DNA from: Saprospira grandis str. Lewin
GTDB taxonomy: Bacteria > Bacteroidota > Bacteroidia > Chitinophagales > Saprospiraceae
Assembly (NCBI RefSeq): GCF_000250635.1
Contig: NC_016940.1
Location: forward strand, 558,001 to 622,000
Reading direction: 5' to 3'
DNA length: 64,000 nt
A model generated the notes under the pieces. The model was not told the origin of the DNA. It saw only the letters and a list, made by a program, of their open reading frames with translations, and ran no database searches. Numbering within the stretch: the stretch's first letter is position 1; each line of letters starts with the position of its first letter. This document shows, in pieces, positions 1-64,000 of this stretch. Made by a program: the position numbers and the translations under genes.

Positions 1-238
1 TGGCTGCTAAAATTTCTATTATTCCCGTCAGATATACCCAGAAAAATGGATAGGGAATATAGCTAGCTAACATCAGGGCCATGCCCTCGCTAAAGACAAA
101 ATGCGCCACAGCCGTAAACAGAAACATGGCCGAAAGCGCCCAGCGCCCAGCCACAAAATAAGCCAAAGGCTGCTTTCTCCACTTTTGAATAAACAGCAGC
201 AATAAAAAGACAGAAACTAAGAGTATAAGCGGTTTCAT
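1..238 (-). CDS. DoxX-like membrane protein, partial
   Basis: The start codon is at 238 and the frame stays open to the left edge, so only the first 79 residues are present. The protein begins MKPLILLVSVFLLLLFIQ and shows three hydrophobic stretches, with the motif TAVAHFVFSEGMALMLASYIP in between. A hydrophobic helix followed by an xAxxHF motif and a loop ending in a P-rich turn is what DoxX-type small four-helix membrane proteins look like. It lies 76 bp downstream of the Crp/Fnr-like regulator on the same strand, so the two are probably co-transcribed. Assignment to the DoxX superfamily is by motif recognition on a fragment and could be wrong; the membrane nature is clear. Confidence 0.6.
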   Translation of the reverse strand, partial: MKPLILLVSVFLLLLFIQKWRKQPLAYFVAGRWALSAMFLFTAVAHFVFSEGMALMLASYIPYPFFWVYLTGIIEILAA

Positions 239-314
239 AAGTCGTATTTTGATTCGACTCAAAAGTACGCGCCCAAGACCAATAATAAAATGAACCTCGG
301 TTAAGAAAAACGCC

Positions 315-887
315 CTAAAGGCTGATCCGCTTCCTAATTCGACTCAATGCCTGTGGACTCACCCCAATATAAGAGGCAATATATTTCAAGGGAATCTGCC
401 GAATCAACTCTGGCCGCTGCTCAAATAAATCCAAATACCGCTGCTCGGCCGTCCTAGTCAACAAGGCAATTTCTCGCTTTTGCTTGAGCAAAAACAACTC
501 TTCCGCCATTTTCCGCCCAATCAAATTCCCTATCTCCGTTTGCGCATAAATCAACTGCAAATCCGCATAACTGATGCGCCAAAGCTTGGCCGCCCGAACT
601 ACTTCTACCGAAAAAAGACTGGGCTTTTGCTCCAAAAAAGAATCATAGACCGAAATAAAATCTCCCGCAAACACAAAGCCCAAGGTCAATTCTTTTTCGC
701 CCAAAGGCAAATACAAACGCAAAATCCCCGCTTCCACATAAGAAAGATAGCCCTCTCTTTTGCCCGCCGCCAAAACCAACTCCTTCCGATCAAAATTTTG
801 CCGTAGCAACTTGGCCGAAAAAAGCGCCCAATCCATTTCCGATATCCCATATTTTTCTCGATACAACTGATGTAGCTCTTCACACAT
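315..887 (-). CDS. Crp/Fnr-family transcriptional regulator
   Basis: 190 residues, the usual length for Bacteroidota Crp/Fnr-like regulators. Residues about 20-115 form the cyclic-nucleotide-binding-like beta barrel (GYLSYVEAGILRLYLP followed by FVFAGDFISVYDSF). The C-terminal 45 residues hold a winged HTH: LKYIASYIGVSPQALSRIRK, where the recognition helix is SPQALSRIRKRI. No Cys cluster is present at the N-terminus, so it is not an iron-sulfur FNR. Members of this group usually have no proven cAMP ligand. It is followed on the same strand by a DoxX-like membrane protein gene, a likely target or partner. A GC-rich repeat begins 24 bp upstream of its start. Confidence 0.85.
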   Translation of the reverse strand: MCEELHQLYREKYGISEMDWALFSAKLLRQNFDRKELVLAAGKREGYLSYVEAGILRLYLPLGEKELTLGFVFAGDFISVYDSFLEQKPSLFSVEVVRAAKLWRISYADLQLIYAQTEIGNLIGRKMAEELFLLKQKREIALLTRTAEQRYLDLFEQRPELIRQIPLKYIASYIGVSPQALSRIRKRISL

Positions 888-911
888 ATCCTAAGTTTTT
901 TAATTTTTTTT

Positions 912-1026
912 GGGGCCTCCCGCCTAGGGCGGGCGCTACGTTGCGCAGCTCGCTATTCGCTCGGCCCTTCGCCAGCAAAGCTGGCTCGGTCTGGCCCTGC
1001 GGGCCACTGCTGCACATCGCTAGGCC
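912..1026 (+). repeat. Multi-hairpin repeat, class I (copy 1)
   Basis: First copy of the dispersed GC-rich repeat. It starts GGGGCCT and ends CGCTAGGCC, so GGCCT and AGGCC can pair. Inside: hairpin 1 CCGCC/GGCGG, the constant block GCGCAGCTCGCTATTCGCTC, hairpin 2 GCCAGC-AAA-GCTGGC, the constant GGTCTGG, hairpin 3 TGGCCC-TGC-GGGCCA and the constant CACTGCTGCACATCGC. Two further hairpins follow: TGGCC-TTC-GGCCA (1031-1043) and CCTAGGGCC-AA-GGCCCTAGG (1046-1065). It lies just upstream of the crp-like gene in the 745-bp gap before map. Confidence 0.9.
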
Positions 1027-1218
1027 GATTTGGCCTTCGGCCACCCCTAGGGCCAAGGCCCTAGGCTATAGAGTCATCGCCATCCCCTCCTGCGAGGGGA
1101 TTTTCTATTTAGCCAGCCTCTAATTTTATTGACGAAGTAAGAGAATCACAGAAAAAGCCCTCTTTATTGCTGTGGGTTGAACCAAAAAAATTGGCTGAGG
1201 CCTTTAGGCTGCAGTAAT

Positions 1219-1232
1219 AGGATTTCAATCCT
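1219..1232. repeat. Short palindrome of the TTTCAACC family
   Basis: AGGATT-TC-AATCCT is a perfect 6-bp inverted repeat with a TC centre. It is a variant of the GGGTTTCAACCC palindromes seen at 12.6-12.9 kb and 36.9-37.2 kb. A related imperfect piece, CTGTGGGTTGAACC, lies about 50 bp upstream. No gene is visible between the GC-rich repeat ending at 1065 and the tandem array at 1291. Confidence 0.55.
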
Positions 1233-1290
1233 CAATTGTTAGGGAGTTGTTAAAAACAAAAATAATGTAACAAAATCAAAAAGGGCAAAA

Positions 1291-1520
1291 GTTATGTCTG
1301 AAACATAACTAGCTTACTAAAAAACATAACCAGCTAGGTCCGGAACATAACTGGCCTACTAAAAAACATAACCAGCTAGGTCTGAAACATAATTGGCCTA
1401 CTAAAAAACATAACCAGCTATGTCTGGAACATAACTGGCTTACTAAAAAACATAACTAGCTAGGTCGGGAACATAACTCGCTTACTAAAAAACATAACTA
1501 GCTAGGTCGGGAACATAAGT
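1291..1520. repeat. 42-bp tandem repeat (two 21-bp halves), about 5 copies
   Basis: The motif AACATAACtggcctacta recurs at 1302, 1344, 1386, 1428, 1470 and 1512, an exact 42-bp spacing. Each unit splits into two 21-bp halves that both begin AACATAAC: one continues (t/c)(a/g)GC(t/c)TACTAAAA and the other CAGCTAGGTC(t/c)GG. Copies differ at a few positions only. The array ends about 110 bp upstream of the map start codon and about 60 bp upstream of the candidate map promoter. There is no non-repeated spacer, so it is not a CRISPR array. Confidence 0.9.
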
Positions 1521-1576
1521 AGTTAAATGATTTAGATAGCTAGTGAAGGGAGCTGCGACATAATTTAAGCGGAGGG

Positions 1577-1606
1577 CTTGGTTCGCTAGAAAAATTTGTA
1601 CCTTTG
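1577..1606 (+). promoter_or_regulatory. Candidate Bacteroidota-type promoter for map
   Basis: TACCTTTG at 1599-1606 matches the Bacteroidota -7 consensus TAnnTTTG, and CTTG at 1577-1580 sits 18 bp upstream where a TTTG -33 element is expected. The map ATG follows 26 bp later. This is by inspection only. Confidence 0.45.
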
Positions 1607-1632
1607 GCCAGCAAATATATATATCCGCAGCT

Positions 1633-2436
1633 ATGATTATTTATAAGACGAAAGAACAAATAGAATTGGTCCGCAAAAGTGCCCTTTTGGTGTCTAAGAC
1701 CTTAGGGATGTTGGCCAGTGAGATTAAGCCTGGGGTAACGCCTAAGCATTTGGACCAATTGGCCGAGGCTTTTATCCGTGATAATGGTGGAAAACCTGGC
1801 TTTTTGGGCCTTTATGGTTGTCCGAGCACCTTATTGACCTCTGTAAATGAGCAGGTAGTGCATGGTTTGCCTACTGATCGTCCTTTAGAAAATGGGGACA
1901 TCATTGCGGTAGACTGTGGGGTATTGATGAATGGTTTTTATGGAGACCATGCCTATACTTTTCCCGTAGGCGATATTTCTGATGATCGTCAGCGGTTGTT
2001 GGATACTACTTTGGAGTGTTTATATAGAGGCATTGAGCAAACTTGCAAGGGCAAACGCATTGGCGATATTGGTCATGCGATTCAGTCTTTGGCAGAAGAA
2101 AGAGGTTATGGTGTTGTTCGTGAATTGGTGGGACATGGATTGGGCAAAAAGATGCATGAGGACCCGCAGGTTCCGAATTATGGCCGGCAGGGACATGGCA
2201 AAAAAATCAAAGAGGGTTTGGTGATTGCCATTGAGCCGATGATTAACATGGGGACGCATAAGGTGCATACCTTGGCAGATAACTGGACCATTTCTACAAT
2301 TGATGGGCAGCCTTCTGCTCATTTTGAGCATAATGTGGCTGTAGTTAATGGAAAGCCTGAGATTCTATCTACCTTTGATTATGTAGAAGAAGTATTGGGA
2401 GAAAGAGCGGCCCTAAAGCACAACAAAGTACTTTAG
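1633..2436 (+). CDS. map: Methionine aminopeptidase, type I
   Basis: Removes the N-terminal methionine from nascent proteins in the cytoplasm. The 267 residues match the usual length of bacterial type Ia enzymes. All five metal ligands of the pita-bread fold are visible: D94 (IIAVDCG), D105 (GFYGDHAYTF), H168 (LVGHGLGKKMHEDPQVPN), E201 (AIEPM) and E232 (FEHNVAV); the substrate-binding H77 lies in VVHGLP. It has no N-terminal zinc-finger extension. The gene stands alone, with its own candidate promoter and a strong terminator immediately downstream, so it is not part of the ribosomal-protein operon where map often sits. The first ATG gives the family's normal start (MIIYKTKEQIELVRKSALLV). Confidence 0.97.
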   Translation: MIIYKTKEQIELVRKSALLVSKTLGMLASEIKPGVTPKHLDQLAEAFIRDNGGKPGFLGLYGCPSTLLTSVNEQVVHGLPTDRPLENGDIIAVDCGVLMNGFYGDHAYTFPVGDISDDRQRLLDTTLECLYRGIEQTCKGKRIGDIGHAIQSLAEERGYGVVRELVGHGLGKKMHEDPQVPNYGRQGHGKKIKEGLVIAIEPMINMGTHKVHTLADNWTISTIDGQPSAHFEHNVAVVNGKPEILSTFDYVEEVLGERAALKHNKVL

Positions 2437-2468
2437 TAGCTGTTTAGAGAAGAACTCATTAGCCTAAG

Positions 2469-2500
2469 CGCTCCAACTTTGCTTAAAGTTGGAGCGTTTT
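2469..2500 (+). terminator. Rho-independent terminator of map
   Basis: Perfect 12-bp stem CGCTCCAACTTT / AAAGTTGGAGCG with a GCTT tetraloop, followed by TTTT. Confidence 0.9.
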
Positions 2501-2666
2501 ACATAAGTAGTTATTAAATAAGGGGTTGGGCTATGTTTGTCGGCTTTTGGTCAAAAAAAGCGGGAGATTGAGCTAAATAAAGTAGGCAGAGGCCCCAAAA
2601 GCCCAAGCCTTTTTCTATTTTTGTGGTCCTATTTCTTTGCGAATAGCAGGCGGCGAAGCCGCCGCA

Positions 2667-2796
2667 GGCTGAGGGATGGACAGCAGTGGCCGCAGGCCAG
2701 ACCTAGGGCTTTTGAAGCGAAGCGAAAAAGCCCGCAGGGCCGAGCGAAGAGCGAGCTGCGAAACAGCCCGACCCGACCAAAGGGAGGGGCAGCCCC
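2667..2796 (-). repeat. Multi-hairpin repeat, class II (copy 2)
   Basis: Reverse orientation: starts GGCTGAGGGATGG and ends GGGGCAGCCCC, so in repeat orientation GGCTG pairs with CAGCC. Hairpin 2 is GGGCTTTT / AAAAGCCC with the long loop TCGCTTCGCTTC. A flanking hairpin GCGGC-GAA-GCCGC lies just outside at 2650-2664. The copy ends 43 bp before the aminotransferase start and is open in that gene's frame. Confidence 0.9.
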
Positions 2797-2839
2797 AAAA
2801 AGAAAACAACAGCAACAACAACAATACAAATTTACGCTT

Positions 2840-4066
2840 ATGCCATCGATTTCACAGAGAGGTCAGTATACGCCGGCCTCGCCAATACGGAAATTGGTTC
2901 CCTTTGCGACAAGGGCTAAAAACCGTGGGGTAAAAGTTTATCATTTGAACATTGGGCAACCTGATATTGTAACGCCAGACATTGGTTGGAATGCGATTAA
3001 GGAGGCTGATATGAAGGTTTTGGAGTATAGTCATTCTGCGGGCATGGAGTCTTATCGGCTCAAGTTGGTAGAATTTTATACTCGTTATGGGATTCAGCTT
3101 ACGCATAACGACATCATTGTGACCAATGGAGGTTCTGAGGCCTTGATGTTTGGGATGATGGCTTGTTTGGATGCGGGAGATGAGATTATTGTGCCCGAGC
3201 CTTTTTATGCCAACTACAATGGATTTGCGCAGAGTTTGGGCATCAACATTCGGCCAATTACCTCTAGTATTGAAGATGGTTTTGCCTTGCCCCCGATTGA
3301 GTCTTTTGAGGCCTTGATCACGCCGCATACCAAAGCGATTTTGATTTGTAATCCGGCTAATCCCACGGGTTATTTGTATAGCGCTGCTGAATTGGAGGCC
3401 TTGGGGGAAATGGTCAAAAAATATGATCTCTATTTGTTTTCGGATGAAGTATATAGAGATTTCTGTTATGATGGCCGCAAGCATTTGTCGGTTTTGGCGA
3501 TTCCTGGATTGGAAGAGCATACGATCATGTTTGATTCTATTTCTAAGCGCTATAGTGCTTGTGGGGCTAGAATTGGCTTGATGGTGACTAGAAACAAAGC
3601 GGTATTGGAAACGGCCATGAAATTTGCGCAGGCTCGTTTGAGTCCGTCTACATTGGGGCAGATTATGGGCGAAGCCTTTATTGATGCCGATATGGATTAT
3701 TTGGATCAGGTGCGCATTGAGTACGACAAGCGTCGGCAATTGGTTTTGGCTCGGTTGAGAGCGATGGAGGGTGTAGTTGCGCCCACGCCCAACGGTGCCT
3801 TTTATTTATTGGCCCAGCTCCCTGTGGATGATACCGACAACTTTTGTCAGTGGTTGTTACAGTCTTTTCAACTAGATGGAGAAACGGTCATGTTGGCGCC
3901 TGGCTCTGGCTTTTATGCCACTTTGGGCTTTGGCAAACAAGAAGTTCGGATTGCCTACGTTTTGAATGAGGTGGATTTGAACAAGGCCCTAGATTGTCTA
4001 GAAGAAGCCTTAAAACTTTATCCTGGCCGGACGATTAACAATAATCAACTAACGAATCATCGTTAA
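2840..4066 (+). CDS. Class I/II pyridoxal-phosphate aminotransferase
   Basis: A 408-residue fold-type I aminotransferase, closest in look to the aspartate/aromatic aminotransferase group. Visible landmarks: the N-terminal IRKL segment, VTNGGSEALMFGM (cofactor phosphate), N171 in CNPANPTG, D202 in FSDEVYRDF, and the Schiff-base lysine K236 in SISKRYSACGARIG. The reading frame stays open 303 bp further upstream (to 2537), but that stretch is the GC-rich repeat and a Gln run, so ATG 2840, which begins MPSISQRGQYTPASPIRKL, is taken as the start. The gene stands alone and is followed by a terminator. Substrate cannot be named from sequence. Confidence 0.93.
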   Translation: MPSISQRGQYTPASPIRKLVPFATRAKNRGVKVYHLNIGQPDIVTPDIGWNAIKEADMKVLEYSHSAGMESYRLKLVEFYTRYGIQLTHNDIIVTNGGSEALMFGMMACLDAGDEIIVPEPFYANYNGFAQSLGINIRPITSSIEDGFALPPIESFEALITPHTKAILICNPANPTGYLYSAAELEALGEMVKKYDLYLFSDEVYRDFCYDGRKHLSVLAIPGLEEHTIMFDSISKRYSACGARIGLMVTRNKAVLETAMKFAQARLSPSTLGQIMGEAFIDADMDYLDQVRIEYDKRRQLVLARLRAMEGVVAPTPNGAFYLLAQLPVDDTDNFCQWLLQSFQLDGETVMLAPGSGFYATLGFGKQEVRIAYVLNEVDLNKALDCLEEALKLYPGRTINNNQLTNHR

Positions 4067-4078
4067 TATAGAACAACT

Positions 4079-4117
4079 ACGCCTACTGCAAAAAAAAATA
4101 TGAGTAGGCGTTTTTTT
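4079..4117 (+). terminator. Terminator of the aminotransferase gene
   Basis: Stem ACGCCTACT / AGTAGGCGT (9 bp) with a 15-nt A-rich loop, followed by a run of T. Confidence 0.85.
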
Positions 4118-4220
4118 ATTTCAAAATCAGAGGTTTCGGCCTCTAAATCTTTCATCTTCAGCTGCTTTTCTAGCCAACAGCAAATAGAAGTGCAGCTGTA
4201 CCTATCAAAATAACGACGCA

Positions 4221-5834
4221 ATGAAGCATGTAGGAATTAAAAACCCGAAGGCTGACTTGGCCAATTATGGCCTAAGCAATTTTGCGACTGCTTACTGGAA
4301 CCTTCCTGTTCCCGAACTAGTAGAGCACACGATCCAACTTGGAGAAGGCGTTCTGGCTGATACAGGGGCAATCAGAATTAAAACGGGCAAATTTACAGGT
4401 CGATCGCCCAAAGATCGCTTTGTAGTACAAGATGAGCTTACGGAGAAGACCGTAGATTGGAACAGCATCAATATGCCCTTTGAGCCGGCAAAATTTGATG
4501 CGCTTTACAACAAAATTGCCGCATATTTTGCAGACAAAGACCTCTACATCCGCGATGCTTATGCTTGTGCCGATGATAACTATCGTCTAAACTTGCGTCT
4601 GATTGCAGAAAAGCCTTGGTCGGCTATGTTTGCCAACAATATGTTTTTGCGCCCTAGCGAAGAAGAACTGCTAAACGCAAATCCAGAATGGACCATTCTC
4701 TGTGCGCCTGGCTTTATGGCTAATCCTGAAGTTGACGGTACTCGCCAAGAAAACTTTGCGATTATCAACTTTAGCAAAAAGGCAATTATCATTGGGGGAA
4801 CAGGCTATACTGGAGAAATTAAAAAAGGAATTTTCTCGGTGCTCAATTATGTTTTGCCTCAAGAACGCAACGTACTTTCTATGCACTGCTCGGCCAATGT
4901 GGGCCAAGATGGCGACACGGCTGTTTTCTTTGGCCTTTCGGGCACAGGTAAAACTACGCTTTCTGCTGATCCCAAGCGCAATCTTATCGGAGACGATGAG
5001 CACGGCTGGTCAGAAGAAGGCGTTTTCAATTTTGAAGGCGGCTGTTATGCCAAAACAATTGATTTGAGCGAGGAAAAAGAACCTCAGATCTGGAATGCGA
5101 TTAAGTTTGGGGCCATTCTCGAAAATATGGAGTTTTTGCCCAATAGTCGCACCCCCGATTTTGCCGATACCAGCATTACACAAAATACTCGGGTTTCTTA
5201 TCCTATTCATCATATTGATAATGCCCTAGAACCTTCTAAGGGCGGGATTCCCCAAAATATTTTCTTCCTCACCTGTGATGCTTTTGGCGTTTTGCCTCCC
5301 TTGTCTAAATTGACGCCCGGCCAAGCCATGTATCACTTTATTTCTGGCTATACGGCTAAGGTGGCCGGTACAGAAGCAGGTATCGACGAGCCCGTAAGTG
5401 CTTTCTCGGCTTGTTTTGGTGCTCCTTTCTTGCCCTTGCATCCTACTCAGTATGCCGAAATGTTGGGCGAGCGCATGCGCAAGCACAATGTGAACATCTG
5501 GTTGGTGAATACGGGCTGGTCTGCTGGTCCTTATGGTGTCGGTAGCCGCATTGCCCTAAAATATACTCGTGCGATGATCACGGCGGTATTGGAAGGTCAA
5601 TTGACGGATGTAGACTATCAGGAGATGCCTGTTTTTGGTTTGCATATGCCCACTAGCTGCCCCGGCGTTCCTGCCGATATCTTGAATCCTCGTAACACTT
5701 GGGCCGATAAAGCGGCTTATGATGTGAAAGCACAGGATTTGGCCAATAAGTTTGTTACTAACTTTGATAAATTTAAGGATCAAGCCAATGAGGAAATCCT
5801 AGCTGCTGCTCCAGAAGCAACGGTTAGCCTCTAA
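4221..5834 (+). CDS. pckA: Phosphoenolpyruvate carboxykinase (ATP)
   Basis: Converts oxaloacetate + ATP to phosphoenolpyruvate + CO2, the first committed step of gluconeogenesis. It has 537 residues, the standard length for the ATP-dependent family. The kinase P-loop GLSGTGKTTL is at 238-247 (K244), followed by the family-specific DPKRNLIGDDEHGWSEEG (metal-binding D257). The N-terminal GKFTGRSPKDRFVV (57-69) binds oxaloacetate and includes R61. MHCSAN (221-226) precedes the P-loop. The gene stands alone between two terminators. An ATG at 4221 gives the normal N-terminus. Confidence 0.98.
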   Translation: MKHVGIKNPKADLANYGLSNFATAYWNLPVPELVEHTIQLGEGVLADTGAIRIKTGKFTGRSPKDRFVVQDELTEKTVDWNSINMPFEPAKFDALYNKIAAYFADKDLYIRDAYACADDNYRLNLRLIAEKPWSAMFANNMFLRPSEEELLNANPEWTILCAPGFMANPEVDGTRQENFAIINFSKKAIIIGGTGYTGEIKKGIFSVLNYVLPQERNVLSMHCSANVGQDGDTAVFFGLSGTGKTTLSADPKRNLIGDDEHGWSEEGVFNFEGGCYAKTIDLSEEKEPQIWNAIKFGAILENMEFLPNSRTPDFADTSITQNTRVSYPIHHIDNALEPSKGGIPQNIFFLTCDAFGVLPPLSKLTPGQAMYHFISGYTAKVAGTEAGIDEPVSAFSACFGAPFLPLHPTQYAEMLGERMRKHNVNIWLVNTGWSAGPYGVGSRIALKYTRAMITAVLEGQLTDVDYQEMPVFGLHMPTSCPGVPADILNPRNTWADKAAYDVKAQDLANKFVTNFDKFKDQANEEILAAAPEATVSL

Positions 5835-5850
5835 GGTTTTTCTTATCGCA

Positions 5851-5886
5851 AAAAAAAGTGAGCTCAAATGAGCTCACTTTTTTTTT
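5851..5886. terminator. Bidirectional terminator between pckA and the leftward operon
   Basis: Stem GTGAGCTCA / TGAGCTCAC with a 2-nt loop, flanked by an A run on the left and a T run on the right. It can therefore end transcription from both pckA and the convergent operon ending at 5900. Confidence 0.9.
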
Positions 5887-5899
5887 GGCCCTATGGCCG

Positions 5900-6478
5900 C
5901 TATTTATCTTTTCCAAAACGATGCAGCAATTGCAAAATACTCCCCAAACCGCCTAAGTATACCGCTTGTAAAATAAAGAAGTTGATGCTATCACTAAAAA
6001 AGAGCAAACTGCCCAAAACACACCAAAACAAAAGGAGCAAATAAATGAACCAACTGCCTTTTGTACTCATTTGGCTATAGCCGTTGTACAGCCAATGGCC
6101 CGATAATAAAGCGGGGAGAATTTGGACCAAAAAATCAATCCACCAATAATCTCCAGGCTCTACCTCCGAAAGGAAAATATTGGCGCCCAAAATGCCCAAT
6201 AAACCAATGGCCAAGGCCACCGCCAACCAAATCGGCAAAAGGATTATGGCCCACTTTTTTATGAATTTCCAGTTGGCCAAGCTTAGGTAAACACCCGTAA
6301 AAGCCGGCAGACTGAGTTGCAACAACTCTCCTTTTAAAAAGAGAATTTCTTCTAGCTGCAAATAGGCCACTAGCAGCAAAATCGCCAAGAGCAAACTACT
6401 ACTAATGGCCCAATGGGTCCAGGAATATAAGCGAACTACTGAGGGCTGCGGATTATTGTTCGTTGCGTTCTTGCTCAT
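5900..6478 (-). CDS. Multi-pass membrane protein, unknown function
   Basis: 192 residues with five or six predicted membrane helices (from residues about 28, 54, 77, 107, 140 and 166 on). There is a short polar N-terminus (MSKNATNNNPQPSVVRLYSW) and a basic C-terminus (HRFGKDK). No family is recognised. Its start overlaps the end of the upstream gene by 26 bp. It is the last gene of the leftward run mce - permease - holin-like - this gene, and shares the bidirectional terminator with pckA. Confidence 0.8.
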   Translation of the reverse strand: MSKNATNNNPQPSVVRLYSWTHWAISSSLLLAILLLVAYLQLEEILFLKGELLQLSLPAFTGVYLSLANWKFIKKWAIILLPIWLAVALAIGLLGILGANIFLSEVEPGDYWWIDFLVQILPALLSGHWLYNGYSQMSTKGSWFIYLLLLFWCVLGSLLFFSDSINFFILQAVYLGGLGSILQLLHRFGKDK

Positions 6479-6917
6479 CTTCTTCGTTTTCGCTTAATGG
6501 ACTAGGAAATTTTATCTCTATTTCATCTTCTATCTCAAAATTTTCTGCCTCCTTGCTTTCTCCCAATAAGGCCTGATGAATTTGCTCAAAAATGGGGCTG
6601 TGCACTAATTTTGTCCGATTTTTCCAAAGGTAGTAGCCGCCATAACTCAAGGCCGCAGCCATCAAGCCAAAAGCAAGCACCAAAGCCCAGCCGCCCATAA
6701 ACGGCCAAAGCAAGGCGGCCAGCAATAACGTTAGGGTGAGGCTCAAAAAGAGGCCCACCAACAACAAAATCGCCAAAAGGCTGAGGAGTTGACCCAATTG
6801 AGCCACTCCCCTCGCCAAATCTTCAGCCAAACGCTCTCGGTATTCCTCAAAGCGCTCATCTATATAAGCCGTTAATCGCTTTTGCAAACGATCCGACCAG
6901 TTGTTTTTTCCAAACAT
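6453..6917 (-). CDS. Phage-holin-like / DUF1469-type small membrane protein
   Basis: 154 residues from ATG 6917 (MFGKNNWSDRLQKRL). An ATG at 6953 would add 12 residues but would lie inside the upstream gene. An amphipathic N-terminus (residues 5-35) is followed by two long adjacent hydrophobic segments (about 43-68 and 72-92) with a short turn. The tail is strongly acidic (about 125-154: ENFEIEDEIEIKF and SENEEDEQERNEQ). An amphipathic helix plus a helical hairpin is the plan of the putative actinobacterial holin-X/DUF1469 group, which is found widely in non-phage contexts. Assignment is tentative. Third gene of the operon, 13 bp after the permease stop. Confidence 0.65.
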   Translation of the reverse strand: MFGKNNWSDRLQKRLTAYIDERFEEYRERLAEDLARGVAQLGQLLSLLAILLLVGLFLSLTLTLLLAALLWPFMGGWALVLAFGLMAAALSYGGYYLWKNRTKLVHSPIFEQIHQALLGESKEAENFEIEDEIEIKFPSPLSENEEDEQERNEQ

Positions 6918-6930
6918 TTCAGCATCTGTT

Positions 6931-7689
6931 CTAAAAGAGGAAAGCGCGAACAACTACAGAAATTAGCAAGACCACTAACATCCGATGCGCCCAAAGCCCC
7001 GCTTTGGGGTGCTTGACCGCAAAACGAGCGCCCAATTGTCCGCCCGCAATTTCGCCCACACTCATCGCCAAGGCAAAATCCCAGCGAATGAGCCCACTAT
7101 AGGCAAAAAGTAGGACCGCAAAAATAGTATAACTGGCAATGGCCGCCAATTTTACGCCTCCCGCATCAATAATGTTGTAGCCCGCGCCCAAAACCGTGAC
7201 GACCAAAAATAATAAGCCCACGCCCATCTGAATGAACCCTCCATAAAGGCCCACCAAAAAAAAGAGTGGCACTACTAAAAAAGGTGAAAGCGAGCGAGGA
7301 TCCGTCTCTTTGAGCCAACGTTTACTATCAAAAAGGACAATAAACAGCAGGGCCAGAAAAACGTACTTCATGCTGTCCTTAAAGACCGCATTATCGACAT
7401 AAATTAAGAGAAAAATTCCACATATTCCGCCCAAAGCGGTAGAAACTACCATCAGCCAGTCGCGCCGCCAATTGATTTTTCCCGCCCGCTGATAATGGGG
7501 CAAGGTAAAGCCCAACATGGACAAAATACTAAAGCGAATGGTCGCACTGGCAATTTTTGCCGGCAAACCCACCACATACATTAAAATGGAAAGCGTAATG
7601 ACCGATCCACTGCCGGCCAAAGTATTGATAAAACCCGCCAGCAAACTTCCAAAAGCCGCCAAAAGGTATAAATAAATATCTTCAGGCAT
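6931..7689 (-). CDS. TauE/SafE-type (TSUP) membrane transporter
   Basis: 252 residues with about eight hydrophobic segments. It opens with AAFGSLLAGFINTLAGSGSVITLSIL, the glycine-rich first repeat typical of TSUP anion exporters, and a second repeat begins at LVGLYGGFIQMGVGLLFLV. Family members move sulfite, sulfoacetate or other anions across the inner membrane; the substrate here is unknown. The start at 7689 overlaps the mce stop as TAATG, which indicates translational coupling. An in-frame ATG at 7710 is less likely because it lies inside mce. Confidence 0.85.
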   Translation of the reverse strand: MPEDIYLYLLAAFGSLLAGFINTLAGSGSVITLSILMYVVGLPAKIASATIRFSILSMLGFTLPHYQRAGKINWRRDWLMVVSTALGGICGIFLLIYVDNAVFKDSMKYVFLALLFIVLFDSKRWLKETDPRSLSPFLVVPLFFLVGLYGGFIQMGVGLLFLVVTVLGAGYNIIDAGGVKLAAIASYTIFAVLLFAYSGLIRWDFALAMSVGEIAGGQLGARFAVKHPKAGLWAHRMLVVLLISVVVRAFLF

Positions 7690-8090
7690 TAGTCCTTGAT
7701 GCTTTGACAAAGCTCTACCAAAACACCATTGCTAGACTTTGGATGCAAAAAACAGATGAGTTTGTTATCGGCCCCTCGTTTGGGTGTTTCATTCAACAAG
7801 CGGTAGCCTTCGGCCTGCAATCTTTTCATTTCGGCCTCAATATCTTCCACTTCAAAGGCCAAATGATGAATCCCCTCCCCTCTTTTCTCAATAAATTTGG
7901 CAATGGGACTATCTGCTCGGCTGGCCTCCAAAAGCTCAATTTTGCTCTCGCCAGCCATAAAAAAGCTGGTGCTCACCCCTTCCGATTCTACGGCCTCAAT
8001 TTTATAATGCGCTCGGCCCAAAAGGCTAGCAAAAAGTTCGTTGCTGGCTGCCAAATCTTTTACGGCAATTCCAATGTGTTCTAGTTTCAT
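7689..8090 (-). CDS. mce: Methylmalonyl-CoA epimerase
   Basis: 133 residues of the glyoxalase/bleomycin-resistance (VOC) fold. It interconverts (R)- and (S)-methylmalonyl-CoA in propionate/succinate metabolism. Metal ligands are visible at H5 (KLEHIGIAV), H76 (EGIHHLAFEV) and E126 (GVLVELCQ). The family sequences VEDIEAEMKRLQAEGYRLL and LICFLHPKSSNGVLVE are present. First gene of a leftward four-gene run, coupled by TAATG to the permease gene. The mutase is not in this window. Confidence 0.93.
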   Translation of the reverse strand: MKLEHIGIAVKDLAASNELFASLLGRAHYKIEAVESEGVSTSFFMAGESKIELLEASRADSPIAKFIEKRGEGIHHLAFEVEDIEAEMKRLQAEGYRLLNETPKRGADNKLICFLHPKSSNGVLVELCQSIKD

Positions 8091-8121
8091 ATTCCTACAT
8101 TTTTTTTGATGATGATTTTTT

Positions 8122-8210
8122 GGGGCCTCAGCTGCGGCTTCGCCTTGCTGCGGTTACTCCTTTCAGTCGTCGAACTGCGGCCTAAAGGCCTTGTTGTCGT
8201 TGCGCAGCTT
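8122..8210 (+). repeat. Multi-hairpin repeat, partial unit of a double copy (copy 3a)
   Basis: Starts GGGGCCTCAGC and has hairpin 1, then a module seen only in partial units: GGTTACTCC, CAGTCGTCGAACTG, the hairpin GGCC-TAAA-GGCC, and TTGTTGTCG. It then breaks off at GCGCAGCTT, and a full unit begins 12 bp later. The same partial + full order recurs at 23.0 kb and 45.1 kb. Confidence 0.85.
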
Positions 8211-8221
8211 AATGTTGTTTT

Positions 8222-8348
8222 GGGGCCTCCGCCTCCCTTCGGTCGTCGGCGCTACGTTCCGCAGCTCGCTGTTCGCTCGGCCCTGCGCAAAAAAACAAGT
8301 TTTTTGCTGGGTCTGCGGCTGCGCCGCACTGCTGCACATCGCTAGGCC
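8222..8348 (+). repeat. Multi-hairpin repeat, class I (copy 3b)
   Basis: Starts GGGGCCT and ends CGCTAGGCC. Hairpin 2 is GCAAAAAA / TTTTTTGC with loop ACAAG, and hairpin 3 is TGCGGC-TGC-GCCGCA. A further hairpin TTGGCCC-TGC-GGGCCAA follows the end. It occupies most of the gap between mce and the TlpA-like gene. Confidence 0.9.
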
Positions 8349-8516
8349 GTTTTGGCCCTGCGGGCCAAGGACCAATTTCCTGAGCCTTGCAGCGAAGCTA
8401 AGAACTTAGCCCCTCTTTTTAAAACCTGATCTTTCTTTAAGGGAGTTTTAGCATTCTTGTTGAGCAAAATGGAAAAAAAGACCCAAAAAATAAATCTAGC
8501 GCAAAAAAACGCTTTT

Positions 8517-8637
8517 GGCCTAGCGATGTGTAAGGGTGGCCGAAGGCCAGACCGAGCTTTTTGAGCAAAGCGAAAAAAGCGATGGGCCGAGCAGACCTGC
8601 GAGCCCTGAAACGTAGCGCAGCGCAGCTGAGGCCCCC
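8517..8637 (-). repeat. Multi-hairpin repeat, class I (copy 4)
   Basis: Reverse orientation, from GGCCTAGCGATGTG to GCTGAGGCCCCC. Hairpin 2 is GCTTTTT / AAAAAGC with the long TCGCTTTGCTC loop. The central block is of the GCAGGTCTGCTC type. It lies tail to tail with copy 3b, 170 bp apart. Confidence 0.9.
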
Positions 8638-8665
8638 AAAAAATAAAAAATAATTCCCTCGCAAA

Positions 8666-8755
8666 ATGGACAAAAAAATAGCCGCCTTCGTTTTTTTCTT
8701 GCTGGCCCAGCTTTTGAATAACTTTAGGGCAGTAAATTTCGATTTTCAGTTTTAA
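8666..8755 (+). pseudogene. 29-codon signal-peptide-like mini-ORF beside a repeat
   Basis: ATG-to-TAA ORF reading MDKKIAAFVFFLLAQLLN followed by a short polar tail. The basic start plus hydrophobic core resembles a secretion signal without a mature protein. It begins 29 bp beyond repeat copy 4. It could be a remnant of a secreted protein, a genuine tiny membrane peptide, or chance. A similar case is at 18660. Confidence 0.3.
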
Positions 8756-8829
8756 ATAGCCTTTAACTAGAAACTTAGTTAAAAAAACTTAGTTTTGTTG
8801 ACGGTATTTAGATTTATATCAAAAATAAA

Positions 8830-10326
8830 ATGCTTTACATGAATTGGATTGCACACAGCTTATTGACCTTTTCCTTGTTTTGTTTTGCGCAAGGACTCTG
8901 GGCCCAAAAAGGCTATGACATCAAGGTAAAATTAAAAGATTATAAGAACGATACTTGTATTTTGGGCTATCGTTTGGGAGACAAAACTTATGTGAAAGAT
9001 ACGGCCATTGGCCGCAATGCGCAGGGATATTTTGAGTTTAAGAAAGATACGCTCTTAGAAAAAGGGGTGTATTTGATTTTGACCAAGCCGAGCAATAGTT
9101 ATTTCGAGTTTTTGGTCCCTTCTGATGAGGAGCAAACACTGACCTTAGAAACCAAGGACGAAGGCGGAAATTGGGTAAAAAACCTCAATATTAAAGGCTC
9201 TAAGGATAATATGGCCTTTGTAAATTATCTGCATTTTTTGTCTGAGCAGGCCGAAAAAAACAGAAACTTGCAGAGCCGTCTGCAAGAACTTCAAAAAGAG
9301 CTAGACGAAATGCAGGGCCAAGGGCCAAAAAAGGCAAAATTGCAGGCCGAAAAAGAGGAGCTGGAGCAAAAAATGAAGAAATTGAATGGGGAAGTAACGG
9401 CTTATCAGGAAAAAATGATCAAGGAGCAGCCCAACTACTTATCGACCAAGTTAATTTTGGCTTCTCGTCAGCCCGAGGTACCCGAAGCCATTGCTGGCGA
9501 CAGACTACAGTCTTATTATTATTTCAAAAAACATTATTGGGATGATTTTGACTTTAGCGATATGCGTTTGATTCGCACCCCTGTTTTTCAGCAGAAACTA
9601 GATTTTTACTGTGATAAATTAACAGTGCAAGAGCCTGACTCTGTTATTGCTTCTGTTGATTTTATTTTGAGCAATATTATTAAGGCCGGCGACAAAGATA
9701 TGTATCAGTTTGCCGCTGCGCATTTGCTCAATCGCTACGCCAACAGCAAAGTAATTTGCATGGATAATGTTTATTATCATATTGGAAGCAAATATTATTG
9801 TGGGGCGGAAAAACCAGAATGGGTAGACCCCGAACAATTGGAGAAAATTTGTGAAAATGTTGAAGATTTGCGTTATAGCCTTTGTGGAGAAAAAGCGCAG
9901 GACATTAAACTGACCAATATTAAAACGGGCTTGCCCGTTAGCCTTTATGGTTTGAAAAAGCGTTTTGTGGCCGTTTATTTTTGGGACCCCAGTTGTGGAA
10001 ACTGTAGCAAAAATTCTAAGAAATTGGTCCCTGTTTATGAAAAATGGAAAGACAAAGGCTTTGAAATTTATGGGATTTGCAGCAAAAACATTGATGATGT
10101 AGATGCTTGTAAGAAAAAGATCAAAGAATTGGGCATGAACTGGATCAACACCAGCGATAAGGCTTATCCTTTGGCCTTGACCAAAAAGCTTTATAATGTA
10201 AAAGTGAATCCTTTTGTCTATTTGTTGGACCAAGAAAAAAATATCTTGTACAAACGCTTAGACCCCGAGCAAATTGATCAAATTTTGACTCGTGCAGCCG
10301 AAGAAGAGGCCAAAGAAAAAGGATAA
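8830..10326 (+). CDS. Secreted/periplasmic TlpA-type thioredoxin protein with DUF4369/DUF5106-like N-terminus
   Basis: 498 residues. A signal peptide (to about residue 25, ending GLWAQ) is followed by a beta-rich DUF4369-like domain (27-125: YDIKVKLKDYKNDTCILGYR). A charged coiled coil comes next (about 137-200, rich in E, K, L and Q), then a helical DUF5106-like region (205-350), then a thioredoxin fold. The redox motif is C389-G-N-C392 in FWDPSCGNCSKNSKK, and the cis-proline region is VNPFVYLLD. Such proteins act in the Bacteroidota envelope as thiol-disulfide oxidoreductases; the partner is unknown. ATG 8839 is an alternative start. The stop is followed by a terminator that is duplicated downstream of the next gene. 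Confidence 0.85.
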   Translation: MLYMNWIAHSLLTFSLFCFAQGLWAQKGYDIKVKLKDYKNDTCILGYRLGDKTYVKDTAIGRNAQGYFEFKKDTLLEKGVYLILTKPSNSYFEFLVPSDEEQTLTLETKDEGGNWVKNLNIKGSKDNMAFVNYLHFLSEQAEKNRNLQSRLQELQKELDEMQGQGPKKAKLQAEKEELEQKMKKLNGEVTAYQEKMIKEQPNYLSTKLILASRQPEVPEAIAGDRLQSYYYFKKHYWDDFDFSDMRLIRTPVFQQKLDFYCDKLTVQEPDSVIASVDFILSNIIKAGDKDMYQFAAAHLLNRYANSKVICMDNVYYHIGSKYYCGAEKPEWVDPEQLEKICENVEDLRYSLCGEKAQDIKLTNIKTGLPVSLYGLKKRFVAVYFWDPSCGNCSKNSKKLVPVYEKWKDKGFEIYGICSKNIDDVDACKKKIKELGMNWINTSDKAYPLALTKKLYNVKVNPFVYLLDQEKNILYKRLDPEQIDQILTRAAEEEAKEKG

Positions 10327-10413
10327 TTTCTCCCCTTTCAATTAGCGGCTTTCAATTAGCAAGCGGCAGAAAAATCAGATGGATTTTTCTGCCGCTTTTT
10401 TTGTCTAAGAAAT
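10318..10413. repeat. Direct repeat, left copy, carrying a terminator
   Basis: These 96 bp recur, with about five differences, at 11962-12058. The left copy begins in the last codons of the TlpA-like gene (AAAGGATAATTTC, which includes its TAA stop) and ends at TAAGAAAT. The two copies bracket the Fic gene exactly. Confidence 0.9.
10362..10402 (+). terminator. Terminator of the TlpA-like gene
   Basis: 15-bp perfect stem AGCGGCAGAAAAATC / GATTTTTCTGCCGCT with a 5-nt loop, followed by a T run. It is part of the left direct repeat. Confidence 0.9.
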
Positions 10414-10592
10414 AATGAGCCAGCTTATTTGTATACTTTTTTTCTATTTTTACAATAATAGGTTAGTCCGGAGTTCAAAGTTTAAGCTCAAAGCAAAAGG
10501 CTAAACTTTTGAATCTGTACATCCAAAGGCAAATACTTACAAGCAGTTTATAAACCAAGTTGGCTAAAAAACTTTTTTTAACACGACCTAAT

Positions 10593-11963
10593 ATGATTGA
10601 ATTAAGCAGAGACCTCCTTTCAGCAGACCTATATCAAGAAATAAAAAACCTTCTTGGGGAAATTGAAGAATTTAGACAATCGCCCTTAGATAAAATTGCT
10701 CTTGAAAAACTAAGAGAACATTTTAGAACTCATCATATATTTCATAGTTCAGGAATAGAGGGGAACCGATTAACATTACAGGAAACTTCATTAGTTCTTA
10801 AAGAAGGGATCGATATCAGAGGGAAACCCTTGAAGGATAGTATTGAAGTTAAAAACCTTGGAATTGCATTTGATTTTTTATACGAATTAGTACAACAAGA
10901 TGTAGAAATTACTGAAAATTACATCAAGCAACTTCACAGTCTAATTATAGGCAACGACCCGACTCTAGATCCTGGCAATTATAGAAATATTGGTGTGATT
11001 ATAACTGGTTCAGAACACAGACCCCCAGAACCTTTTGAAGTACCAATAAAAATGCGTGATTTATTTGATTGGATCAAAGCCAATAAAGATGAAAATCCAA
11101 TCATTGTTGCTGCTGTTGCTCATCATGAAATAGTAAAAATTCACCCCTTTAAAGATGGAAATGGTAGAACGGCAAGATTACTTCTAAATTTAATATTACT
11201 CAAAAGTGGATTTCCGATTTGTAATATCAAAAGAAGCGAAAGACCAGACTATTATAACGCATTAAGTTTGGCTGATGAGGGAGAATATGAGCCAATAATT
11301 GAAGTCGTTACAAAAAACTGCACTGAATTATTTGGAGAGTATATTCGACTAAGAGATGAGTCAAATAGACTAAAAGGTTGGGCAAAAAGACTTGGTAATA
11401 AAGATACTCAACAGGAGCTGGCAAAAAGAAAGACTCAATTTGAACTTTGGTTGAATAAGGTAAATCAAATTAAATTAGAGTTCAAACAAGTTGTAAATGT
11501 AATTGATGAAAACGTAGAAAGTTATTATGTTAGCTTTTATGAATACCCTCCTATTACATTTGAAAAATATCAGCAGCTCAGAGAAAAAGGAATAGCGGCA
11601 GGTACCAACTTTTTTTCCATTCGTTTTCACAATAACGAGACAAATAGAATTGTAACTACCCTAATGTTTAGGTTCTATCGCTCTAATAAAAAATTCCCAC
11701 CAACAGCAAACATAATCCCACTTGAATTGAATTTTTTCAATGCAGAAACAAATGACTTCCAATTTATTGGTTACTCCAATCATAGCCATGAAATTAACTT
11801 AAGATCATTTTTTATTGCAGATAATGGCCGTCTTGTAGTTAGATATGCAAATTCTGACAAAAAAAATCCAAGTTGGGAAAAAGATCATGACAATGAAGTT
11901 CTTTCTGAGGTGGTTCAGTCCTTTTTTGAAAAAGTATTTTCGTCGATGCTCGGAATTAGATAA
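10593..11963 (+). CDS. Fic-domain AMP-transferase-like protein
   Basis: 456 residues from ATG 10593; a TTG at 10560 would add 11 residues. Fic enzymes usually transfer AMP from ATP to a target protein. The full catalytic motif HPFKDGNGRTAR is present from about residue 184. An N-terminal autoinhibitory motif S-x3-E-G is seen in FHSSGIEGNRLTLQET (residues 52-57), which marks a class II Fic protein held inactive by its own Glu. A C-terminal region of about 190 residues (from about 265) of unknown fold follows. The gene is visibly more A+T-rich than its neighbours and nearly lacks the GGCC words common around it. It lies between two copies of a 96-bp terminator segment, which suggests late insertion. 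No antitoxin gene accompanies it. Confidence 0.92.
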   Translation: MIELSRDLLSADLYQEIKNLLGEIEEFRQSPLDKIALEKLREHFRTHHIFHSSGIEGNRLTLQETSLVLKEGIDIRGKPLKDSIEVKNLGIAFDFLYELVQQDVEITENYIKQLHSLIIGNDPTLDPGNYRNIGVIITGSEHRPPEPFEVPIKMRDLFDWIKANKDENPIIVAAVAHHEIVKIHPFKDGNGRTARLLLNLILLKSGFPICNIKRSERPDYYNALSLADEGEYEPIIEVVTKNCTELFGEYIRLRDESNRLKGWAKRLGNKDTQQELAKRKTQFELWLNKVNQIKLEFKQVVNVIDENVESYYVSFYEYPPITFEKYQQLREKGIAAGTNFFSIRFHNNETNRIVTTLMFRFYRSNKKFPPTANIIPLELNFFNAETNDFQFIGYSNHSHEINLRSFFIADNGRLVVRYANSDKKNPSWEKDHDNEVLSEVVQSFFEKVFSSMLGIR

Positions 11964-12058
11964 AGGATAATTTCTTACCCTTTCAATTAGCGGCTTTCAA
12001 ATAGCGAGCGGCAGAAAAATCAGATGGATTTTTCTGCCGCTTTTTTTGTCTAAGAAAT
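11962..12058. repeat. Direct repeat, right copy, carrying a terminator
   Basis: Second copy of the 10318-10413 segment. It begins inside the Fic stop codon region (TAAAGGATAATTTC) and ends TAAGAAAT. The few differences are in the short stretch before the stem and in CAAATAGCGAG versus CAATTAGCAAG. Confidence 0.9.
12008..12048 (+). terminator. Terminator of the fic gene (duplicate)
   Basis: Same stem GCGGCAGAAAAATC / GATTTTTCTGCCGC as at 10362, with a T run after it. Confidence 0.9.
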
Positions 12059-12071
12059 TATTGCTCAGTCT

Positions 12072-12103
12072 ATTGACATTAGCATTTTTTATCCCTAACT
12101 TTA
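12072..12103 (+). promoter_or_regulatory. Candidate promoter of the small HTH-like gene
   Basis: ATTG at 12072-12075 and TAACTTTA at 12096-12103 are separated by 20 bp, close to the Bacteroidota TTTG/TAnnTTTG arrangement. The ATG lies 24 bp further on. Confidence 0.4.
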
Positions 12104-12127
12104 GAAACAACAAAAAAACACCGCCCC

Positions 12128-12583
12128 ATGACGAGTCTTCAAGAAAAAATGCAGGATTATAAATTGAGTAAAAAAATGCTCAAGGCTTTTTACGGCATTT
12201 CTTATCCGACCTTGCGCAAACGCCTACGCGCTGCGGGTTTGGAGCATTTTATTGGCCGCAGAAAATTTCTCTTTGCGGAGTTTCTCCTCATTTTTAAGGC
12301 TTTGGGCCAACCCGCAGCCATTTTGGAAGAGGTGGCAGAACTGGCCCTTATTTATGAGCAACTCATTAGCTTGGGCCTATTAAAAGGGCAATCGCAAAAG
12401 GATTTGCCACAAAAAGGGCAAAAAAAGGAGGAAATTCTTTCTTCTTCGCCAAAATTATGGCTTTTGCAAAAGCCCTTGGCTTTGCTCGACCGTTTTATTG
12501 CTCTTTATTATCAGGTTTTGCTCAAAGGCTGGGAGTTGTTATATGGTCCAACAGAAAACTATGCAGCTAAACAAGCGGCATAG
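12128..12583 (+). CDS. Small HTH-like protein, unknown function
   Basis: 151 residues. The N-terminal 45 residues contain LSKKMLKAFYGISYPTLRKR, which reads as a helix-turn-helix (AFYGIS - turn - YPTLRKRLRAAGL). The rest is helical and Leu-rich, with a Lys/Gln-rich linker (about 83-103) and a hydrophobic C-terminal helix. No family is recognised; DNA binding is an inference from the HTH pattern. It lies directly after the right-hand terminator repeat. No partner gene follows for 500 bp. Confidence 0.7.
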   Translation: MTSLQEKMQDYKLSKKMLKAFYGISYPTLRKRLRAAGLEHFIGRRKFLFAEFLLIFKALGQPAAILEEVAELALIYEQLISLGLLKGQSQKDLPQKGQKKEEILSSSPKLWLLQKPLALLDRFIALYYQVLLKGWELLYGPTENYAAKQAA

Positions 12584-12645
12584 TTCGTCTATTAGCCATA
12601 GCAGCTACTTTTTATCCCTCAATTTTTACGATCTATTTATGGCCA

Positions 12646-12659
12646 TGGGCTTCAGCCCA
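12646..12659. repeat. Short palindrome of the TTTCAACC family
   Basis: TGGGC-TTCA-GCCCA, perfect 5-bp arms. It is one of five such palindromes between 12646 and 12928 in a gene-free gap of about 500 bp. Confidence 0.65.
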
Positions 12660-12723
12660 GGGCGGGAATAATATAAGTTGTTTTTTAACCCTGAATTTTT
12701 AGTATGGAGTTTAAGTGTACTGC

Positions 12724-12741
12724 CATGGGCTAAAGCCCATG
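12724..12741. repeat. Short palindrome of the TTTCAACC family
   Basis: CATGGGCTAAAGCCCATG, a perfect 18-nt palindrome with core GGGCTAAAGCCC. Confidence 0.7.
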
Positions 12742-12764
12742 CTTGTAAGTCTATGCAAACTGGT

Positions 12765-12776
12765 GGGCTAAAGCCC
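12765..12776. repeat. Short palindrome of the TTTCAACC family
   Basis: GGGCTAAAGCCC, repeating the core of the palindrome 40 bp upstream. Confidence 0.65.
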
Positions 12777-12854
12777 TTCTTTGCTGAAAATGGGAAAGGG
12801 TTTTCTTCTAAAAAAGAAAAACTGCTGGAGAAAAATGCCTTTGTTCAAAGCGGT

Positions 12855-12872
12855 AGAGGATTTTAATCCTCT
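12855..12872. repeat. Short palindrome of the TTTCAACC family
   Basis: AGAGGAT-TTTA-ATCCTCT, perfect 7-bp arms. Confidence 0.6.
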
Positions 12873-12906
12873 TCGCATTATAAATCTAGAATGAATTTGT
12901 TGTATG

Positions 12907-12928
12907 GCTGTGGGTTTCAACCTACAGC
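12907..12928. repeat. Short palindrome of the TTTCAACC family
   Basis: GCTGTGGGTT-TC-AACCTACAGC: 10-bp arms with a single G.T wobble. It closely matches the palindrome at 36938-36957. Confidence 0.7.
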
Positions 12929-12946
12929 TATGGCCGAAGGCCAAAC

Positions 12947-13073
12947 GGCTGAGGGATGGATAGCAGTGGCCGTCAGGCCAGACCCAGTTTTTTGAGCGAA
13001 GCGAAAAAACGCAGGGCCGAGCGAACAGCGAGCTGCGACACAGCCCGACCCGACCGCAGGGAGGGGCAGCCCC
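12947..13073 (-). repeat. Multi-hairpin repeat, class II (copy 5)
   Basis: From GGCTGAGGGATGG to GGGGCAGCCCC. Hairpin 2 is GTTTTTT / AAAAAAC with loop CGCTTCGCTC. It ends 8 bp from the end of the convergently placed glycosyltransferase gene. Confidence 0.9.
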
Positions 13074-13081
13074 AAAAAAAC

Positions 13082-14221
13082 TTACTGCTCTATATCTTTA
13101 AACGTTTTTACCTTTTTGGCAAAATGCAGCCAGACAATACTTTTGCGCAAATAACCCGCAGTATTAAATCGAGGCGTTTTTTGATAGGCATAGGCCGCAA
13201 GCCGCTCTTTTATTTCGGCTCTTTTTTTCCAGTGTTTGGGAAAAGCAAAGAAAAAATGCCAGTGCGCCTTAACAATGGCCGCAATACTCCCCCATTTTCC
13301 ATCCTTAAGAAAACGAATAGCGGCCAGACCATCGAGTAAAAGTCGCCAGTATAAGAGCAGAAAAAGTGTTGGCCCGCCCTCCAAATTTTTGAGCAGACAA
13401 ACCAAACTATTTCTAAAATTGAGATAATCTTTTCGGGGATTATTAGGAGGCAGGGTGCCGCCGCCAACATGCCACACCTTAGATTTTGGACAAACATAAA
13501 TTTGGTAATTGCCTTTTTTTAATCGCCAGCAAAAATCAATTTCTTCCATATGAGCAAAAAAATCGGCATCTAATCCGCCAAACTGATGATAAAGTTGGCT
13601 GCGAATGCAAAGGGCGGCCCCAGAGGCCCAAAAAACCTCTTGCGTTTGGTCATATTGCCCCTGATCTTCTTCCAATTCAGAAAAAATTCGTCCCCGACAA
13701 AAAGGATAGCCCCAATGGTCCATCCAGCCCCCCGCAGCCCCAGCATATTCAAACAAATTGCGTTGGGCCTCCATCAAAATTTTGGGTTGGGCGGCCGCTC
13801 TTTGCGGAGATTTTTCTAGACAATGAATCAATGGCTCTACCCAATCGGGACTAACTTCTACATCCGAATTGAGCAACACATAATAATCTGCATGTTGCAA
13901 TTGGGCCAAGCCGCGGTTGTAGCCTTCGGCAAAGCCATAATTTTCGGGCAAATCAATATAATAGCGTGGAATTTTTCTGTCGGCAGATTGAGCTGGTGGA
14001 AAAGGCTGATCGGCCGTAGCCATAAAGCGCTCGAAGCCCCATTTTTTTAGTCGGTCAATGGAATCGTCTGTAGAGCCATTATCGATCACAAAAAGTTGCG
14101 CATTCGGATAAGTCGTTTGCAAAACCGAGGGTAAAAAGCGCTCGAGATAATCGGCTCCATTATAATTGAGGATAGCGATAGCCACCAGCGGCTGTTGAGC
14201 GGCTACTTTAGAAGCAGGCAT
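13082..14221 (-). CDS. Family 2 glycosyltransferase
   Basis: 379 residues with a GT-A fold. It transfers a sugar from a nucleotide-sugar donor, probably for a surface glycan. Landmarks: VAIAILNYNGADYLERFL at residue about 13, VIDNGSTDDS, the metal-binding DXD-type YYVLLNSDVEVSPDW, and the acceptor-side FFAHMEEIDFCWRLKK (ED motif with Q/RxxRW-like end). The C-terminal third carries one or two hydrophobic stretches (FLLLYWRLLLDGLAAI), suggesting membrane association. Third gene of the operon SH3 protein - ribF - this gene, 11 bp after ribF. Confidence 0.9.
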   Translation of the reverse strand: MPASKVAAQQPLVAIAILNYNGADYLERFLPSVLQTTYPNAQLFVIDNGSTDDSIDRLKKWGFERFMATADQPFPPAQSADRKIPRYYIDLPENYGFAEGYNRGLAQLQHADYYVLLNSDVEVSPDWVEPLIHCLEKSPQRAAAQPKILMEAQRNLFEYAGAAGGWMDHWGYPFCRGRIFSELEEDQGQYDQTQEVFWASGAALCIRSQLYHQFGGLDADFFAHMEEIDFCWRLKKGNYQIYVCPKSKVWHVGGGTLPPNNPRKDYLNFRNSLVCLLKNLEGGPTLFLLLYWRLLLDGLAAIRFLKDGKWGSIAAIVKAHWHFFFAFPKHWKKRAEIKERLAAYAYQKTPRFNTAGYLRKSIVWLHFAKKVKTFKDIEQ

Positions 14222-14232
14222 TTGATTTTATT

Positions 14233-15180
14233 TTATTGTTGGGCAAAAAAGGCGAGGCTATCTAGGCGATCTTTCGCCAATTGTGCCGAAAGTTGGTCCA
14301 GATTTTCAAAGCGAACATCCGCTCTTAAATATTTGAGCATTTCGACCTTGAGTTCTTGGCCATAAAGGTCGCCCTCAAAATCAAAAATATTAATTTCGAC
14401 GGTAATATTCGGTTCATTTTCTAAGGTAGGCCGCGGTCCTCGGTAAAGCATCCCCTGTTTTTTTTCGCCATTGGGCAAAATCACTTGCGCCACATAAATA
14501 CCTTCTGGCGGCAAGAGTTTGTAGGGATTTTCTATGGAAATATTGGCGGTGGGAAAGCCCAGTTTTCGGCCCAATTGCAAGCCCTTCACTACTTTTCCCG
14601 AAAAGCTATAGGGTCGCCCCAATAATTGTTGGGCCAGCATAATTTTGCCTTCCGAAATTGCTCTGCGAATTTTGGTCGAGCTCACAGCAATCTCATCCAC
14701 TTCCTTTTTATCAAACTCCTTGAGTGCAAAATTTCGGCTTTTTTGTGCCTCTCGCAAAAAATGGATGTCGCCAGCCCGGCCCTTGCCAAACTTATGGTCG
14801 TAACCAATGGCAATACAAGCTGGCTGAAAATAATGCAGTAGAAATTGATCCAAATAATCTGCGGGACTCAAAGAAGAAAAGGCCTCTGTAAAAGGCACCA
14901 CCACCAAGTTTGCAATGCCCGCCTGCTCTAAAATATCGGCTTTTTCTTCTAGGGTCGTTAGCAAACGCAAACTACTTTGTTCCCCTCTTTTTTGGGCCAA
15001 AACAATTCTTGGATGCGGATCAAAAGTCAGCAAAACCGTCTCTCCATCTTGCGCTTCAGCTAGTTGGACCAACTGCTTGATAATATGTTGATGCCCCAAA
15101 TGCACTCCATCAAAAGAGCCCATGCTCAGCACCGCCCGCTTAAATTTGGGCAAAGCCTCTAGTTGGCGATAAATGTTCAT
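14233..15180 (-). CDS. ribF: Bifunctional riboflavin kinase / FAD synthetase
   Basis: Phosphorylates riboflavin to FMN and adenylylates FMN to FAD. Its 315 residues match the bifunctional bacterial form. The N-terminal nucleotidyltransferase domain has GSFDGVHLGHQHII (22-35) and the SSTKIRRAI signature of the second nucleotide motif. The C-terminal kinase domain has GRKLGFPTANI (the PTAN motif) and the catalytic-loop region NITVEINIFDFEGDLYGQ. Its ATG follows the upstream stop directly (TAGATG), a tight coupling. The operon partners (SH3 protein, glycosyltransferase) do not point to a shared pathway. Confidence 0.96.
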   Translation of the reverse strand: MNIYRQLEALPKFKRAVLSMGSFDGVHLGHQHIIKQLVQLAEAQDGETVLLTFDPHPRIVLAQKRGEQSSLRLLTTLEEKADILEQAGIANLVVVPFTEAFSSLSPADYLDQFLLHYFQPACIAIGYDHKFGKGRAGDIHFLREAQKSRNFALKEFDKKEVDEIAVSSTKIRRAISEGKIMLAQQLLGRPYSFSGKVVKGLQLGRKLGFPTANISIENPYKLLPPEGIYVAQVILPNGEKKQGMLYRGPRPTLENEPNITVEINIFDFEGDLYGQELKVEMLKYLRADVRFENLDQLSAQLAKDRLDSLAFFAQQ

Positions 15181-15792
15181 CTAATTTTCCTGTTCTGTTT
15201 CGCTATTGCTATTTTCTGCCTCATCTGCGGCCTCCCTCGGGGGCCTTGGCGCAGGTTTATTTTTGCGGTAAGGACGAACGCCAGCCCCATATACCCAACC
15301 TTCTCGGCCGTTTTTATCTCGCACTTTCACCCAAGGCTCCCGCGTAAATTCATCAACAGAAACACGCAGCCCCTGTTCAAAATCAGTCACTTCATTCAAA
15401 GAAACTAATTCCTCCCCATGGGGCAAATAGCGAATCAAAGTGCTATCCAAATAAGGGCCCGTCCGAAATTTCAGACTATCTAAAACGACATAATATTTTA
15501 ACAGATTTGCCGTAGCCGCTGAGCTTGCCGCTTGGGCCGCCGTACTATCTACCGAAACCACTTCTGGCGCAGGCAACTCCTCCGTTCGGCTACATCTCGA
15601 CACCCCATACAATAAAAGCGAACCAATTAACAAGCCCCCACTAATCAACTCAATGGGGCGCAAAACAGACAAAATTCCTTTTTTTTCTGTAGGATCTTTC
15701 TCCAAATCGAGCTTCTTCTGCTGCTGTTGCTGTTTTCTGGCCTTTGCTTCGGCTCTTTTTCTTTCCCTTCTTTTCCGAGAGCTTTCTGACAT
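15181..15792 (-). CDS. Membrane-anchored SH3-domain protein
   Basis: 203 residues from ATG 15792 (MSESSRKRRERKRAEAKARK). The frame is open to 15978 upstream, but that part is repeat sequence, so the shorter start is chosen. A very basic, Gln-rich cytoplasmic N-terminus (1-50) is followed by one membrane helix (about 57-80). Then comes a linker and a bacterial SH3 domain (about 108-182) with YYVVLDSLKFRTGP and the ending WVKVRDKNGREGWVYGAGV. Such domains often bind cell-wall material. A Pro-rich tail follows. First gene of the ribF operon. Confidence 0.8.
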   Translation of the reverse strand: MSESSRKRRERKRAEAKARKQQQQQKKLDLEKDPTEKKGILSVLRPIELISGGLLIGSLLLYGVSRCSRTEELPAPEVVSVDSTAAQAASSAATANLLKYYVVLDSLKFRTGPYLDSTLIRYLPHGEELVSLNEVTDFEQGLRVSVDEFTREPWVKVRDKNGREGWVYGAGVRPYRKNKPAPRPPREAADEAENSNSETEQEN

Positions 15793-15817
15793 ATTCTCTG
15801 CAATTTTATATTTTTTA

Positions 15818-15956
15818 GGGGCTTCCCCTGCGGCCCTTTGGGCCTTGGGTCGGGCTGTGTCGGGGCTCGCTATTCGCTCGGCCCTGCAGTTTTTTTTCGC
15901 TGCGCTCAAAAAACTTGGGTCTGCGGCTGCGCCGCCCCCCTTTCCATCCCTAAGCC
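15818..15956 (+). repeat. Multi-hairpin repeat, class II variant GGCTT/AAGCC (copy 6)
   Basis: Starts GGGGCTTCCCC and ends CCATCCCTAAGCC. Both ends differ from the other class II copies (GGCTG/CAGCC) and still match each other. Hairpin 2 is AGTTTTTT / AAAAAACT with the long loop. It lies 25 bp upstream of the SH3-protein start, in the opposite direction. Confidence 0.9.
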
Positions 15957-16074
15957 GACGCAAGAGCCTGGCCCCCACTAAAGCTTAGGCTGGAACTGCG
16001 CCAAATTTACAAAAAAGATCAAGCTATTTAGAACTTTATCAGCTCATTTCAACGACAGAGCAACTTCCTACTCA

Positions 16075-16111
16075 TAAAAAAATCCGCTCAGCAAAATAGC
16101 TGAGCGGATTT
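16075..16111 (-). terminator. Terminator of the TonB receptor gene
   Basis: Perfect 13-bp stem AAATCCGCTCAGC / GCTGAGCGGATTT with a 6-nt loop. The A run on its left is the T run for leftward transcription. Confidence 0.9.
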
Positions 16112-16134
16112 AAATTGAGGACCAAAAAAACTGG

Positions 16135-18489
16135 CTAAAAATCTAGTTCCATCGCAATCACGGGTAAAATTCCACTCTGATATGCATTATAGATCCGATC
16201 TTCTTGAAAATGATAAAACGGCTGATACAAATTATTGAGATTATTACTCATATTCTGCACATCCAAAGAAAGCGTAAGCGAGGATTTTTTATAATTTTTT
16301 CGGTAGGCCAAACGAAAATCTAGCCGATAATAAACCGGGACATCTTCATCGGATTGCCCAAGGCTATAGCCCTGACTTTCGTCAAATACCATTCGGTTTT
16401 GGGCCAAAGAAGCCGCTGTATCGGCGGGCATATAACGGTAACCGCCATTGGCCAACAAACGAGCACTGCACAACAAACGCCCGCCCTTGGGCAAGATCCA
16501 TTCATAGCCCGTAGTAAAATTGGCCACAAAATGATTATCGTAGCGGCTGCGGTACCAATTATTATCAATTGCTCGGTAATTGGACCGAAAAAGCGAGAGC
16601 GAACTCATCAGGAAAAATCCTCTGCGAAATACTTTCTCAATGCTTAGGTCTATCCCATAATTTCGGTTGGCCCCCAAAGAACTAAGCGGAACACGGCCAA
16701 AGCTCTTCCGCTGATTGTACAACCAAAAGGTACTGCCCGCCTCACTGCCAATCGGCTGATTGCTTCCGTACTGATACCAAGCTTCTACCAAAGTAGATAA
16801 ATCGTAGCGAAGCGCCTGCCGCCAACTCAAAATCAAATGCTGAGAGTTGGCAATTTCTAAGGTTTCATTGGGGTTGATCTTAATTTGGGTTTCATAGGTC
16901 CCCAAAGGCAACAATTGACCATAAACACCATAAGATAGGGCCAACTTTGTTTTCTTGCTCGGGCGATACATCAAAGCCGTTCGGGGCTCTAGGCAATAAG
17001 TATTATTATAGCCTTGAAATAAGAAAGCTCCCCCTGCCAAAATTTGCCAACGCTTAGATAAATTCCACTGAATTTGCGCATAGCCTCTGGCCCAGTAATT
17101 AAATTTTAGGCCGGTGGCCAAAAAAGTATCCAAGCGCTCTGCATCATAATTATAATAGTCATGATGCAAATCATACAACTGCCCATAGAGGTTTAGCCCT
17201 GTTTTTAGCCTAAATTTTTGGTCCAACTTTTTACTGTAGACCCCAGAAAGGCTATACTGCTGCAGCAACAAACTATTCGATTCTATACGTGTAGAATCCA
17301 TAGGCGCATTGTTCACATTATAAATTGTTCCGTTGACCGAAGCGCCAGCCGTAGCCTGAAAATAAGCGCCCTTCCCCAAAACTTCACTGTATTTTAGGCC
17401 CAAAGTACCATTTGCCGTGCGGCTGTCAATGCTATTATGGTCCAAGCGGTTAATCCAATTGCTAGAATCTTCTTTAATGAGCCATTGCTCGGAGCCCAAG
17501 CCCCCCAAACCAAAAAAGCGAAGCTCTTTGCGGCGGTCCTTAGATTCCCAACTCAAATTAAAGGATAAATCCTGAAAGGTATTGGCTACATTAGAACGGA
17601 CCACATAAAGCCCAAACTGAGAAAGTACCCCCAAAGTAGAATAGCGATAATTGACCAAAAAACTACTCTGCCCTCTTTGAATTGGGCCCTCTGCACTAAA
17701 ATCAATACCAATCAAGCCAAAGCGAAAACTATAGGCTTGTTGGTTGGGGTTCCCCTTTCTAAAATGCATATCTAAAACTGCGGATTGCGCATTGCCATAT
17801 TCGGCAGCAAAACCACCAGCCGAAAAATCCGATTTGTCTAACAGGGCAATACTCAAAGCCGAAACGCCCCCATTTCTACTCATTGGAGCGGCAAAGTGGC
17901 CCATACCCAAGAGCTCTACGCCCTCTAAGAAAAAAGTTTGGGTGGCCGTGGGGTTTCCCCGAATAATCATGTCGGCATTATTGTCCCAGTAAGATTGCAC
18001 GGCTGGAAAACTAAGGGCCATTCGACTAGGGTCGTTAATAGCCCCAGGGTAGCGCTGCGTTTCCTCCACATTAAAAGAGCGGGTAGAAACAACAGAAAAA
18101 CTATTCAAAGGACGGTTTTCTCTAAAATCATCGCCCCATTTCAAATCTTTTTGGGCCTCCATGCTCGCTTCTAGATAAGCGGGCTTAGAAGAGCGCAAAA
18201 CAATATTATCTGTATAAAACGTCTGATAACCTGCCTTTTGGGCCTTTAGCGTTTGCCGCCCCAAAGGAACTCGGTCCAAACGAAAATAGCCATCGGCATC
18301 TGAGCTAGTAGAAATAATTGGATAACTGTCTTCTACAAAAACAATTACCCCTCCTAAGGGCTCTAGTGTTTCTGCATCTATAAGTAAGCCCTCAATTAGC
18401 TGGCTACCGCCGCTATTGTTGGCCTTTCTTTGGCCCCAGGCAACAGTTAGCAAACTCAGGAGCAGCAAACTTAAGTAATACTTTTTCAT
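16135..18489 (-). CDS. TonB-dependent outer-membrane receptor
   Basis: 784 residues. Signal peptide 1-19 (ends VAWGQ), then a carboxypeptidase-regulatory-like domain (about 32-112: IEGLLIDAETLEPLGGVIVF, with GYFRLDRVPLGRQTLK). A plug domain follows (about 150-265: GAINDPSRMALSFPAV, DMIIRGN, FFLEGVELLGMGHF). The remainder is a beta barrel that ends in an aromatic residue (MELDF). No SusD-like partner gene is adjacent, so it looks like a stand-alone receptor for an unknown ligand (metal complex, peptide or similar). Terminator downstream; a TATTTTTG promoter element lies about 60 bp upstream. Confidence 0.93.
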   Translation of the reverse strand: MKKYYLSLLLLSLLTVAWGQRKANNSGGSQLIEGLLIDAETLEPLGGVIVFVEDSYPIISTSSDADGYFRLDRVPLGRQTLKAQKAGYQTFYTDNIVLRSSKPAYLEASMEAQKDLKWGDDFRENRPLNSFSVVSTRSFNVEETQRYPGAINDPSRMALSFPAVQSYWDNNADMIIRGNPTATQTFFLEGVELLGMGHFAAPMSRNGGVSALSIALLDKSDFSAGGFAAEYGNAQSAVLDMHFRKGNPNQQAYSFRFGLIGIDFSAEGPIQRGQSSFLVNYRYSTLGVLSQFGLYVVRSNVANTFQDLSFNLSWESKDRRKELRFFGLGGLGSEQWLIKEDSSNWINRLDHNSIDSRTANGTLGLKYSEVLGKGAYFQATAGASVNGTIYNVNNAPMDSTRIESNSLLLQQYSLSGVYSKKLDQKFRLKTGLNLYGQLYDLHHDYYNYDAERLDTFLATGLKFNYWARGYAQIQWNLSKRWQILAGGAFLFQGYNNTYCLEPRTALMYRPSKKTKLALSYGVYGQLLPLGTYETQIKINPNETLEIANSQHLILSWRQALRYDLSTLVEAWYQYGSNQPIGSEAGSTFWLYNQRKSFGRVPLSSLGANRNYGIDLSIEKVFRRGFFLMSSLSLFRSNYRAIDNNWYRSRYDNHFVANFTTGYEWILPKGGRLLCSARLLANGGYRYMPADTAASLAQNRMVFDESQGYSLGQSDEDVPVYYRLDFRLAYRKNYKKSSLTLSLDVQNMSNNLNNLYQPFYHFQEDRIYNAYQSGILPVIAMELDF

Positions 18490-18548
18490 AATGTAGGAGT
18501 TCTGTTGGGGGAAATTGGCTAGTCAACTGGGAATTTAGTAGTTTATGA

Positions 18549-18556
18549 CAAAAATA
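18549..18556 (-). promoter_or_regulatory. Candidate -7 promoter element of the TonB receptor gene
   Basis: On the minus strand TATTTTTG fits TAnnTTTG. A convincing -33 TTTG was not found at the usual spacing, only a GTTAA about 25 bp upstream. Confidence 0.35.
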
Positions 18557-18659
18557 CCGTCGTATAGGAACAGCTATATTTAACTTTTTTTAAGGTTTTT
18601 TTTTAAGTTCTACCTTAACTTGCATCATATTTTGTTTCCCCCCTCTTAAGTCCCACAAA

Positions 18660-18725
18660 ATGAAATATTTTTTCGTCCTCCTCTGTCTACTAAGATTTTA
18701 TTCTTTGGCTTCTGCTCAGCCATAA
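18660..18725 (+). pseudogene. Severed signal peptide of a lost secreted protein
   Basis: ORF of 21 codons: MKYFFVLLCLLRFYSLASAQP then TAA. It is a textbook Bacteroidota signal peptide with an ASA|Q-type cleavage site, yet the stop comes one residue later. The GC-rich repeat copy 7 begins within 21 bp. The simplest reading is that a secreted-protein gene lost its body when the repeat arrived, or was deleted up to it. Confidence 0.5.
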
Positions 18726-18745
18726 GGGCCGGCAAGAGTGCCCAT

Positions 18746-18888
18746 GGCCCAGCGCTGCGCAGCCGTGGCCCGCAGGGCCAGACCCAGTTTTTTGAGCGTA
18801 GCGAAAAAAACGCAGGGCCGAGCAGACCTGCGAGCGGCGAAGCATAGCGGCGGCCGACCGAGGCGCAGCCGAGCCGGCCGCGGGCCCC
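18746..18888 (-). repeat. Multi-hairpin repeat, class III (copy 7)
   Basis: From GGCCCAGCGCTGCG to CCGCGGGCCCC, so GGCCC pairs with GGGCC in repeat orientation. Hairpin 2 is GTTTTTT / AAAAAAC with the loop CGCTACGCTC. It follows directly on the severed signal peptide ORF. Confidence 0.9.
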
Positions 18889-18892
18889 AAAA

Positions 18893-18928
18893 CAAAAAAA
18901 AAGAGAGCAACCAACTGGTCTACTCTCT
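18893..18928 (-). terminator. Possible terminator of the three-gene operon
   Basis: AGAGAG / CTCTCT arms with a 15-nt loop and an A run on the left. The stem is short, so the call is weak. Confidence 0.4.
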
Positions 18929-18934
18929 ATTATC

Positions 18935-19717
18935 TTATCGTTTGACTAGCAAGCCTTGTTTGAAGCTGAGGAAGAGGTGGCGCATCTCTCGGAGCTCGGC
19001 GCCAATGCCTAAAATTTTCCATTCATCTTGATAAATCAGCAAGAGCAAGAGCTCGCGATTATAGCGGGCGGCCTGCGGATGATTGCAGCTAATAGGCAGC
19101 AAAAGGGCTTTTTCTTCCTTAAATTCGGTGGCATAATCGGGCCAAGCCTGTAGGCTCCAGCGGTAGAGCGCTCGGAGGCGGCAAAATTCTTCTACGGCCA
19201 AGCCACCGGGGCCGGCCAAATTGTGATTAAAGGCCTTAGAGCAGCAGCGGGCCTCTAGGCCGGGCATATCCTCCTCGGTTAAAAGCTGTTCAAAATGGCT
19301 TAAAAAATCACTAACTTCCTCTTCGGCTAGGGGCAAATCGATTATTTTTTCAGATTCCTCTTCTTGTTCCGTCCCCAGCATTTTGAGGGCTTCGGCGGCG
19401 GCAGATTCGGCAGCGGCCCAAATTTTCAGGCCGGCGGCTTCCTCGACCAAAAGGAGCCAAAGGCTATCATTGTAGCGTTCATTTTGGCCCAGATAAAACT
19501 CCACCTCTACTAAAAGTTGATGTTCATTGAGGCGTTCTTCTTCGCCTAGGCGGATGGCATCGCCTAGTTCTAGGCAAGTTTGAAAAAAGTCGGCGGCCGA
19601 TAAAAAAGGGGCATCTTCTAGGGCATCATTGGCCCAAAGTTGTTGAAAGAGGGCCAAATTTTGGCACTGCAGACAGAGTTGAAATTGCTCTAACCAGGCA
19701 GAGGAGGAAGTAGACAT
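18935..19717 (-). CDS. Unknown protein with an internal duplication
   Basis: 260 residues, acidic, no signal peptide, no recognised family. The two halves look related: residues about 75-115 (RYNDSLWLLLVEEAAGLKIW followed by AAAESAAAEALKML) resemble residues about 212-250 (RYNRELLLLLIYQDEWKILG followed by IGAELREMRHLF). A strand-rich end with a W-K-I-x(G/A) pattern is reminiscent of NTF2-like folds, but that is only a suggestion. Two acidic, Glu-rich patches separate the halves. Last gene of the operon, 11 bp after the lipoprotein gene. Confidence 0.7.
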   Translation of the reverse strand: MSTSSSAWLEQFQLCLQCQNLALFQQLWANDALEDAPFLSAADFFQTCLELGDAIRLGEEERLNEHQLLVEVEFYLGQNERYNDSLWLLLVEEAAGLKIWAAAESAAAEALKMLGTEQEEESEKIIDLPLAEEEVSDFLSHFEQLLTEEDMPGLEARCCSKAFNHNLAGPGGLAVEEFCRLRALYRWSLQAWPDYATEFKEEKALLLPISCNHPQAARYNRELLLLLIYQDEWKILGIGAELREMRHLFLSFKQGLLVKR

Positions 19718-19728
19718 ATAGGCTATTT

Positions 19729-20097
19729 TTAATTAGATGGGACCGTGTGTTGCATGCGTTCTTGTAGGCGAAGGAGCTCGGGGCATTGTTCGGCCTGTTG
19801 TTGTTCAAACTGTCGGATGAGCAGTTCTCGGTTTTGGCGATTGAGTTTTTGCTCTAGTTCTTGCAAGAGTTGCTCGCCTCCTAGGCAGGCCACATTTTCA
19901 GCCACTTTGAGTTGCATACTATCTAGGAGTTGCAATTTTTGGCCGGGGCTATTTTGTTGCTCGAGGCTATCGTAAAGGGGCAAAAGGACTCGATTACAAT
20001 CGCACCAATCTTTGGCCAAATGCCGCGCGAGTTCATCGGGCGAGGGCTGGCAGGCCGTTAAAGTTAGGGCAAAAATGGAAAAAAAAAGAGGACGCAT
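19729..20097 (-). CDS. Small Cys-containing lipoprotein, paralogue A
   Basis: 122 residues with a lipoprotein signal (LFFSIFALTLTAC, lipidated Cys16). The mature part has CDC (Cys32 and Cys34), a middle Cys (VACLGG) and a late Cys-Pro (AEQCPELLRLQ), with a Gln/Glu/Leu-rich helix between. The same C-x-C ... C ... CP(E/D)L spacing occurs in the next gene upstream, so the two are tandem paralogues. No named family is recognised. It is 4 bp downstream of its paralogue. Confidence 0.75.
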   Translation of the reverse strand: MRPLFFSIFALTLTACQPSPDELARHLAKDWCDCNRVLLPLYDSLEQQNSPGQKLQLLDSMQLKVAENVACLGGEQLLQELEQKLNRQNRELLIRQFEQQQAEQCPELLRLQERMQHTVPSN

Positions 20098-20101
20098 AAA
20101 T

Positions 20102-20443
20102 TTAGCGGAGTTTGGTCAGTAATTGGGCCAAATCGGGGCAACTAGCGGCAATGGCCTCCTCTAGTTGGCCCTCAAATAAGGCGCGTTCTCGGGCGGGCAA
20201 TTCGCGCAAGCTCGTTTGCATCCCATTAAAATCGGCACACTGATGAAAGCTTTTAAAAGCCGTAAGATATTCGCCTCGAGCAGCTGTTTGGGGAGCCGCC
20301 CGAAAAGCCGCCTCCTTGGCAATCAGCTCGGTACTTTCGGCACAATCGCAAACTTTTTTGGCCGCTTCTTGGGGCTGGGGCAACTCTTGAGCAGGGCCCA
20401 AAAAACTAAGGGCAAAGAGCAACTGAACTAAGGTAGATAACAT
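20102..20443 (-). CDS. Small Cys-containing secreted protein, paralogue B
   Basis: 113 residues from ATG 20443 (MLSTLVQLLFALSFLGPAQ); an upstream ATG at 20500 would put polar residues in front of the signal peptide. The mature part carries VCDC, FHQCADF and SCPDLAQLL, the same four-Cys pattern as paralogue A, with two charged helices. Likely periplasmic, with two disulfides or a metal site. First gene of the operon. Function unknown. Confidence 0.7.
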   Translation of the reverse strand: MLSTLVQLLFALSFLGPAQELPQPQEAAKKVCDCAESTELIAKEAAFRAAPQTAARGEYLTAFKSFHQCADFNGMQTSLRELPARERALFEGQLEEAIAASCPDLAQLLTKLR

Positions 20444-20676
20444 AATATTTTGATTTAAAGATAGCCGATTTTTAACGGGGCTATTGGATAAGAAGAACAA
20501 AAATAATAAATCGAAGGCATTTAGTCGAAAATAGCGGTTAACTCATAGAAAACTAGCTGTTTTCGATCTCAAAAAAGTGACCCAAGCAAGACAATCCCCT
20601 CTTTAAGTTGTTAGGAACTAAATAAAGCTATTCAGCCAATAGTCAGGATAGCCCTTCTTTGATATAAAACCATAAT

Positions 20677-21540
20677 ATGCAGACATTTACAGCCGAAGCC
20701 TACAAGCTCCACTTCTATATTAGTGAGGAGACTTTAGGGCAAATTCGTTCTGTTAGTCCCCAAATCACCCCCCAACTTCCTCAACTGATTGATAGCTTTT
20801 ACGAGCGTATGCTCAGCCACCGCAAATTTGCGGCCTACTATGAATCGGAGGCCCAAATTGAGCACCTCAAAAGCCTACACCTACGGTATTGGCAGAGCTT
20901 TTGGGCGGCAGAGGTAGACGATCGTTACATTCAGGACCGAAAGCGAATTGGCGAGGTGCATGCTCGGGTAGGTTTGCCTATGGACCTTTATTATGATGGC
21001 ATTATTCTCTTTTCTCATTTGTTTAAGGCCCTTTTTCGACAAGAAAAAATTGCTTCCTTTGATTTATTGAGCGCCTATGATGAATTGCTCAACTTGGATA
21101 CGGCTTTAGTCGTTGATCGCTACAATTCAATTTCTAATGAGGTCTTAGAATTGCAAAACGCATCTTTATCGACCCCTGTTGCTCAAATTTGGGAAGAAAT
21201 TCTCTTTTTGCCCATTGTGGGCATTATGGATTCTAAGCGATCTAAGGATATTATGGAAACCGTTTTGGGCCAAATTGCCGAAAAGCAGGCCAAGGTTTTT
21301 ATTTTAGACATTAGTGGAGTGGCCATTATGGATACGGCCGTGGCCAATCATCTCCTCAAAATTAGTAAGGCCAGCCGACTAATGGGTTGCCGCTGTATTT
21401 TATCGGGCATTTCGCCAGCCGTGGCCCAAACCATTGTAGAGCTGGGCATTCAATTAGATGAAATTGAAACCAGCGGCAGCATGAAAGAGGCCCTGACTTC
21501 CGCCTTTGAAATTTCAGGATTGCGCATTGCCGCCTCCTAA
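20677..21540 (+). CDS. Globin-coupled STAS sensor (RsbR-like)
   Basis: 287 residues. Residues about 1-155 are a protoglobin/globin-sensor domain: IDSFYERMLSHRKFAAYYES, then the proximal-histidine segment RIGEVHARVGLPMDLYYDG (H95). Residues about 165-280 are a STAS domain with VFILDISGVAIMDTAVANHL, where the MDT threonine matches the phosphorylated site of RsbR/RsbS-type stressosome proteins. A role as a haem-based O2/redox sensor feeding a stress or partner-switch cascade is inferred. No RsbS or RsbT gene lies alongside. A second, stand-alone STAS protein is at 26.3 kb. Confidence 0.88.
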   Translation: MQTFTAEAYKLHFYISEETLGQIRSVSPQITPQLPQLIDSFYERMLSHRKFAAYYESEAQIEHLKSLHLRYWQSFWAAEVDDRYIQDRKRIGEVHARVGLPMDLYYDGIILFSHLFKALFRQEKIASFDLLSAYDELLNLDTALVVDRYNSISNEVLELQNASLSTPVAQIWEEILFLPIVGIMDSKRSKDIMETVLGQIAEKQAKVFILDISGVAIMDTAVANHLLKISKASRLMGCRCILSGISPAVAQTIVELGIQLDEIETSGSMKEALTSAFEISGLRIAAS

Positions 21541-21545
21541 AACAG

Positions 21546-21580
21546 AAAAAGTCGCTCCCAAAATTTGGGAGCGACTTTTT
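21546..21580. terminator. Bidirectional terminator between the globin-STAS gene and pspA
   Basis: GTCGCTCCCAAA / TTTGGGAGCGAC, 12-bp arms around one A, with A and T runs on the two sides. It serves two convergent genes. Confidence 0.9.
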
Positions 21581-21606
21581 TTATCTATGCGCTAGGCCAC
21601 TTTTTA

Positions 21607-22395
21607 TTAAGCGCCTTTATTTTTGTCATCCACCTCAATTTTGATGGTCACATCGCTTTTTTCCTTAATTTCGATGCGTTCCTCCTGAGCGGGAAGCATA
21701 CCCATTTTGCGCTTAAGATCATCCAAAGCTGCAGAAGCAGTTACGGTAGGATCATTGAGTGCAGTATCAATTTCGTCGTCAATGGTTTTGCTCTCATCGG
21801 CCATTTCGCCATAAGCTTCTGCCAAAGACTCTTGCTCCTCTACTTTCTCTTTCATGCGCTCTAGCATGCTCATAGTTCCAGAAGAGTCAATATTCGTCAA
21901 TTGTTTGTTGAGTTTGGTGGTTGCCTTACTCACTTTATCACGAGCTTCTAGGCTGCGCAATTCGTTCTCCCATTTTGCGATTTGGCTCTTGAGCGTACGA
22001 ATTTTGCCCTCCATAGTCGTTACCATACCGTCATACTTCTTCTTGTTCTGAAGAGCAGTTTGGTATAGCTTGAGGTTTTCTTCACGACGAGCCAAAGCCT
22101 CTGTTGCTAGACGCTCAGCCTCGGCCGCTTCCATTTGTCCAGATTGGCCTCTTTTCAATAAAGCCATCGCTTTCTTTTCGTAATCGTCTGCATTTTGCTT
22201 GTAAGTTTGTACTTCGCGGTTGGTACGAATAGCAATTGCTTTCACCTCCGCCAAACTTTGCAGGCTCTTGTCTAGGTCCGTTTTCAAATCGCGAATCCCC
22301 TGCTTTGTCATTTTGATGGGATTCTCTAGTTTATCAAGGGCAGAGTTGGCTTCGGCTTTACCAAGGCGGAACAAGCGCTTCAAAAATTGCCACAT
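21607..22395 (-). CDS. PspA/IM30 (ESCRT-III-like) membrane-stress protein
   Basis: 262 residues, almost entirely coiled-coil helix. The N-terminus MWQFLKRLFRLGKAEANSALDKLENP is the amphipathic membrane-binding helix and the start of the hairpin, matching PspA/Vipp1. ALLKRGQSGQMEAAEAE and a long charged coiled coil follow (about 30-200). The C-terminal tail is acidic/basic (IKEKSDVTIKIEVDDKNKGA). Family members polymerise on the inner membrane and protect it under stress. Downstream of a YbjN-like gene on the same strand, 82 bp apart. Confidence 0.9.
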   Translation of the reverse strand: MWQFLKRLFRLGKAEANSALDKLENPIKMTKQGIRDLKTDLDKSLQSLAEVKAIAIRTNREVQTYKQNADDYEKKAMALLKRGQSGQMEAAEAERLATEALARREENLKLYQTALQNKKKYDGMVTTMEGKIRTLKSQIAKWENELRSLEARDKVSKATTKLNKQLTNIDSSGTMSMLERMKEKVEEQESLAEAYGEMADESKTIDDEIDTALNDPTVTASAALDDLKRKMGMLPAQEERIEIKEKSDVTIKIEVDDKNKGA

Positions 22396-22477
22396 AGGTC
22401 AGATAGTTTAATTGATAGAAGAAGAGCGTTTAAGGCGCTCACTTAGATAAGATGATAAATAAAGGGAAAAAGTTCAA

Positions 22478-22870
22478 TTATTTGGCCGCTACGTCCATAA
22501 ATTCTTCAGCATGCTCCACCAAAGCAATTGCCATGGCGTTAATTGAAGACTCCAATTCGTTGCGGTCCAAGTTTTCTAGGGCCAAAGTGTCGCGGAAAAG
22601 TACCCGACGGCCCTCCTCATCCAAAACAAAGGCGCCATGAATGAGTTCGCGGTTAATCTGTAGCAAACGCTTCAAAAAAGCAGCGTCTTTTTCCTCAATA
22701 TCAAAAATATGCTGCTCCATAACAAGGACATCGCCCTCGCAATCCAGCATTAGGTTACAAATACCCTGATTTTCATTGTTTAATACAAAGAGATTATCCT
22801 CTACGCTTTCATGGCTAATTTCATGGCCCATATCCAGCAGATAATTCTTCACTTTCTCAAAGCTATTCAT
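22478..22870 (-). CDS. YbjN-domain protein
   Basis: 130 residues of the YbjN/type III chaperone-like fold. Features: KVKNYLLDMGHEISHESVED, an acidic strand region (DCEGDVLVMEQHIFDI), then LLQINRELIHGAFVLDEEGR, the typical end of this fold, and a final helix ELESSINAMAIALVEHAEEF. The pairing with pspA on one transcript suggests a chaperone or regulator of the PspA protein, which is inferred from context. A GC-rich double repeat lies between its start and clpC. Confidence 0.8.
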   Translation of the reverse strand: MNSFEKVKNYLLDMGHEISHESVEDNLFVLNNENQGICNLMLDCEGDVLVMEQHIFDIEEKDAAFLKRLLQINRELIHGAFVLDEEGRRVLFRDTLALENLDRNELESSINAMAIALVEHAEEFMDVAAK

Positions 22871-23026
22871 AGGGATGCGGTTATTGTGATTGAATATAAT
22901 AGTCAGTTGCTCCTTGCCCCTGCTCTCTGGCTAATATAGTAGATTTTCGTCGGACTATCAAAGTTAGATTTACAAAATAATAGGCTTTTAATACTTCTTT
23001 TTTATTATTTTATTTTGGGCCTCCGC

Positions 23027-23105
23027 TTTTATAAAAGGCGGCGGTTACTCCCTTTGGTCGTCGAACTGCGCCCTAAAGGGCTTGTTGTCGTTTCGCAGCT
23101 CGCTG
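23027..23105 (+). repeat. Multi-hairpin repeat, partial unit of a double copy (copy 8a)
   Basis: GGGCCTCCGC, hairpin CCGCTTTT-ATA-AAAGGCGG, then GGTTACTCCCTTTGGTCGTC, GAACTGCGC, CCTAAAGGG and TTGTTGTCGTTTCGCAGCTC, where it breaks off. A full unit begins 7 bp later. Same arrangement as at 8122 and 45161. Confidence 0.85.
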
Positions 23106-23112
23106 CTGTTTT

Positions 23113-23232
23113 GGGGCCTCCGCTGCGGCTACGCCTTGCGGCGCTACGTTCCGCAGCTCGCTATTCGCTCGGCCCTTCAGCCCTTCGGGCTTTGGTCTGG
23201 CCCTTCGGGCCACTGCTGCACATCGCTAGGCC
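23113..23232 (+). repeat. Multi-hairpin repeat, class I (copy 8b)
   Basis: Starts GGGGCCT and ends CGCTAGGCC. Hairpin 2 is AGCCC-TTC-GGGCT and hairpin 3 TGGCCC-TTC-GGGCCA. The pspA/ybjN - clpC gap holds only this double copy and the clpC terminator. Confidence 0.9.
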
Positions 23233-23250
23233 AGCTCGACGAGCTAAACA

Positions 23251-23282
23251 AAAAAAGAGCTAGCAAATATTGCTAGCTCTTT
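23251..23282 (-). terminator. Terminator of clpC
   Basis: AGAGCTAGCAA / TTGCTAGCTCT, 11-bp arms with a 3-nt loop. The A run on the left acts as the T run for leftward transcription. Confidence 0.85.
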
Positions 23283-23302
23283 TGCGCTTGGCCCAACTGG
23301 AC

Positions 23303-25846
23303 CTACTTGCTTTCTTCTTCAGAGAAAATGCTAATCACTACCTCTTGTTCTTTATTCAAACTAGCTTCTAGCAAACTGCCTTCTGCCAATTCATTTTTGT
23401 GGTTGAGAATAAACTCCGCCAAAGGATCTTCCAAGTACTTTTGAATTGCTCTGTTCAATGGACGAGCACCAAACTGCGGATCGTAGCCTTTTTCAGCCAA
23501 AAAGTCTTTGGCCTCATCGGTCAATTGCAATTTGTAGCCTAGCTCTTCTACTCGCTTGTACAAGTTTTTCAAACTCAAATCAATGATTCTGAAGATTTCT
23601 TCTTTACCCAAAGAGTTAAAGACAATCACATCATCAATACGGTTCAAAAACTCAGGAGAGAAGGTCCGCTTGAGTGCATTTTGAATTACGCCCTTGGCTT
23701 CATCTGCAGCAGCTTCTTCTCTGGCCTTAGTAGAAAAACCTACTCCAGTTCCAAAGTCTTTCAAGCGACGAACCCCAACATTTGAGGTCATGATGATCAA
23801 AGTGTTTTTAAAGTCCACTTTGCGGCCCAAACCATCGGTTAGCTGGCCATCATCCAATACCTGCAACAAGATATTAAAGATATCGGGATGCGCTTTTTCG
23901 ATCTCATCCAAAAGAATAACAGAATAAGGCTTGCGACGAACTTTCTCCGTCAATTGTCCCCCTTCTTCATATCCTACGTAGCCGGGAGGCGCTCCAATAA
24001 GACGGCTCACAGAGAATTTCTCCATGTATTCACTCATATCAATGCGGATCAAGGCATCTTCTGAGTCAAACATCTGACGAGCCAATACTTTGGCCAATTC
24101 TGTTTTACCCACCCCAGTTGGACCGAGGAAAATAAAGGTTCCAATTGGCTTGTTCGGATCTTTTAGGCCCACACGGTTCCGCTGAATGGCTTTGGTAATC
24201 TTCACGATGGCTTCATCCTGACCAATTACATTATCCTTGAGGTCTTGGCCCATGCTCAATAGCTTGACGCTTTCGCTTTCGGCTACATTGCTTACGGGAA
24301 TTCCAGTCATCATAGACACCACCTCGGCAATGTCTTCAATAGTTACTGGATAACGCTTGCTCTTCGACTCTTCCTCCCAATCAATGCGGGCCTGCTCTAG
24401 CTGACGAATCAACTTAGACTCGCTATCGCGGAAGTTGGCCGCTTTTTCATATTCTTGGTCTCGAACAGCTTGGTTCTTTTCTTCCTTCACTTGTTCAATC
24501 TCAGCCTCTAGCTCCATAATGTGCTTAGGCACATGGATATTTTTGAGGTGTACCCGAGCGCCCACTTCATCCATCACATCAATGGCCTTATCGGGCAAGA
24601 AACGATCAGAGATATAGCGGTCAGAAAGTTTTACACAAGCCTCTAGGGTTTCATCTGTATATTCTACATGATGGAAGGCCTCATATTTCTCTCGAATATT
24701 GCTCAAGATATGAATAGCTTCTTCTGGAGAAGGCGGCTCGATGATTACTTTTTGGAAACGACGATCTAGGGCGCCATCTTTCTCAATGTACTGACGGTAC
24801 TCATCCAAGGTAGAGGCACCAATACATTGGAGTTCTCCACGAGCAAGAGCGGGCTTAAAAATATTAGAAGCATCTAGCGAGCCTGTGGCCCCACCAGCGC
24901 CTACAATGGTATGAATTTCATCAATAAAGAGGATGACATCTCTAGATTTTTCTAGTTCCGTCATAATGGCCTTCATCCGCTCTTCAAACTGCCCGCGATA
25001 TTTGGTCCCGGCGACCAAAGCAGCTAGGTCCAACATCACAATGCGCTTGTCAAAAAGTGTTCTAGACACTTTGCGCTGCTGAATGCGGAGGGCCAGACCC
25101 TCTACGACAGCGGTTTTTCCTACCCCAGGTTCTCCAATGAGAATAGGGTTATTCTTTTTACGGCGAGACAAAATTTGCGAAAGGCGTTCAATTTCCTTTT
25201 CGCGGCCAATAATGGGGTCCAATTTATCCTCTTCGGCCAATTTGGTAATATCTCGGCCAAAATTATCGAGTACGGGAGTATGTGATTTGCCCTTGGCGGC
25301 TCCGCCAGCGGCACGGCCACGGTTGCCTCCACGGCTACCTCCTTCTTCCTCAAACTCATCTTCTCCACCTGCGGCATCTAACAAATTGGGATTGCTTTCG
25401 GCGAGCAAATAATCTAGCTCTGCCTTATAGCCATCATAATCAATCTCAAACTCCTGCAAAACACGAGCAGCTAGATTTTCGGGATACTTAAGAAGAGAGA
25501 GCAAAATATGCTCTGTGCCGACCAATTCATTTTTCATGCGTTTGGCCTCCAAAAAGGTAATTTTAAGCACCTTTTCGGCTTGGCGAGTAAGGGGCAGATT
25601 GCCTACTGTGTAAGAGGGGCGTTCTCTGCGTTGTGTTTTCTGGACAGAATCTTCAATGGCTTGGCGCAAGTCCGAAACATCCACATCTAAAGATTGGAGG
25701 ACGGCAACGGCCAGGCTCTGTTCATCCTGAAGGATACCGAGCAAAAGGTGTTCGGTTCCAATTTGGTCGTGTCCAAAGCGAAGGGCTTCTTCTCTAGAGA
25801 AAGAAATGACCTCTTTGACTTTGGGAGAAAAGCGATTATCAGGCAT
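23303..25846 (-). CDS. clpC: ClpC-type AAA+ unfoldase
   Basis: 847 residues from ATG 25846 ([20 protein letters not shown]); the frame continues upstream only with a GTG start. ClpC unfolds proteins for ClpP. N-domain repeats: [11 protein letters not shown] and [11 protein letters not shown]. First AAA domain: Walker [10 protein letters not shown], Walker [20 protein letters not shown]-type middle domain follows ([20 protein letters not shown]). Second AAA domain: Walker [12 protein letters not shown], Walker [13 protein letters not shown] Gly/Arg linker ([19 protein letters not shown]) between the N-domain and the first AAA domain is a local feature. A ClpP-binding LGF-like loop is not obvious; GLGRKVDF lies where the tip would be expected. 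No ctsR/mcsAB nearby. Confidence 0.95.
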
Positions 25847-26064
25847 ATTCAAACTAAGGTTATTTTCTAAAATTGGGTGTGTAAGCGCAATGGGCCTCAC
25901 TTTTATAAACGCAAGCCGCTTTAAAAAGATTTGGCCATCTGTCTTGACTGTCCAATATTAAAGATTATTTTCTGAAATCGAAAGAATTTATTTTTATTTT
26001 AGGCCCTATACTTTTGAGGGCTTTGGTCCTTTTTTGGGGTTTTGCAGGCGGCAAAGCCGCCGCA

Positions 26065-26186
26065 GGCCTAGCGATGCGAAGCGGGTGGCCCGCAGGGGCA
26101 GACCGAGCCGCTGAAAGCGGCGAAGGGCCGAGCGAACAGCGAGCCCCGAAGCGTAGCGCCGAGGAGCGAAGCGAGGCGGAGGCCCC
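26065..26186 (-). repeat. Multi-hairpin repeat, class I (copy 9)
   Basis: From GGCCTAGCGATGCG to GCGGAGGCCCC. Hairpin 2 is GCCGCT-TTC-AGCGGC. An outside hairpin GCGGC-AAA-GCCGC (26048-26060) flanks it, as for copy 2. It fills the gap between clpC and the STAS gene; no gene is seen there. Confidence 0.9.
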
Positions 26187-26296
26187 AAATCCTTAAAAGC
26201 AGAAAAGACAAAAAAGGGTCCATAATGGCCAAAAATGGCTAGATTTTTTATAGAAAAGGACCTAATATTGAATAGAACCAGAAAAGAAAATAGACC

Positions 26297-26695
26297 ATGA
26301 AATACGCAGTAGAAAAGTCAGAAGAGTACGCTCTAGTCAGCCTTCAGGAAGAAAATTTGAATTCTTTGAAAGCCCCTGAACTAAAATCGGAATTGATTCT
26401 GTTGAAGAATGCCGGAAACAAAAATTTGATCTTGGATTTATCGGCAGTGAAATATGTCGATTCGTCTGGATTGAGTGCCATTTTGACAGGTAACCGTTTG
26501 TGGACGGAAGAGGGGGGGCAATTTGTGCTTACGGGCGTAGAGCACCCCAGTGTAAAAACCTTGATTAGCATTTCGCGCCTAGATAGCGTTTTGGACATCA
26601 AGGAAAATTTGGAACAGGCTGTAAAATGGGTCATGATGCAAGCCCTGCGTTCTCAGTTAGAAAATGAAACGCCAGCTGAAGAAGACGAACTATAA
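26297..26695 (+). CDS. STAS-domain anti-sigma factor antagonist-like protein
   Basis: 132 residues, SpoIIAA/RsbV-like. The phosphorylation-site motif is intact: LILDLSAVKYVDSSGLSAIL, with the serine at 56 or 57. Family members bind a kinase/anti-sigma factor when dephosphorylated. No anti-sigma kinase or PP2C phosphatase gene is nearby. The C-terminal tail is acidic (ENETPAEEDEL). Its stop overlaps the rnz start as TAATG, so the two are translated as a coupled pair. Confidence 0.9.
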   Translation: MKYAVEKSEEYALVSLQEENLNSLKAPELKSELILLKNAGNKNLILDLSAVKYVDSSGLSAILTGNRLWTEEGGQFVLTGVEHPSVKTLISISRLDSVLDIKENLEQAVKWVMMQALRSQLENETPAEEDEL

Positions 26696-27609
26696 TGATG
26701 CGTTTTGAAGTGAGCATTTTGGGCTGCAATGCGGCCCTACCTACTTATAAGAGTTTTACCTCTTCTCAATTTTTGAATATTCGGGAGCATTATTGCCTGA
26801 TTGATTGTGGGGAGGGTTGCCAGATTGCTGTGCAGCGCTATCAAGTGAAGGCCTTTCAGATTAAAGATATTTTCATTAGCCATTTGCATGGAGATCATGT
26901 TTTGGGCCTAATGGGTTTATTGATGTCTTTTGGCTTGAATCAGCGAAAAAAGAAGCTGCGGCTGTATGGCCCCAAAGGAATTCGGGAGTGGGTGGAGGTT
27001 CAGATGCGCCTAATGAATGCTCACTTGAGCTATCCTTTGGAAATTCGGGAATGTGATTCGGAGCAATCGGAATTGCTATTAGATACCCCAAGTTTTCAGG
27101 TTTTTAGTTTGCCTTTGGCGCATCGGCTGGCTTGTCAGGGTTTTCTCTTTAAGGAAAAGCCGGCGCATCCGAATATGCGTAAAGATCGCATTTTGGAGTT
27201 GGATATTCCCTTTCGGCAAATTCCGGCCATTAAAGCGGGCGGAGGATTTACGGATGCCGAAGGTAAATTTTGGCCGCATGAAGAACTTTGCACGCCTCCT
27301 CCCCCGCCCCGAACTTATGCCTATTGTTCGGATACGGCTTTTCATCCGCCTTTGGCGGAGCTCATTCGGGGTGTAGATTTACTTTATCATGAGGCTACAT
27401 TTTTGCATGAGCTGCTCAAAAATGCAAAAAAGACGGGGCATAGCACCGCCAAGCAGGCCGGAGAAATGGCCAAATTGGCCCAGGTCAAAAAGCTATTGAT
27501 TGGGCATTTTTCTACTCGCTATCAAGATACAAAAGCGCTTTTAGAAGAAGCCCAAAGCGAATTTGCCCAAACGGCAGCTGCCGAAGAAGGCAAAACATAT
27601 AGCGTTTAA
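26695..27609 (+). CDS. rnz: Ribonuclease Z
   Basis: 304 residues, metallo-beta-lactamase fold. It cuts tRNA precursors 3' of the discriminator base. Zinc ligands: HLHGDH at 63-68 (H63, H65, D67, H68), further His in SLPLAHRLACQGF, the Asp in YCSDTAFHP, the HEATF motif and the final His in IGHFSTRY. The exosite segment AHPNMRKDRILELDIPF is short, as in bacterial short-form RNase Z. Start at 26695 (TAATG overlap); a second ATG follows immediately at 26698. Confidence 0.95.
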   Translation: MMRFEVSILGCNAALPTYKSFTSSQFLNIREHYCLIDCGEGCQIAVQRYQVKAFQIKDIFISHLHGDHVLGLMGLLMSFGLNQRKKKLRLYGPKGIREWVEVQMRLMNAHLSYPLEIRECDSEQSELLLDTPSFQVFSLPLAHRLACQGFLFKEKPAHPNMRKDRILELDIPFRQIPAIKAGGGFTDAEGKFWPHEELCTPPPPPRTYAYCSDTAFHPPLAELIRGVDLLYHEATFLHELLKNAKKTGHSTAKQAGEMAKLAQVKKLLIGHFSTRYQDTKALLEEAQSEFAQTAAAEEGKTYSV

Positions 27610-27610
27610 A

Positions 27611-27650
27611 GCAAAAAGCGGATCCACTAAAGTGGATCCGCTTTTTTTTG
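27611..27650. terminator. Bidirectional terminator between rnz and glnN
   Basis: AGCGGATCCACT / AGTGGATCCGCT, 12-bp perfect arms with a 2-nt loop, A run left and T run right. Convergent genes share it. Confidence 0.92.
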
Positions 27651-27665
27651 GCCTATTTACGAGTT

Positions 27666-29846
27666 TTAGCTCATAAACATCATTTCGCGATATTTCAAGA
27701 AAGGCCATTCTTGATCATCAACCAAACCTTCTAATTGATCAGAAACCGCACGGATTTCATCCATCAAAGGTTTTACCTCATTACAATAAGTATGGGCCAT
27801 TTCTTCGGCCTCTAGTTGGCCTGCTTTCACACGAAGCTGCTTCATGGCATAGGCCTTTGTTTTTAGGGCCGAAATTCCCTCTGAAAGCTCGGCCAGCAGC
27901 TCTTTTTGAGCGGCATAGCTAGTTTCATCTAGACCCAATTGCTTGAGCTGCAAGGCATTTTGGGCCAAGCTATTTTGGTAGCGAACGGCAGCGGGAATCA
28001 CTTGATTCACCACCATTTCGGCCAAAATTCTCGACTCAATTTGCAGTTGCAAAGCATAGCTTTCTAAACGGACCTCCAAATGGGCGGCCAACTCTTCTTC
28101 AGAAAGGACCTTGGTGCTGGTAAATAGCGCCTTAGCCTTATCCGTAGCATAAGCAGTAAGGGCCTCTGGAGTGGTCATGAAGTTATTCAAGCCACGGCTT
28201 TTTGCCTCTTCTTTCCATTCATCACTATAGTTATCGCCTTCAAAGCGGATAGGCTTCGACTCCACAATATAGCGCTTGATGACTTGCAAAATAGCCGACT
28301 GCTGCGATTGTCCAGCCGCTTTTAGGGCTTCCACATCTGCATAGAAGTTTTCTAGCTGCTGGCCCATAATGCTATTCATAATGGTCATTGGGCCGGCACA
28401 GTTGGCCGTAGAGCCCACCATTCGAATCTCAAATTTGTTTCCGGTAAAGGCAAAGGGAGAGGTCCGGTTACGGTCGGTATTATCCTTCTCAAGATCGGGA
28501 ATTTTGCTCAGCAAAGAGAACACCCGATTCACTTCGGCCTCGGTGCTATCGCCTTCTTCAATGGCATCTAAAACCTTGGTCAAGGCTTCTCCAACAAAGA
28601 CAGAAATAATAGCGGGAGGCGCTTCATTGGCCCCCAAACGGTGGTCGTTAGAAGCAGAGGCAATACTGGCCCGCAACAAATCTGCATGTTCATATACGGC
28701 CCGAATGGTATTGACGAAGAAGGTCAAAAACTGTAGGTTTTTACCTGGGTTTTTACCTGGAGACAAAAGATTTTTGCCCGTATCCGTAGCAATTGACCAG
28801 TTATTGTGCTTGCCCGAGCCGTTCACATTGGCATAGGGTTTTTCATGCAAAAGCACCCGCAACTTATGTCGGCGCGCAATGCGGTCCATCAAATCCATCA
28901 ACAATTGGTTGTGGTCTACAGCCACATTGATTTCCTCATATTGAGGGGCCAACTCATACTGAGAAGGAGCCACCTCATTGTGGCGAGTACGGACGGGAAT
29001 GCCCAATTTATGGCATTCTACCTCCAAATCACGCATATAAGCATAGGCTCGCTCTGGAATAGAACCAAAGTAGTGGTCATCTAATTGCTGCCCCTTGGGT
29101 GCCGAACGGCCCAAAAGGGTGCGGCCCGTAAAGCGCAAATCGGGACGAGCCTCATAAAGGGCCTCATCAATCAAAAAATACTCTTGCTCCCAGCCCAAGG
29201 TCGCATACACCTTTTGTACGGCAGGATCAAAAAGCTGACAAACCTTTACCGCCGCCTTTTCTAAGCAAGATTGCGATTTGAGCAAAGGCAATTTATAATC
29301 TAGTGATTGTCCCCCATAGGTGACAAAAATAGTTGGAATACAAAGTGTCTTATCGTCTCCTACCTCCAAAATAAAAGCGGGAGAACTGGGATCCCAGGCG
29401 GTATATCCACGAGCCTCAAAAGTAGAGCGCAAGCCTCCGCCAGGAAAGCTAGAGCCATCGGGTTCTTGTTGGACGAGCGCCTCGCCTCTAAACTCTTCAA
29501 TAGCGGCGCCTTGGCCATCTAAAGTAAAGAAAGAGTCGTGTTTTTCGGCCGTGCGGCCAGTAAGGGGTTGAAACCAGTGCGCATAATGCGTCACGCCTTT
29601 AGAGCTGGCCCAATTGCGCATTGCATCGGCAATGTGGTCGGCAGTTTCACGGTCTAGGTTCTCCCCAGATTCAATCGTTTGGATGACTTGTTTGTAAATC
29701 CGGGCTGGCAAAAATTCTTGCATGGCTTTTTTGCCAAAAACCTGGCTAGCAAAATAGTCTGAAATACGGCTGCTAGGCGTTTGTACGGGGGTATTTTCGC
29801 GGGCTAGCAGACTTTCTAATGCGGAAAAACGCATGGATTTACTCAT
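27666..29846 (-). CDS. glnN: Glutamine synthetase type III
   Basis: Makes glutamine from glutamate and ammonia. The 726 residues and the domain plan are those of GSIII, the dodecameric form common in Bacteroidota. The type III N-terminal segment begins SKSMRFSALESLLAREN and includes DYFASQVFGKKAMQEFL. Catalytic core: YATLGWEQEYFLID, RHNEVAPSQYELAPQYEEIN, NGSGKHNNWSI, NDHRLGANEAPPAIIS and the NRTSPFAFTGNKFEIRMVGS segment. A long helical C-terminal domain follows (about 555-726). No glnB/amtB in the window. An ATG four codons in (MRFSA) is an alternative start. Confidence 0.96.
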   Translation of the reverse strand: MSKSMRFSALESLLARENTPVQTPSSRISDYFASQVFGKKAMQEFLPARIYKQVIQTIESGENLDRETADHIADAMRNWASSKGVTHYAHWFQPLTGRTAEKHDSFFTLDGQGAAIEEFRGEALVQQEPDGSSFPGGGLRSTFEARGYTAWDPSSPAFILEVGDDKTLCIPTIFVTYGGQSLDYKLPLLKSQSCLEKAAVKVCQLFDPAVQKVYATLGWEQEYFLIDEALYEARPDLRFTGRTLLGRSAPKGQQLDDHYFGSIPERAYAYMRDLEVECHKLGIPVRTRHNEVAPSQYELAPQYEEINVAVDHNQLLMDLMDRIARRHKLRVLLHEKPYANVNGSGKHNNWSIATDTGKNLLSPGKNPGKNLQFLTFFVNTIRAVYEHADLLRASIASASNDHRLGANEAPPAIISVFVGEALTKVLDAIEEGDSTEAEVNRVFSLLSKIPDLEKDNTDRNRTSPFAFTGNKFEIRMVGSTANCAGPMTIMNSIMGQQLENFYADVEALKAAGQSQQSAILQVIKRYIVESKPIRFEGDNYSDEWKEEAKSRGLNNFMTTPEALTAYATDKAKALFTSTKVLSEEELAAHLEVRLESYALQLQIESRILAEMVVNQVIPAAVRYQNSLAQNALQLKQLGLDETSYAAQKELLAELSEGISALKTKAYAMKQLRVKAGQLEAEEMAHTYCNEVKPLMDEIRAVSDQLEGLVDDQEWPFLKYREMMFMS

Positions 29847-29998
29847 AATAATAGAGTGCTAAATTTACAGGGTCAAACGGGCTCTCTTGGTCCACCGAAA
29901 ATGCTTTTCTGAGTTCCGAATGGAGCTTGGGAGCTGCTCTCTCCTCATTTTTAATTAAAAGTTACTCTTTTTTATTGTTAGCTGTTTTTTCTTTTTTT

Positions 29999-30114
29999 GG
30001 GGCCTCCTGCCTACGGCAGGCGCTACGTTTCGGGGCTCGCAGGTCTGCTCGGCCCTGCGCCGCCTTTGGCGGCTGGGTCTGCGGCTTCGCCGCCCCCCTC
30101 CACATCGCTAGGCC
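29999..30114 (+). repeat. Multi-hairpin repeat, class I (copy 10)
   Basis: Starts GGGGCCT and ends CGCTAGGCC. Hairpin 1 is CCTGCC-TAC-GGCAGG, hairpin 2 GCCGCC-TTT-GGCGGC and hairpin 3 GCGGC-TTC-GCCGC. The central block is of the GCAGGTCTGCTC type. It fills the gap between glnN and the HsdR-N-like gene. Confidence 0.9.
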
Positions 30115-30184
30115 AATTGGCCCCGCTTTGCTCGAGCAGAAGTAGTTGGGGCTAAATCAAGTAGTTAAGATAGTAAGTTCCCTC

Positions 30185-30646
30185 TTAATTTTCAGCGTAA
30201 AATGGAATTTCCCCCAAAACTTCATACTCTTTTAATTTGGGGTTCCAGACAAAGCCATAGTTTTGCCGCCCATTAGAAATAATGAGGTAGGGCATTTGTA
30301 GGCTGCTGTTGTAGCGCATAATTTGGTCCAATACCACTGCATTTAGGCTTTGCCGAGGCGCCTTGAGCTCAAAAAGGACCAAGGGCTGGGTATTTTTATC
30401 AAATAAAAGCAAATCTGTTCGCCGCTTTTGGCCATAAACGGCCAAGCCTTTTTCTACCTGCATTTTGCTAAAGGGGTAGGCTTTTTCGGTCTTGAGGTAC
30501 TGGATCCAAAGTTGGCGCAGCCATTCTTCGGCTTGTAGGACCAACCATTTTCGGCGGACGGGGTCAAATATTTGTTTTTGTTCTCCCTCTGTCCGAATTT
30601 GTAGCTGCTCTTGATAGGCAAGCAAAGGGACCTCTAATGATTTCAT
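30185..30646 (-). CDS. Small protein with type I restriction HsdR N-terminal-like nuclease fold
   Basis: 153 residues from ATG 30646 (MKSLEVPLLAYQEQLQIRTE). An upstream non-ATG frame overlaps the divergent neighbour and is not used. The PD-(D/E)xK core is visible: RTDLLLFDKNTQPLVLFELK, with Asp, then Glu-x-Lys 14 residues on, followed by a conserved VLDQIMRYN helix and PYLIISNGRQNYGF. In Bacteroidota this solitary domain is common and is not part of a restriction operon; no hsdM or hsdS is present. Its activity is unknown. Confidence 0.8.
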   Translation of the reverse strand: MKSLEVPLLAYQEQLQIRTEGEQKQIFDPVRRKWLVLQAEEWLRQLWIQYLKTEKAYPFSKMQVEKGLAVYGQKRRTDLLLFDKNTQPLVLFELKAPRQSLNAVVLDQIMRYNSSLQMPYLIISNGRQNYGFVWNPKLKEYEVLGEIPFYAEN

Positions 30647-30703
30647 GCTGGGCGCAGTTTTTGCAAGAATGTGCAGTAATTCTAAACAACAAAGAAAAGA
30701 ACT

Positions 30704-31393
30704 ATGCAAAAATTTTTCTGGATGTTTCCCCTGCTTTTTATTGCTATTTCCTCAGTTTGGGCTCAAGAAGGTACTTATATATATAAGGATAAGGATATAG
30801 AAATCCAACTTTCTTTAAAAGAAAAGGGAAGGTTTGAATATGTTCGCATTGAGAAATGGGCCAGATTGAGCGCCGAGGGCAACTGGAAGGCCCGAGGAGA
30901 TAAGCTCTTCTTACAATCTGACTATCAAATTGATAGCTTTTTGGTCCAATCAGATTCGCTCAGTCAGGGCCCAGAAAATTTATCGCTTTGCATCAATGCA
31001 CTTTCGGCCCAAGCCGCCCCCAAAGAAATTGGTAGCCTGATTGTTAATGATAGCTTTTATTGCCGCCAAGACCAAGATAAACTGCTGGCCAGCATTGAGG
31101 AAAGAGGTAAAATCCGAAGAGCAGGAACGGCAGAAGAACGAGAAAAATTAGCCCAGACTTATGCTCCCCTCCATTATAATTGTAAGCTCCCCAAAGGCGA
31201 AAATCTGGCCCAAGTGGAATTGCAAATTAACGGACAAAGCAGTTTTTTCTACCCCGAACAAAATAAACATCATAAGCATTTTGAGTTTACTTTCCGGCTG
31301 TCGCCCTCTAAACAATATGCTTACCTTAAGCCGCAGACTTGGACCATCAAGAGACGAAAGTTGATTGACCCCCAAGGGCGAAAGTTGAAGTAA
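30704..31393 (+). CDS. Secreted protein of unknown function
   Basis: 229 residues with a clear signal peptide (FFWMFPLLFIAISSVWAQ). The mature part opens GTYIYKDKDIEIQLSLKEKG and FEYVRIEKWARLSAEGNWKA, a beta-rich pattern with a GxW ending seen in small lipocalin-like or repair-type domains. It then continues with alternating strands to a C-terminal LKPQTWTIKRRKLIDPQGR. No family can be named. Divergent from the HsdR-N-like gene (57 bp apart) and followed by its own terminator. Confidence 0.75.
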   Translation: MQKFFWMFPLLFIAISSVWAQEGTYIYKDKDIEIQLSLKEKGRFEYVRIEKWARLSAEGNWKARGDKLFLQSDYQIDSFLVQSDSLSQGPENLSLCINALSAQAAPKEIGSLIVNDSFYCRQDQDKLLASIEERGKIRRAGTAEEREKLAQTYAPLHYNCKLPKGENLAQVELQINGQSSFFYPEQNKHHKHFEFTFRLSPSKQYAYLKPQTWTIKRRKLIDPQGRKLK

Positions 31394-31394
31394 A

Positions 31395-31430
31395 GAAAAA
31401 AGAGCAACCCTTTGGGTTTGCTCTTTTTTT
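31395..31430 (+). terminator. Terminator after the secreted protein gene
   Basis: GAGCAACCC / GGGTTTGCTC arms with one bulged T, followed by an eight-T run. Confidence 0.8.
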
Positions 31431-31472
31431 TGGCCCTAGAGAATATCTTAAATGGCTCCCGCAAACAAGCCC

Positions 31473-31500
31473 CCAATGGATTCCTTAGGGAATCCATTGG
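31473..31500. repeat. Perfect inverted repeat beside repeat copy 11
   Basis: CCAATGGATTCC-TTAG-GGAATCCATTGG, 12-bp perfect arms, in a stretch without genes. GAGCGAAGCGAGG (31539-31551) just downstream resembles arms of the GC-rich repeat. Confidence 0.7.
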
Positions 31501-31584
31501 AGGGGCGGGTGGGCGGGGTCGTGACTAAGCATGACGAGCGAAGCGAGGAATACCACTTTTGCGAAGGCCCGAAGGGCCGCTGAA

Positions 31585-31703
31585 GGCCCAGCGCTGCGCA
31601 GCCGTGGCCCGCAGGGCCAGACCAAAGTCCGCAGGGCTGCAGGGCCGAGCAGACCTGCGAGCGGCGCAGCATAGCGGCGGCCGGCTAGCCGGCCGCGGGC
31701 CCC
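31585..31703 (-). repeat. Multi-hairpin repeat, class III (copy 11)
   Basis: From GGCCCAGCGCTGCG to CCGCGGGCCCC. Hairpin 2 is AGCCC-TGC-GGACT, the only copy of 21 with a mismatch in this stem. Hairpin 1 is perfect: GGCCGGC/GCCGGCC across TAG-type bases. It lies 12 bp from the end of the isomerase-like gene. Confidence 0.9.
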
Positions 31704-31714
31704 AAAATCTAACA

Positions 31715-32527
31715 TTAGACATAAGCTGGAGCTAAATAGCCCGCCCGCTGCAAAGCCCCCAAAGAGCGTAAAAAAGCCGTTCGCGTTTTTACCTCAATAA
31801 TCAAATCGGGCCATTCGGGCAGCGCTTGCAACCCCTCAAAAAAGCCAGAAAAATCCTGATTGCCATCCGTATAAGCCAAATGCTCATCTCGCTCGCCATG
31901 ATTGGCATGCAAATGCACATAGGCCAACTGCTCGCCTAGGCCCAAAAGCCAATCTTTTAGCGGAAGCTTAGAGTGGGTAAAACAATGCGTATGCCCAGTA
32001 TCTAGGCAAGCCTTAAAATGCGAAGAATTGATGGGCGCCAAAATATTATATAACAGCTTGGGGCTATGCTCTCGGGTATTTTCTAGCAAAAGCCGAATAT
32101 CATAGCGCTCAGCCGCCCGAACAAGACTGGGCCAATAATCTAGCTGCTTCTCTACAAAAATGCGGTCGTGCTCCTTGGCCCGATGCGGAACATAATTGGC
32201 GTGAAAGACCAATTGGCGGGCCCCCAGACGGTCGGCCAACTCCAAACTTTGCAGCATCCGTTTCTGGCAAACCTCCAAAATCCAAGGATCTCTAGCTATA
32301 GGATTCATATCGAAAAATGGCCCGTGCATACTTACTGGTCCCTTAAAATTGGCCAACAACTTGGCCGTCTGCTCCACTAGAGTAGGCAAACGATCGGCAG
32401 CCAAATTATAGGGCAGCGAAAAAGCCGACAGCTCTACGCCAATACCCAGTTTATTGAAATGATCAGCCACCTCTGGGCTAAAATTAAGGACCGAAGCCGA
32501 AACAGAAAACGTTTGCATAAAAGCCAT
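31715..32527 (-). CDS. Xylose-isomerase-like TIM-barrel protein
   Basis: 270 residues from ATG 32527; ATG 32518 is equally possible, while the longer frame starts inside the upstream terminator. Sugar phosphate isomerase/epimerase-type (AP endonuclease 2) fold: FKGPVSMHGPFFDMNP, ARQLVFHANYVPH, RLLLENTREHSP (metal-binding Glu), ACLDTGHTHCFTH (Asp and His), AYVHLHANHGERDEHLAYTDG and LIIEVKT. These are the usual metal ligands of the family. Substrate unknown. It follows the oxidase assembly cluster but is separated from it by a terminator. Confidence 0.85.
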   Translation of the reverse strand: MAFMQTFSVSASVLNFSPEVADHFNKLGIGVELSAFSLPYNLAADRLPTLVEQTAKLLANFKGPVSMHGPFFDMNPIARDPWILEVCQKRMLQSLELADRLGARQLVFHANYVPHRAKEHDRIFVEKQLDYWPSLVRAAERYDIRLLLENTREHSPKLLYNILAPINSSHFKACLDTGHTHCFTHSKLPLKDWLLGLGEQLAYVHLHANHGERDEHLAYTDGNQDFSGFFEGLQALPEWPDLIIEVKTRTAFLRSLGALQRAGYLAPAYV

Positions 32528-32536
32528 TGAAACATG

Positions 32537-32568
32537 AAAAAAGCCCAACTTTCAATCGAAAATTGGGC
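32537..32568 (-). terminator. Terminator of the oxidase assembly cluster
   Basis: GCCCAA / TTGGGC arms with a 14-nt loop and an A6 run on the left, which is the T run for leftward transcription. Confidence 0.7.
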
Positions 32569-32591
32569 CAAACTTTAAACGCTTGTTCAGT

Positions 32592-32888
32592 TTAATCTAA
32601 AGGCTCTAAGAGCAGACGCAAATCCTTAAATTGCTGCTGCTGCCCTACCTGCCGCTGGTTGCGGTACCAAATAAAACCAATGGTCCCCATCAAGATATAA
32701 GGCAAGATGAGCATATACAAAATACCATTGTTCAAGCCCTTGGCTTTGGTCCCTCCTGACTTCAGGTCAGATTCTGCCGACATCCGGCACATAGGACATT
32801 GTGCCGCCAACTCCTGCTGAGGAGCTACCACCAGAAACAAGGATAAGGCTAGACTAAATAGATACAAATATTTTTTTATCGCTTTCAT
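32592..32888 (-). CDS. Small membrane protein with CPMC motif, oxidase-cluster associated
   Basis: 98 residues: signal sequence (to about 29, ending ELAAQ), then CPMC at 31-34 in AAQCPMCRMSAESDLKSGG, a membrane helix (GILYMLILPYILMGTIGFIWY) and a polar tail. The CPMC pair at the start of the mature domain could bind a metal or form a disulfide in the periplasm. Small proteins of this design commonly follow DUF420 genes in Bacteroidota. The function is unproven; a part in cytochrome oxidase assembly is inferred from position. Confidence 0.75.
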   Translation of the reverse strand: MKAIKKYLYLFSLALSLFLVVAPQQELAAQCPMCRMSAESDLKSGGTKAKGLNNGILYMLILPYILMGTIGFIWYRNQRQVGQQQQFKDLRLLLEPLD

Positions 32889-32900
32889 AGAGCATAGAAT

Positions 32901-33458
32901 TTAGGCAGGATAATAAGGCGCAATCATATAATAACAAATGACACCGGTCACAGAAACATACAACCAAACCGGATAGCTAAATTTCACCAAACGCTTGTGG
33001 CGATCTACCTGCCCCGTATAACCATACAAAAAGGCAAATAAGACCAAGGGCGCCTGAATAGCCGCTAGCGCAATATGGCTAAATAAAAGTAACAAATAAA
33101 TTATCTTTTCCGTGCCTTCTCCCCCAAACTTTGTGTGCCCCGTAGTCACATGATACAGCACATAAATCAAAAGAAAAACCAAAGAAAACCCCATGGCCGC
33201 ATAAATCATTTGGCTGTGTAACTTTATTTTATGCTGCTTGGCTGCTACTAAGGCCAAAACCAATAAAATAGCCGTTCCGCCATTTAGCATCGCATTGATC
33301 GCTGGCAGCCAATACACATTAAAGGGAAAATTGACCTCCAATTTTACCGAAAACAATAGGGCCACCACCAAAGGCAAAACCACCGAAATAACCGTAATGA
33401 TGATATTCAGATTCTTGTGACTTTTCGCCCCGGTATCATCTACAATAGGTGTACTCAT
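32901..33458 (-). CDS. DUF420 membrane protein, cytochrome oxidase assembly-like
   Basis: 185 residues with five membrane helices. Typical DUF420 features: LPAINAMLNGGTAILLVLALVAAKQHKIKLHSQMIYAAM (His in the second and third helices), LIYVLYHVTTGHTKFGG, LLLLFSHIALAAIQAPLVL, and YTGQVDRHKRLVKFSYPVWLYVSVTGVICY. Conserved His residues may bind haem or copper. DUF420 proteins are linked to caa3-type oxidase assembly. It sits between the SCO-like gene (29 bp upstream) and the CPMC gene (12 bp downstream) on one transcript. Confidence 0.85.
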   Translation of the reverse strand: MSTPIVDDTGAKSHKNLNIIITVISVVLPLVVALLFSVKLEVNFPFNVYWLPAINAMLNGGTAILLVLALVAAKQHKIKLHSQMIYAAMGFSLVFLLIYVLYHVTTGHTKFGGEGTEKIIYLLLLFSHIALAAIQAPLVLFAFLYGYTGQVDRHKRLVKFSYPVWLYVSVTGVICYYMIAPYYPA

Positions 33459-33487
33459 ACATCTTAATTTTTATAGTCGAAAAAGGC

Positions 33488-34147
33488 TTATTGATAGAGC
33501 TCTTTTTCTTCTTGATAACGCAATTTTTTTCTATCCTTTTTGGCGGGCAATAAGAGCGCAATATGCTCAATCATCCGATTGATTTCCTCGGGTTTTAGGG
33601 CATTATAATGCATGGCCACCGTCTGGTCCATAGAAAACAAAACCAAGCTTTGCCCTAGAGTATCTTGGCCCAATTTGCAGTTTTCTACCGCCAGATTCAA
33701 TACCTGATCAGGCCGCCCTTTTAGGCTTTGCCAGTTACGGTCAGGCAACTCATTTTTGGCCCAAAACTGCTGCAAACTCTTCAAACTATCACTCCCTACA
33801 GGCAAACTCAACAAACGCAAACGCTGGGTGGTCTTTTTGCTGTATTCTGTCTGCACCCGCAGCATTTCCGACCAAACTTTTTCATTCTCCGCTGCCCCAT
33901 CCTTATAAAAGTTGAGCAGCAAAACCCGCCCCTCATACTTGCTCAAAGGATAGGCCTCTCCGGCCGTATCTTGCAAAGGAATATTTTGCAATTTAATAGA
34001 ATCTGCCAAATAACGCATCTGCGCCTTTCGCGCCTTATAATCCATTAGGCCCGCTCTCGACATATACACCGCCGCCAAAGGAAACACAATAGTCACCAAT
34101 GCCAAGGGCAAAACGATCAGGGCTTTTTTTAGTTTTGATTCAGCCAT
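33488..34147 (-). CDS. SCO1/SenC-like thioredoxin-fold protein lacking copper ligands
   Basis: 219 residues from ATG 34147 (MAESKLKKALIVLPLALVTI), with one N-terminal membrane anchor (about 9-30). The layout matches SCO proteins: strand LQDTAGEAYPLSKYEGRVLL, a helix EKVWSEMLRVQ, a late SLVLFSMDQTVAMHYNA strand pair and a final EEINRMIEHIALLL helix. Where SCO proteins have CPxxC this one reads NFYKDGAAENEKV, and the copper-binding His before the late strand is absent (DTLGQSLVLF). It probably does not deliver copper; a structural or regulatory role is possible. It heads the DUF420/CPMC operon. Confidence 0.75.
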   Translation of the reverse strand: MAESKLKKALIVLPLALVTIVFPLAAVYMSRAGLMDYKARKAQMRYLADSIKLQNIPLQDTAGEAYPLSKYEGRVLLLNFYKDGAAENEKVWSEMLRVQTEYSKKTTQRLRLLSLPVGSDSLKSLQQFWAKNELPDRNWQSLKGRPDQVLNLAVENCKLGQDTLGQSLVLFSMDQTVAMHYNALKPEEINRMIEHIALLLPAKKDRKKLRYQEEKELYQ

Positions 34148-34388
34148 AAGCTCTTTATCTAAAGTATAATTTGATTTCCTTAACAAAACAGCTTTTCTCC
34201 CTTTGGGTTTGCTCGCTGTCTATTTTAGGCCACAAAAGTAGTTATTTTTTTGCGCTTCTCTGAAGAACTTTTCAAAAACAAGCCCTTTCTTCCTCCGCAA
34301 AAGTTCCGCTTTTTTCTAGCAAACTCTAGGCAAAAGATCACCCTTTCTACAGTAAGCCTATTTCTCCCCTTTTTTATGTTTTGATTTT

Positions 34389-34509
34389 GGGGCCTCCGCT
34401 GCGGCCTGCGGCCTTGCGGCGCTACGTTGCGCAGCTCGCTATTCGCTCGGCCCTGCGGCCTGACGGCCTTGGTCTGCGGCTGCGCCGCACTGCTGCACAT
34501 CGCTAGGCC
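34389..34509 (+). repeat. Multi-hairpin repeat, class I (copy 12)
   Basis: Starts GGGGCCT and ends CGCTAGGCC. Hairpin 2 is GGCC-TGAC-GGCC and hairpin 3 TGCGGC-TGC-GCCGCA; ATGGCC-TTC-GGCCAT follows. The gap between the SCO-like gene and the 740-aa gene otherwise shows nothing recognisable. Confidence 0.9.
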
Positions 34510-34604
34510 GAATGGCCTTCGGCCATCCTTTGATAAAAACTCCAAACTTATTTTGCGTTTACAAACTAAAGTTACTACTTTTACATAAACACAAAAACAA
34601 AGCG

Positions 34605-36827
34605 ATGAAAGCATTAGCCATTTTTCTCTTATCCAGTTTATTTTTTGGTCACCTAAATCTATTACAGATGAAGCAGCGAGAACTTTTTTTGGCAAAACAA
34701 CAGCAGTATCAAGAGGATAAAGCTCTTTATGAAGAAACCTTGGCCCAATATCAAGAGCTGCATTCACTTTATCAGGAGCTTCCTGCAGAGGACCCTGATC
34801 GCCCAAGCTTAAAGGCAGCTTTGCTCAAGACCAAAGAGGGCCTAAAGGCCTTTAAGCCGCAGCTCAAAATGGATAAGGCCAATTTGAAGCAGCTATTTTT
34901 AGCCCTTAAGGAAGAGGAGATTCCGAAGGAGCAGTACAGAAAAGTACTAGCGCTATTTTTTGCGGATCTTCAGCAAGGAGTATCATCTAGACTCGGAAAA
35001 AAGCCAGCTTTAAAAACGGGGGTTGGCCTTATTAAGTTACGTTCAGATTTAGTATTATTTTTCAATCAAGTTCCAGGTCCACTCAGTAAACAACTCAATA
35101 AGGAGGTTAAAGCGATTCCTATTGATACCAATGTTGAAGACTTTCTAGCGGCCTTTTTGGCCATTTTAGACAAATACAACCAAGAAGATCAAATCAAGGC
35201 GAACTGGTTCAATACCTTTAGTATCAAAGAAAAGAATTTACTAAAGAAAATTAGCTATCAGCAACTAGAAAGCATTTTGGACCAAGCCCTGGCCAAAGAT
35301 GACTTTTTGACGGAGGAGGAACTAATAGAGCAACAAGAAAAGGATCTTCTCCTGCTAGAAGAAAAACTAGCTGGGGTAATCAGCTATATTAAAATGAAAA
35401 TCAATAATGAATACGACTTGCTCCCGCCTGCTGAGGAATACTTCAAGTATAAAATTAAGTCCACCTCCTGCATTTCTAATTTGACGGCTGCCAGGCAAGG
35501 GATACACCCTAAATTGCACAGCTATTTATTTCAAAATTGGGTCGCTGCGATTCAAGCAGAGCAAGAGTATGATCCTCAATTATTGAAGAAAATACTTGTG
35601 GACAATACTAAACTTCCAAAAGACTTTGCAGAAAATTGGTTTAAGGAAGATATGGCTATTGCCAAAATCAATGAACAAGAGTTGTTGGCCAATAATTGGT
35701 CTACAGGATGTTTTGTAAAAGAGCAGCTCCTCCTTGAAATGAAAGACGAAGAAGCAAAAAAATGGATTCGATCAGCCTGCTCAGCCTGGATCAGTGAATT
35801 TAAAACGCTTCTTCGTCAAAACCCTCAGCGCTGCATCAATAAAGATCAGTTCCTCGCTAGTTTAGAACATGAATTTATGGAGGGAATAAAGGGGGAAGAT
35901 GCCTTTTTTGTTTATGACCGAATTAAAGAGGTAGTCTTATCATCTAAAATGAAGTTTTTGGATGGGAAAAAAACAAAGTTTTCACAGCAGCAACTTTTAG
36001 ACTGCGTCTTTCAAGATAGCATTTTAGGACTTGGAGAAGAGGAGAGACTAAAGGCAGTGATTAGTCGGCTAAAAGCAAATCCTGAAATTCAAGTACAAAA
36101 AGATTACTTGCTTAAATTTAAAATCAGCTTACTTCCTGCTCCTGCTGGTTTAGAATATATAGTTTTGCAAGCGAGTCGATGCGCTTATAAGGCCATTCAA
36201 AAACCAGAATTTAAAGACTCTAGTTACTTTGTCCAATTAGCATTTAAAAATGCTGATTTCCCCTATATCAACTTTGATGGAGAAATGCGCCTGAAAGTAG
36301 ATTATGCGCTGAAAAATGTCTTATTTCAAGGCAAGTCAAGGCCTGCAGCCTTTGTTGTTGCGCTCAATGATGAGGGAGAAAAATGGATAAACGGCTATAA
36401 TAATGAAGGGGTATCATTAACCGCCTCGGTCATTGAGCAAAAGTGCTTAGCACCCAAGTTTGAAAAATGTATAGCGACCACAATAATTGCCGTTCAACTA
36501 GTAGTAAACTATGATATAGAGACATTTCTAGGGATCACCAAAGATAAATGGATAGCGAAGGGAGAAGACCCTGCCAATAGTGCTGATCTTAGTCAATTAG
36601 CACAAGCCTTAAGTTTTAATATTGGCAATTATATTAGTGCGGACCCCAGCAGTTGGTCGGGTATAAAAAAGGGTCCTTCTATGCGCATTCGCTTCGATCT
36701 AAAACTGTCTTCTGAGCTCATTGCAGATAAAGTTCAACAAATAGCTTTAGATTTTAAACAAAATCAATCTGGTCCTTGGACGGTTAGCCTAAAAGGGGTT
36801 AGTTCTTGGAGAGAAAAACAAGCCTAA
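34605..36827 (+). CDS. Large secreted protein of unknown function
   Basis: 740 residues from ATG 34605 (MKALAIFLLSSLFFGHLNLL, a likely signal peptide); the frame is open further upstream only through repeat sequence. After the signal comes a long Gln/Glu/Lys/Leu-rich helical region (about 22-115, heptad-like: REELFLAKQQQYQEDKALY-type). More helical sequence follows with scattered Cys pairs (KSTSCISNLTAA, WSTGCFVKEQ, RSACSAWISEF, QRCINKDQF, LLDCVFQD). The C-terminus is strand-rich (about 500-740) with YIVLQASRCAYKAIQKPEF and EKCIATTIIAVQLVVNYD. No family is recognised. It uses fewer GGCC words than its neighbours. No clear operon partner. Confidence 0.75.
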   Translation: MKALAIFLLSSLFFGHLNLLQMKQRELFLAKQQQYQEDKALYEETLAQYQELHSLYQELPAEDPDRPSLKAALLKTKEGLKAFKPQLKMDKANLKQLFLALKEEEIPKEQYRKVLALFFADLQQGVSSRLGKKPALKTGVGLIKLRSDLVLFFNQVPGPLSKQLNKEVKAIPIDTNVEDFLAAFLAILDKYNQEDQIKANWFNTFSIKEKNLLKKISYQQLESILDQALAKDDFLTEEELIEQQEKDLLLLEEKLAGVISYIKMKINNEYDLLPPAEEYFKYKIKSTSCISNLTAARQGIHPKLHSYLFQNWVAAIQAEQEYDPQLLKKILVDNTKLPKDFAENWFKEDMAIAKINEQELLANNWSTGCFVKEQLLLEMKDEEAKKWIRSACSAWISEFKTLLRQNPQRCINKDQFLASLEHEFMEGIKGEDAFFVYDRIKEVVLSSKMKFLDGKKTKFSQQQLLDCVFQDSILGLGEEERLKAVISRLKANPEIQVQKDYLLKFKISLLPAPAGLEYIVLQASRCAYKAIQKPEFKDSSYFVQLAFKNADFPYINFDGEMRLKVDYALKNVLFQGKSRPAAFVVALNDEGEKWINGYNNEGVSLTASVIEQKCLAPKFEKCIATTIIAVQLVVNYDIETFLGITKDKWIAKGEDPANSADLSQLAQALSFNIGNYISADPSSWSGIKKGPSMRIRFDLKLSSELIADKVQQIALDFKQNQSGPWTVSLKGVSSWREKQA

Positions 36828-36887
36828 ATGGCCTATTTTTTTTGCCCTATTCGCTTAGACCAATCCCTGCAGCTTTTGTTTAATTCA

Positions 36888-36957
36888 TGAGGGTTTCAAC
36901 CCTCACCCATATATCATTGCAAAGCAATACCATCTGGCTGTAGGTTTCAACCTACAG
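36888..36957. repeat. 70-nt palindrome module of the TTTCAACC family
   Basis: Three palindromes in order: TGAGGGTTTCAACCCTCA (36888-36905), ATTGC-AAA-GCAAT followed by ACC (36916-36931) and CTGTAGGTTTCAACCTACAG (36938-36957). The same order and nearly the same spacing recur at 37091-37159. The first two parts recur at 56081-56118. Confidence 0.85.
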
Positions 36958-36980
36958 TCAAAAAGGGCCGAAGGCCCGCA

Positions 36981-37175
36981 GGCTGAGGGGCTGTAGCAGG
37001 GCCGCCGCAGGCGGCAGACCAAGGCGCTTTGCGCCGAAGGGCCGAGCAGACCTGCGAGCTGCGCAATGGCCCGACCCGCCCGATAACTTATGAGGGTTTC
37101 AACCCTCATTTTGTATAGCTTCGCAAAGCGATACCGCTTTGCGCTGGGTTTCAACCCGGCGGAAGGGGCAGCCCC
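36981..37175 (-). repeat. Multi-hairpin repeat, class II, split by a second repeat (copy 13)
   Basis: From GGCTGAGGGG to GGGGCAGCCCC. Hairpin 2 is GGCGC-AAA-GCGCC. Between CCCGACCCGCCCG and GGAAGGGGCAGCCCC, where other copies have a short loop, it contains about 78 bp of the TTTCAACC module. The insertion falls in the tip of hairpin 1. The outer ends still match (GGCTG/CAGCC). Confidence 0.88.
37091..37159. repeat. 70-nt palindrome module nested in repeat copy 13
   Basis: TGAGGGTTTCAACCCTCA (37091-37108), TCGC-AAA-GCGA followed by TACC (37121-37135) and CTGGGTTTCAACCCGG (37144-37159). It is parallel to the module at 36888, 200 bp away, with the middle hairpin changed from ATTGC/GCAAT to TCGC/GCGA, both sides altered together. 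Confidence 0.88.
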
Positions 37176-37180
37176 AAATC

Positions 37181-38317
37181 CTAATAATTATAGGCCAAAA
37201 CCAAACGAAGGCTCCAACCCAAAAACTGCTGACTCAAATCATTTTGTTGAACATTGAGGCTGCCCACCCTAGGATTATAGCCCCCAATCAGGTAGGCCGA
37301 CAAATACTTAAACTGATGGCTATAGCTCAATTGTCCGCCTATTTGCCCTCCAAAACTTTGAATATAAATCAGCGAAAACTGATCGTAGAGCCCTAGGGGA
37401 TAATTAGTCTGAACGGCCAAAGAATGGGCGCTCAGGGCTGGGCGAAACAGCTCCTGGCCATAGCCCAAAAACAGATATTCTGCGCTGCAGTTGAGGCCAT
37501 TTCCCAAAGCAAAGGTATAATCTAGGCCCAAATTGAGCTGCTGCACCGCCCGAAAAGGACCTAGTCCCTGTGGCCGATAAATCTGTACCGCCTCCAACCA
37601 AATTCCTGCCCCCAAATCCCATTTACCGTCTAGGCTCCAACGATGCTCCGGCAAAGGCCCCATATTAAATAGATAGGCCAAACTACTATCCGATTGCGCC
37701 CAGCGATAATGATAACTCAGGGCCAACTCCCCCTTGGGCAAGGGCAACTGAAAGCGACCGCCAAACTCGGGCCGCCCCCCCTCCGTTTTCAATAAATCAA
37801 AACCCCGCTGCTGCGAATTGCCATAAAGCGCCCAAAGCCACAGATTCGCATTTTGCTTAAAATAATAACGGCCCAAAAAAGCATACACCCCATTGGTCAA
37901 AGCCAAAGGATCTCGAGGATCTATCTGATGAAACCACTGCAAAGGACGCAGCAACTGCGCACTGCCAAAATCTATTTTTTGCAACCCCAAACGCAACTCT
38001 AAATTGGGCGCCGTATAACGCAACCAAAAACGATAGGGCCGAATGCTCGCCGCCGAACTCCCCGCAGGATAACTGGCATAGGCCGATACATTCAGAGCCG
38101 CCTCTAAATGAAGCGCCTGCCGACTGCTATCCCAACTCCGAGCCGCAAAATAATTGGGCAAATAACGGCCCGCCGAAAAATGAGCCGCCCCCTGCTGTGG
38201 AGACCAAGCCTGCATGGCCGATAACTGCCCAGAAAAGCGCTGCTGAACGCTATTTTGGCCCAAAACTATAGCCCTGCAAAAAAACAAGCCCAACAGCAAA
38301 CAAAAAAATAAACGCAT
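37181..38317 (-). CDS. Predicted outer-membrane beta-barrel protein
   Basis: 378 residues from ATG 38317 (MRLFFCLLLGLFFCRAIVLGQ, a signal peptide). The mature protein has alternating aromatic/hydrophobic strands and Gln/Tyr/Trp-rich turns (RPYRFWLRYTAPNLELRLG, FGGRFQLPLPKGELALSYHY, RWSLDGKWDLGAGIWLEAVQ). It ends WSLRLVLAYNY with a terminal aromatic, consistent with BAM-dependent barrels. DPRDPLALTNGVYAFLG-like text suggests a porin-type barrel; no named family. It begins just after repeat copy 13, which lies at its 3' side. Confidence 0.75.
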   Translation of the reverse strand: MRLFFCLLLGLFFCRAIVLGQNSVQQRFSGQLSAMQAWSPQQGAAHFSAGRYLPNYFAARSWDSSRQALHLEAALNVSAYASYPAGSSAASIRPYRFWLRYTAPNLELRLGLQKIDFGSAQLLRPLQWFHQIDPRDPLALTNGVYAFLGRYYFKQNANLWLWALYGNSQQRGFDLLKTEGGRPEFGGRFQLPLPKGELALSYHYRWAQSDSSLAYLFNMGPLPEHRWSLDGKWDLGAGIWLEAVQIYRPQGLGPFRAVQQLNLGLDYTFALGNGLNCSAEYLFLGYGQELFRPALSAHSLAVQTNYPLGLYDQFSLIYIQSFGGQIGGQLSYSHQFKYLSAYLIGGYNPRVGSLNVQQNDLSQQFLGWSLRLVLAYNY

Positions 38318-38467
38318 AAGGCTATAAATTTTAGCTCCACTGAAAAAACAACATGTATCCAAAATCACTGTAAAGTGACACTATTTTTCATATATTTAAT
38401 TCTGTCTTGCCCTAACCCCTAGGGCAAAAGCAAGCGACTAACAAATAACTTTAAAACCTATAAGTGT

Positions 38468-39670
38468 ATGATGATTGCTCCTAAGCACGAGCAAGAAGCG
38501 GCTCGTTTAGCCGCTCTAGACAGCTATAATGTATTAGACTCTCTGCCCGAAGCAGACTATGACAACATCGTTTCTCTTGCCGCTACTATCTGTGACATGC
38601 CCATAGCTTTAGTGACATTAGTAGATGACAAACGCCAATGGTTTAAGGCCAAAGTAGGCGCCGATGTAGAAGAAACCCCCATTGAGGTCTCTTTTTGTGC
38701 TCACGCCATTTTGCAAGATGATATCTTTATGGTGCCCGACACCTCTAAAGATGAGCGCTTTGCCGATAATCCGCTAGTAACGGGCCCCTTTCAACTCGGT
38801 TTTTATGCTGGAGTTCCCTTGGTCAATGAAGATGGTCTGCCCCTAGGTACCGTCTGCGTTTTGGACCAAAAACCCAGAGAGTTTTCTGAAGAACAACAAA
38901 AAGCGCTCTCTATCCTTGGCCAACAAGCTATGCGCCTGCTCGAATTGCGCAGAAAAAAACGCCTCGTTCAAGAAGCCCTAGAAAGAGAACAACACCGCCA
39001 AGCCGAACTCGAGCGCTTTAGCCATATTGCCATCAAAGAGCTCAAAAGCCCTATGGCCAATATTGCCAATGTGACCCGCCTCCTCCTCGCCGATGGCAAA
39101 CTCGGCCTGCCCGATAGCAAACGGAAAATGATGGAAAAGGTCTTGCAGTCTTCTGACCGCCTCAAAACGATGCTTGATAGCCTCTGGCGCTACAATACAA
39201 TTGATGAAGCCCTAAAAGAAGAAAAGCAAAAGATTCAAATTAAAAGCATCCAACAGCATTTTCAGTTGAGTATGGGCAAAAAAGCCAATATCAAATGGTT
39301 GGGCCTAGAAGAAATCTACTACCGCCCCCAGCTCTTTAAAAGAATGCTTCATAAGTTGATCGATAATAGCTACCGCTACGCTAGTCAAGAGGTTCCCAAT
39401 ATCCGAATCAATATTAAGGAAACTGGCCGAGATGACAAAATGTACCAAATTACGGTCAGCGATGATGGCCCAGGCGTTCAAGCCGAAAAACTACAGACCC
39501 TAAGTGAACTATTCTTTAGCTGCACTCCCACGGATAAGTATGGCAAAACCTGCGATGGAATTGGCCTAGCTATGCTAGAAAAAGTCCTTAATAAAGAGAA
39601 TGGAAAACTCCATATTAGCAATATTCTCCCCACTGGCTTAACGGTACAATTTACCCTCCCCAAAGCGTAA
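38468..39670 (+). CDS. GAF-domain, histidine-kinase-like protein without phospho-acceptor His
   Basis: 400 residues. GAF domain at about 20-160 (FCAHAILQDDIFMVPDTSKD, FYAGVPLVNEDGLPLGTVCV); helical linker to 183; HisKA-like helices 184-240; HATPase_c 275-399 with N-box KLIDNSYRYA, SDDGPGV and CDGIGLAMLEKVL. The H-box reads FSHIAIKELKSPM, where related kinases have FSH-x-ASHDLKSP: the phosphorylated His is replaced by Lys190. ATP-binding motifs are intact. It may be a regulator or ATP-binding partner instead of a kinase, or it may use another residue. No response regulator is adjacent. A terminator follows. Confidence 0.85.
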   Translation: MMIAPKHEQEAARLAALDSYNVLDSLPEADYDNIVSLAATICDMPIALVTLVDDKRQWFKAKVGADVEETPIEVSFCAHAILQDDIFMVPDTSKDERFADNPLVTGPFQLGFYAGVPLVNEDGLPLGTVCVLDQKPREFSEEQQKALSILGQQAMRLLELRRKKRLVQEALEREQHRQAELERFSHIAIKELKSPMANIANVTRLLLADGKLGLPDSKRKMMEKVLQSSDRLKTMLDSLWRYNTIDEALKEEKQKIQIKSIQQHFQLSMGKKANIKWLGLEEIYYRPQLFKRMLHKLIDNSYRYASQEVPNIRINIKETGRDDKMYQITVSDDGPGVQAEKLQTLSELFFSCTPTDKYGKTCDGIGLAMLEKVLNKENGKLHISNILPTGLTVQFTLPKA

Positions 39671-39690
39671 AAACAAGCCAAAAAGGAAAC

Positions 39691-39728
39691 AAAAAAAAAG
39701 GCCCGCTAGCCATTGCTAGCGGGCCTTT
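39691..39728. terminator. Terminator between the GAF/ATPase gene and the SPOR protein gene
   Basis: GGCCCGCTAGC-CATT-GCTAGCGGGCC, 11-bp perfect arms, A run on the left and TTT on the right. It may serve both convergent genes. Confidence 0.9.
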
Positions 39729-39741
39729 GGTTTTACACGCT

Positions 39742-42504
39742 CTAGTTGGCCAATTTTACGGCCTGACTAACCGGGATTTTATTTCCATCTTTAAAGGCTA
39801 CAATAAAAGACTTCAAGCCTTTTTGTTTTACCTCTGTATCGGCTTTTCGGGCATCATCAATGCTGCTATAGCCTCCCAAATAGAAATAAGTCAATCCATT
39901 CTGAGGGTTGAGCTGACGCTCAATCCGCCCAATCTGACTCAAATCGGGATAGTTGGCCGCAGAAGCATCTTTATAGGCACCTAGCTGCACTTTGAATTCT
40001 AAGGGACGCTCGGCAGGCAATAGCCCAGCCCCACGAGCAGTAGTCCCCTCTGGCAACTTATTATCGGCATAGCTGTTTCTAGCATCCTCTACAATAGGAG
40101 GCAAAAGCTCAGCATTGCCATTCTCTAAAGGACGCTCTTCTACCACAGGCTTAGTCTCGGCCTCAGCTACTTCTTTCTTCATAGGAAAGACAACTTGCAT
40201 GTTGTTGGTCATGCGCTCGGCCGCCGTGCGATTACTCAATGCTTCGCTTCTCAAAAATGACTTATCCAAGCCTTTGATGTCTTTGACCTTAGCCAAAACC
40301 TCTTCGGCATGGGCCTTATCGGCAAAAACACCTAGACGATAGATTTTAGCTTCTCCATTTTTATAAGGCGCCGTAAGAATGTTGGCATATTGGCCCAACT
40401 CCTTTTGTAGCTCTTTGTCCAAAGATTTAAATACACCCACCTGGACCAAATAGCCTTTGTCGGGCATCAAGGATTGAGGCATTTCATTGGCTCGGCGAAA
40501 CTGATTAGGCAAAACCTCTTCTTGCGTTCCTTCACGCCCCATGTACTGACCATCATTGTTCAAAAGCGCCAATCCATTGGTGGCCGAAGGCTGAATCGCC
40601 TTGCTGCCCAATAATGTCCGCTTTTGACCATCTCCAGTAAATACTTCCATGATGTCATTCTGATAACCCGCCGCAGAAAAACGAATTTCGTATTGAGACT
40701 GTGGCTCCAAAATCAAAGCATACTCTCCGTATTTAGAGGTTTGCTTTTTATACTCTACGCCCGTTTTCAAATGACGAACATAAACCCACACATTAGCCAA
40801 ACGTCTTTTGCTCACCGCATCGGTCACTACACCAATATAGGAGTTGTCTGCACAAGGGATTTGCTTACCCGCATAGGAGTTGTTGTTGTTGCTCGCTCCA
40901 TTATTACTGCCGCTGTTGCCTGCAGTATTGTTGTTTGTACCAGCATTATTACTCCCACTATTGTTTGTGCCAGCATTGTTCCCCTGCTGATTACCCCCCT
41001 CTTTGGGCGGATTCAAGACATAGTCATCAATCTTGTCTTGCCCCATATTACTGCCATTCCCTTCTTCTCCATTCACATTATCGGCAATTTCTTCTAGGGT
41101 GTTGAGTTGGTCCTCCTGCTCTTGCGTAAGGCCCGACTGCCCATCGGGGTTTTTCACCACATAGTCTTCTTCTTGCTTAGAAATTAAGGGCATTCCCTCT
41201 ACACTTCCCTGCATATAAGCCGAATAAATGTCATAGTCTCCCTGGCCACCATCTCGGTTAGAGGCCATATAGCCCATGTTTTTCTCTGCCTCAAAGACAA
41301 AGTAAAGCTCATCCTGACTAGAATTGAGCGCAGGCCCCATGTTCCGCACATTTTTCCAACTTCCCCCCAAGTTCTCGGCCCGATAAACATCAAAACCACC
41401 AAATCCAGGCTTCCCATCAGAAGAAAAGTACAAAATGCCTTTGCTGTCCACAAAAGGAGATACCTCATCTCTTACACTATTAACATTGGGCCCCAAGTTC
41501 TGAGGAGTGGTCCAACGCCCATCCTTAAAATAACTCACGTAAAGGTCAAAGCCCCCATAACTGCCCGGCAAGCCTTTAGCCGCAAAGTATAAGGTATTCC
41601 CCCCATCCGCTAAAGCCGGAAAAGCCGACTGCTCAGCATAATAGGGATACTCTGTAGGATCCTCTGCCGGAATGCTCGCCAAGGGCGCATTATAATAGCC
41701 CATCTTAAAACTACTGCTTCCCCCTCCCAAACTCATCGGATGACGAACAGCTGCAGAAAAGTTGTTTACACTCACAAAGGTCTTCCCATTAACACTACTC
41801 ACAGGAGATAACTTATAGCGATTGGTAAACTCCATGTTGCCAGCCGGAAAAACCGTCTTCGCATTCTTTAAGTCTCGGTTGTTCTGACGATCCGCCTGAT
41901 ACAAATAGTCCTCATTCGCATCCGAATAGCCGCCCATTCCCATCGGGTTAGCAACAATCCGCTTAGAGGCAAAATAAATCTGATCCCCAGCCAATACCGG
42001 ATTAAAATCCGCCGCCGAAGAGTTTACCGCAGCCTCATTGCGCACATCAAATACCGGACGCTTGCCCTGATTCGCCAAGGCAAAATCACAAGAGGCTACA
42101 TAGGCATCCAATAAGGGTAAGGCCGCATAGTTCCCCGCCATATCAGGATGCTTTTTGGCCTTCTCATGTACCTCCTTGGCCTTCTGATAACGACCATCCA
42201 TCTGCAAAGCATAGGCGTACCAAAAATAGAGGTCAACCCCCGCATTCGGCGATTCTACCAAGCCCCCATAAAACTGAGCAGCCTTTTTCGGACGATTCGT
42301 CTGCAGATACAACTCTGCCATTTTCAATTGTAAATTCTTGTCTGTGGGGGTCTGGCTAAGGGCCTGCTCATAATAGAATAGGGCCGAGTCTACTTTCTCC
42401 TCATTATAGAGGGCCTGCGCACGCTCCAAGGCCGCCTCTTGGGCCGATAGAGAAATGCCAAAGCAAGTAGACAATGCCAACAATACGGTTCGCTTAAATG
42501 TCAT
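39742..42504 (-). CDS. TPR / PD40 / CNA-like / double-SPOR envelope protein (PorE-like layout)
   Basis: 920 residues from ATG 42504 (MTFKRTVLLALSTCFGISLS, signal peptide). Then come TPR repeats (about 23-150), and a WD40-like PD40 propeller (about 175-450) with repeats such as GGNTLYFAAKGLPGSYGGFD, KGILYFSSDGKPGFGGFDVY and MGYMASNRDGGQGDYDIY. An Asn/Gly/Ser-rich linker follows (about 525-580), then a carboxypeptidase-regulatory-like domain (about 590-665: YIGVVTDAVSKRRLANVWVY). The end has two SPOR-like domains (about 698-770: GYLVQVGVFKSLDKELQ; about 845-915: LEFKVQLGAYKDASAANYP). TPR-PD40-CRD is the plan of the T9SS protein PorE, which has OmpA at its end; here SPOR domains take that place. 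Confidence 0.85.
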   Translation of the reverse strand: MTFKRTVLLALSTCFGISLSAQEAALERAQALYNEEKVDSALFYYEQALSQTPTDKNLQLKMAELYLQTNRPKKAAQFYGGLVESPNAGVDLYFWYAYALQMDGRYQKAKEVHEKAKKHPDMAGNYAALPLLDAYVASCDFALANQGKRPVFDVRNEAAVNSSAADFNPVLAGDQIYFASKRIVANPMGMGGYSDANEDYLYQADRQNNRDLKNAKTVFPAGNMEFTNRYKLSPVSSVNGKTFVSVNNFSAAVRHPMSLGGGSSSFKMGYYNAPLASIPAEDPTEYPYYAEQSAFPALADGGNTLYFAAKGLPGSYGGFDLYVSYFKDGRWTTPQNLGPNVNSVRDEVSPFVDSKGILYFSSDGKPGFGGFDVYRAENLGGSWKNVRNMGPALNSSQDELYFVFEAEKNMGYMASNRDGGQGDYDIYSAYMQGSVEGMPLISKQEEDYVVKNPDGQSGLTQEQEDQLNTLEEIADNVNGEEGNGSNMGQDKIDDYVLNPPKEGGNQQGNNAGTNNSGSNNAGTNNNTAGNSGSNNGASNNNNSYAGKQIPCADNSYIGVVTDAVSKRRLANVWVYVRHLKTGVEYKKQTSKYGEYALILEPQSQYEIRFSAAGYQNDIMEVFTGDGQKRTLLGSKAIQPSATNGLALLNNDGQYMGREGTQEEVLPNQFRRANEMPQSLMPDKGYLVQVGVFKSLDKELQKELGQYANILTAPYKNGEAKIYRLGVFADKAHAEEVLAKVKDIKGLDKSFLRSEALSNRTAAERMTNNMQVVFPMKKEVAEAETKPVVEERPLENGNAELLPPIVEDARNSYADNKLPEGTTARGAGLLPAERPLEFKVQLGAYKDASAANYPDLSQIGRIERQLNPQNGLTYFYLGGYSSIDDARKADTEVKQKGLKSFIVAFKDGNKIPVSQAVKLAN

Positions 42505-42615
42505 GGCTATTGCGTTGTTAATAATAATAATGTAGGTCGTTTTGGCCAAAAGCTAGGCCAGTTTCAAATAGCTCAATAAGGATTTCTTACAAAACTTAGT
42601 TCCTCTGCTGTTTTT

Positions 42616-42734
42616 GGGGCTGCCCCTCGCTACGCTCGGGTCGGGCTGTTTCGCAGCTCGCTATTCGCTCGGCCCTGCAGCGGCAAAGCCGCTTTGGTCT
42701 GGCGCTTCGCGCCACTGCTGTCCATCCCTCAGCC
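42616..42734 (+). repeat. Multi-hairpin repeat, class II (copy 14)
   Basis: Starts GGGGCTGCCCC and ends CCATCCCTCAGCC. Hairpin 2 is AGCGGC-AAA-GCCGCT and hairpin 3 TGGCGC-TTC-GCGCCA. AATTGGCG / CGCCAATT (42735-42759) follows. It lies in the gap between the divergent SPOR-protein and CoA-transferase genes. Confidence 0.9.
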
Positions 42735-42959
42735 AATTGGCGCCCTGCGGTCGCCAATTTCTACAGACAAAAAACGCCTTTCTTCCTCTTTTTTTAAGAA
42801 GTTTGCTGACAATTTTACTAAAAAAAGCTGGGAATGCCCATATTTGCGCCCAAGAGCAAGAGCCTATTTGTGCTTTTCTGCTCTATATAGAATAAATATA
42901 GTAGCCGCCAAAGGGCTCGCAAAAGCAAAAAGGTAGAGCTTATCTGCAAAAAAAATATA

Positions 42960-44024
42960 ATGATTAGTTTAGAAAATATAAAAGTTTTAGACCTCTCTTC
43001 TGTCCTCGCCGGCCCCTCTGTCGGTATGTTCTTCGCCGAACTCGGCGCAGATGTCCTCAAAATAGAAACCCCTAAAGGCGATGTGACCAGAAGCTGGAAA
43101 CTAGAACAAGAAGATCCCAAAAGTCTCCGTTCTGCCTATTTCGCTTCCGTCAATTGGGGCAAGGAAATCCTCCCCCTAGACCTTAAGGATGATGATGAAC
43201 GACAGGTGGTCTACCACCTCGTCGAAGAAGCCGATATCGTCATTACTAACTTTAAAGCAGGAGATGCCGAAAAGTTAGGGGTCGACTATAATATTCTTTC
43301 CCAAATTAACCCTATGCTGATCTATGGGGCCATCAATGGCTTTGGCGAAAACGCCAAACGCCCCGCCTTCGATCTGGTCCTTCAAGCAGAAACGGGCTTT
43401 ATGTATATGAATGGCCAAGCCGATGGCCCAGCCACAAAAATGCCCGTGGCCCTAATCGATGTTCTGGCCGCCCACCAACTCAAAGAAGGAATTTTATTGG
43501 CCCTCTGGCGCCGAGAAAGAGAACATAAGGGTGCCTATGTTAGTGTCTCGCTCTTCGATGCCGCTATTGCTGCCCTAGCCAATCAAGCGAGCAATTATCT
43601 GATGCTGGGCCATCTCCCCCAACGCATGGGCTCTCTCCACCCCAATATTGCCCCCTATGGCGAGCAGTTCAAAACTGCCGATGAGCAATTAGTGGTGACC
43701 GCTATTGGCAGCAACCGACAGTTTTTGGCCCTCTGCCAACTTATCGGAGAGGAACAATTGGCCAAGGATAAACGCTTTCTCGAAAATCAAGACCGCCTGC
43801 AAAACCGTAGCGCCCTAGCCCAACTCCTAGCCGAAGCCATTGGCAAATGGGAGAGCCAAGAGCTATTAGATGAGGCCGTCAAGACAAATGTCCCCCTCGG
43901 CCTTGTCCGAAATATGGCCCAAGTATTTGAACAAGAAGCCGCCCAAGCCCTTATCCTAGAAGAAGAACCCGACGGCCAAAGCACTAAAGCAGTGCGCACG
44001 GCTGTCTTTAAGATTAAAGATTGA
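42960..44024 (+). CDS. CaiB/BaiF family (class III) CoA-transferase
   Basis: 354 residues, slightly short for the family (about 380-400). It moves CoA between carboxylic acids. N-terminal block: KVLDLSSVLAGPSVGMFFAELGADVLKIE, then GDVTRSW, SVNWGKEILPLDLKD and ADIVITNFKAGDAEKLGVDY. The central block NGFGENAKRPAFDLVLQAETGFMYMNG holds the conserved Asp region. SLFDAAIAAL and LHPNIAPYGEQFKTADEQLV follow. Substrate not predictable. Its TGA overlaps the next ATG (TGATG). Confidence 0.93.
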   Translation: MISLENIKVLDLSSVLAGPSVGMFFAELGADVLKIETPKGDVTRSWKLEQEDPKSLRSAYFASVNWGKEILPLDLKDDDERQVVYHLVEEADIVITNFKAGDAEKLGVDYNILSQINPMLIYGAINGFGENAKRPAFDLVLQAETGFMYMNGQADGPATKMPVALIDVLAAHQLKEGILLALWRREREHKGAYVSVSLFDAAIAALANQASNYLMLGHLPQRMGSLHPNIAPYGEQFKTADEQLVVTAIGSNRQFLALCQLIGEEQLAKDKRFLENQDRLQNRSALAQLLAEAIGKWESQELLDEAVKTNVPLGLVRNMAQVFEQEAAQALILEEEPDGQSTKAVRTAVFKIKD

Positions 44025-45004
44025 TGTTTAAGAAGTTTTGGTCCAAAAAAAAGAAGTCCCCAGAAACCACAGCCCCCAAAACTCCTCCCCCAGAGGAAGT
44101 TGCTCCAACACCAATAGAAGAGGAAATCCTTAGCCCCCCCAATCCCCAAGCCTTTGAGGAGGATTGCCAGCGACTAATTTCTCGCTACCTAGGCTTTCCC
44201 GCCCAAGGCCTAGAGCTCCACTGGCAAGGCGAAAAGGGCCTGCCCCAATCCTTCGCCCAAGCTTATCCCGCCGCCTTTAAAGATTGGCTGGCCGTAGATG
44301 CGCCCTGGGATAAACGCACGGTGGTCTATGCCCTCTTAGACCGTTTGCTGGGCGCCCAACTGGCCCCCTGGCAAAAGCTGCACCGCCTTATTGATGACCG
44401 CCTGGCCCAAACGGCCCTGAAGGAGCAAAACGAAAACCCCTCGGCCAACTTTTTGGCCCAGCAAGCTCGACTCTATTTTGTGCTGGACCAAAATGAAAAG
44501 GCCCTCCAACTACTCGAACAAGCCCTAAAACAAGAACCTCTGCTCAAAGCCGCTCAGCTCCAACAAGCCGAAATATGGCTCTGGCAAGGCCAAGCCCAAA
44601 AGGCCCAGCCCATTTATCAACGCTTTTTGCAAGAGCTGGCCCAAGGCCAAAAACAACTCCCCTTTGAACAGCTGTTTTCTTTGGCCCAAGGCGGACTGCA
44701 AGCCCCCGTTTATGCCATCTCCTTTTTGCAAAAAAGTAAGGACCTAAAACATTGGGAACAATATGCCGAGGAGTTTTATTGGAGCCCCCACTACAGAATG
44801 CAACATGCCCTCCAACTCATCCAAGCCGAACAGTTTGCCTATGGCCTCAGCAAATTATTGGCCCTGACCAAAGAAATGCCCTGGTTTAAACAGGCCGTAC
44901 TTGCCGCCCACCAATTTATTATGCAGACCAAAGGCTATGAGGTCTTTGCCGATGATATGAGCCGCCTCTCTAAACTTATGCTGGATAATAATTGGTCCTA
45001 CTAA
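44024..45004 (+). CDS. TPR-like protein of unknown function
   Basis: 326 residues, no signal peptide. A Lys-rich start (FKKFWSKKKKSPETTAPK) and a Pro-rich linker (TTAPKTPPPEEVAPTPIEE, about 14-40) precede a helical body. TPR-like helices: ARLYFVLDQNEKALQLLEQA, KAAQLQQAEIWLWQGQAQKA, then alpha-rich sequence to the end (GYEVFADDMSRLSKLMLDNN). Gln and Ala are very common. Translationally coupled to the CoA-transferase by TGATG, so they probably work together, although no direct link is known. ATG 44024 preferred over TTG 44021. Confidence 0.75.
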   Translation: MFKKFWSKKKKSPETTAPKTPPPEEVAPTPIEEEILSPPNPQAFEEDCQRLISRYLGFPAQGLELHWQGEKGLPQSFAQAYPAAFKDWLAVDAPWDKRTVVYALLDRLLGAQLAPWQKLHRLIDDRLAQTALKEQNENPSANFLAQQARLYFVLDQNEKALQLLEQALKQEPLLKAAQLQQAEIWLWQGQAQKAQPIYQRFLQELAQGQKQLPFEQLFSLAQGGLQAPVYAISFLQKSKDLKHWEQYAEEFYWSPHYRMQHALQLIQAEQFAYGLSKLLALTKEMPWFKQAVLAAHQFIMQTKGYEVFADDMSRLSKLMLDNNWSY

Positions 45005-45031
45005 ACGGCTCTACAGGCCCGAAGGGCCGCA

Positions 45032-45151
45032 GGCCTAGCGATGTGCAGCAGTGGCCGTTAGGCCAGACCCAGCGGGCGCAGCCCGCGCAGGGCCGAGCGA
45101 ACAGCGAGCTGCGAAACGTAGCGCCGACGACCGAAGGGAGGCGGAGGCCCC
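45032..45151 (-). repeat. Multi-hairpin repeat, class I (copy 15b)
   Basis: From GGCCTAGCGATGTG to GCGGAGGCCCC. Hairpin 2 is GCGGGC-TGC-GCCCGC. It is followed 9 bp later by the partial unit 45161-45245. Read on the minus strand this gives partial then full, the same order as at 8.1 and 23.0 kb. Confidence 0.9.
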
Positions 45152-45160
45152 AAAACAACA

Positions 45161-45245
45161 GCAGCGAGCTGCGACAACAAGGACTTTAGTCCGTCTTCGA
45201 CGACCGAAGGGAGTAAACGTAGCGCCCGCCAAAGGCGGGAGGCCC
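45161..45245 (-). repeat. Multi-hairpin repeat, partial unit of a double copy (copy 15a)
   Basis: In repeat orientation: GGGCCTCCCGCC-TTT-GGCGGG, CTACG, TTTACTCCC, TTCGGTCGTCGAAG, the hairpin GGACTAAAGTCC and TTGTTGTCGCAGCTCGC, then it stops. The hairpin differs from its counterparts at 8122 (GGCC/GGCC) and 23027 (CCCTAAAGGG) but still pairs. Confidence 0.85.
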
Positions 45246-45263
45246 AAAAAAATCATCTCGCCC

Positions 45264-45303
45264 AAAAAAACAAAGGCCAGCCCCCATCAAGGAGCTGGCC
45301 TTT
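45264..45303 (-). terminator. Terminator of the TMEM43-like gene
   Basis: AAAGGCCAGC / GCTGGCCTTT, 10-bp arms with a 12-nt loop. A long A run on the left acts as the T run for leftward transcription. Confidence 0.85.
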
Positions 45304-45313
45304 GCTATGCCCA

Positions 45314-46417
45314 TTAGGCCGCTTTTTTCTTGGATTTGAGGTAGTAAACAATACCCCCAGCCAATAATAAAATGGTAATGATTAAGGCAATCCAGCTGTG
45401 GATGATGAGCGAGACAATAATGGTGACCGTGCTCAAAACCGCCGAAATGAGGAAGGAGGCAAAGCCCACCAAAGCACGGCTGATGCGGCCCGCAATAGGG
45501 ACCAAATCGAGGAAGACCGAAACAGGGCCCGAAATCATGGCCAAGCCCATCCACATTAAGAAGAAACCTAGGCCCCGAAGGATCCAGCGAATGGTGTTGT
45601 GCTCCGTTTGTAGGTAGTCTACCGCCTGCTCCTTATCCCCTTTTAAGGCCCGATAAAATCCATTGACTTTATTGTTGCTGAAGGGAGCCAAGCTAGCACT
45701 GCTCGCATAGGCCGCAAAAAGCGTGAGCTGCGGACTGGGGCTGGGCAAAGCCTCATAACTAATGCGGAGGTCGCCCACCTTAGGCGCTTCTAGACTCCCT
45801 CGGCCCGAAAACAAATAGCGATCACTGGCCCAAACCACTCCGCTTTGGCCCTTTAGCATGCTCTGGCTTAAGCTTAACTCCTCTGAAGTTAGACTCAAGT
45901 CCTCCGGCTGCTCCAGCCGAAAACCCTCCATTTCTATCTCTTTGGCCCTTAGCTCCTCCCCACTAATACTCATGCTGGGGTTATGATAACCATCTACCTT
46001 AAAGTTAGAGGAATTTTCGGGAGAACTTGTCCAAACCTTGCGGTAGCTATAATCGGTGGTGGTGGTTTCTGAGCCCCCAATATTTTTCTTGGTCTTGCTA
46101 TCCTTATCTTCCTTCCAAGCATACATTTCTACTGTTCTGTTGAGGTAGAGGTAGTTACCCGCCTTCAAATAGCTGTCGCCCAAACTAGCCGAAGCCGTCA
46201 TTTTGCCGCTAAGGGCAATCAATTGGCCCTGCTCGGCCCTGCCGCCAGCCGTAATTTCCTGAGCCGTTTTGGCCACTTTGGCCAAATTGACCCGCCCTTC
46301 ATTCCAAAATAATAGGAAAAAGGAGCCCAGGAAAAATAAGAAGCCAAATAAGACCCCCAAAAAGGAGTTGATGATGCGGCTAAACCAGCTTTTGTGTGTT
46401 ACTTCTCGGTAAGACAT
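45314..46417 (-). CDS. TMEM43-family membrane protein
   Basis: 367 residues from ATG 46417 (MSYREVTHKSWFSRI). One N-terminal membrane helix (about 18-38), then FWNEGRVNLAKVAKTAQE, the segment that marks TMEM43 (PF07787)-type proteins. A large extracytoplasmic domain follows (about 45-260) with YLYLNRTVEMYAWKEDK and SGRGSLEAPKVGDLRISYEA. Four membrane helices close the protein (about 275-360) and a Lys-rich end (LKSKKKAA). The bacterial members have no known function; the human protein sits in the inner nuclear membrane. Divergent from the T9SS esterase, with a tandem repeat array between. Confidence 0.88.
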   Translation of the reverse strand: MSYREVTHKSWFSRIINSFLGVLFGFLFFLGSFFLLFWNEGRVNLAKVAKTAQEITAGGRAEQGQLIALSGKMTASASLGDSYLKAGNYLYLNRTVEMYAWKEDKDSKTKKNIGGSETTTTDYSYRKVWTSSPENSSNFKVDGYHNPSMSISGEELRAKEIEMEGFRLEQPEDLSLTSEELSLSQSMLKGQSGVVWASDRYLFSGRGSLEAPKVGDLRISYEALPSPSPQLTLFAAYASSASLAPFSNNKVNGFYRALKGDKEQAVDYLQTEHNTIRWILRGLGFFLMWMGLAMISGPVSVFLDLVPIAGRISRALVGFASFLISAVLSTVTIIVSLIIHSWIALIITILLLAGGIVYYLKSKKKAA

Positions 46418-46532
46418 AATTGCAATTTTATTAGGGTTATCAATTAGAGATAACCTTAAAATAGCTGCTTTATTTATAAAATACAAGCGGATGGCTTTAT
46501 TTTGTTAGGCTTTTCTCTTTGAAAATGAAGCT

Positions 46533-46756
46533 GAGGACTTGCTCTACCCATCCCGAGGACTTACCCTAATCATCCCGAGGACTTACCCTAATCATCTCGA
46601 GGACTTACCCTAATCATCTTGAGGACTTACCCTAATCATCTTGAGGACTTACCCTAATCATCTTGAGGACTTACCCTAATCATCTTGAGGACTTACCCTA
46701 ATCATCTCGAGGGGTTGCCATACCCCTCTTGAGGACTTGCCTTAGCCATCGAGGAG
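46533..46756. repeat. 22-bp tandem repeat, about 10 copies
   Basis: GAGGACTTACCCTAATCATC(T/C)(C/T) starts at 46533, 46555, 46577, 46599, 46621, 46643, 46665, 46687, 46709 and 46731, an exact 22-bp step. The middle copies are almost identical and the outer ones diverged (GAGGGGTTGCCATACCCCTC). The array lies between the divergent TMEM43 and esterase genes, ending about 90 bp before the esterase ATG. It has no spacers. Confidence 0.92.
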
Positions 46757-46845
46757 AGTTTTAGCTATTCCCTCTAGCTATTTTCCCTTATTAAAAATCT
46801 CTTGCTTTTCTGTACTTTAGTAGTAGATCAACAAAACAATCGATT

Positions 46846-48432
46846 ATGCGAACTTTTTCCCTTCTATTGTTGGGCCTACTTCCTTTCTGCCTAAAGGCCC
46901 AAGACTGCTTAGGCAAACGTTATCAGGAGCGTATCTTCTCCTCTGTTCAATTTTTTCCAGAGGTGGTGTATAGCCAAGACGCCCCTTCTTTGTTGGGCTC
47001 TTCTTTTGGGGCCGAGACCACCTTTGACCAAGACTTGGTCATGGATATTTATATGCCGCCCCCTACAGATACCGTCCGCAATCGGCCTTTAGTGATTTTG
47101 GCCCATGGTGGTGGCTTTGTCAATATCTTTTTTATGGGCGGCACGGCCTTGGTGGGCACCAAAGACAATGAAGATGTACAAGCCCTGGCCGATACCCTGG
47201 CTCATTGGGGCTTTGTGGCGGCCAGTATTCAGTACCGAACGGGCTTCGATCCCGCCAATGGCAGTAGCGTCAAGCGAGCGGTTTGGCGAGGCAGCCAAGA
47301 CATTAGTGCGGGCATCCGCTTCTTTAGAAAGAACGCCCAATGGTTTGGCATTGATCCCCAGAAAGTTTTTGTTGGGGGCAGTAGTGCGGGGGCTTTTGCC
47401 TGCTTGCATGCGGCCTTTGTAGAAGAAAGTGAGCGGATTGCAGAGAGCTATGAGCAAAACCTATTTACGGCCGATTTGGGCTCCTTGCACAGTCGGCCCG
47501 TTGTTGAATTGACTGGATTTAATCCCTTTATGGGGAGCAATGTAGCCGCACAGGATGTCGACTCTATTCCCCAGGCCATTGCGGCTTATTGGGGCGCCAT
47601 TGCTGATTTAGATATGTTGAGCGGCAATAACCAGGCGCCAGTTATTTTCTTTCATGGCGACCAAGATGCGATTGTAGATGTAGATTGCGGTCGACCCTTT
47701 TCGTCTATTTTGCTTACGGCCCCAGTGGTTTGCGGGAGTCGGCCCATGGATTCGGTCCTAACGGCCCTAAATGTCCCTCATCAAACGCAGATTGAGGCGG
47801 GCGAAGGGCATGAATACTGGGGCGTAAACAATGGCGACTGGGGCAGCAATGGCCCGAACAGCTTTTGGTCCCCAATGATTGAGCAAACGGCCACCTTTTT
47901 CTATGAGCAGATGCGTCCTGCTCCCCCACAAATTCAGGGGCCAGTGGCAGCAGCTCCGCAGCAGTCCATAACTTATTCGGTGGCGCAACCTCAGGCGGGC
48001 TACCACTACTGCTGGTCGGTCCAAAATGGGCAGGTTATTAGCCAAAATGCCAATGGAAGCCAGGTAGAGATTGAGTTTGATGCGGGTCCTATTTCGGCCC
48101 AAATCTCCCTAACTGCCGAGGATGAGGCCCAGCTCATCAGTCTGCCTCGTCAGAAGGGCATCAACTTGCAGCTGGGGTTGGCTAATCGGGCAGAGGAGCC
48201 TTTACAATACCAGCTCTATCCTCAGCCCGCCCGACAATATCTACAAATAGAGGCCCCCAATCAGGAGGAGCAGCAGCTCGAGCTCTACGATGCTTTGGGC
48301 CGTTTGTTGCGCCAAGCGCAGTTTGTGGGGCAAACCCAATATTTTGTTGGGGACCTGCCTGCGGGACAATACTACCTTCGACTCAAGGGGGCCAAAACAG
48401 AGGCTCATTTTCCCATTCAGTTAATGGATTAG
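46846..48432 (+). CDS. Secreted carboxylesterase-like alpha/beta hydrolase with T9SS sorting domain
   Basis: 528 residues. Signal peptide (to about 19, LLPFCLKAQ). Alpha/beta hydrolase domain about 40-365: oxyanion HGGGF (H87), nucleophile S180 in VGGSSAGAF, and an acid/His end in HGDQDAIVD and EAGEGHEYWG. Cys residues (CGRPF, VVCGS) may form disulfides. A PKD-like beta domain follows (about 370-440, with YHYCWSVQNGQV). The C-terminal 75 residues are a T9SS type A sorting domain: LYPQPARQYLQIEAPN, LYDALGRLL, LPAGQYYLRLKG. It is therefore exported across the outer membrane by T9SS. Substrate unknown. Confidence 0.92.
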   Translation: MRTFSLLLLGLLPFCLKAQDCLGKRYQERIFSSVQFFPEVVYSQDAPSLLGSSFGAETTFDQDLVMDIYMPPPTDTVRNRPLVILAHGGGFVNIFFMGGTALVGTKDNEDVQALADTLAHWGFVAASIQYRTGFDPANGSSVKRAVWRGSQDISAGIRFFRKNAQWFGIDPQKVFVGGSSAGAFACLHAAFVEESERIAESYEQNLFTADLGSLHSRPVVELTGFNPFMGSNVAAQDVDSIPQAIAAYWGAIADLDMLSGNNQAPVIFFHGDQDAIVDVDCGRPFSSILLTAPVVCGSRPMDSVLTALNVPHQTQIEAGEGHEYWGVNNGDWGSNGPNSFWSPMIEQTATFFYEQMRPAPPQIQGPVAAAPQQSITYSVAQPQAGYHYCWSVQNGQVISQNANGSQVEIEFDAGPISAQISLTAEDEAQLISLPRQKGINLQLGLANRAEEPLQYQLYPQPARQYLQIEAPNQEEQQLELYDALGRLLRQAQFVGQTQYFVGDLPAGQYYLRLKGAKTEAHFPIQLMD

Positions 48433-48443
48433 AAGAGGGATTT

Positions 48444-48572
48444 GGGGCCTCAGCTGCGGCCTGCGGCCTTGCTGCGCTACGCTTTGGGGCTCGCAGGTCT
48501 GCTCGGCCCTGCGGGCTCCACTTCGTTCCGCCCTTGGTCTGGCCTTCGGCCACCCCGCCGCATCGCTAGGCC
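48444..48572 (+). repeat. Multi-hairpin repeat, class I (copy 16)
   Basis: Starts GGGGCCTCAGC and ends CGCTAGGCC. Hairpin 1 is GCTGCGGCC/GGCC-type. Hairpin 2 is GGGC / GCCC around a 13-nt loop, the longest loop of this arm. Central block GCAGGTCTGCTC. It follows the esterase stop by 11 bp, where a terminator would be expected. Confidence 0.88.
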
Positions 48573-48645
48573 GGCCCGCCCTGGGCCATATTTCTAACGC
48601 TTTATCCGTTAAAGAAGCTTTAGCTCATTTCAACCTTTATGATTT

Positions 48646-49668
48646 ATGTCAAAATTAGCCTTATACATTTTTGGCCTAGGGCTCTGTTGTTCTTGGAGTT
48701 CACTGGGGGCGCAGTCCTTTATTCTGCAGCGGTTTTTTCAGCCTAGTTTACAGCTCAATGCCGACTATCAGTTGCCTTCTACAGAGCAGTTGGCCGAGCC
48801 GCATATTGCTCGTTTTTCGGCCCAATTGGTGGTCCCCATTAAGAGTAAATTGGGTTTGGGCCTTCGTTGGAATAAAATCTGGAAGGTTCGGAAGTGGCAG
48901 GACCTCATCAAGGTGGGGAAAGTCAATGCCTACCAAATATTCTGGACCTTCAAGCCGCAGTTCACGCAGCTCTATCCTCAGGCGGGCCTGGCCGACAGTC
49001 TGCGCTTTATGCAGCCCAATGGGCAGCAAGCCTTGGGGCTACAAACGGGTATTACGGGCATTCATTTGATTCCTAAATGGCGGCTACTCTTCTACTCGAT
49101 CAATGTTGGGATGCAGCAAGACATCAGTCAATTGGACCGCAGTCGGCCTTATTTTCAGGGCGCTATTGGGGTAGTTAATTTTAAGCGTATATTTTACTAT
49201 TGGTACTATGGCTTAGCGGTATCGGCTAGTGCGGACCAGGCTTTTCCGGTTTTGGCCCTCCCCTTTATTGGGACCGATTTGCGTTTGGGCAAAAAGACTT
49301 GGTGGAATATCACCTTGCCCTTGCAGACGAGATTTCAGTATAAATTTAGTCGGCAGACTAAGCTAGACCTCTTGGCGAGTTTGGGCAGTACGGGCATGGG
49401 GTATCCGCATCCTAGGAATGGGCAGCGCATCTATTTTCAGCAATTGCATTTGCGGACGGGCTTGGCCTTTCATCTAAAAAGTAGCAGTGGCTGGAAGTTC
49501 TACTTAGAGGGGGGCTATATGCCTTATCGGCAGTTGGATATATTGGGCCAAGACAATTTGGTTTTGCCCAAACTGGGGCCATCGCCTTATTTTGCTTGCT
49601 CCTTATATTATGGTTTGCGCCAGAAGAGTTTGTTAGGAGATAAATTGCAAGGCCTATTGAACTTTTAA
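48646..49668 (+). CDS. Predicted outer-membrane barrel protein
   Basis: 340 residues. Signal peptide of about 23 residues (YIFGLGLCCSWSSLGAQ). The rest alternates strands and turns rich in Tyr/Trp/Phe/Gln: WRLLFYSINVGMQQDISQ, YFQGAIGVVNFKRIFYYWYY, TWWNITLPLQTRFQYKFS and GWKFYLEGGYMPYRQ. The pattern fits a porin-like or DUF6268-type barrel. No partner gene. The protein starts about 70 bp after repeat copy 16. Confidence 0.75.
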   Translation: MSKLALYIFGLGLCCSWSSLGAQSFILQRFFQPSLQLNADYQLPSTEQLAEPHIARFSAQLVVPIKSKLGLGLRWNKIWKVRKWQDLIKVGKVNAYQIFWTFKPQFTQLYPQAGLADSLRFMQPNGQQALGLQTGITGIHLIPKWRLLFYSINVGMQQDISQLDRSRPYFQGAIGVVNFKRIFYYWYYGLAVSASADQAFPVLALPFIGTDLRLGKKTWWNITLPLQTRFQYKFSRQTKLDLLASLGSTGMGYPHPRNGQRIYFQQLHLRTGLAFHLKSSSGWKFYLEGGYMPYRQLDILGQDNLVLPKLGPSPYFACSLYYGLRQKSLLGDKLQGLLNF

Positions 49669-49758
49669 AAACTCCACAGCTACTTAAAGTTCTTGCTAAA
49701 AAAGCGTATTTTTGCAGTTCGACCTATTGCGCTGCCATTTAGCGGGGCGATCCCATCT

Positions 49759-49886
49759 GGCTGAGGGATGGAAAAGGGGGCGGCGCAGCCGCAGACCGAG
49801 CTTTTGAGCGCAGCGAAAAAGCGAAGGGCCGAGCAGACCTGCGAGCCCTGACACAGCCCGACCCGCCCGCAGGGCGGGGCAGCCCC
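49759..49886 (-). repeat. Multi-hairpin repeat, class II (copy 17)
   Basis: From GGCTGAGGGATGG to GGGGCAGCCCC. Hairpin 1 is perfect (CCCGCCC-TGC-GGGCGGG). Hairpin 2 is GCTTTT / AAAAGC with the long loop TCGCTGCGCTC. It ends 26 bp before the nifU-like ATG. Confidence 0.9.
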
Positions 49887-49912
49887 AAAAAAAGATAAAA
49901 ACAGTAAGAACT

Positions 49913-50161
49913 ATGAGTAATAAGAAAGAACTATTGGCCCGAGTAGATGAGGCCTTAAACAGTATTCGTCCGCACCTCAAGGCGGATGGAGGAGATATTG
50001 AGGTAGTTGACTTAACCGAAGACATGTGCCTAAAAGTCAAATGGTTGGGAAACTGTCAGTCTTGTTCTATGAGTGGGATGACCATGAAAGCGGGGATTGA
50101 ATCGACGGTAAAATCGGTTATTCCTGAGATATTGACAGTAGAAGCGATTAACGGACAATAA
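49913..50161 (+). CDS. NifU C-terminal-domain iron-sulfur scaffold
   Basis: 82 residues, just the NifU-C (Nfu) domain. It carries iron-sulfur clusters and passes them to target proteins. The cluster-binding pair is C48-x-x-C51 in WLGNCQSCSMSGMTM, preceded by the typical RPHLKADGGDIEVVDL. This single-domain form is common in Bacteroidota. The lipoprotein gene starts 16 bp after it and may share the transcript. The repeat in front of it may contain or replace its promoter, as no TAnnTTTG was seen in the 26 bp between. Confidence 0.95.
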   Translation: MSNKKELLARVDEALNSIRPHLKADGGDIEVVDLTEDMCLKVKWLGNCQSCSMSGMTMKAGIESTVKSVIPEILTVEAINGQ

Positions 50162-50177
50162 ACAAAGATAGAAACGC

Positions 50178-50843
50178 ATGAAGATGTTAAAAAACTGGGC
50201 TCTTTTGGTCCTATTGCTAGTGAGTCTAGCGGCTTGTAAAGAATCGGCTCCTAAAGCGGAGCAGCAAGATGAATCTAAGGTAGAAGAATCGGCAGCGGCG
50301 CCTCAGGAGGAAGCAAAAGAAGTTGCTCCTGAAGTCAAGCTTAGTTTTCCGACTGGAGAATACGGCAGTTTAATCTTAGGATTTCAGGGCAATCAATTGA
50401 CAGGATACTACGACATGCCTTTGGGTTCTGGCAATGGCTGCAGCTTCTTTTTGGAGGGGCAGTTAGCGGAAGCGGGCAAAGAAGTGGCGGTCAAGGCCTA
50501 TTTTCCGGGCAGTGATGAGGTTGTAGAAGGCAGCTTGAAGCAAGAAGAGCAGGCTGTAACCTTAAAGCTGGCGGCTAATCCGGGTGGGCAGTGCGACCCT
50601 AGCTTATATGGTGAGGGAGAAAAGTTATTTTTGTCTCAGCCGGCGGGTTATCTGCGTGTAGGCGTATTGAGTCAGGACGCCAAGCTTTACGGCGATGCCA
50701 AAAAATCGGAAGCTAAGGGGCAGCTAGAGAAATTCTCTGTAGTTTTGGTTTTAGCGGAGGAGAACGGTTTATTGCAGATTGCGGAGATGAATCAAGCGGC
50801 CAAGGGCTGGATTTCTGCGGATGAGTTATTTCCTTTGCGCTAG
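50178..50843 (+). CDS. Lipoprotein with a C-terminal SH3-like region
   Basis: 221 residues. Lipoprotein signal (LLVLLLVSLAAC, lipidated C20). An acidic Ala/Glu-rich linker (21-52) and a beta domain (about 53-145: PTGEYGSLILGFQGNQLTGY, CSFFLEGQLAEAGKEVAV) follow. The end is a possible SH3-like fold (about 155-221: YLRVGVLSQDAKLYGDAK, finishing AAKGWISADELFPL). The GWI(S/D)xxxL ending is common in SH3-type domains. Outer-membrane lipoprotein of unknown role; a terminator follows. Confidence 0.8.
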   Translation: MKMLKNWALLVLLLVSLAACKESAPKAEQQDESKVEESAAAPQEEAKEVAPEVKLSFPTGEYGSLILGFQGNQLTGYYDMPLGSGNGCSFFLEGQLAEAGKEVAVKAYFPGSDEVVEGSLKQEEQAVTLKLAANPGGQCDPSLYGEGEKLFLSQPAGYLRVGVLSQDAKLYGDAKKSEAKGQLEKFSVVLVLAEENGLLQIAEMNQAAKGWISADELFPLR

Positions 50844-50863
50844 CCAATGGGATGAACAGACAG

Positions 50864-50901
50864 GCTCTCAATAGGGACAGGCTCCTTATTGAGAGCTTTT
50901 T
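50864..50901 (+). terminator. Terminator of nifU-lipoprotein transcript
   Basis: GCTCTCAATA / TATTGAGAGC, 10-bp arms with a 13-nt loop, then TTTTTC. Confidence 0.85.
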
Positions 50902-51040
50902 CTTTGAGGGCCAAGTGGATAAGCTGGCTTCCTTAAAAAAAAGGAGAACAAGCTTAGCTAGCCTATGAATAATTTATATCTTTAAAGGGGACCTAAAAGG
51001 TCCTTAGAACTATTTTTTTGCCTTGCAAACTTCAGAAAAA

Positions 51041-51994
51041 ATGATCCGAATTTTAGCCAATGATGGCATACATCCCGACGGCCAACTTTTGTTGGAGGAG
51101 GCCAACTATGAGGTAGACACCAACAAGATTCCGCAGGAAGACTTAATGGAAAAGTTACAGGACTATGATGCGATCATTGTTCGATCGGCGACTAAAGTGC
51201 GCAAAGAGCTGATTGATGCTTGTCCTCGATTAAAGATGATTGCTCGTGCGGGAGTGGGATTAGACAACATTGATGTTGATTATGCTCGGGAGAAGGGCAT
51301 CAAGGTCATCAATACGCCTAAAGCCTCTTCTTTGGCGGTAGCCGAATTGGTATTGGGGCAAATTTTCAGTTTGTCTCGTTATTTGTATCAGGCCAACCGC
51401 TCGATGCCAGAAACGGGCAACAGCGAGTTCAAGCAGCTCAAGAAGCGCTATGCTAAAGGCTTGCAAGTGAGTGGCCGTAAATTGGGTATCATTGGTTTTG
51501 GTCGAATTGGGCAAGAATTGGCTCGTTTGGCTATGGGAATAGGCATGGAAGTGCTTGCCACTGATTTGGAAGAGCGCAAGGTCAAGGTTTACATTCAGCC
51601 CCCTGCTGTAGAAAATGCAAGTTTGGCGGTAGAGCTACAGACTGTTCCTATGGAGCGTTTATTAGAAGAGAGTGATTTCATTTCTATTCATGTGCCTAGT
51701 GGGAAGGACCTCATTACGGCCAAAGAAATGGGACGGATGAAAAAAGGCGCTTGTATCATCAATACCTCTAGAGGGGGCGTAATTTCGGAAAAAGACCTTT
51801 TGGAAGCCCTAGACAGTGGTCAGTTGGCAGGTGCGGCCCTAGATGTATTTGACAATGAGCCGACGCCCTCTGCGGCTATTTTGCAGCACCCGCTTATTTC
51901 TGCAACCCCTCATATTGGGGCCTCTACCCTAGAAGCACAGCGCTATATTGGTTTAGAAATCGCTGATGCCTTTATTGACTTTTTTGGAGAATAG
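51041..51994 (+). CDS. serA: D-3-phosphoglycerate dehydrogenase-type 2-hydroxyacid dehydrogenase
   Basis: 317 residues from ATG 51041 ([20 protein letters not shown]); TTG 51023 is a weaker alternative. It oxidises 3-phosphoglycerate in the first step of serine synthesis. Features: [17 protein letters not shown], the substrate/anion segment [15 protein letters not shown], the NAD-binding [17 protein letters not shown], catalytic R in INTSRGGVI, the Asp/Glu part LDVFDNEP and the His in ATPHIGAST. There is no ACT domain, so it would not show classical serine feedback through ACT. Its stand-alone place between two terminators fits. Other 2-hydroxyacid substrates are possible. Confidence 0.88.
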
Positions 51995-52000
51995 TTTTTT

Positions 52001-52031
52001 GGGGCTGTTCTAGGCAGCCCCTTCCCTTTTT
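52001..52031 (+). terminator. Terminator of serA
   Basis: GGGGCTG-TTCTAGG-CAGCCCC followed by TTCCCTTTTT. The stem equals the paired ends of class II repeats (GGGGCTG...CAGCC), so it may be a relic of one or a coincidence. Confidence 0.75.
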
Positions 52032-52046
52032 AAGCATTAGACTGCA

Positions 52047-55000
52047 ATGGATCGACTACACTTTATGAATAGCATTGGCCTTATCTATTGTAAACGCAGC
52101 TTAGATGAAGCGGCTACAATTATAGATTGGCATGGGCCAGAGAATGATTTGGAACAGGCTATAGGGTGTAGTTTTTGGGAGCTACTCTCTGTTCAAGACC
52201 GACTCTGGTACAAAGAGCAATTGCGGCAGGCCATTAAGCGGAACGAAAGCCGCCTAGAGCTTTATTTTCAGGCTACTGTAGCCCAAGAAAAGCAGTTATG
52301 GATGCAAGAACAGCTATTGATAAACAAGAAAGAAAGCTACATTCAGAGCATCCTTATTCCCTTAGACAAAAAGCCCAAGGGGGCCGAGCTCTTTGAGGGC
52401 AGTCGAGAGCTATTAATTCAGCACAACCACTATGAAGTACAAACCATCAACCCTCAATTTGAGGAAGTCATGGGTTGGAGCCAAGAAGAAGTAGTTGGGC
52501 AAGACCTTAGAGAGCTCTTAGTCTCTAAGCAACAAGCCGATTTGCTCAACTACCTTTGGCGGCGGTTGCAAAAAGAAGAGTCTGCCGAAGCCTTTGAGCT
52601 AGAGCTGCAAAAGAAAAATGGCGAATGGGGCTACTTCTGTCTAAAAGCCGAGGCCCAATACATCTATTTGCTAGATAAAAGCAAGGAAAAAAACTGTAGT
52701 CAGGTCTTAGAAGAAGTGCAGCAGCGGTACAACAGCTTTTCTGTAGCTACGGAAGAGGGCATTGTTATTCATGAAGAAGGGATGGTTTTGGAAATGAACA
52801 ACCGAGCCAGAGAAATTTTGGGCCTTGATGAGGATGAGATTTCTGGCCTGCCCATTTCGGCCCTAGTGCATGAAGATGCCGTACCACAGATCTTGACCTT
52901 TTTGAGAGAGAACAAGCAAAATGCAGGCATAGAGCGGCAGGCAATTGTCAAAACTCGGCATAAGAAGTCGGGACAGCTCATGTATGTCTCTGTTCGGGGG
53001 AGTCAGATTAAACTGGACCAAAAGTCCTATCGCTACGTCATTATTCGAGACATTACCAAAGAACATTTGTCGGAACAAATGCTCAAGGCTAGCGAGCAGC
53101 GGTACAAACGCTTATCGGATGCGACCAAAGAGCTCATTTTGATTCATGAAGATGGCATTATCCGAGAGGTCAATCGGGCGTTTTGTGAGTTTACGGGCTT
53201 TAGTGAGTCCGAGCTAATTGGGGCCGAAACCTTTGACCTCATGGCTACCTTCAACTTCCAGAACAGGCAACTTAGCCGCAGAGAGGTCCGCCAATTCTAT
53301 GAAAGTGATAAGGAAATTGCGGGCCGCTCCCTAATGACGAAAAAGGACGGCAGCGAATTTATAGTCGATTTTGAGGAGCGGATCATGTACAACAAAGAGC
53401 AAAAGCTCCGCTATGTGATTATCCGAGATATTACGCAGGCAGAAGAAGCCCAAAGTGCCCTAGAAGAAAGCCGAAACAAATATAAAAACCTAGCCGATGC
53501 TAGCTTTGAAGGGGTAATGATTTTAGAAAAAAGCGTCATTCGAGAGGTCAATCGCGCCTTTTGTAGCATGCTGGGCTATGAAGAAAAAGAAGTCATTGGA
53601 AAAAATATTCAGTTATTATTTAATGATGAGGAGCAACTGCTGCAGCTACAGCAGCAGGCCCAAGAACAGGCTATCTTTAGACAGGATGTGGTTCTTCAAC
53701 ACAAAAACAAGCAGCTGTTTCCCGCCCAGCTACATCATCGCAAACTAGATGATAGCGACCTTTGCTATTTGCTCATCCGAGATATGAGTGAAAGCTTAGA
53801 GAACCAGCGTTTATTACAAGAGAGCACCGAAAAATATAAGCGCTTATCCAATGCCAGCCGAGAGGCGGTTATTATTTATAAAGATGGGCAAATTCAGGAG
53901 ATCAATCATGCGGCTTGCAGCCTCTTTGGCTGGAGCGAGCAAGAGCTGACGGGCCAAAACATTCGCAAAATTGCCCAATTGGGGGGCCGCAGCTTGCAAG
54001 CCGCCTTAGAGCAAAGCGATACCGTTAAGCTCGATCGTATTCCGCTTTACCGAAGTGATGGCAGCTCTTTTATGGCCGAGGTTTGGGAAAGTGGCACTCA
54101 GGGCGTTTTGCGGCCCGGGCTTCGCTACCTGATTATTCGAGATATTAGCGATCGGATTCGCTATGAACAACGCATTGAAGAACTCTACTACGATCTTTCA
54201 GAGAGTAATAAGCAATTGCGTTGTATTTTGGACCTCTCTCGTTTGGCCGCCCATGAGTTTGCCAACCTAGAAGAACTGATCGAAAAGGCCCTAAAGCTGA
54301 TTCCTCCAAGCTGGCAGTTTCCAGCACTTTGCCAAGCTCAAATCCAATTGGGCAATAAGAAATGGCAAACCGATGGATTTCCAGAAGAAAGCATCTATCA
54401 ACTTAGCGCCAGTATTCCGCTCAAAAATGGCGAAAAGGGCATTTTACGCCTCGCCTACAAAGAGAACCAGCTCAATAATCAGGGGGCCGATCCCTTTCTG
54501 AAAACGGAGCTGCAACTTATTGAGGCCGTAGCCGCCCAAATTGCCTTTTTGATTGAGAAAAAACAGAGTGAGGAAGAAACCGTAGCCGCTATTTTAGCCA
54601 CCGAAGACCGAGAACGGGCCCGAATTGCCAAAGAGCTACACGATAGCCTCGGCCAACTCCTGATGGCCATTTCCCTCAATCTGGAAGGCCTAAAAAAAGA
54701 CCGAGATAAACTGGCCGAACGCAATCAACAAAAGCTAGATAGAGCCCTGCAGTTTCTCCAAGATGCCATTACCGAGGGCCGAAATATTTCTCATAACCTC
54801 ATGCCCAAAGCGATCAATGATTATGGCTATGTGCTAGCCGTGCAATCTATGCTCGAGGGCTACCAAAAATTAGAACACATAGAATTTATATTCTATGACA
54901 ACTTAGACAATAAACGGCTTCCCCAAAAGGTAGAGTTGGCCCTCTTCCGCATTACGCAGGAAGCCATTACTAATATCCTAAAACATGCCCAAGCCCAGCA

Positions 55001-55208
55001 AGTGAGCATTCAGCTCATGCATTATCCCGATGTCATTATGCTTATTATTGAAGATGATGGCAAAGGCTTTGATGCCCAAGAAAAGCTAGGCAAACAGCAG
55101 TTTGGCCTCAATAGTATGCGCAACCGAAGCAATTCGATTTCGGGAACGCTCACCATTGAGAGCCGACCGCAGCAAGGCACTGTTATTATGGTTGAAATTC
55201 CCCTATAA
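52047..55208 (+). CDS. Multi-PAS sensor histidine kinase (NarX/DegS-type)
   Basis: 1053 residues, no membrane helix, so a cytoplasmic sensor. An N-terminal region (1-115) precedes five PAS-like domains (about 120-215, 228-345, 349-470, 475-590, 593-715). Four of them end in near-identical words such as YVIIRDITKE, YVIIRDITQA, YLLIRDMSES and YLIIRDISDR. A GAF-like region (about 730-855) follows, then a HisKA_3 dimerisation domain with phospho-acceptor H865 in RARIAKELHDSLGQLL. HATPase_c closes it (about 960-1053: ALFRITQEAITNILKHAQA, IIEDDGKGFD). The response regulator gene follows after 12 bp. Ligands unknown; no haem-binding His pattern was checked. Confidence 0.92.
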   Translation: MDRLHFMNSIGLIYCKRSLDEAATIIDWHGPENDLEQAIGCSFWELLSVQDRLWYKEQLRQAIKRNESRLELYFQATVAQEKQLWMQEQLLINKKESYIQSILIPLDKKPKGAELFEGSRELLIQHNHYEVQTINPQFEEVMGWSQEEVVGQDLRELLVSKQQADLLNYLWRRLQKEESAEAFELELQKKNGEWGYFCLKAEAQYIYLLDKSKEKNCSQVLEEVQQRYNSFSVATEEGIVIHEEGMVLEMNNRAREILGLDEDEISGLPISALVHEDAVPQILTFLRENKQNAGIERQAIVKTRHKKSGQLMYVSVRGSQIKLDQKSYRYVIIRDITKEHLSEQMLKASEQRYKRLSDATKELILIHEDGIIREVNRAFCEFTGFSESELIGAETFDLMATFNFQNRQLSRREVRQFYESDKEIAGRSLMTKKDGSEFIVDFEERIMYNKEQKLRYVIIRDITQAEEAQSALEESRNKYKNLADASFEGVMILEKSVIREVNRAFCSMLGYEEKEVIGKNIQLLFNDEEQLLQLQQQAQEQAIFRQDVVLQHKNKQLFPAQLHHRKLDDSDLCYLLIRDMSESLENQRLLQESTEKYKRLSNASREAVIIYKDGQIQEINHAACSLFGWSEQELTGQNIRKIAQLGGRSLQAALEQSDTVKLDRIPLYRSDGSSFMAEVWESGTQGVLRPGLRYLIIRDISDRIRYEQRIEELYYDLSESNKQLRCILDLSRLAAHEFANLEELIEKALKLIPPSWQFPALCQAQIQLGNKKWQTDGFPEESIYQLSASIPLKNGEKGILRLAYKENQLNNQGADPFLKTELQLIEAVAAQIAFLIEKKQSEEETVAAILATEDRERARIAKELHDSLGQLLMAISLNLEGLKKDRDKLAERNQQKLDRALQFLQDAITEGRNISHNLMPKAINDYGYVLAVQSMLEGYQKLEHIEFIFYDNLDNKRLPQKVELALFRITQEAITNILKHAQAQQVSIQLMHYPDVIMLIIEDDGKGFDAQEKLGKQQFGLNSMRNRSNSISGTLTIESRPQQGTVIMVEIPL

Positions 55209-55220
55209 AGCTTCACTATT

Positions 55221-55880
55221 ATGCAAAAAATCAAAGTTTTCCTCGTAGACGACCACAAACTCATTCGCGACGGCATAAAAGCCCACCTAGAAGAGGCCCA
55301 AGATTTCGAAATCGTTGGCGAAGCGGCCGATGGCCAAGAGGCCATCAATAAACTAAAGGAAACCACAGCCGATGTGGTCCTGATGGATATCAATATGGAT
55401 GGTATGGATGGCATTAGCTGCACGCAGATCCTCAGCCAAGAGCTGCCCGAGCTCAATGTTTTGGCCCTCAGTATGCTGGCCGAAAACCAACATATTAAAG
55501 AGATGATTAAGGCGGGAGCCAAGGGCTATTTGCTCAAAACCGCTACCGAACAAGAGATTAAGCAAGGCATCAGAGCGGTCTATCAGGGCCAAAATTTTTA
55601 TAGCGCCGAGGTGACTCAAATTGTCATGAATAATTTGGGTGCCGCCAACCGAAAAAAACGCTCTCGCTTTGATCCCCTCGCCCCGCTCACTTCTAGAGAA
55701 AAAGAGGTTTTGGCCCTCATTATCAAGGAGTATTCTAATCAGGAAATTGCCGACGAGCTCTATATTTCTAAACGAACGGTAGATGCCCACAAGCGCAATT
55801 TACTCGAGAAAACAGGGGCCAAAAATGTGGCGGGCTTAGTGGTTTTTGCGCTCAATAATCAGATTTTGGATAATGAATAA
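55221..55880 (+). CDS. NarL/LuxR-family response regulator
   Basis: 219 residues. Receiver domain 1-120 with the acidic pair D10-D11, phospho-acceptor D56 (VVLMDINMDGMDG) and the conserved Lys in GYLLKTATEQE. LuxR-type HTH at about 155-215: PLTSREKEVLALIIKEYSNQ, EIADELYISKRTVDAHKRNL. It is the partner of the multi-PAS kinase, 12 bp upstream, and should be phosphorylated by it and bind DNA as a dimer. A class III repeat begins 23 bp after the stop. Confidence 0.95.
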   Translation: MQKIKVFLVDDHKLIRDGIKAHLEEAQDFEIVGEAADGQEAINKLKETTADVVLMDINMDGMDGISCTQILSQELPELNVLALSMLAENQHIKEMIKAGAKGYLLKTATEQEIKQGIRAVYQGQNFYSAEVTQIVMNNLGAANRKKRSRFDPLAPLTSREKEVLALIIKEYSNQEIADELYISKRTVDAHKRNLLEKTGAKNVAGLVVFALNNQILDNE

Positions 55881-55903
55881 TGGCTAGGAGCAGTTTTTGC
55901 TTT

Positions 55904-56030
55904 GGGGCCCGCGGCCAGCTTTGCTGGCCGCCGCTATGCTGCGGGGCTCGCAGGTCTGCTCGGCCCTGCAGGCAGGCTACGCCTGCCTTTGGTCTGCGGC
56001 TTCGCCGCACCCGCTCCGCAGCGCTGGGCC
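55904..56030 (+). repeat. Multi-hairpin repeat, class III (copy 18)
   Basis: Starts GGGGCCCGCGG and ends CAGCGCTGGGCC, so GGCCC pairs with GGGCC. Hairpin 1 is GGCCAGC-TTT-GCTGGCC, hairpin 2 GGCAGGC-TAC-GCCTGCC, hairpin 3 TGCGGC-TTC-GCCGCA. It is the only forward copy of class III. Confidence 0.9.
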
Positions 56031-56080
56031 GCTCATCTTTTGTTCTTGCTTTTGGCCCTTTTCTTCGGCCCTCTAATTTA

Positions 56081-56118
56081 TGAGGGATGCCCTCATAGAT
56101 AAAATATTGCGCAGCAAT
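56081..56118. repeat. Two-palindrome fragment of the TTTCAACC module
   Basis: TGAGGG-ATG-CCCTCA (56081-56095) and ATTGC-GCA-GCAAT followed by GCC (56106-56121), the same order and spacing as the first two parts of the modules at 36888 and 37091. AAAGGGCC-GAA-GGCCC follows. Another hairpin, CATAGC-GAAG-GCTATG, is at 56223-56238. No gene is seen between 55881 and 56464. Confidence 0.7.
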
Positions 56119-56307
56119 GCCGCTCTTAAAGGGCCGAAGGCCCACGGCAATAGCCAGATTTAAACGCACTCACTTTTATCGTTTGCAGCAATTTCCCGCT
56201 AGTCGGCCCTATTTTCATCAGCCATAGCGAAGGCTATGCCCTCAAAAAATAGCTGGCCTAGCAGAAAATTCATAGCAAACCATGGTCAAAGCAGCGCGAT
56301 TAAATCT

Positions 56308-56427
56308 GGCTGAGGGATGGACAGCAGTGGCGCGAAGCGCCAGACCAAGGCGCTTTAGCGCCGCAGGGCCGAGCGAATAGCGAGCTGCGAAACAGCCCGA
56401 CCCGAGCCAAAGGCGAGGGGCAGCCCC
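56308..56427 (-). repeat. Multi-hairpin repeat, class II (copy 19)
   Basis: From GGCTGAGGGATGG to GGGGCAGCCCC. Hairpin 2 is GGCGC-TAAA-GCGCC and hairpin 3 TGGCGC-TTC-GCGCCA. It ends 37 bp before the TPR gene. Confidence 0.9.
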
Positions 56428-56464
56428 AAAAAAACAGCAGCATTTACCAAATCACTATACCAAA

Positions 56465-57145
56465 ATGTTATCTTTCTTTTATCGCTACGGTCTTTTTTTA
56501 GGCCTTTTTTTCGCTAGTTTTAGCAGCCTTTTGGGCCAAAAAAGCTTTCCCACACTTCAGGAGCTGCAACTACAGCCCAAAGCCGAGGCATTTTTGCAAA
56601 CGGCCATTGCTCAATTTGATGGGCAGCGCTATCGGCAGGCTATTGTGGCCTTGGAGCAGGCCATGCAAGCCAATGAGGAAGGGCAATTGAGCGATATTTT
56701 GTTTTATTATAAGGCCCTTTGTTATTTGGAATTGGAGGAATTTGAGGCCGCCAAAAACCAGCTAGATACGGCCATTAGCTTTGTTGATAATAAGGCGCAT
56801 TACTACTATTATCGTGCGACGGCCCTCTTGCAATTGGGCCAAAATCAAGCGGCTTATTTGGAGCTGGATAAAAGTTTGAAATTGCAGGCCAACAACCCCA
56901 AGGCTTGGCTAAAAAAAGGACTATTATTGCAGCAAAAACAGGCTTATCGGCAGGCCCTAATGGCCTATGAACAGGCCCTGAGCTATCAGCCAAATTGGTC
57001 CGAAGCCCTCTATTATAAAGGAATATTACTTTTGCAATTGGGCATGGCCCAAAAGGGCTGCAGCTGCCTAGAAGAAGCCAAAAATTTGGGCCTAGACAAA
57101 GCCGCCCGCGCCCAATCTCAATATTGTCAGATTAAATCTAACTAA
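56465..57145 (+). CDS. Secreted TPR protein
   Basis: 226 residues. A signal peptide (about 1-26, FFASFSSLLGQ) is followed by four or five TPR units: AIAQFDGQRYRQAIVALEQA, ILFYYKALCYLELEEFEAAK, HYYYRATALLQLGQNQAAYL, PKAWLKKGLLLQQKQAYRQA and WSEALYYKGILLLQLGMAQK. A Cys pair (GCSCLEEAK) lies near the end. It probably scaffolds envelope proteins. The TlpA lipoprotein gene starts 2 bp after its stop, so the two are co-transcribed. Confidence 0.85.
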   Translation: MLSFFYRYGLFLGLFFASFSSLLGQKSFPTLQELQLQPKAEAFLQTAIAQFDGQRYRQAIVALEQAMQANEEGQLSDILFYYKALCYLELEEFEAAKNQLDTAISFVDNKAHYYYYRATALLQLGQNQAAYLELDKSLKLQANNPKAWLKKGLLLQQKQAYRQALMAYEQALSYQPNWSEALYYKGILLLQLGMAQKGCSCLEEAKNLGLDKAARAQSQYCQIKSN

Positions 57146-57147
57146 TT

Positions 57148-57708
57148 ATGCGCCTGCTCATTTTTGCGCTGCTGTTTACAGGCTTGGCTTGTAGCACAAA
57201 AAAACCCCTTGCCGAAAACAATCCAGAGCAAGGAGAAATGGAATATCTTCAGTATTTGGAGAATCAAAAAAAGGCCATTTTGGGCCAAAAAGCAGCCAAT
57301 TTTCAACTGCAAGATTTGGCGGGAAAAAAGCTGCAACTCAGTGATTATGCGGGTAAAGTCGTTTTGTTGAGCTTCTCCTTCAAAAACTGTAAGCCCTGCC
57401 AGGTAGAAGTGCCCAGCCTCAACCAACTACAAGAAGATTTTGGGCCAGCAGGACTAGTCGTTTTGGGCCTTTCTAGAGATGGGCTAGAAGAAACAAAGGC
57501 CTTTGGCCAAGAATTTAAGAGCAAATACCCCTTGTTATTTGACGCCAAAGAAGTGGCCAAGAACTATAAAGTCTTGGCCTACCCTTCCAATATTCTCATC
57601 GATAAAAAAGGGAAGGTTATTGAATACTTTACAGGCAGCAGCAGCTTTGACGCTACCTACACCTATAGAGAACTCAAGCCCGCTATTCGGAAGGCTTTGG
57701 CCGAGTAG
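57148..57708 (+). CDS. TlpA/AhpC-like thioredoxin lipoprotein
   Basis: 186 residues. Lipoprotein signal with C15 (FALLFTGLACST). Thioredoxin fold with active site C81-K-P-C84 in FSFKNCKPCQVEVPSLN. The AhpC/TlpA insert VVLGLSRDGLEETKAFGQEF and cis-Pro region LAYPSNILIDKKGKVIEYF follow. A periplasm-facing thiol-disulfide reductase is expected. Second gene after the TPR gene; it converges with the paralogue array 2 bp away, with no terminator visible between. Confidence 0.92.
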   Translation: MRLLIFALLFTGLACSTKKPLAENNPEQGEMEYLQYLENQKKAILGQKAANFQLQDLAGKKLQLSDYAGKVVLLSFSFKNCKPCQVEVPSLNQLQEDFGPAGLVVLGLSRDGLEETKAFGQEFKSKYPLLFDAKEVAKNYKVLAYPSNILIDKKGKVIEYFTGSSSFDATYTYRELKPAIRKALAE

Positions 57709-57710
57709 AC

Positions 57711-58133
57711 TTAACGCTCCTCCAAGCTTTCTAGCCATTTTAAGGCCTTTTCTCTGCTTTGAAAAAGCTTAGTGGGATACTCTTGGCGGTTAATCGCCAA
57801 AAGAACGCTCCCCATCATCTTGCTAACTAAATTGCTGGCCAACAAAGCAATGCCCGAAGTATAAGGGTCATTGAGTTTGCTTTCTGCTGTTTTCCAAAAA
57901 GCATTGACCTCCTTATCAACATTTGTCAAGTTATCTAAGCGGACCAGCAAGCGAATAGAGCGCCCACTCTCTTTATGATATTTAGCTTGAACCTCTTCTG
58001 TTTTTTTAGCTTCGGCTAAAGTTAGTGGGCTCTTTTTTTCTAGGCCCACAGCAGGTCGAACCTCTAAAATGCCTGCGGGTAACAGCCAAAAATCTAATTG
58101 GCCACAACTATCTATTTTCTTTTCCATTTCCAT
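57711..58133 (-). CDS. STAS/SEC14-like small paralogue 5
   Basis: 140 residues, last of five tandem paralogues. N-terminus KKIDSCGQLDFWLLPAGILEV, then LTLAEAKKTEEVQAKYHKES, IRLLVRLDNLTNVDKEVNAF, and the C-terminal signature YPTKLFQSREKALKWLESLEE. It is the closest relative of paralogue 4 (most residues identical), so this duplication is recent. The STAS-like reading rests on the strand/helix order; no domain database was consulted. An alternative start is two codons in. Confidence 0.75.
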   Translation of the reverse strand: MEMEKKIDSCGQLDFWLLPAGILEVRPAVGLEKKSPLTLAEAKKTEEVQAKYHKESGRSIRLLVRLDNLTNVDKEVNAFWKTAESKLNDPYTSGIALLASNLVSKMMGSVLLAINRQEYPTKLFQSREKALKWLESLEER

Positions 58134-58155
58134 CTAAATTAGAATTGGGGGTAAT

Positions 58156-58572
58156 TTAACATTCCTCCAAGCTTTCTAGCCATTTTAAGGCCTTTTCTCT
58201 GCTTTGAAAAAGCTTAGTCGGATACTCCCTTGGATAAATTGCCAAAAACACTGTCCCCAACATTTTAGCCACTAAATTATTGGCAATCAAAGCTACCCCC
58301 AAAGTATAAGGGTCATTCTCTTTACCTTCAGGCATTTTCCAAAAGGCATTTGCTTCTTTAGTAAGATTGCTCATATTATCTATACGAACCATCAAACGGA
58401 TAGACCGTCCACTTTCTTTATGATATTTTGCTTGAACCTTTTCTATTTTTTTAGCTTCGGCTAAAGTTAGTGGGCTCTTTTTTTCTAAGCCCACAGCAGG
58501 TCGAATATCTAAAATTCCTGCAGGCAAGAGCCAAAAATCTAATTGGCCGAAACTGTCTATTTTCTTTTCCAT
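58156..58572 (-). CDS. STAS/SEC14-like small paralogue 4
   Basis: 138 residues from ATG 58572 (MEKKIDSFGQLDFWLLPAGI). Same plan as its neighbours: first strands, ESGRSIRLMVRIDNMSNLTK, the helix GVALIANNLVAKMLGTVFLA and YPTKLFQSREKALKWLESLE. The ATG is 1 nt after the stop of paralogue 3 (TAAGATG), a tight coupling. Confidence 0.75.
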   Translation of the reverse strand: MEKKIDSFGQLDFWLLPAGILDIRPAVGLEKKSPLTLAEAKKIEKVQAKYHKESGRSIRLMVRIDNMSNLTKEANAFWKMPEGKENDPYTLGVALIANNLVAKMLGTVFLAIYPREYPTKLFQSREKALKWLESLEEC

Positions 58573-58573
58573 C

Positions 58574-58987
58574 TTAGTCCTCCAAACTGAGTAGCCAAGC
58601 AATGGCTTGCTCCTCTGTTTTAAATAGTTTTACTGGATACTTTTGTTGATAAAGCCCCAACAATATATTCCCAGTCATCCGACTAAATAAACTACTTGCT
58701 AAAAGCGCATAGCCCAAAACACATTCCGTTGCTTTTTGACTTTCAGCTGTTTTTCCATATTGTCGAGCTTCTGTACTCAATTTAGACATACTAGCCAAAT
58801 CAGCAAGCATGCGTACTTTTTTGCTGGTCATTTCATAGACCTTTTGCTGAACAGCCAAAGAATGTTTTATCTCTTCTAAGCTTAACTCTTGAGTTTTAGC
58901 TAAGTTTTGAGTTGACTGTACTTTTAAAATCCCATTATCCAACAACCAATATTCTAATTGGCCGAAACTGTCTATTTTCTTTGCCAT
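58574..58987 (-). CDS. STAS/SEC14-like small paralogue 3
   Basis: 137 residues from ATG 58987 (MAKKIDSFGQLEYWLLDNGI). Middle part VYEMTSKKVRMLADLASMSK, then GYALLASSLFSRMTGNILLG and the end YPVKLFKTEEQAIAWLLSLE. It is more A+T-rich than the pair downstream. 51 bp separate it from paralogue 2. Confidence 0.75.
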   Translation of the reverse strand: MAKKIDSFGQLEYWLLDNGILKVQSTQNLAKTQELSLEEIKHSLAVQQKVYEMTSKKVRMLADLASMSKLSTEARQYGKTAESQKATECVLGYALLASSLFSRMTGNILLGLYQQKYPVKLFKTEEQAIAWLLSLED

Positions 58988-59038
58988 AGTTCTAACTAAA
59001 ATCTGGATCAATTTTTCGTATTTAACTCTCCAAGCACG

Positions 59039-59455
59039 CTAAGGCCTTCTAAAAGATAGCAACCACTTCATTGCTTCTTCCCTATCACTAAAAATTCTTA
59101 CAGGGTAATCACTTTTCACAATCCCCACAAGCATATTCCCCAACATTCGGCTAAAGGCATTGCTCACTAATAAGGCATTTGCTAATGTAAAATCATTTAA
59201 TTTCCGCCCCTCTTCTGTCTTTAAAAAGTCCTTAGCAGACTTACTCAATTTAGACATACTCGACATTTCTGCAAGCAGAATAATTTTTTGTTGCTCTTCT
59301 TCAAGCAGACGTTGCTGAACTTCTACCCCATATGCAATTTCTTCCAAAGAAATCTCTTTGCTTTTATTCTTATCTCCAACTGTTCGTATTTCTAAAATAC
59401 CATTATCCAACAGCCAATATTCTAATTGGCCAAATTCGTCTATTTTCTTTGCCAT
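59039..59455 (-). CDS. STAS/SEC14-like small paralogue 2
   Basis: 138 residues from ATG 59455 (MAKKIDEFGQLEYWLLDNGI). RLLEEEQQKIILLAEMSSMS in the middle, ANALLVSNAFSRMLGNMLVG, and the end YPVRIFSDREEAMKWLLSFR. Its start lies 4 bp after the stop of paralogue 1. Confidence 0.75.
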   Translation of the reverse strand: MAKKIDEFGQLEYWLLDNGILEIRTVGDKNKSKEISLEEIAYGVEVQQRLLEEEQQKIILLAEMSSMSKLSKSAKDFLKTEEGRKLNDFTLANALLVSNAFSRMLGNMLVGIVKSDYPVRIFSDREEAMKWLLSFRRP

Positions 59456-59459
59456 AATA

Positions 59460-59876
59460 TTAGCTATAGTCTGGATCAATTTTTTCCCTTTGGCTCTCCA
59501 ACCAATCTAAGGCCTTTTCTCGATTAGAAAAGGCTTTTATGGGGTAAGGAGGCTTATTCATACCTAACATAAAGTTGGCCACAATTCTAGAAATACCCAG
59601 GCCCACTAGTATCGCTGCCGAGCGGCCCATGGGTTTGGGGTCATGAGCAAAATAATCTCGGCCATCTTTGCTAAAGCCCTTAATTTTGCGAATATCAAAA
59701 AGAGCATAAATAGGCTGTTCTTGCGCCTTGGCCATTGCCCGAATTGTCGTTTTAAATTCGGCAGCTTCTACCGCAGAAATCTTAGTGGGGGCGACAACAA
59801 TACTAAACAAACGACGGTCAGCTAAGTAGCTAACCTGCCCAGCAGTCAAGTCAACCTGTTCGTCTTTTGGGTTCAT
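59460..59876 (-). CDS. STAS/SEC14-like small paralogue 1 (most divergent)
   Basis: 138 residues from ATG 59876 (MNPKDEQVDLTAGQVSYLAD). The pattern is the same but the sequence is the least similar: RRLFSIVVAPTKISAVEAAE, then PIYALFDIRKIKGFSKDGRD, where the central strand ending in DIRK is where the others have LVRLDN/LAEMSS. GISRIVANFMLGMNKPPYPI and NREKALDWLESQREKIDPDY close it. It heads the five-gene array. Strand-helix order and the (Y)P-x-K-x-F-x-(N/S)RE-x-A-x-x-WL ending resemble Bacteroidota STAS/SEC14-like (DUF7793-type) proteins. Confidence 0.75.
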   Translation of the reverse strand: MNPKDEQVDLTAGQVSYLADRRLFSIVVAPTKISAVEAAEFKTTIRAMAKAQEQPIYALFDIRKIKGFSKDGRDYFAHDPKPMGRSAAILVGLGISRIVANFMLGMNKPPYPIKAFSNREKALDWLESQREKIDPDYS

Positions 59877-59881
59877 ATTCT

Positions 59882-59913
59882 TTTGTTTATATACAACAAA
59901 ACTAACTATTTTG
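59882..59913 (+). promoter_or_regulatory. Candidate promoter of the membrane protein gene
   Basis: TTTG at 59882-59885 and TATTTTG at 59907-59913 are 21 bp apart, close to the Bacteroidota TTTG/TAnnTTTG layout. The ATG at 59934 is 20 bp further on. The 57-bp space is shared with the divergent paralogue array. Confidence 0.35.
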
Positions 59914-59933
59914 TCGCAAAAAATGACCGCAGT

Positions 59934-60722
59934 ATGCAACTTATACCAAAGCCTGCTCCAATTTTTTCCAACTACTTGCTTTCTATAGGAATTTTGGCCC
60001 TACTCTTGGGCCGTAGCTGGCAGGCCGCTTTTGCCGATTTACCTTGGCGAGCCTTTTTCTGGAATCAAACCATTTGGCAAGCTTTCCTTAGTGAGGAGGA
60101 CTATCTCCTTTTTTTTCAAGAAGATTATATCAACTTTTTTAGTTGGGGAATGGCTATTTTTTGGAGCATTTGCGCCCTGCTCCTCCCCTTCTTTAAACAA
60201 CGATTTTTAGCCTATACCGCCAGCCTGAGCTTGCTTTTTTTGGCCCTACTTTTTGCCCTGAGCAAAAACCTACAAGCTCCCCAATTTTGGGAGTATAGTC
60301 TGCAAGTTTGCTGGCCACTGCTCTTTGTGCTTACTGCTCGCCAAAAGTGGTTGTTATGGGCCACGGGCATCTGCTTTACGGCCCATGCCTGCTATGCCCT
60401 AGGGCTCTACCCTCCCCCTGTCGATTGGCTAAATTACTGCATGAGTTTTCTGCATCTCTCTGCCGCAGCAGCCAAGGATTTTCTATTTTTCATGGGCCTT
60501 TTAGATGTTTTGGCCGTAGCCTTACTCTTTTGGCCCAAAAGCCGAAATCTAGGCCTAATTTATTGCTTTTCTTGGGGACTAATCACCGCCCTTGCTCGCC
60601 CTCTAGCCAATAGCTACGCCTTTTTGGACCTAGGCGATTTCACCCTCTACTTTTCCGAGTTTTTGGTCCGTTTTCCCCACTTTTTAGGCCCACTTTATTT
60701 ACTCCTTTTTGCTAGACGCTAG
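59934..60722 (+). CDS. Polytopic membrane protein, unknown function
   Basis: 262 residues from ATG 59934 (MQLIPKPAPIFSNYLLSIGI). About seven hydrophobic segments (starting near residues 14, 65, 90, 115, 135, 175 and 205). Trp and Phe are frequent: LPWRAFFWNQTIWQAFLSEE, YINFFSWGMAIFWSICALLL. No family is recognised. Pro-rich loop LGLYPPPVDWLNYCMSFLHL. It ends at a class II repeat whose first base is 14 bp away. Confidence 0.75.
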   Translation: MQLIPKPAPIFSNYLLSIGILALLLGRSWQAAFADLPWRAFFWNQTIWQAFLSEEDYLLFFQEDYINFFSWGMAIFWSICALLLPFFKQRFLAYTASLSLLFLALLFALSKNLQAPQFWEYSLQVCWPLLFVLTARQKWLLWATGICFTAHACYALGLYPPPVDWLNYCMSFLHLSAAAAKDFLFFMGLLDVLAVALLFWPKSRNLGLIYCFSWGLITALARPLANSYAFLDLGDFTLYFSEFLVRFPHFLGPLYLLLFARR

Positions 60723-60735
60723 TTTTTTTTGTTTT

Positions 60736-60896
60736 GGGGCTGCCCCGGCCGTTGGCCGGGTCGGGCTGGGTATTCCCGTTGGTCATCGAACTGGCGCCCC
60801 TATAGGGGCTGGTTGTCGCAGCTCGCAAGTCTGCTCGGCCCTTCAGCCCTGCGGGCTTCGGTCTGGCCTTCGGCCACTGCTATCCATCCCTCAGCC
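60736..60896 (+). repeat. Multi-hairpin repeat, class II with the extra module (copy 20)
   Basis: Starts GGGGCTGCCCC and ends CCATCCCTCAGCC. Hairpin 1 is perfect, CCCGGCC-GTT-GGCCGGG. Unlike other class II copies it also contains the module GTATTCCCGTTGGTCATCG, AACTGG, the hairpin GCCCC-TATA-GGGGC and GGTTGTCG seen in the partial class I units. Hairpin 2 is AGCCC-TGC-GGGCT. Confidence 0.9.
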
Positions 60897-60916
60897 AAAA
60901 TGAGTTGAAACAGAAA

Positions 60917-60946
60917 GAGCGCAGCGGCCTGCAGGCCGCTGCGCTC
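60917..60946. terminator. Perfect 30-nt palindrome, possible terminator of the acyltransferase gene
   Basis: GAGCGCAGCGGCCTG / CAGGCCGCTGCGCTC, 15-bp arms with no loop. It lies just after the leftward acyltransferase gene. On that strand it is followed by TTTCTGTTTCAACTC, only weakly T-rich. Confidence 0.6.
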
Positions 60947-60948
60947 CA

Positions 60949-61758
60949 TCAAAAGGGCAGTATTCTTCGCCAAAATTCTTTTTTGGGGTCTATTTTTCGA
61001 TACTCTTGCAGCTCGGCAATTTCTTTTTCTAGGGCCAATTTCACTTGATCGCGCAGGGCCAAAGGCCCTGCCTCTTCGCCCAGCTCGGCAAAGGGACGGC
61101 TATCTATAGGGCGACCAAACTTAAAGTAAAAACGCTGGGGCTTGGGCAAAAAACTAGGCCCCAATCCCTTAACCAAAGGCGGCAATAAGTCTTTGCGCAA
61201 GCGAAAACGCTCCATAATTTGGCCCAAAGGCGTTTGCAAAAGCTCCTCTCGGTCCAAAACAATATCATAGCATTCTTCTGCCCCCACCGTGGCCAAAGGC
61301 ACAATGGGACAGCCAGCAGCTATCGCCAAACGGGCAAACCCCAAATGGTTGCGCCACAATAACTGATAGGCCTCGCCCTTTTGCTTGAAGGCCTCTCTGG
61401 CGCCACCAGGATAAACCAAAAGATACTGCTTTTGCCGCATTAGGGCTAGGGCATTTTCTGGCGTTCCCTCTACCTCGCCCAAACGAGCCAAAAAATCTCT
61501 GAGCAATGGGAGCTTAAAATGAGCATGATCCACCAAAATACGCAGAAAAATATCATGCTCCTGATAAAGATGTAAGGCCAATAAAGGCACATCCAATCCC
61601 CCCATCAAGCTGTGGTTACCCACAAATAATACTGGCCCATCTTTAGGAATATTGTAGGTAGATAAATAGACGGGCTCCGTCAACCAGTTCCAAGGCTGTA
61701 ACAAACGCTCCATCCAGCGGATTTGTGCCTCATTAGGTGGGGGTAAATCGTAATTCAT
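60949..61758 (-). CDS. PlsC-like lysophospholipid acyltransferase
   Basis: 269 residues. It probably acylates a lysophospholipid or similar acceptor at the inner membrane. Motif I reads GPVLFVGNHSLMGGLDVPLL: His49 and Asp56 with six residues between, not the usual four of PlsC. Later blocks: LGEVEGTPENALALMRQKQY, the VYPGGAREAFKQ block (motif III, usually FPEGxR), and the GCPIVPLATVGAEECYD block (motif IV). The spacing and YPGGARE fit the acyltransferases related to plant phytyl ester synthase and bacterial lipid acyltransferases. Probably a soluble or peripheral protein: no membrane helix. Confidence 0.82.
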   Translation of the reverse strand: MNYDLPPPNEAQIRWMERLLQPWNWLTEPVYLSTYNIPKDGPVLFVGNHSLMGGLDVPLLALHLYQEHDIFLRILVDHAHFKLPLLRDFLARLGEVEGTPENALALMRQKQYLLVYPGGAREAFKQKGEAYQLLWRNHLGFARLAIAAGCPIVPLATVGAEECYDIVLDREELLQTPLGQIMERFRLRKDLLPPLVKGLGPSFLPKPQRFYFKFGRPIDSRPFAELGEEAGPLALRDQVKLALEKEIAELQEYRKIDPKKEFWRRILPF

Positions 61759-61794
61759 ACGCTTTTTTGGATCTAAAGGGCGGCGAAGCCGCCC

Positions 61795-61917
61795 GGCCTA
61801 GCGATGTGGAGGGGGGGCCGAAGGCCAGACCGAGGCGGCTTTGCCGCCAAAGGGCCGAGCGAACAGCGAGCCCCGAAACGTAGCGCCGCAAGGCCGTTAG
61901 GCCGCAGCGGAGGCCCC
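61795..61917 (-). repeat. Multi-hairpin repeat, class I (copy 21)
   Basis: From GGCCTAGCGATGTG to GCGGAGGCCCC. Hairpin 2 is GGCGGC-AAA-GCCGCC. Outer hairpin GGGCGGC-GAA-GCCGCCC (61778-61794) touches its end. The last bases of this copy (CCTA) reach the stop codon of the hydrolase gene. Confidence 0.9.
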
Positions 61918-62618
61918 TACTTCATAGAAGAAAAAGGCAACGCTTTTTGGCCCATTAAACTGGCTAGTTCTTGGTTGATAATCTGCGCCAACTCATCGGC
62001 TCGGTCCATAATCATATAATGATTGCCGCCCTTAATAAAATGACTGGCCTTGACCATATAAGCCGGAAAAATCTCGTCTCGGCTACCGTGAATATGCACA
62101 TAATTATCGGGAATCAAATCATTTTGCCAATTGGCAGCCGCATATTGAGCCCAGGCAATATGCTGAGGGTCGGCCGAATCAATCATGGCTTTAATGTGCT
62201 CTCTGCCGTCAGAATTGGTCACGCCCATCATCCAAGTAACAGGTTTTACGGTAGAACGGAGCAACCAAGCCGGCAAACGAACCTTATCGAGCGGCAGCCG
62301 ACGGGCCAGTTTAATTTGCCAGGGCATTTCGGCCGGATGTTTTACGGTAGAAATGAGAAACACCTTGGTAAAAGGACGCAATTTAGAGAGCTCAACAGAA
62401 ATCATCCCGCCTAATGACATGCCGATAATCACCGCATCCTCTTCTTTTTGGGCCTCAATGGTTTTGTAGAGTCGCTGGGCGTATTCTTCCATAGACTCCT
62501 TGAGGTGCTGAGGGGGCAAATGCTCCAAATACTCAATATTTTGACTGAGTAATTTTGGGGCCAGATTTTCAAACATTCGATAATCATTGGCTAGGCCTGG
62601 AACGCAATATATTTTCAT
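61917..62618 (-). CDS. Alpha/beta hydrolase
   Basis: 233 residues. The nucleophile elbow is G66-M-S68-L-G in VIIGMSLGGMISVELSK. The N-terminal strand ends YCVPGLANDYRMF, where the oxyanion-hole loop lies. The acid Asp is likely in HGSRDEIFP, and the His in KGGNHYMIMDRAD. The order and length fit a carboxylesterase or thioesterase-like enzyme of unknown substrate. The terminal MKIYCVPGLANDYRMFE is normal for the family. The repeat copy 21 begins at its stop codon. Confidence 0.87.
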   Translation of the reverse strand: MKIYCVPGLANDYRMFENLAPKLLSQNIEYLEHLPPQHLKESMEEYAQRLYKTIEAQKEEDAVIIGMSLGGMISVELSKLRPFTKVFLISTVKHPAEMPWQIKLARRLPLDKVRLPAWLLRSTVKPVTWMMGVTNSDGREHIKAMIDSADPQHIAWAQYAAANWQNDLIPDNYVHIHGSRDEIFPAYMVKASHFIKGGNHYMIMDRADELAQIINQELASLMGQKALPFSSMK

Positions 62619-62708
62619 AAGTTAGCTAGTTTGGTGGGGCCTAGGGAATCGGGGGGATGTTAACTTAATGTAAACTCAAAGATGCAATTTAGTTCTTAAA
62701 TATCAAAA

Positions 62709-64000
62709 TTAGCCTTTTTGTTTGCACCAAGCCGCAAATTCGCTCGGACTAAAACAGTTGATACAGGCCGATTTTGGCAACAATCCTTTTCGGGCCATTT
62801 GCAAACCATAACGAATATGATCTAGGCCACTGAGTTGGTGTGCATCGGTGTTAATGGCCAATTTTACGCCTTTTTCTAAGGCATAGGGTATCCATTGATG
62901 ATCCAAATCTAAGCGCAAGGGATTGGCATTGATTTCTATGGCTACATTATATTTTGCACAGGCTTCTATCAACAAAGCATGATCTACAGGATAAGCCGGA
63001 CGAGAAAGTAGCAAGCGGCCCGTAGGATGGCCCAACATATGGGTGTAAGGGTTGGCAATGGCCTTGAGCAAACGCTCCATCGCCTTTTCTTTGCTCATTT
63101 TTAAATGGCTATGCACCGAGGCGATGATAAAATCAAAGCCCGCCAATATATCGGCCTCATAATCTAGACTGCCATCATATTTAATATCCGATTCGATGCC
63201 TTTATAGATATGAAAATCCGAAAAATTGGCATTTAGTTCATCAATTTCCTTCCATTGGGCCTTTACTCTTTCGGGCTTGAGGCCATTGGCATAAAAAGCA
63301 GATGGAGAGTGGTCCGTAATGCCCATATAAGCATAGCCTAGACTGCGAATATGCTCCGCCATTTCGCTCAAGCTATTGGCCCCATCGCTATAGGTAGAGT
63401 GCAGGTGCAACATCCCTTGGATGTCGCTTTGCTCAATCGCAGGCGGAATTTTTCCCGCCTTGGCCCGCCAATAAATTTTAGATACATCTCTTTGGCTAGG
63501 CCAGATAAAAGGTAGCTCTAGTTTTTCAAAAATGGCGGGTTCAGAAAGGCCTACACAAGCCTCCAAATCTTCTTGTTCTCTAAGAGTTCTAAAAAAATCA
63601 ACCCCTCCTGTAGATTGTAAAAGCCCCAAGCCAAAGCGCTCTTTAGAGCAGGGATGAAAGCGCAGCAAAATATTACTTTCCTTAGAATGTGCCTGCCAAT
63701 AAGAGGGCAAATTGGGTTCTTTAGGGGCCAAATCATCAAAAAGTTGGGCGGCGGCTAGCTGCGCCCCATCAAAGTCGGCAATAAGAAAATCTAATGCATC
63801 TACCACAGGCATTTCACGGCGAAAAGGCCCCGTCAAAGCTACATTTTCGGCCCCAAAAACCTCTTGGAGGTCCAACAATACATCTTCGGCCTCATCGGCT
63901 ACTTCGGCCCAACGGTGTTGGTCCAAACTCCGAAAATAATACTGTAGTTGCGCAGCAATATTCTGCTGCGATTTCTCGCCAAACCCCTTCAGACTAAGCA
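62709..64000 (-). CDS. PolX-type DNA polymerase/PHP protein, partial at its N-terminus
   Basis: The frame is open to the right edge (430 residues visible); a start at 63926 is only an internal TTG. Upstream residues, LSLKGFGEKSQQNIAAQLQY, are a helix-hairpin-helix motif, so the gene continues beyond the window. The polymerase part follows (VALTGPFRREMPVVDALDFL and the KERFGLGLLQSTGGVDFFRT region). Then the PHP domain: DIQGMLHLHSTYSDGANSLS, YMGITDHSPSAFYANG, KGIESDIKYDGSLDYEADIL, FDFIIASVHSHLKM, HMLGHPTGRLL, VAIEINANPLRLDLDHQWIP and LAINTDAHQLSGLDHI, with the metal-binding His/Asp/Glu residues present. PHP is the 3'-5' exonuclease or repair nuclease of bacterial PolX. Confidence 0.88.
   Translation of the reverse strand, partial: LSLKGFGEKSQQNIAAQLQYYFRSLDQHRWAEVADEAEDVLLDLQEVFGAENVALTGPFRREMPVVDALDFLIADFDGAQLAAAQLFDDLAPKEPNLPSYWQAHSKESNILLRFHPCSKERFGLGLLQSTGGVDFFRTLREQEDLEACVGLSEPAIFEKLELPFIWPSQRDVSKIYWRAKAGKIPPAIEQSDIQGMLHLHSTYSDGANSLSEMAEHIRSLGYAYMGITDHSPSAFYANGLKPERVKAQWKEIDELNANFSDFHIYKGIESDIKYDGSLDYEADILAGFDFIIASVHSHLKMSKEKAMERLLKAIANPYTHMLGHPTGRLLLSRPAYPVDHALLIEACAKYNVAIEINANPLRLDLDHQWIPYALEKGVKLAINTDAHQLSGLDHIRYGLQMARKGLLPKSACINCFSPSEFAAWCKQKG

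What the first reader, a model, noticed from the sequence alone, without database searches (positions are those of the whole stretch)
912..61917. Dispersed multi-hairpin repeat with class-specific, co-varying ends
Seen in sequence: 21 loci (24 units) of a repeat about 115-160 nt long, always between genes and in both orientations. The first bases GGGGC... and the last bases form a short pair that differs by class and always stays matched: GGCCT/AGGCC (copies 1, 3, 4, 8, 9, 10, 12, 15, 16, 21), GGCTG/CAGCC (2, 5, 13, 14, 17, 19, 20), GGCTT/AAGCC (6) and GGCCC/GGGCC (7, 11, 18). The blocks next to the ends also go with the class: GCTACGTT with CATCGCTA; GGGTCGGGCTG with CCATCCCT; CGCTATGCTGCG with CGCAGCGCTG. 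Matched changes at both ends across more than 100 nt argue that the ends meet in a folded RNA or in a DNA structure recognised by an enzyme. I know of no described family with this layout. Inference: a mobile structured element, like REP/BIME elements in effect, or an abundant noncoding RNA.
Basis: partly seen in the sequence, partly recalled or inferred. Interest (0 to 1): 0.92.

Follow-up and report, generated by a model that had tools for sequence, protein, structure and literature searches.

The report
Alternating branched-hairpin repeats in Saprospira
A sea bacterium carries well over a thousand copies of a short, many-armed foldable DNA/RNA element that makes up nearly 4% of its genome, keeps its place while its arms are swapped between copies, and in the regions studied mostly flips direction from one copy to the next, a pattern that no known repeat family I could test explains.

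Summary
The window holds 21 units (not 24); the genome has 1,335 core matches, about 3.7% of its sequence, and two same-genus genomes 1,351 and 1,281. Covariation supports P1, P1b, P2 and P3; with the almost invariant P4 base and P5 they imply a three-way plus a tight four-way junction. Mismatches are strand-specific (G.T 26 vs A.C 4; G.A 36 vs C.T 4), so one single strand is constrained, RNA more likely than ssDNA. At mappable orthologous sites the unit is present in the same orientation in 118 of 126 comparisons, yet its hairpins are often swapped. Orientation alternates along the chromosome: 105 of 122 neighbours in 384 kb of this genome. In-place inversions were 0 of 214, against crossing-over as the cause. 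No Rfam match on a unit, no target-site duplication and no linked Y1 gene were found, nor any description in the papers searched. My reading: a REP/MITE-like element that spread, became fixed, and is now kept by selection and gene conversion as paired polar elements. Function is inferred; no RNA data were available.

The parts
914..1026 (-). unit 1, P1 GGCCT/AGGCC, P2 GCAG/CTGC (strand = structured strand)
2667..2794 (+). unit 2, P1 GGCTG/CAGCC, P2 GCAG/CTGC
8224..8348 (-). unit 3, P1 GGCCT/AGGCC; forms a close (-,+) pair with unit 4
8517..8634 (+). unit 4, P1 GGCCT/AGGCC, P2 AGGG/CCCT
12947..13071 (+). unit 5, P1 GGCTG/CAGCC
15820..15956 (-). unit 6, P1 GGCTT/AAGCC, P2 GGGG/CCCC
18746..18886 (+). 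unit 7, P1 GGCCC/GGGCC, P2 GCCG/CGGC
   Evidence: (18746-18875)
23115..23232 (-). unit 8, P1 GGCCT/AGGCC
26065..26184 (+). unit 9, P1 GGCCT/AGGCC
30001..30114 (-). unit 10, P1 GGCCT/AGGCC, P2 GGGG/CCCC
31585..31701 (+). unit 11, P1 GGCCC/GGGCC, P2 GCCG/CGGC
34391..34509 (-). unit 12, P1 GGCCT/AGGCC
   Evidence: (34403-34509)
36981..37173 (+). unit 13, P1 GGCTG/CAGCC; P6 region enlarged by a GAGGGTTTCAACCCTC hairpin repeat
   Evidence: (36981-37104)
42618..42734 (-). unit 14, P1 GGCTG/CAGCC; best model score in the sample (110.6 bits; it is in the model's seed)
45032..45149 (+). unit 15, P1 GGCCT/AGGCC
48446..48572 (-). unit 16, P1 GGCCT/AGGCC, P2 GGGG/CCCC
   Evidence: (48458-48572)
49759..49884 (+). 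unit 17, P1 GGCTG/CAGCC, P2 AGGG/CCCT
55906..56030 (-). unit 18, P1 GGCCC/GGGCC; close (-,+) pair with unit 19
56308..56425 (+). unit 19, P1 GGCTG/CAGCC
60738..60896 (-). unit 20, P1 GGCTG/CAGCC, with a second small repeat nested in P1b (near 60791)
   Evidence: (60764-60896)
61795..61915 (+). unit 21, P1 GGCCT/AGGCC, P2 GGGG/CCCC
   Evidence: (61795-61903)

Best explanation
A dispersed, structured intergenic element of the Saprospiraceae. Shown by sequence and covariation: the unit (mean 122 nt) has ends that pair (P1), a helix P1b with class-specific mismatches, a covarying helix P2 and a hairpin P3. Implied by adjacency: P2, P3, P4 (on a GACC/GGGC base) and P5 follow each other with no unpaired base, hence a tight four-way junction; P1, P1b and hairpin P6 make a three-way junction. 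The strand whose mismatches are G.A and G.T is the constrained one. Copies keep their sites while hairpins are exchanged between copies, and neighbours alternate in orientation. Inferred: it spread long ago as a non-autonomous mobile element; its single-stranded form, RNA more likely than ssDNA, is recognised by a trans-acting protein; gene conversion swaps modules, and selection keeps helices matched and orientation alternating, so that the elements now act as polar marks whose 3' ends face each other across blocks of genes. The protein and the benefit to the cell are unknown.
For: 1,335, 1,351, 1,281 and 658 core matches in G000, G001, G002 and G116, backwards control 0 in each. Covariation on 35 sequences: 92 cells changed on both sides against 28.5 in shuffles, 0 of 500 as high, slid structures at most 12; RNAalifold unaided predicts P1b and P2, 6 of 8 pairs with double changes; 124 units: 466 against 161 (alignment fitted to the model). 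P2 perfectly paired in 220 of 252 parsed units against 72 expected. Mismatches in P2+P4: G.T 26 vs A.C 4 (p 6e-5), G.A 36 vs C.T 4 (p 2e-7); copies are related, so p is optimistic. At the base of P4, G goes with A (30) and non-G with C (114); exceptions 2 and 6 of 152 classed among 158 (p 2e-23): a G-C pair is avoided. P3 loops G..A in 132 of 158. Same site, same orientation in 118 of 126 comparisons, 0 opposite. P4 strongly swapped in 62 same-site comparisons, an identical P4 elsewhere in the sample in 45. Alternation: 175 of 216 between occupied regions against 113 (sd 7, maximum 139) in 5,000 shuffles; 105 of 122 in G000 with diverged units counted. 119 of 124 model hits score 55 bits or more, few look decayed.
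Against: No expression data. Both strands fold almost equally well (-56.3 against -54.6 kcal/mol; structured strand lower in 83 of 121), and single-sequence folds show P2 in only 41, P5 in 50 and the P4 base in 9 of 121. RNAalifold does not call P1 or P5. P4 base and P5 hardly vary, and most units were collected by the P5 core. One covariation measure, further pair types, is unremarkable (76 and 36 of 500 shuffles as high). C.C (16) exceeds G.G (9) among mismatches, against the strand asymmetry, though mostly in P2 (14 of 16), where register slips of the parser fall. P2 swaps are not always clean: of 53 P2 differences at 112 parsed site pairs, 30 have 4/4 Watson-Crick pairs in both genomes; the rest are parser slips or one-sided changes. 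No gene-direction bias (45, 31, 27, 26). Inward and outward spans hold equally conserved genes. Two same-genus genomes gave no copy, so it seems dispensable to the genus. Site comparisons share loci and are not independent.
Confidence: 0.45

Rival explanations
1. A REPIN/MITE-like ssDNA element moved by a HUH or other transposase; structure is needed only for mobility and the cell gains nothing.
For: High copy number, patchy spread (34 of 199 family genomes), both orientations, presence on plasmids, head-to-head pairs: 36 of 36 gene-free spans are (-,+).
Against: No excess of flank direct repeats in 234 units. Sites shared between genomes whose tested genes are 92-96% and 78-82% identical; of 8 'empty' comparisons 7 show remnants of a unit, 1 none. 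One Y1 gene each in G000 and G001, three in G002; 3 units in 16.7 kb around these five, no more than background. Pair members do not share class.
Confidence: 0.25
2. A non-autonomous retroposon (SINE-like): the structured RNA was reverse transcribed and inserted, leaving an A-rich 3' flank.
For: Strand-specific mismatches; AAAA within 8 nt after the 3' end in 66% and 87% of units in the two gene contexts against 8% background (168 of 223 when the end is placed without regard to what follows).
Against: In the Phaeodactylibacter copies the A-run is weaker, 7 of 24; no duplications; a reverse transcriptase link was not tested; alternation unexplained.
Confidence: 0.1
3. No function: neutral repeats kept perfect by quasi-palindrome correction and gene conversion.
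For: Hairpin arms stay perfect although their sequences turn over fast; donors exist; neighbouring units share an identical P4 more often than shuffled ones.
Against: Specific mismatches are kept and a G-C pair is avoided at the P4 base; strand asymmetry; ordered orientation. Correction would remove mismatches.
Confidence: 0.15
4. Alternation is only a filter: direct neighbours delete the genes between them by recombination, inverted neighbours survive.
For: Spans between same-orientation neighbours hold less conserved genes (0.38-0.62 found in the other block against 0.73-0.93), and exchange between copies is common.
Against: In-place inversions between inverted neighbours, expected if crossing-over were common, are 0 of 214 mapped spans. 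Counting diverged units raises alternation, from 90 of 110 to 105 of 122 in G000, whereas decay of direct neighbours should leave remnants that lower it.
Confidence: 0.15
5. A cis-acting mRNA element (leader, terminator or 3' stabiliser).
For: Some 3' ends lie 11-46 nt before a predicted start codon; if the promoter is further up, those units are in the leader.
Against: All four gene contexts occur, divergent regions included; the U-run is on the wrong side for an intrinsic terminator.
Confidence: 0.1

Closest known systems
REP / BIME / REPIN (PMC2817692, PMC3733652, PMC3116915 seen as search listings with abstract starts; PMC3733652 also as passages; the rest recalled)
   Same: High-copy intergenic palindromic repeats; alternating orientation inside BIMEs; head-to-head pairs
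   Different: REPs are 20-40 bp palindromes, most with a GTAG or CGTC tag, and tied to RAYT genes; here about 122 nt, branched, no linked Y1 gene, alternation over kilobases with genes between
ERIC, BOX, RUP and other stem-loop families (PMC2267715, passages read)
   Same: 60-200 bp structured intergenic repeats; BOX is modular (recalled)
   Different: Copy numbers up to about 800 in the table seen; the structures described there are single or adjacent stem-loops or unspecified complex ones; no alternation mentioned in the passages read
MITEs (recalled)
   Same: Short, non-coding, ends complementary (5 bp), intergenic
   Different: No target-site duplication found, no parent transposon found
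SINEs of eukaryotes (recalled)
   Same: Structured, very high copy, A-rich 3' flank
   Different: No reverse transcriptase link tested; sites fixed

Membership tests
REP/REPIN | 20-40 bp palindrome with GTAG or CGTC tag | tested here: not met
   Parsed units mean 122 nt, 109-143, branched
REP/REPIN | RAYT (Y1) gene flanked by the repeat | tested here: not met
   3 units in five Y1 loci of 3.3 kb, no more than background density; the G000 gene is flanked by a different repeat
REP/REPIN | Head-to-head pairs | tested here: met
   36 of 36 gene-free spans are (-,+) in five sampled blocks
MITE | Terminal inverted repeats | tested here: met
   5-bp complementary ends, 205 of 235 parsed; shorter than usual for MITEs (recalled)
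MITE | Target-site duplication | tested here: not met
   No excess of direct flank repeats of 3-8 nt in 234 parsed units; old duplications could have decayed
Known RNA family (Rfam 15) | Covariance-model match | tested here: not met
   0 at gathering score in the whole window; permissive searches of two window units and of five loci with relatives gave 1 and 15 sub-threshold hits, none overlapping a unit
Structured RNA | Transcribed from the structured strand | not testable with these tools
   no RNA data
SINE-like retroposon | A-rich 3' flank | tested here: inconclusive
   168 of 223 in Saprospira, 7 of 24 in G116

The most novel reading that the evidence does not exclude
A chromosome-wide, orientation-ordered array of about 1,300 RNA- or ssDNA-structured elements that divides the chromosome into blocks bounded by inward-facing polar elements, a bacterial counterpart in layout to convergent boundary elements, kept functional by in-place exchange of hairpin modules.
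Probability: 0.3. Interest if true: 0.96.

Novelty: new variant of a known kind. Interest (0 to 1): 0.85.

Why it matters
If the ordering holds genome-wide, a bacterium keeps over a thousand structured elements in alternating orientation through speciation, which neither mobile-element theory nor the nucleoid biology I know predicts. The family also gives many natural helix swaps at fixed sites, a rare direct view of selection on nucleic-acid structure, and offers a strong-signal system for the old question of what REP-like repeats are for.

Tried and rejected
Rfam: nothing on a unit. The Y1/RAYT link: rejected. Transposon-like cassettes bounded by units: pair members do not share class (outward 17 same against 24 expected, inward 28 against 23), genes in inward and outward spans equally conserved, spans shorter or longer in the other genome occur in all three kinds of span; a few lose the genes between units, such as window 34.4-37.0 kb in G002. 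Clean empty sites: 7 of the 8 'empty' comparisons hold remnants of a unit, one holds none. Terminator or 3'-end role: no context bias. Recombination filter: no in-place inversion. A first P1 test with a regex shifted by one base was replaced. The A-run count used a parser that favours ends followed by AA; one search repeats it without that.

Sampling limits: could map 126 of 215 unit-genome comparisons tried; one search scored at most 18 candidates per genome and at most 9, so copy counts and absences there are lower bounds. Literature: full-text searches with Saprospira grandis + repeat + genome, Saprospiraceae + intergenic + repeat + palindromic (0 papers), intergenic repeat + Bacteroidetes + secondary structure, Saprospira grandis + complete genome sequence, four-way junction + repetitive element, alternating orientation + bacterial chromosome (10 of 703 listed), REPIN/RAYT + Bacteroidetes (8 of 228 listed), Phaeodactylibacter + repeat: I saw listings and abstract starts, none describes it. 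In the S. grandis WHT genome note the word repeat does not occur (passages); PMC3733652 does not mention Saprospira (passages); the Lewin genome paper is not held.
Full report
Origin. The window is G000:C1:558001-622000 of a 4,400,185-base genome whose chromosome has 4,345,237 bases. I recall that size for Saprospira grandis str. Lewin; no call names it. G001 has a contig of 4,422,561 bases, the length of S. grandis DSM 2844 NZ_JH719942.1. G116 has a contig of 262,585 bases, the length of Phaeodactylibacter luteus NZ_VOOR01000001.1. G002 is an unnamed third member of the genus.

The observation. The strict core pattern occurs 1,194 times in the genome. The looser one occurs 671 times forward and 664 reverse in G000, 675 and 676 in G001, 642 and 639 in G002, 332 and 326 in G116; backwards controls are 0 in these four. 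At a mean of 122 nt over parsed units, 1,335 units fill about 3.7% of the genome.

Which strand folds. P2, P3, P4 and P5 follow without an unpaired base, which implies a four-way junction; P1, P1b and P6 would make a three-way junction. A P6 stem of at least 4 bp next to P1' was found in 171 of 232 parsed units; its covariation was not tested. P5 holds tandem G.A/A.G pairs under a five-base loop such as GAACA or GAATA, or a six-base one such as AGACCT. The other strand would have C.U there.

Covariation. On 35 sequences (Saprospira, Phaeodactylibacter and contigs of Saprospiraceae and Flavobacteriales MAGs), 17 pairs of P1, P1b (five of seven positions), P2 and P5 have 96.6% paired cells and 92 cells changed on both sides, against 28.5 in shuffles; slid structures give 2-12; the count of further pair types is not unusual (76 of 500 shuffles reach it). 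RNAalifold without my structure predicts P1b and P2 only. On 124 units of the G000 sample, 27 pairs give 466 double-changed cells against 161 (alignment fitted to the model); P1b is 77% paired because three of its seven positions are often mismatched (G.A, A.G or C.U by class). P2 occurs as GCAG/CTGC, GGGG/CCCC, AGGG/CCCT, GCCG/CGGC, CTGG/CCAG, GTGG/CCAC, GCGG/CCGC and others. In relatives I read CGTAG/CTACG, AGTAG/CTACT, AGAG/CTCT and ATGG/CCAT by eye. Non-canonical rules are also kept: at the base of P4, G with A or non-G with C in 144 of 152. Mismatches in P2 and P4 lean to those tolerated on one strand only, with C.C over G.G as a small counter-sign. Against the model, single-sequence energy folds find P2 in 41 of 121 and the P4 base in 9 of 121, and both strands have similar energies.

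Where the units sit. Of 131 units in three blocks, 129 lie outside large ORFs, in all four gene contexts (45, 31, 27, 26). The 3' end is close to a gene (median 23 nt to an opposing stop, 78 to a start, crude gene calls) and followed by an A-run (AAAA within 8 nt in 66% and 87%, background 8%; 168 of 223 without parser bias). In G116 it is 7 of 24. About half (112 of 234) have a further hairpin just upstream of P1.

Fixed sites, moving parts. Between G000, G001 and G002 the same site carries a unit in the same orientation in 33 of 35, 35 of 36, 19 of 21 and 31 of 34 comparisons, none opposite; the sets share loci, and these are the 126 of 215 attempts whose two flanks could be mapped. Contents turn over: P4 differs by more than 3 edits at 16 of 49 parsed G000-G001 pairs and 53 of 63 pairs with G002, while tested genes are 92-96% and 78-82% identical. 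Sometimes only P4 is swapped, sometimes the whole inner junction with P2 changed on both strands and the outer part kept, sometimes P2 and P3 change around an unchanged P4. Identical P4 sequences exist elsewhere in the sample for 45 of 62 strong swaps. This is what gene conversion between copies under selection for pairing would leave. Of 53 P2 differences, 39 change both strands and 30 are fully paired in both genomes; one-sided changes also occur.

Alternating orientation. Along the five sampled blocks 213 of 254 neighbours alternate (39 of 54, 51 of 56, 45 of 54, 39 of 45, 39 of 45). With gene-free pairs merged, 175 of 216 transitions alternate, against a mean of 113 and a maximum of 139 in 5,000 shuffles of the regional states; between single-unit regions 15 of 145 neighbours have the same orientation. 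Counting diverged units found by the model, G000 alone rises from 90 of 110 to 105 of 122. G116 gives 12 of 14. Three of the five blocks are orthologous, so they are not independent; G0a and G0b are separate parts of one chromosome. Gene-free spans are (-,+) in 36 of 36; inward spans all hold at least one predicted gene (106 spans, median 3.9 kb); outward spans hold 0-2 genes in 98 of 107 (median 1.3 kb). No span is inverted in place between genomes: 214 collinear, 7 not found. Hence neither frequent crossing-over nor recent paired insertion explains the order.

Spread. The model finds the family in 34 of 199 Saprospiraceae genomes and 25 of 112 genera, with at most 18 candidates scored per genome. 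In the phylum sample 3 of 395 genomes match at E 1e-4 with 9 candidates scored each: G000, one further family member and one borderline genome outside the family. Two same-genus genomes, 63% and 90% complete, gave none. One unit used as query matches two Saprospira plasmids, with no listed gene under the best match, and no phage.

Judgement. A repeat family of the REP/ERIC/MITE kind in effect, but failing tested defining features of REP and MITE, with an implied branched fold and an ordering that the named searches did not show elsewhere. The protein partner, RNA nature and role are open.

Noticed in passing
window near 60791 (-) and 23066 (-); 6-12 core matches per sampled block: A second small hairpin repeat (core GTTCGAYGACC, with ACAACAAG and GAGTAAC flanks) that nests inside units, in P1b or in the P5 loop, sometimes with loss of unit sequence.
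   Followed up: partly
window about 37080-37160; G0b 9804 and 15672: Units whose 3' part contains a GAGGGTTTCAACCCTC hairpin repeat; similar GGGTT..AACCC and CCTAGGG..CCCTAGG hairpins appear in other intergenic DNA.
   Followed up: no
L129 (G000:C1:3523726-3527064): The one Y1 transposase gene found in the genome is flanked by several copies of an unrelated repeat with a GCCTAGGGGCTTGTCCCTAGGC palindrome, a possible true REP-RAYT pair.
   Followed up: no
window 1248-1560 and 46488-46772: Tandem arrays of 42-bp and 22-bp units.
   Followed up: no
window 57711-59939: A run of neighbouring minus-strand ORFs with repeated DNA up to 300 nt, 73-89% alike.
   Followed up: no
G1b 88523 and 89376 (G001:C2 near 3.32 Mb): A direct duplication of a unit with about 0.85 kb of flanking DNA, seen in G001 but not in G000 or G002.
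   Followed up: partly
G003, G004 against G000-G002: Two genomes of the same genus (63% and 90% complete) gave no copy, so the family grew or was lost within the genus.
   Followed up: partly
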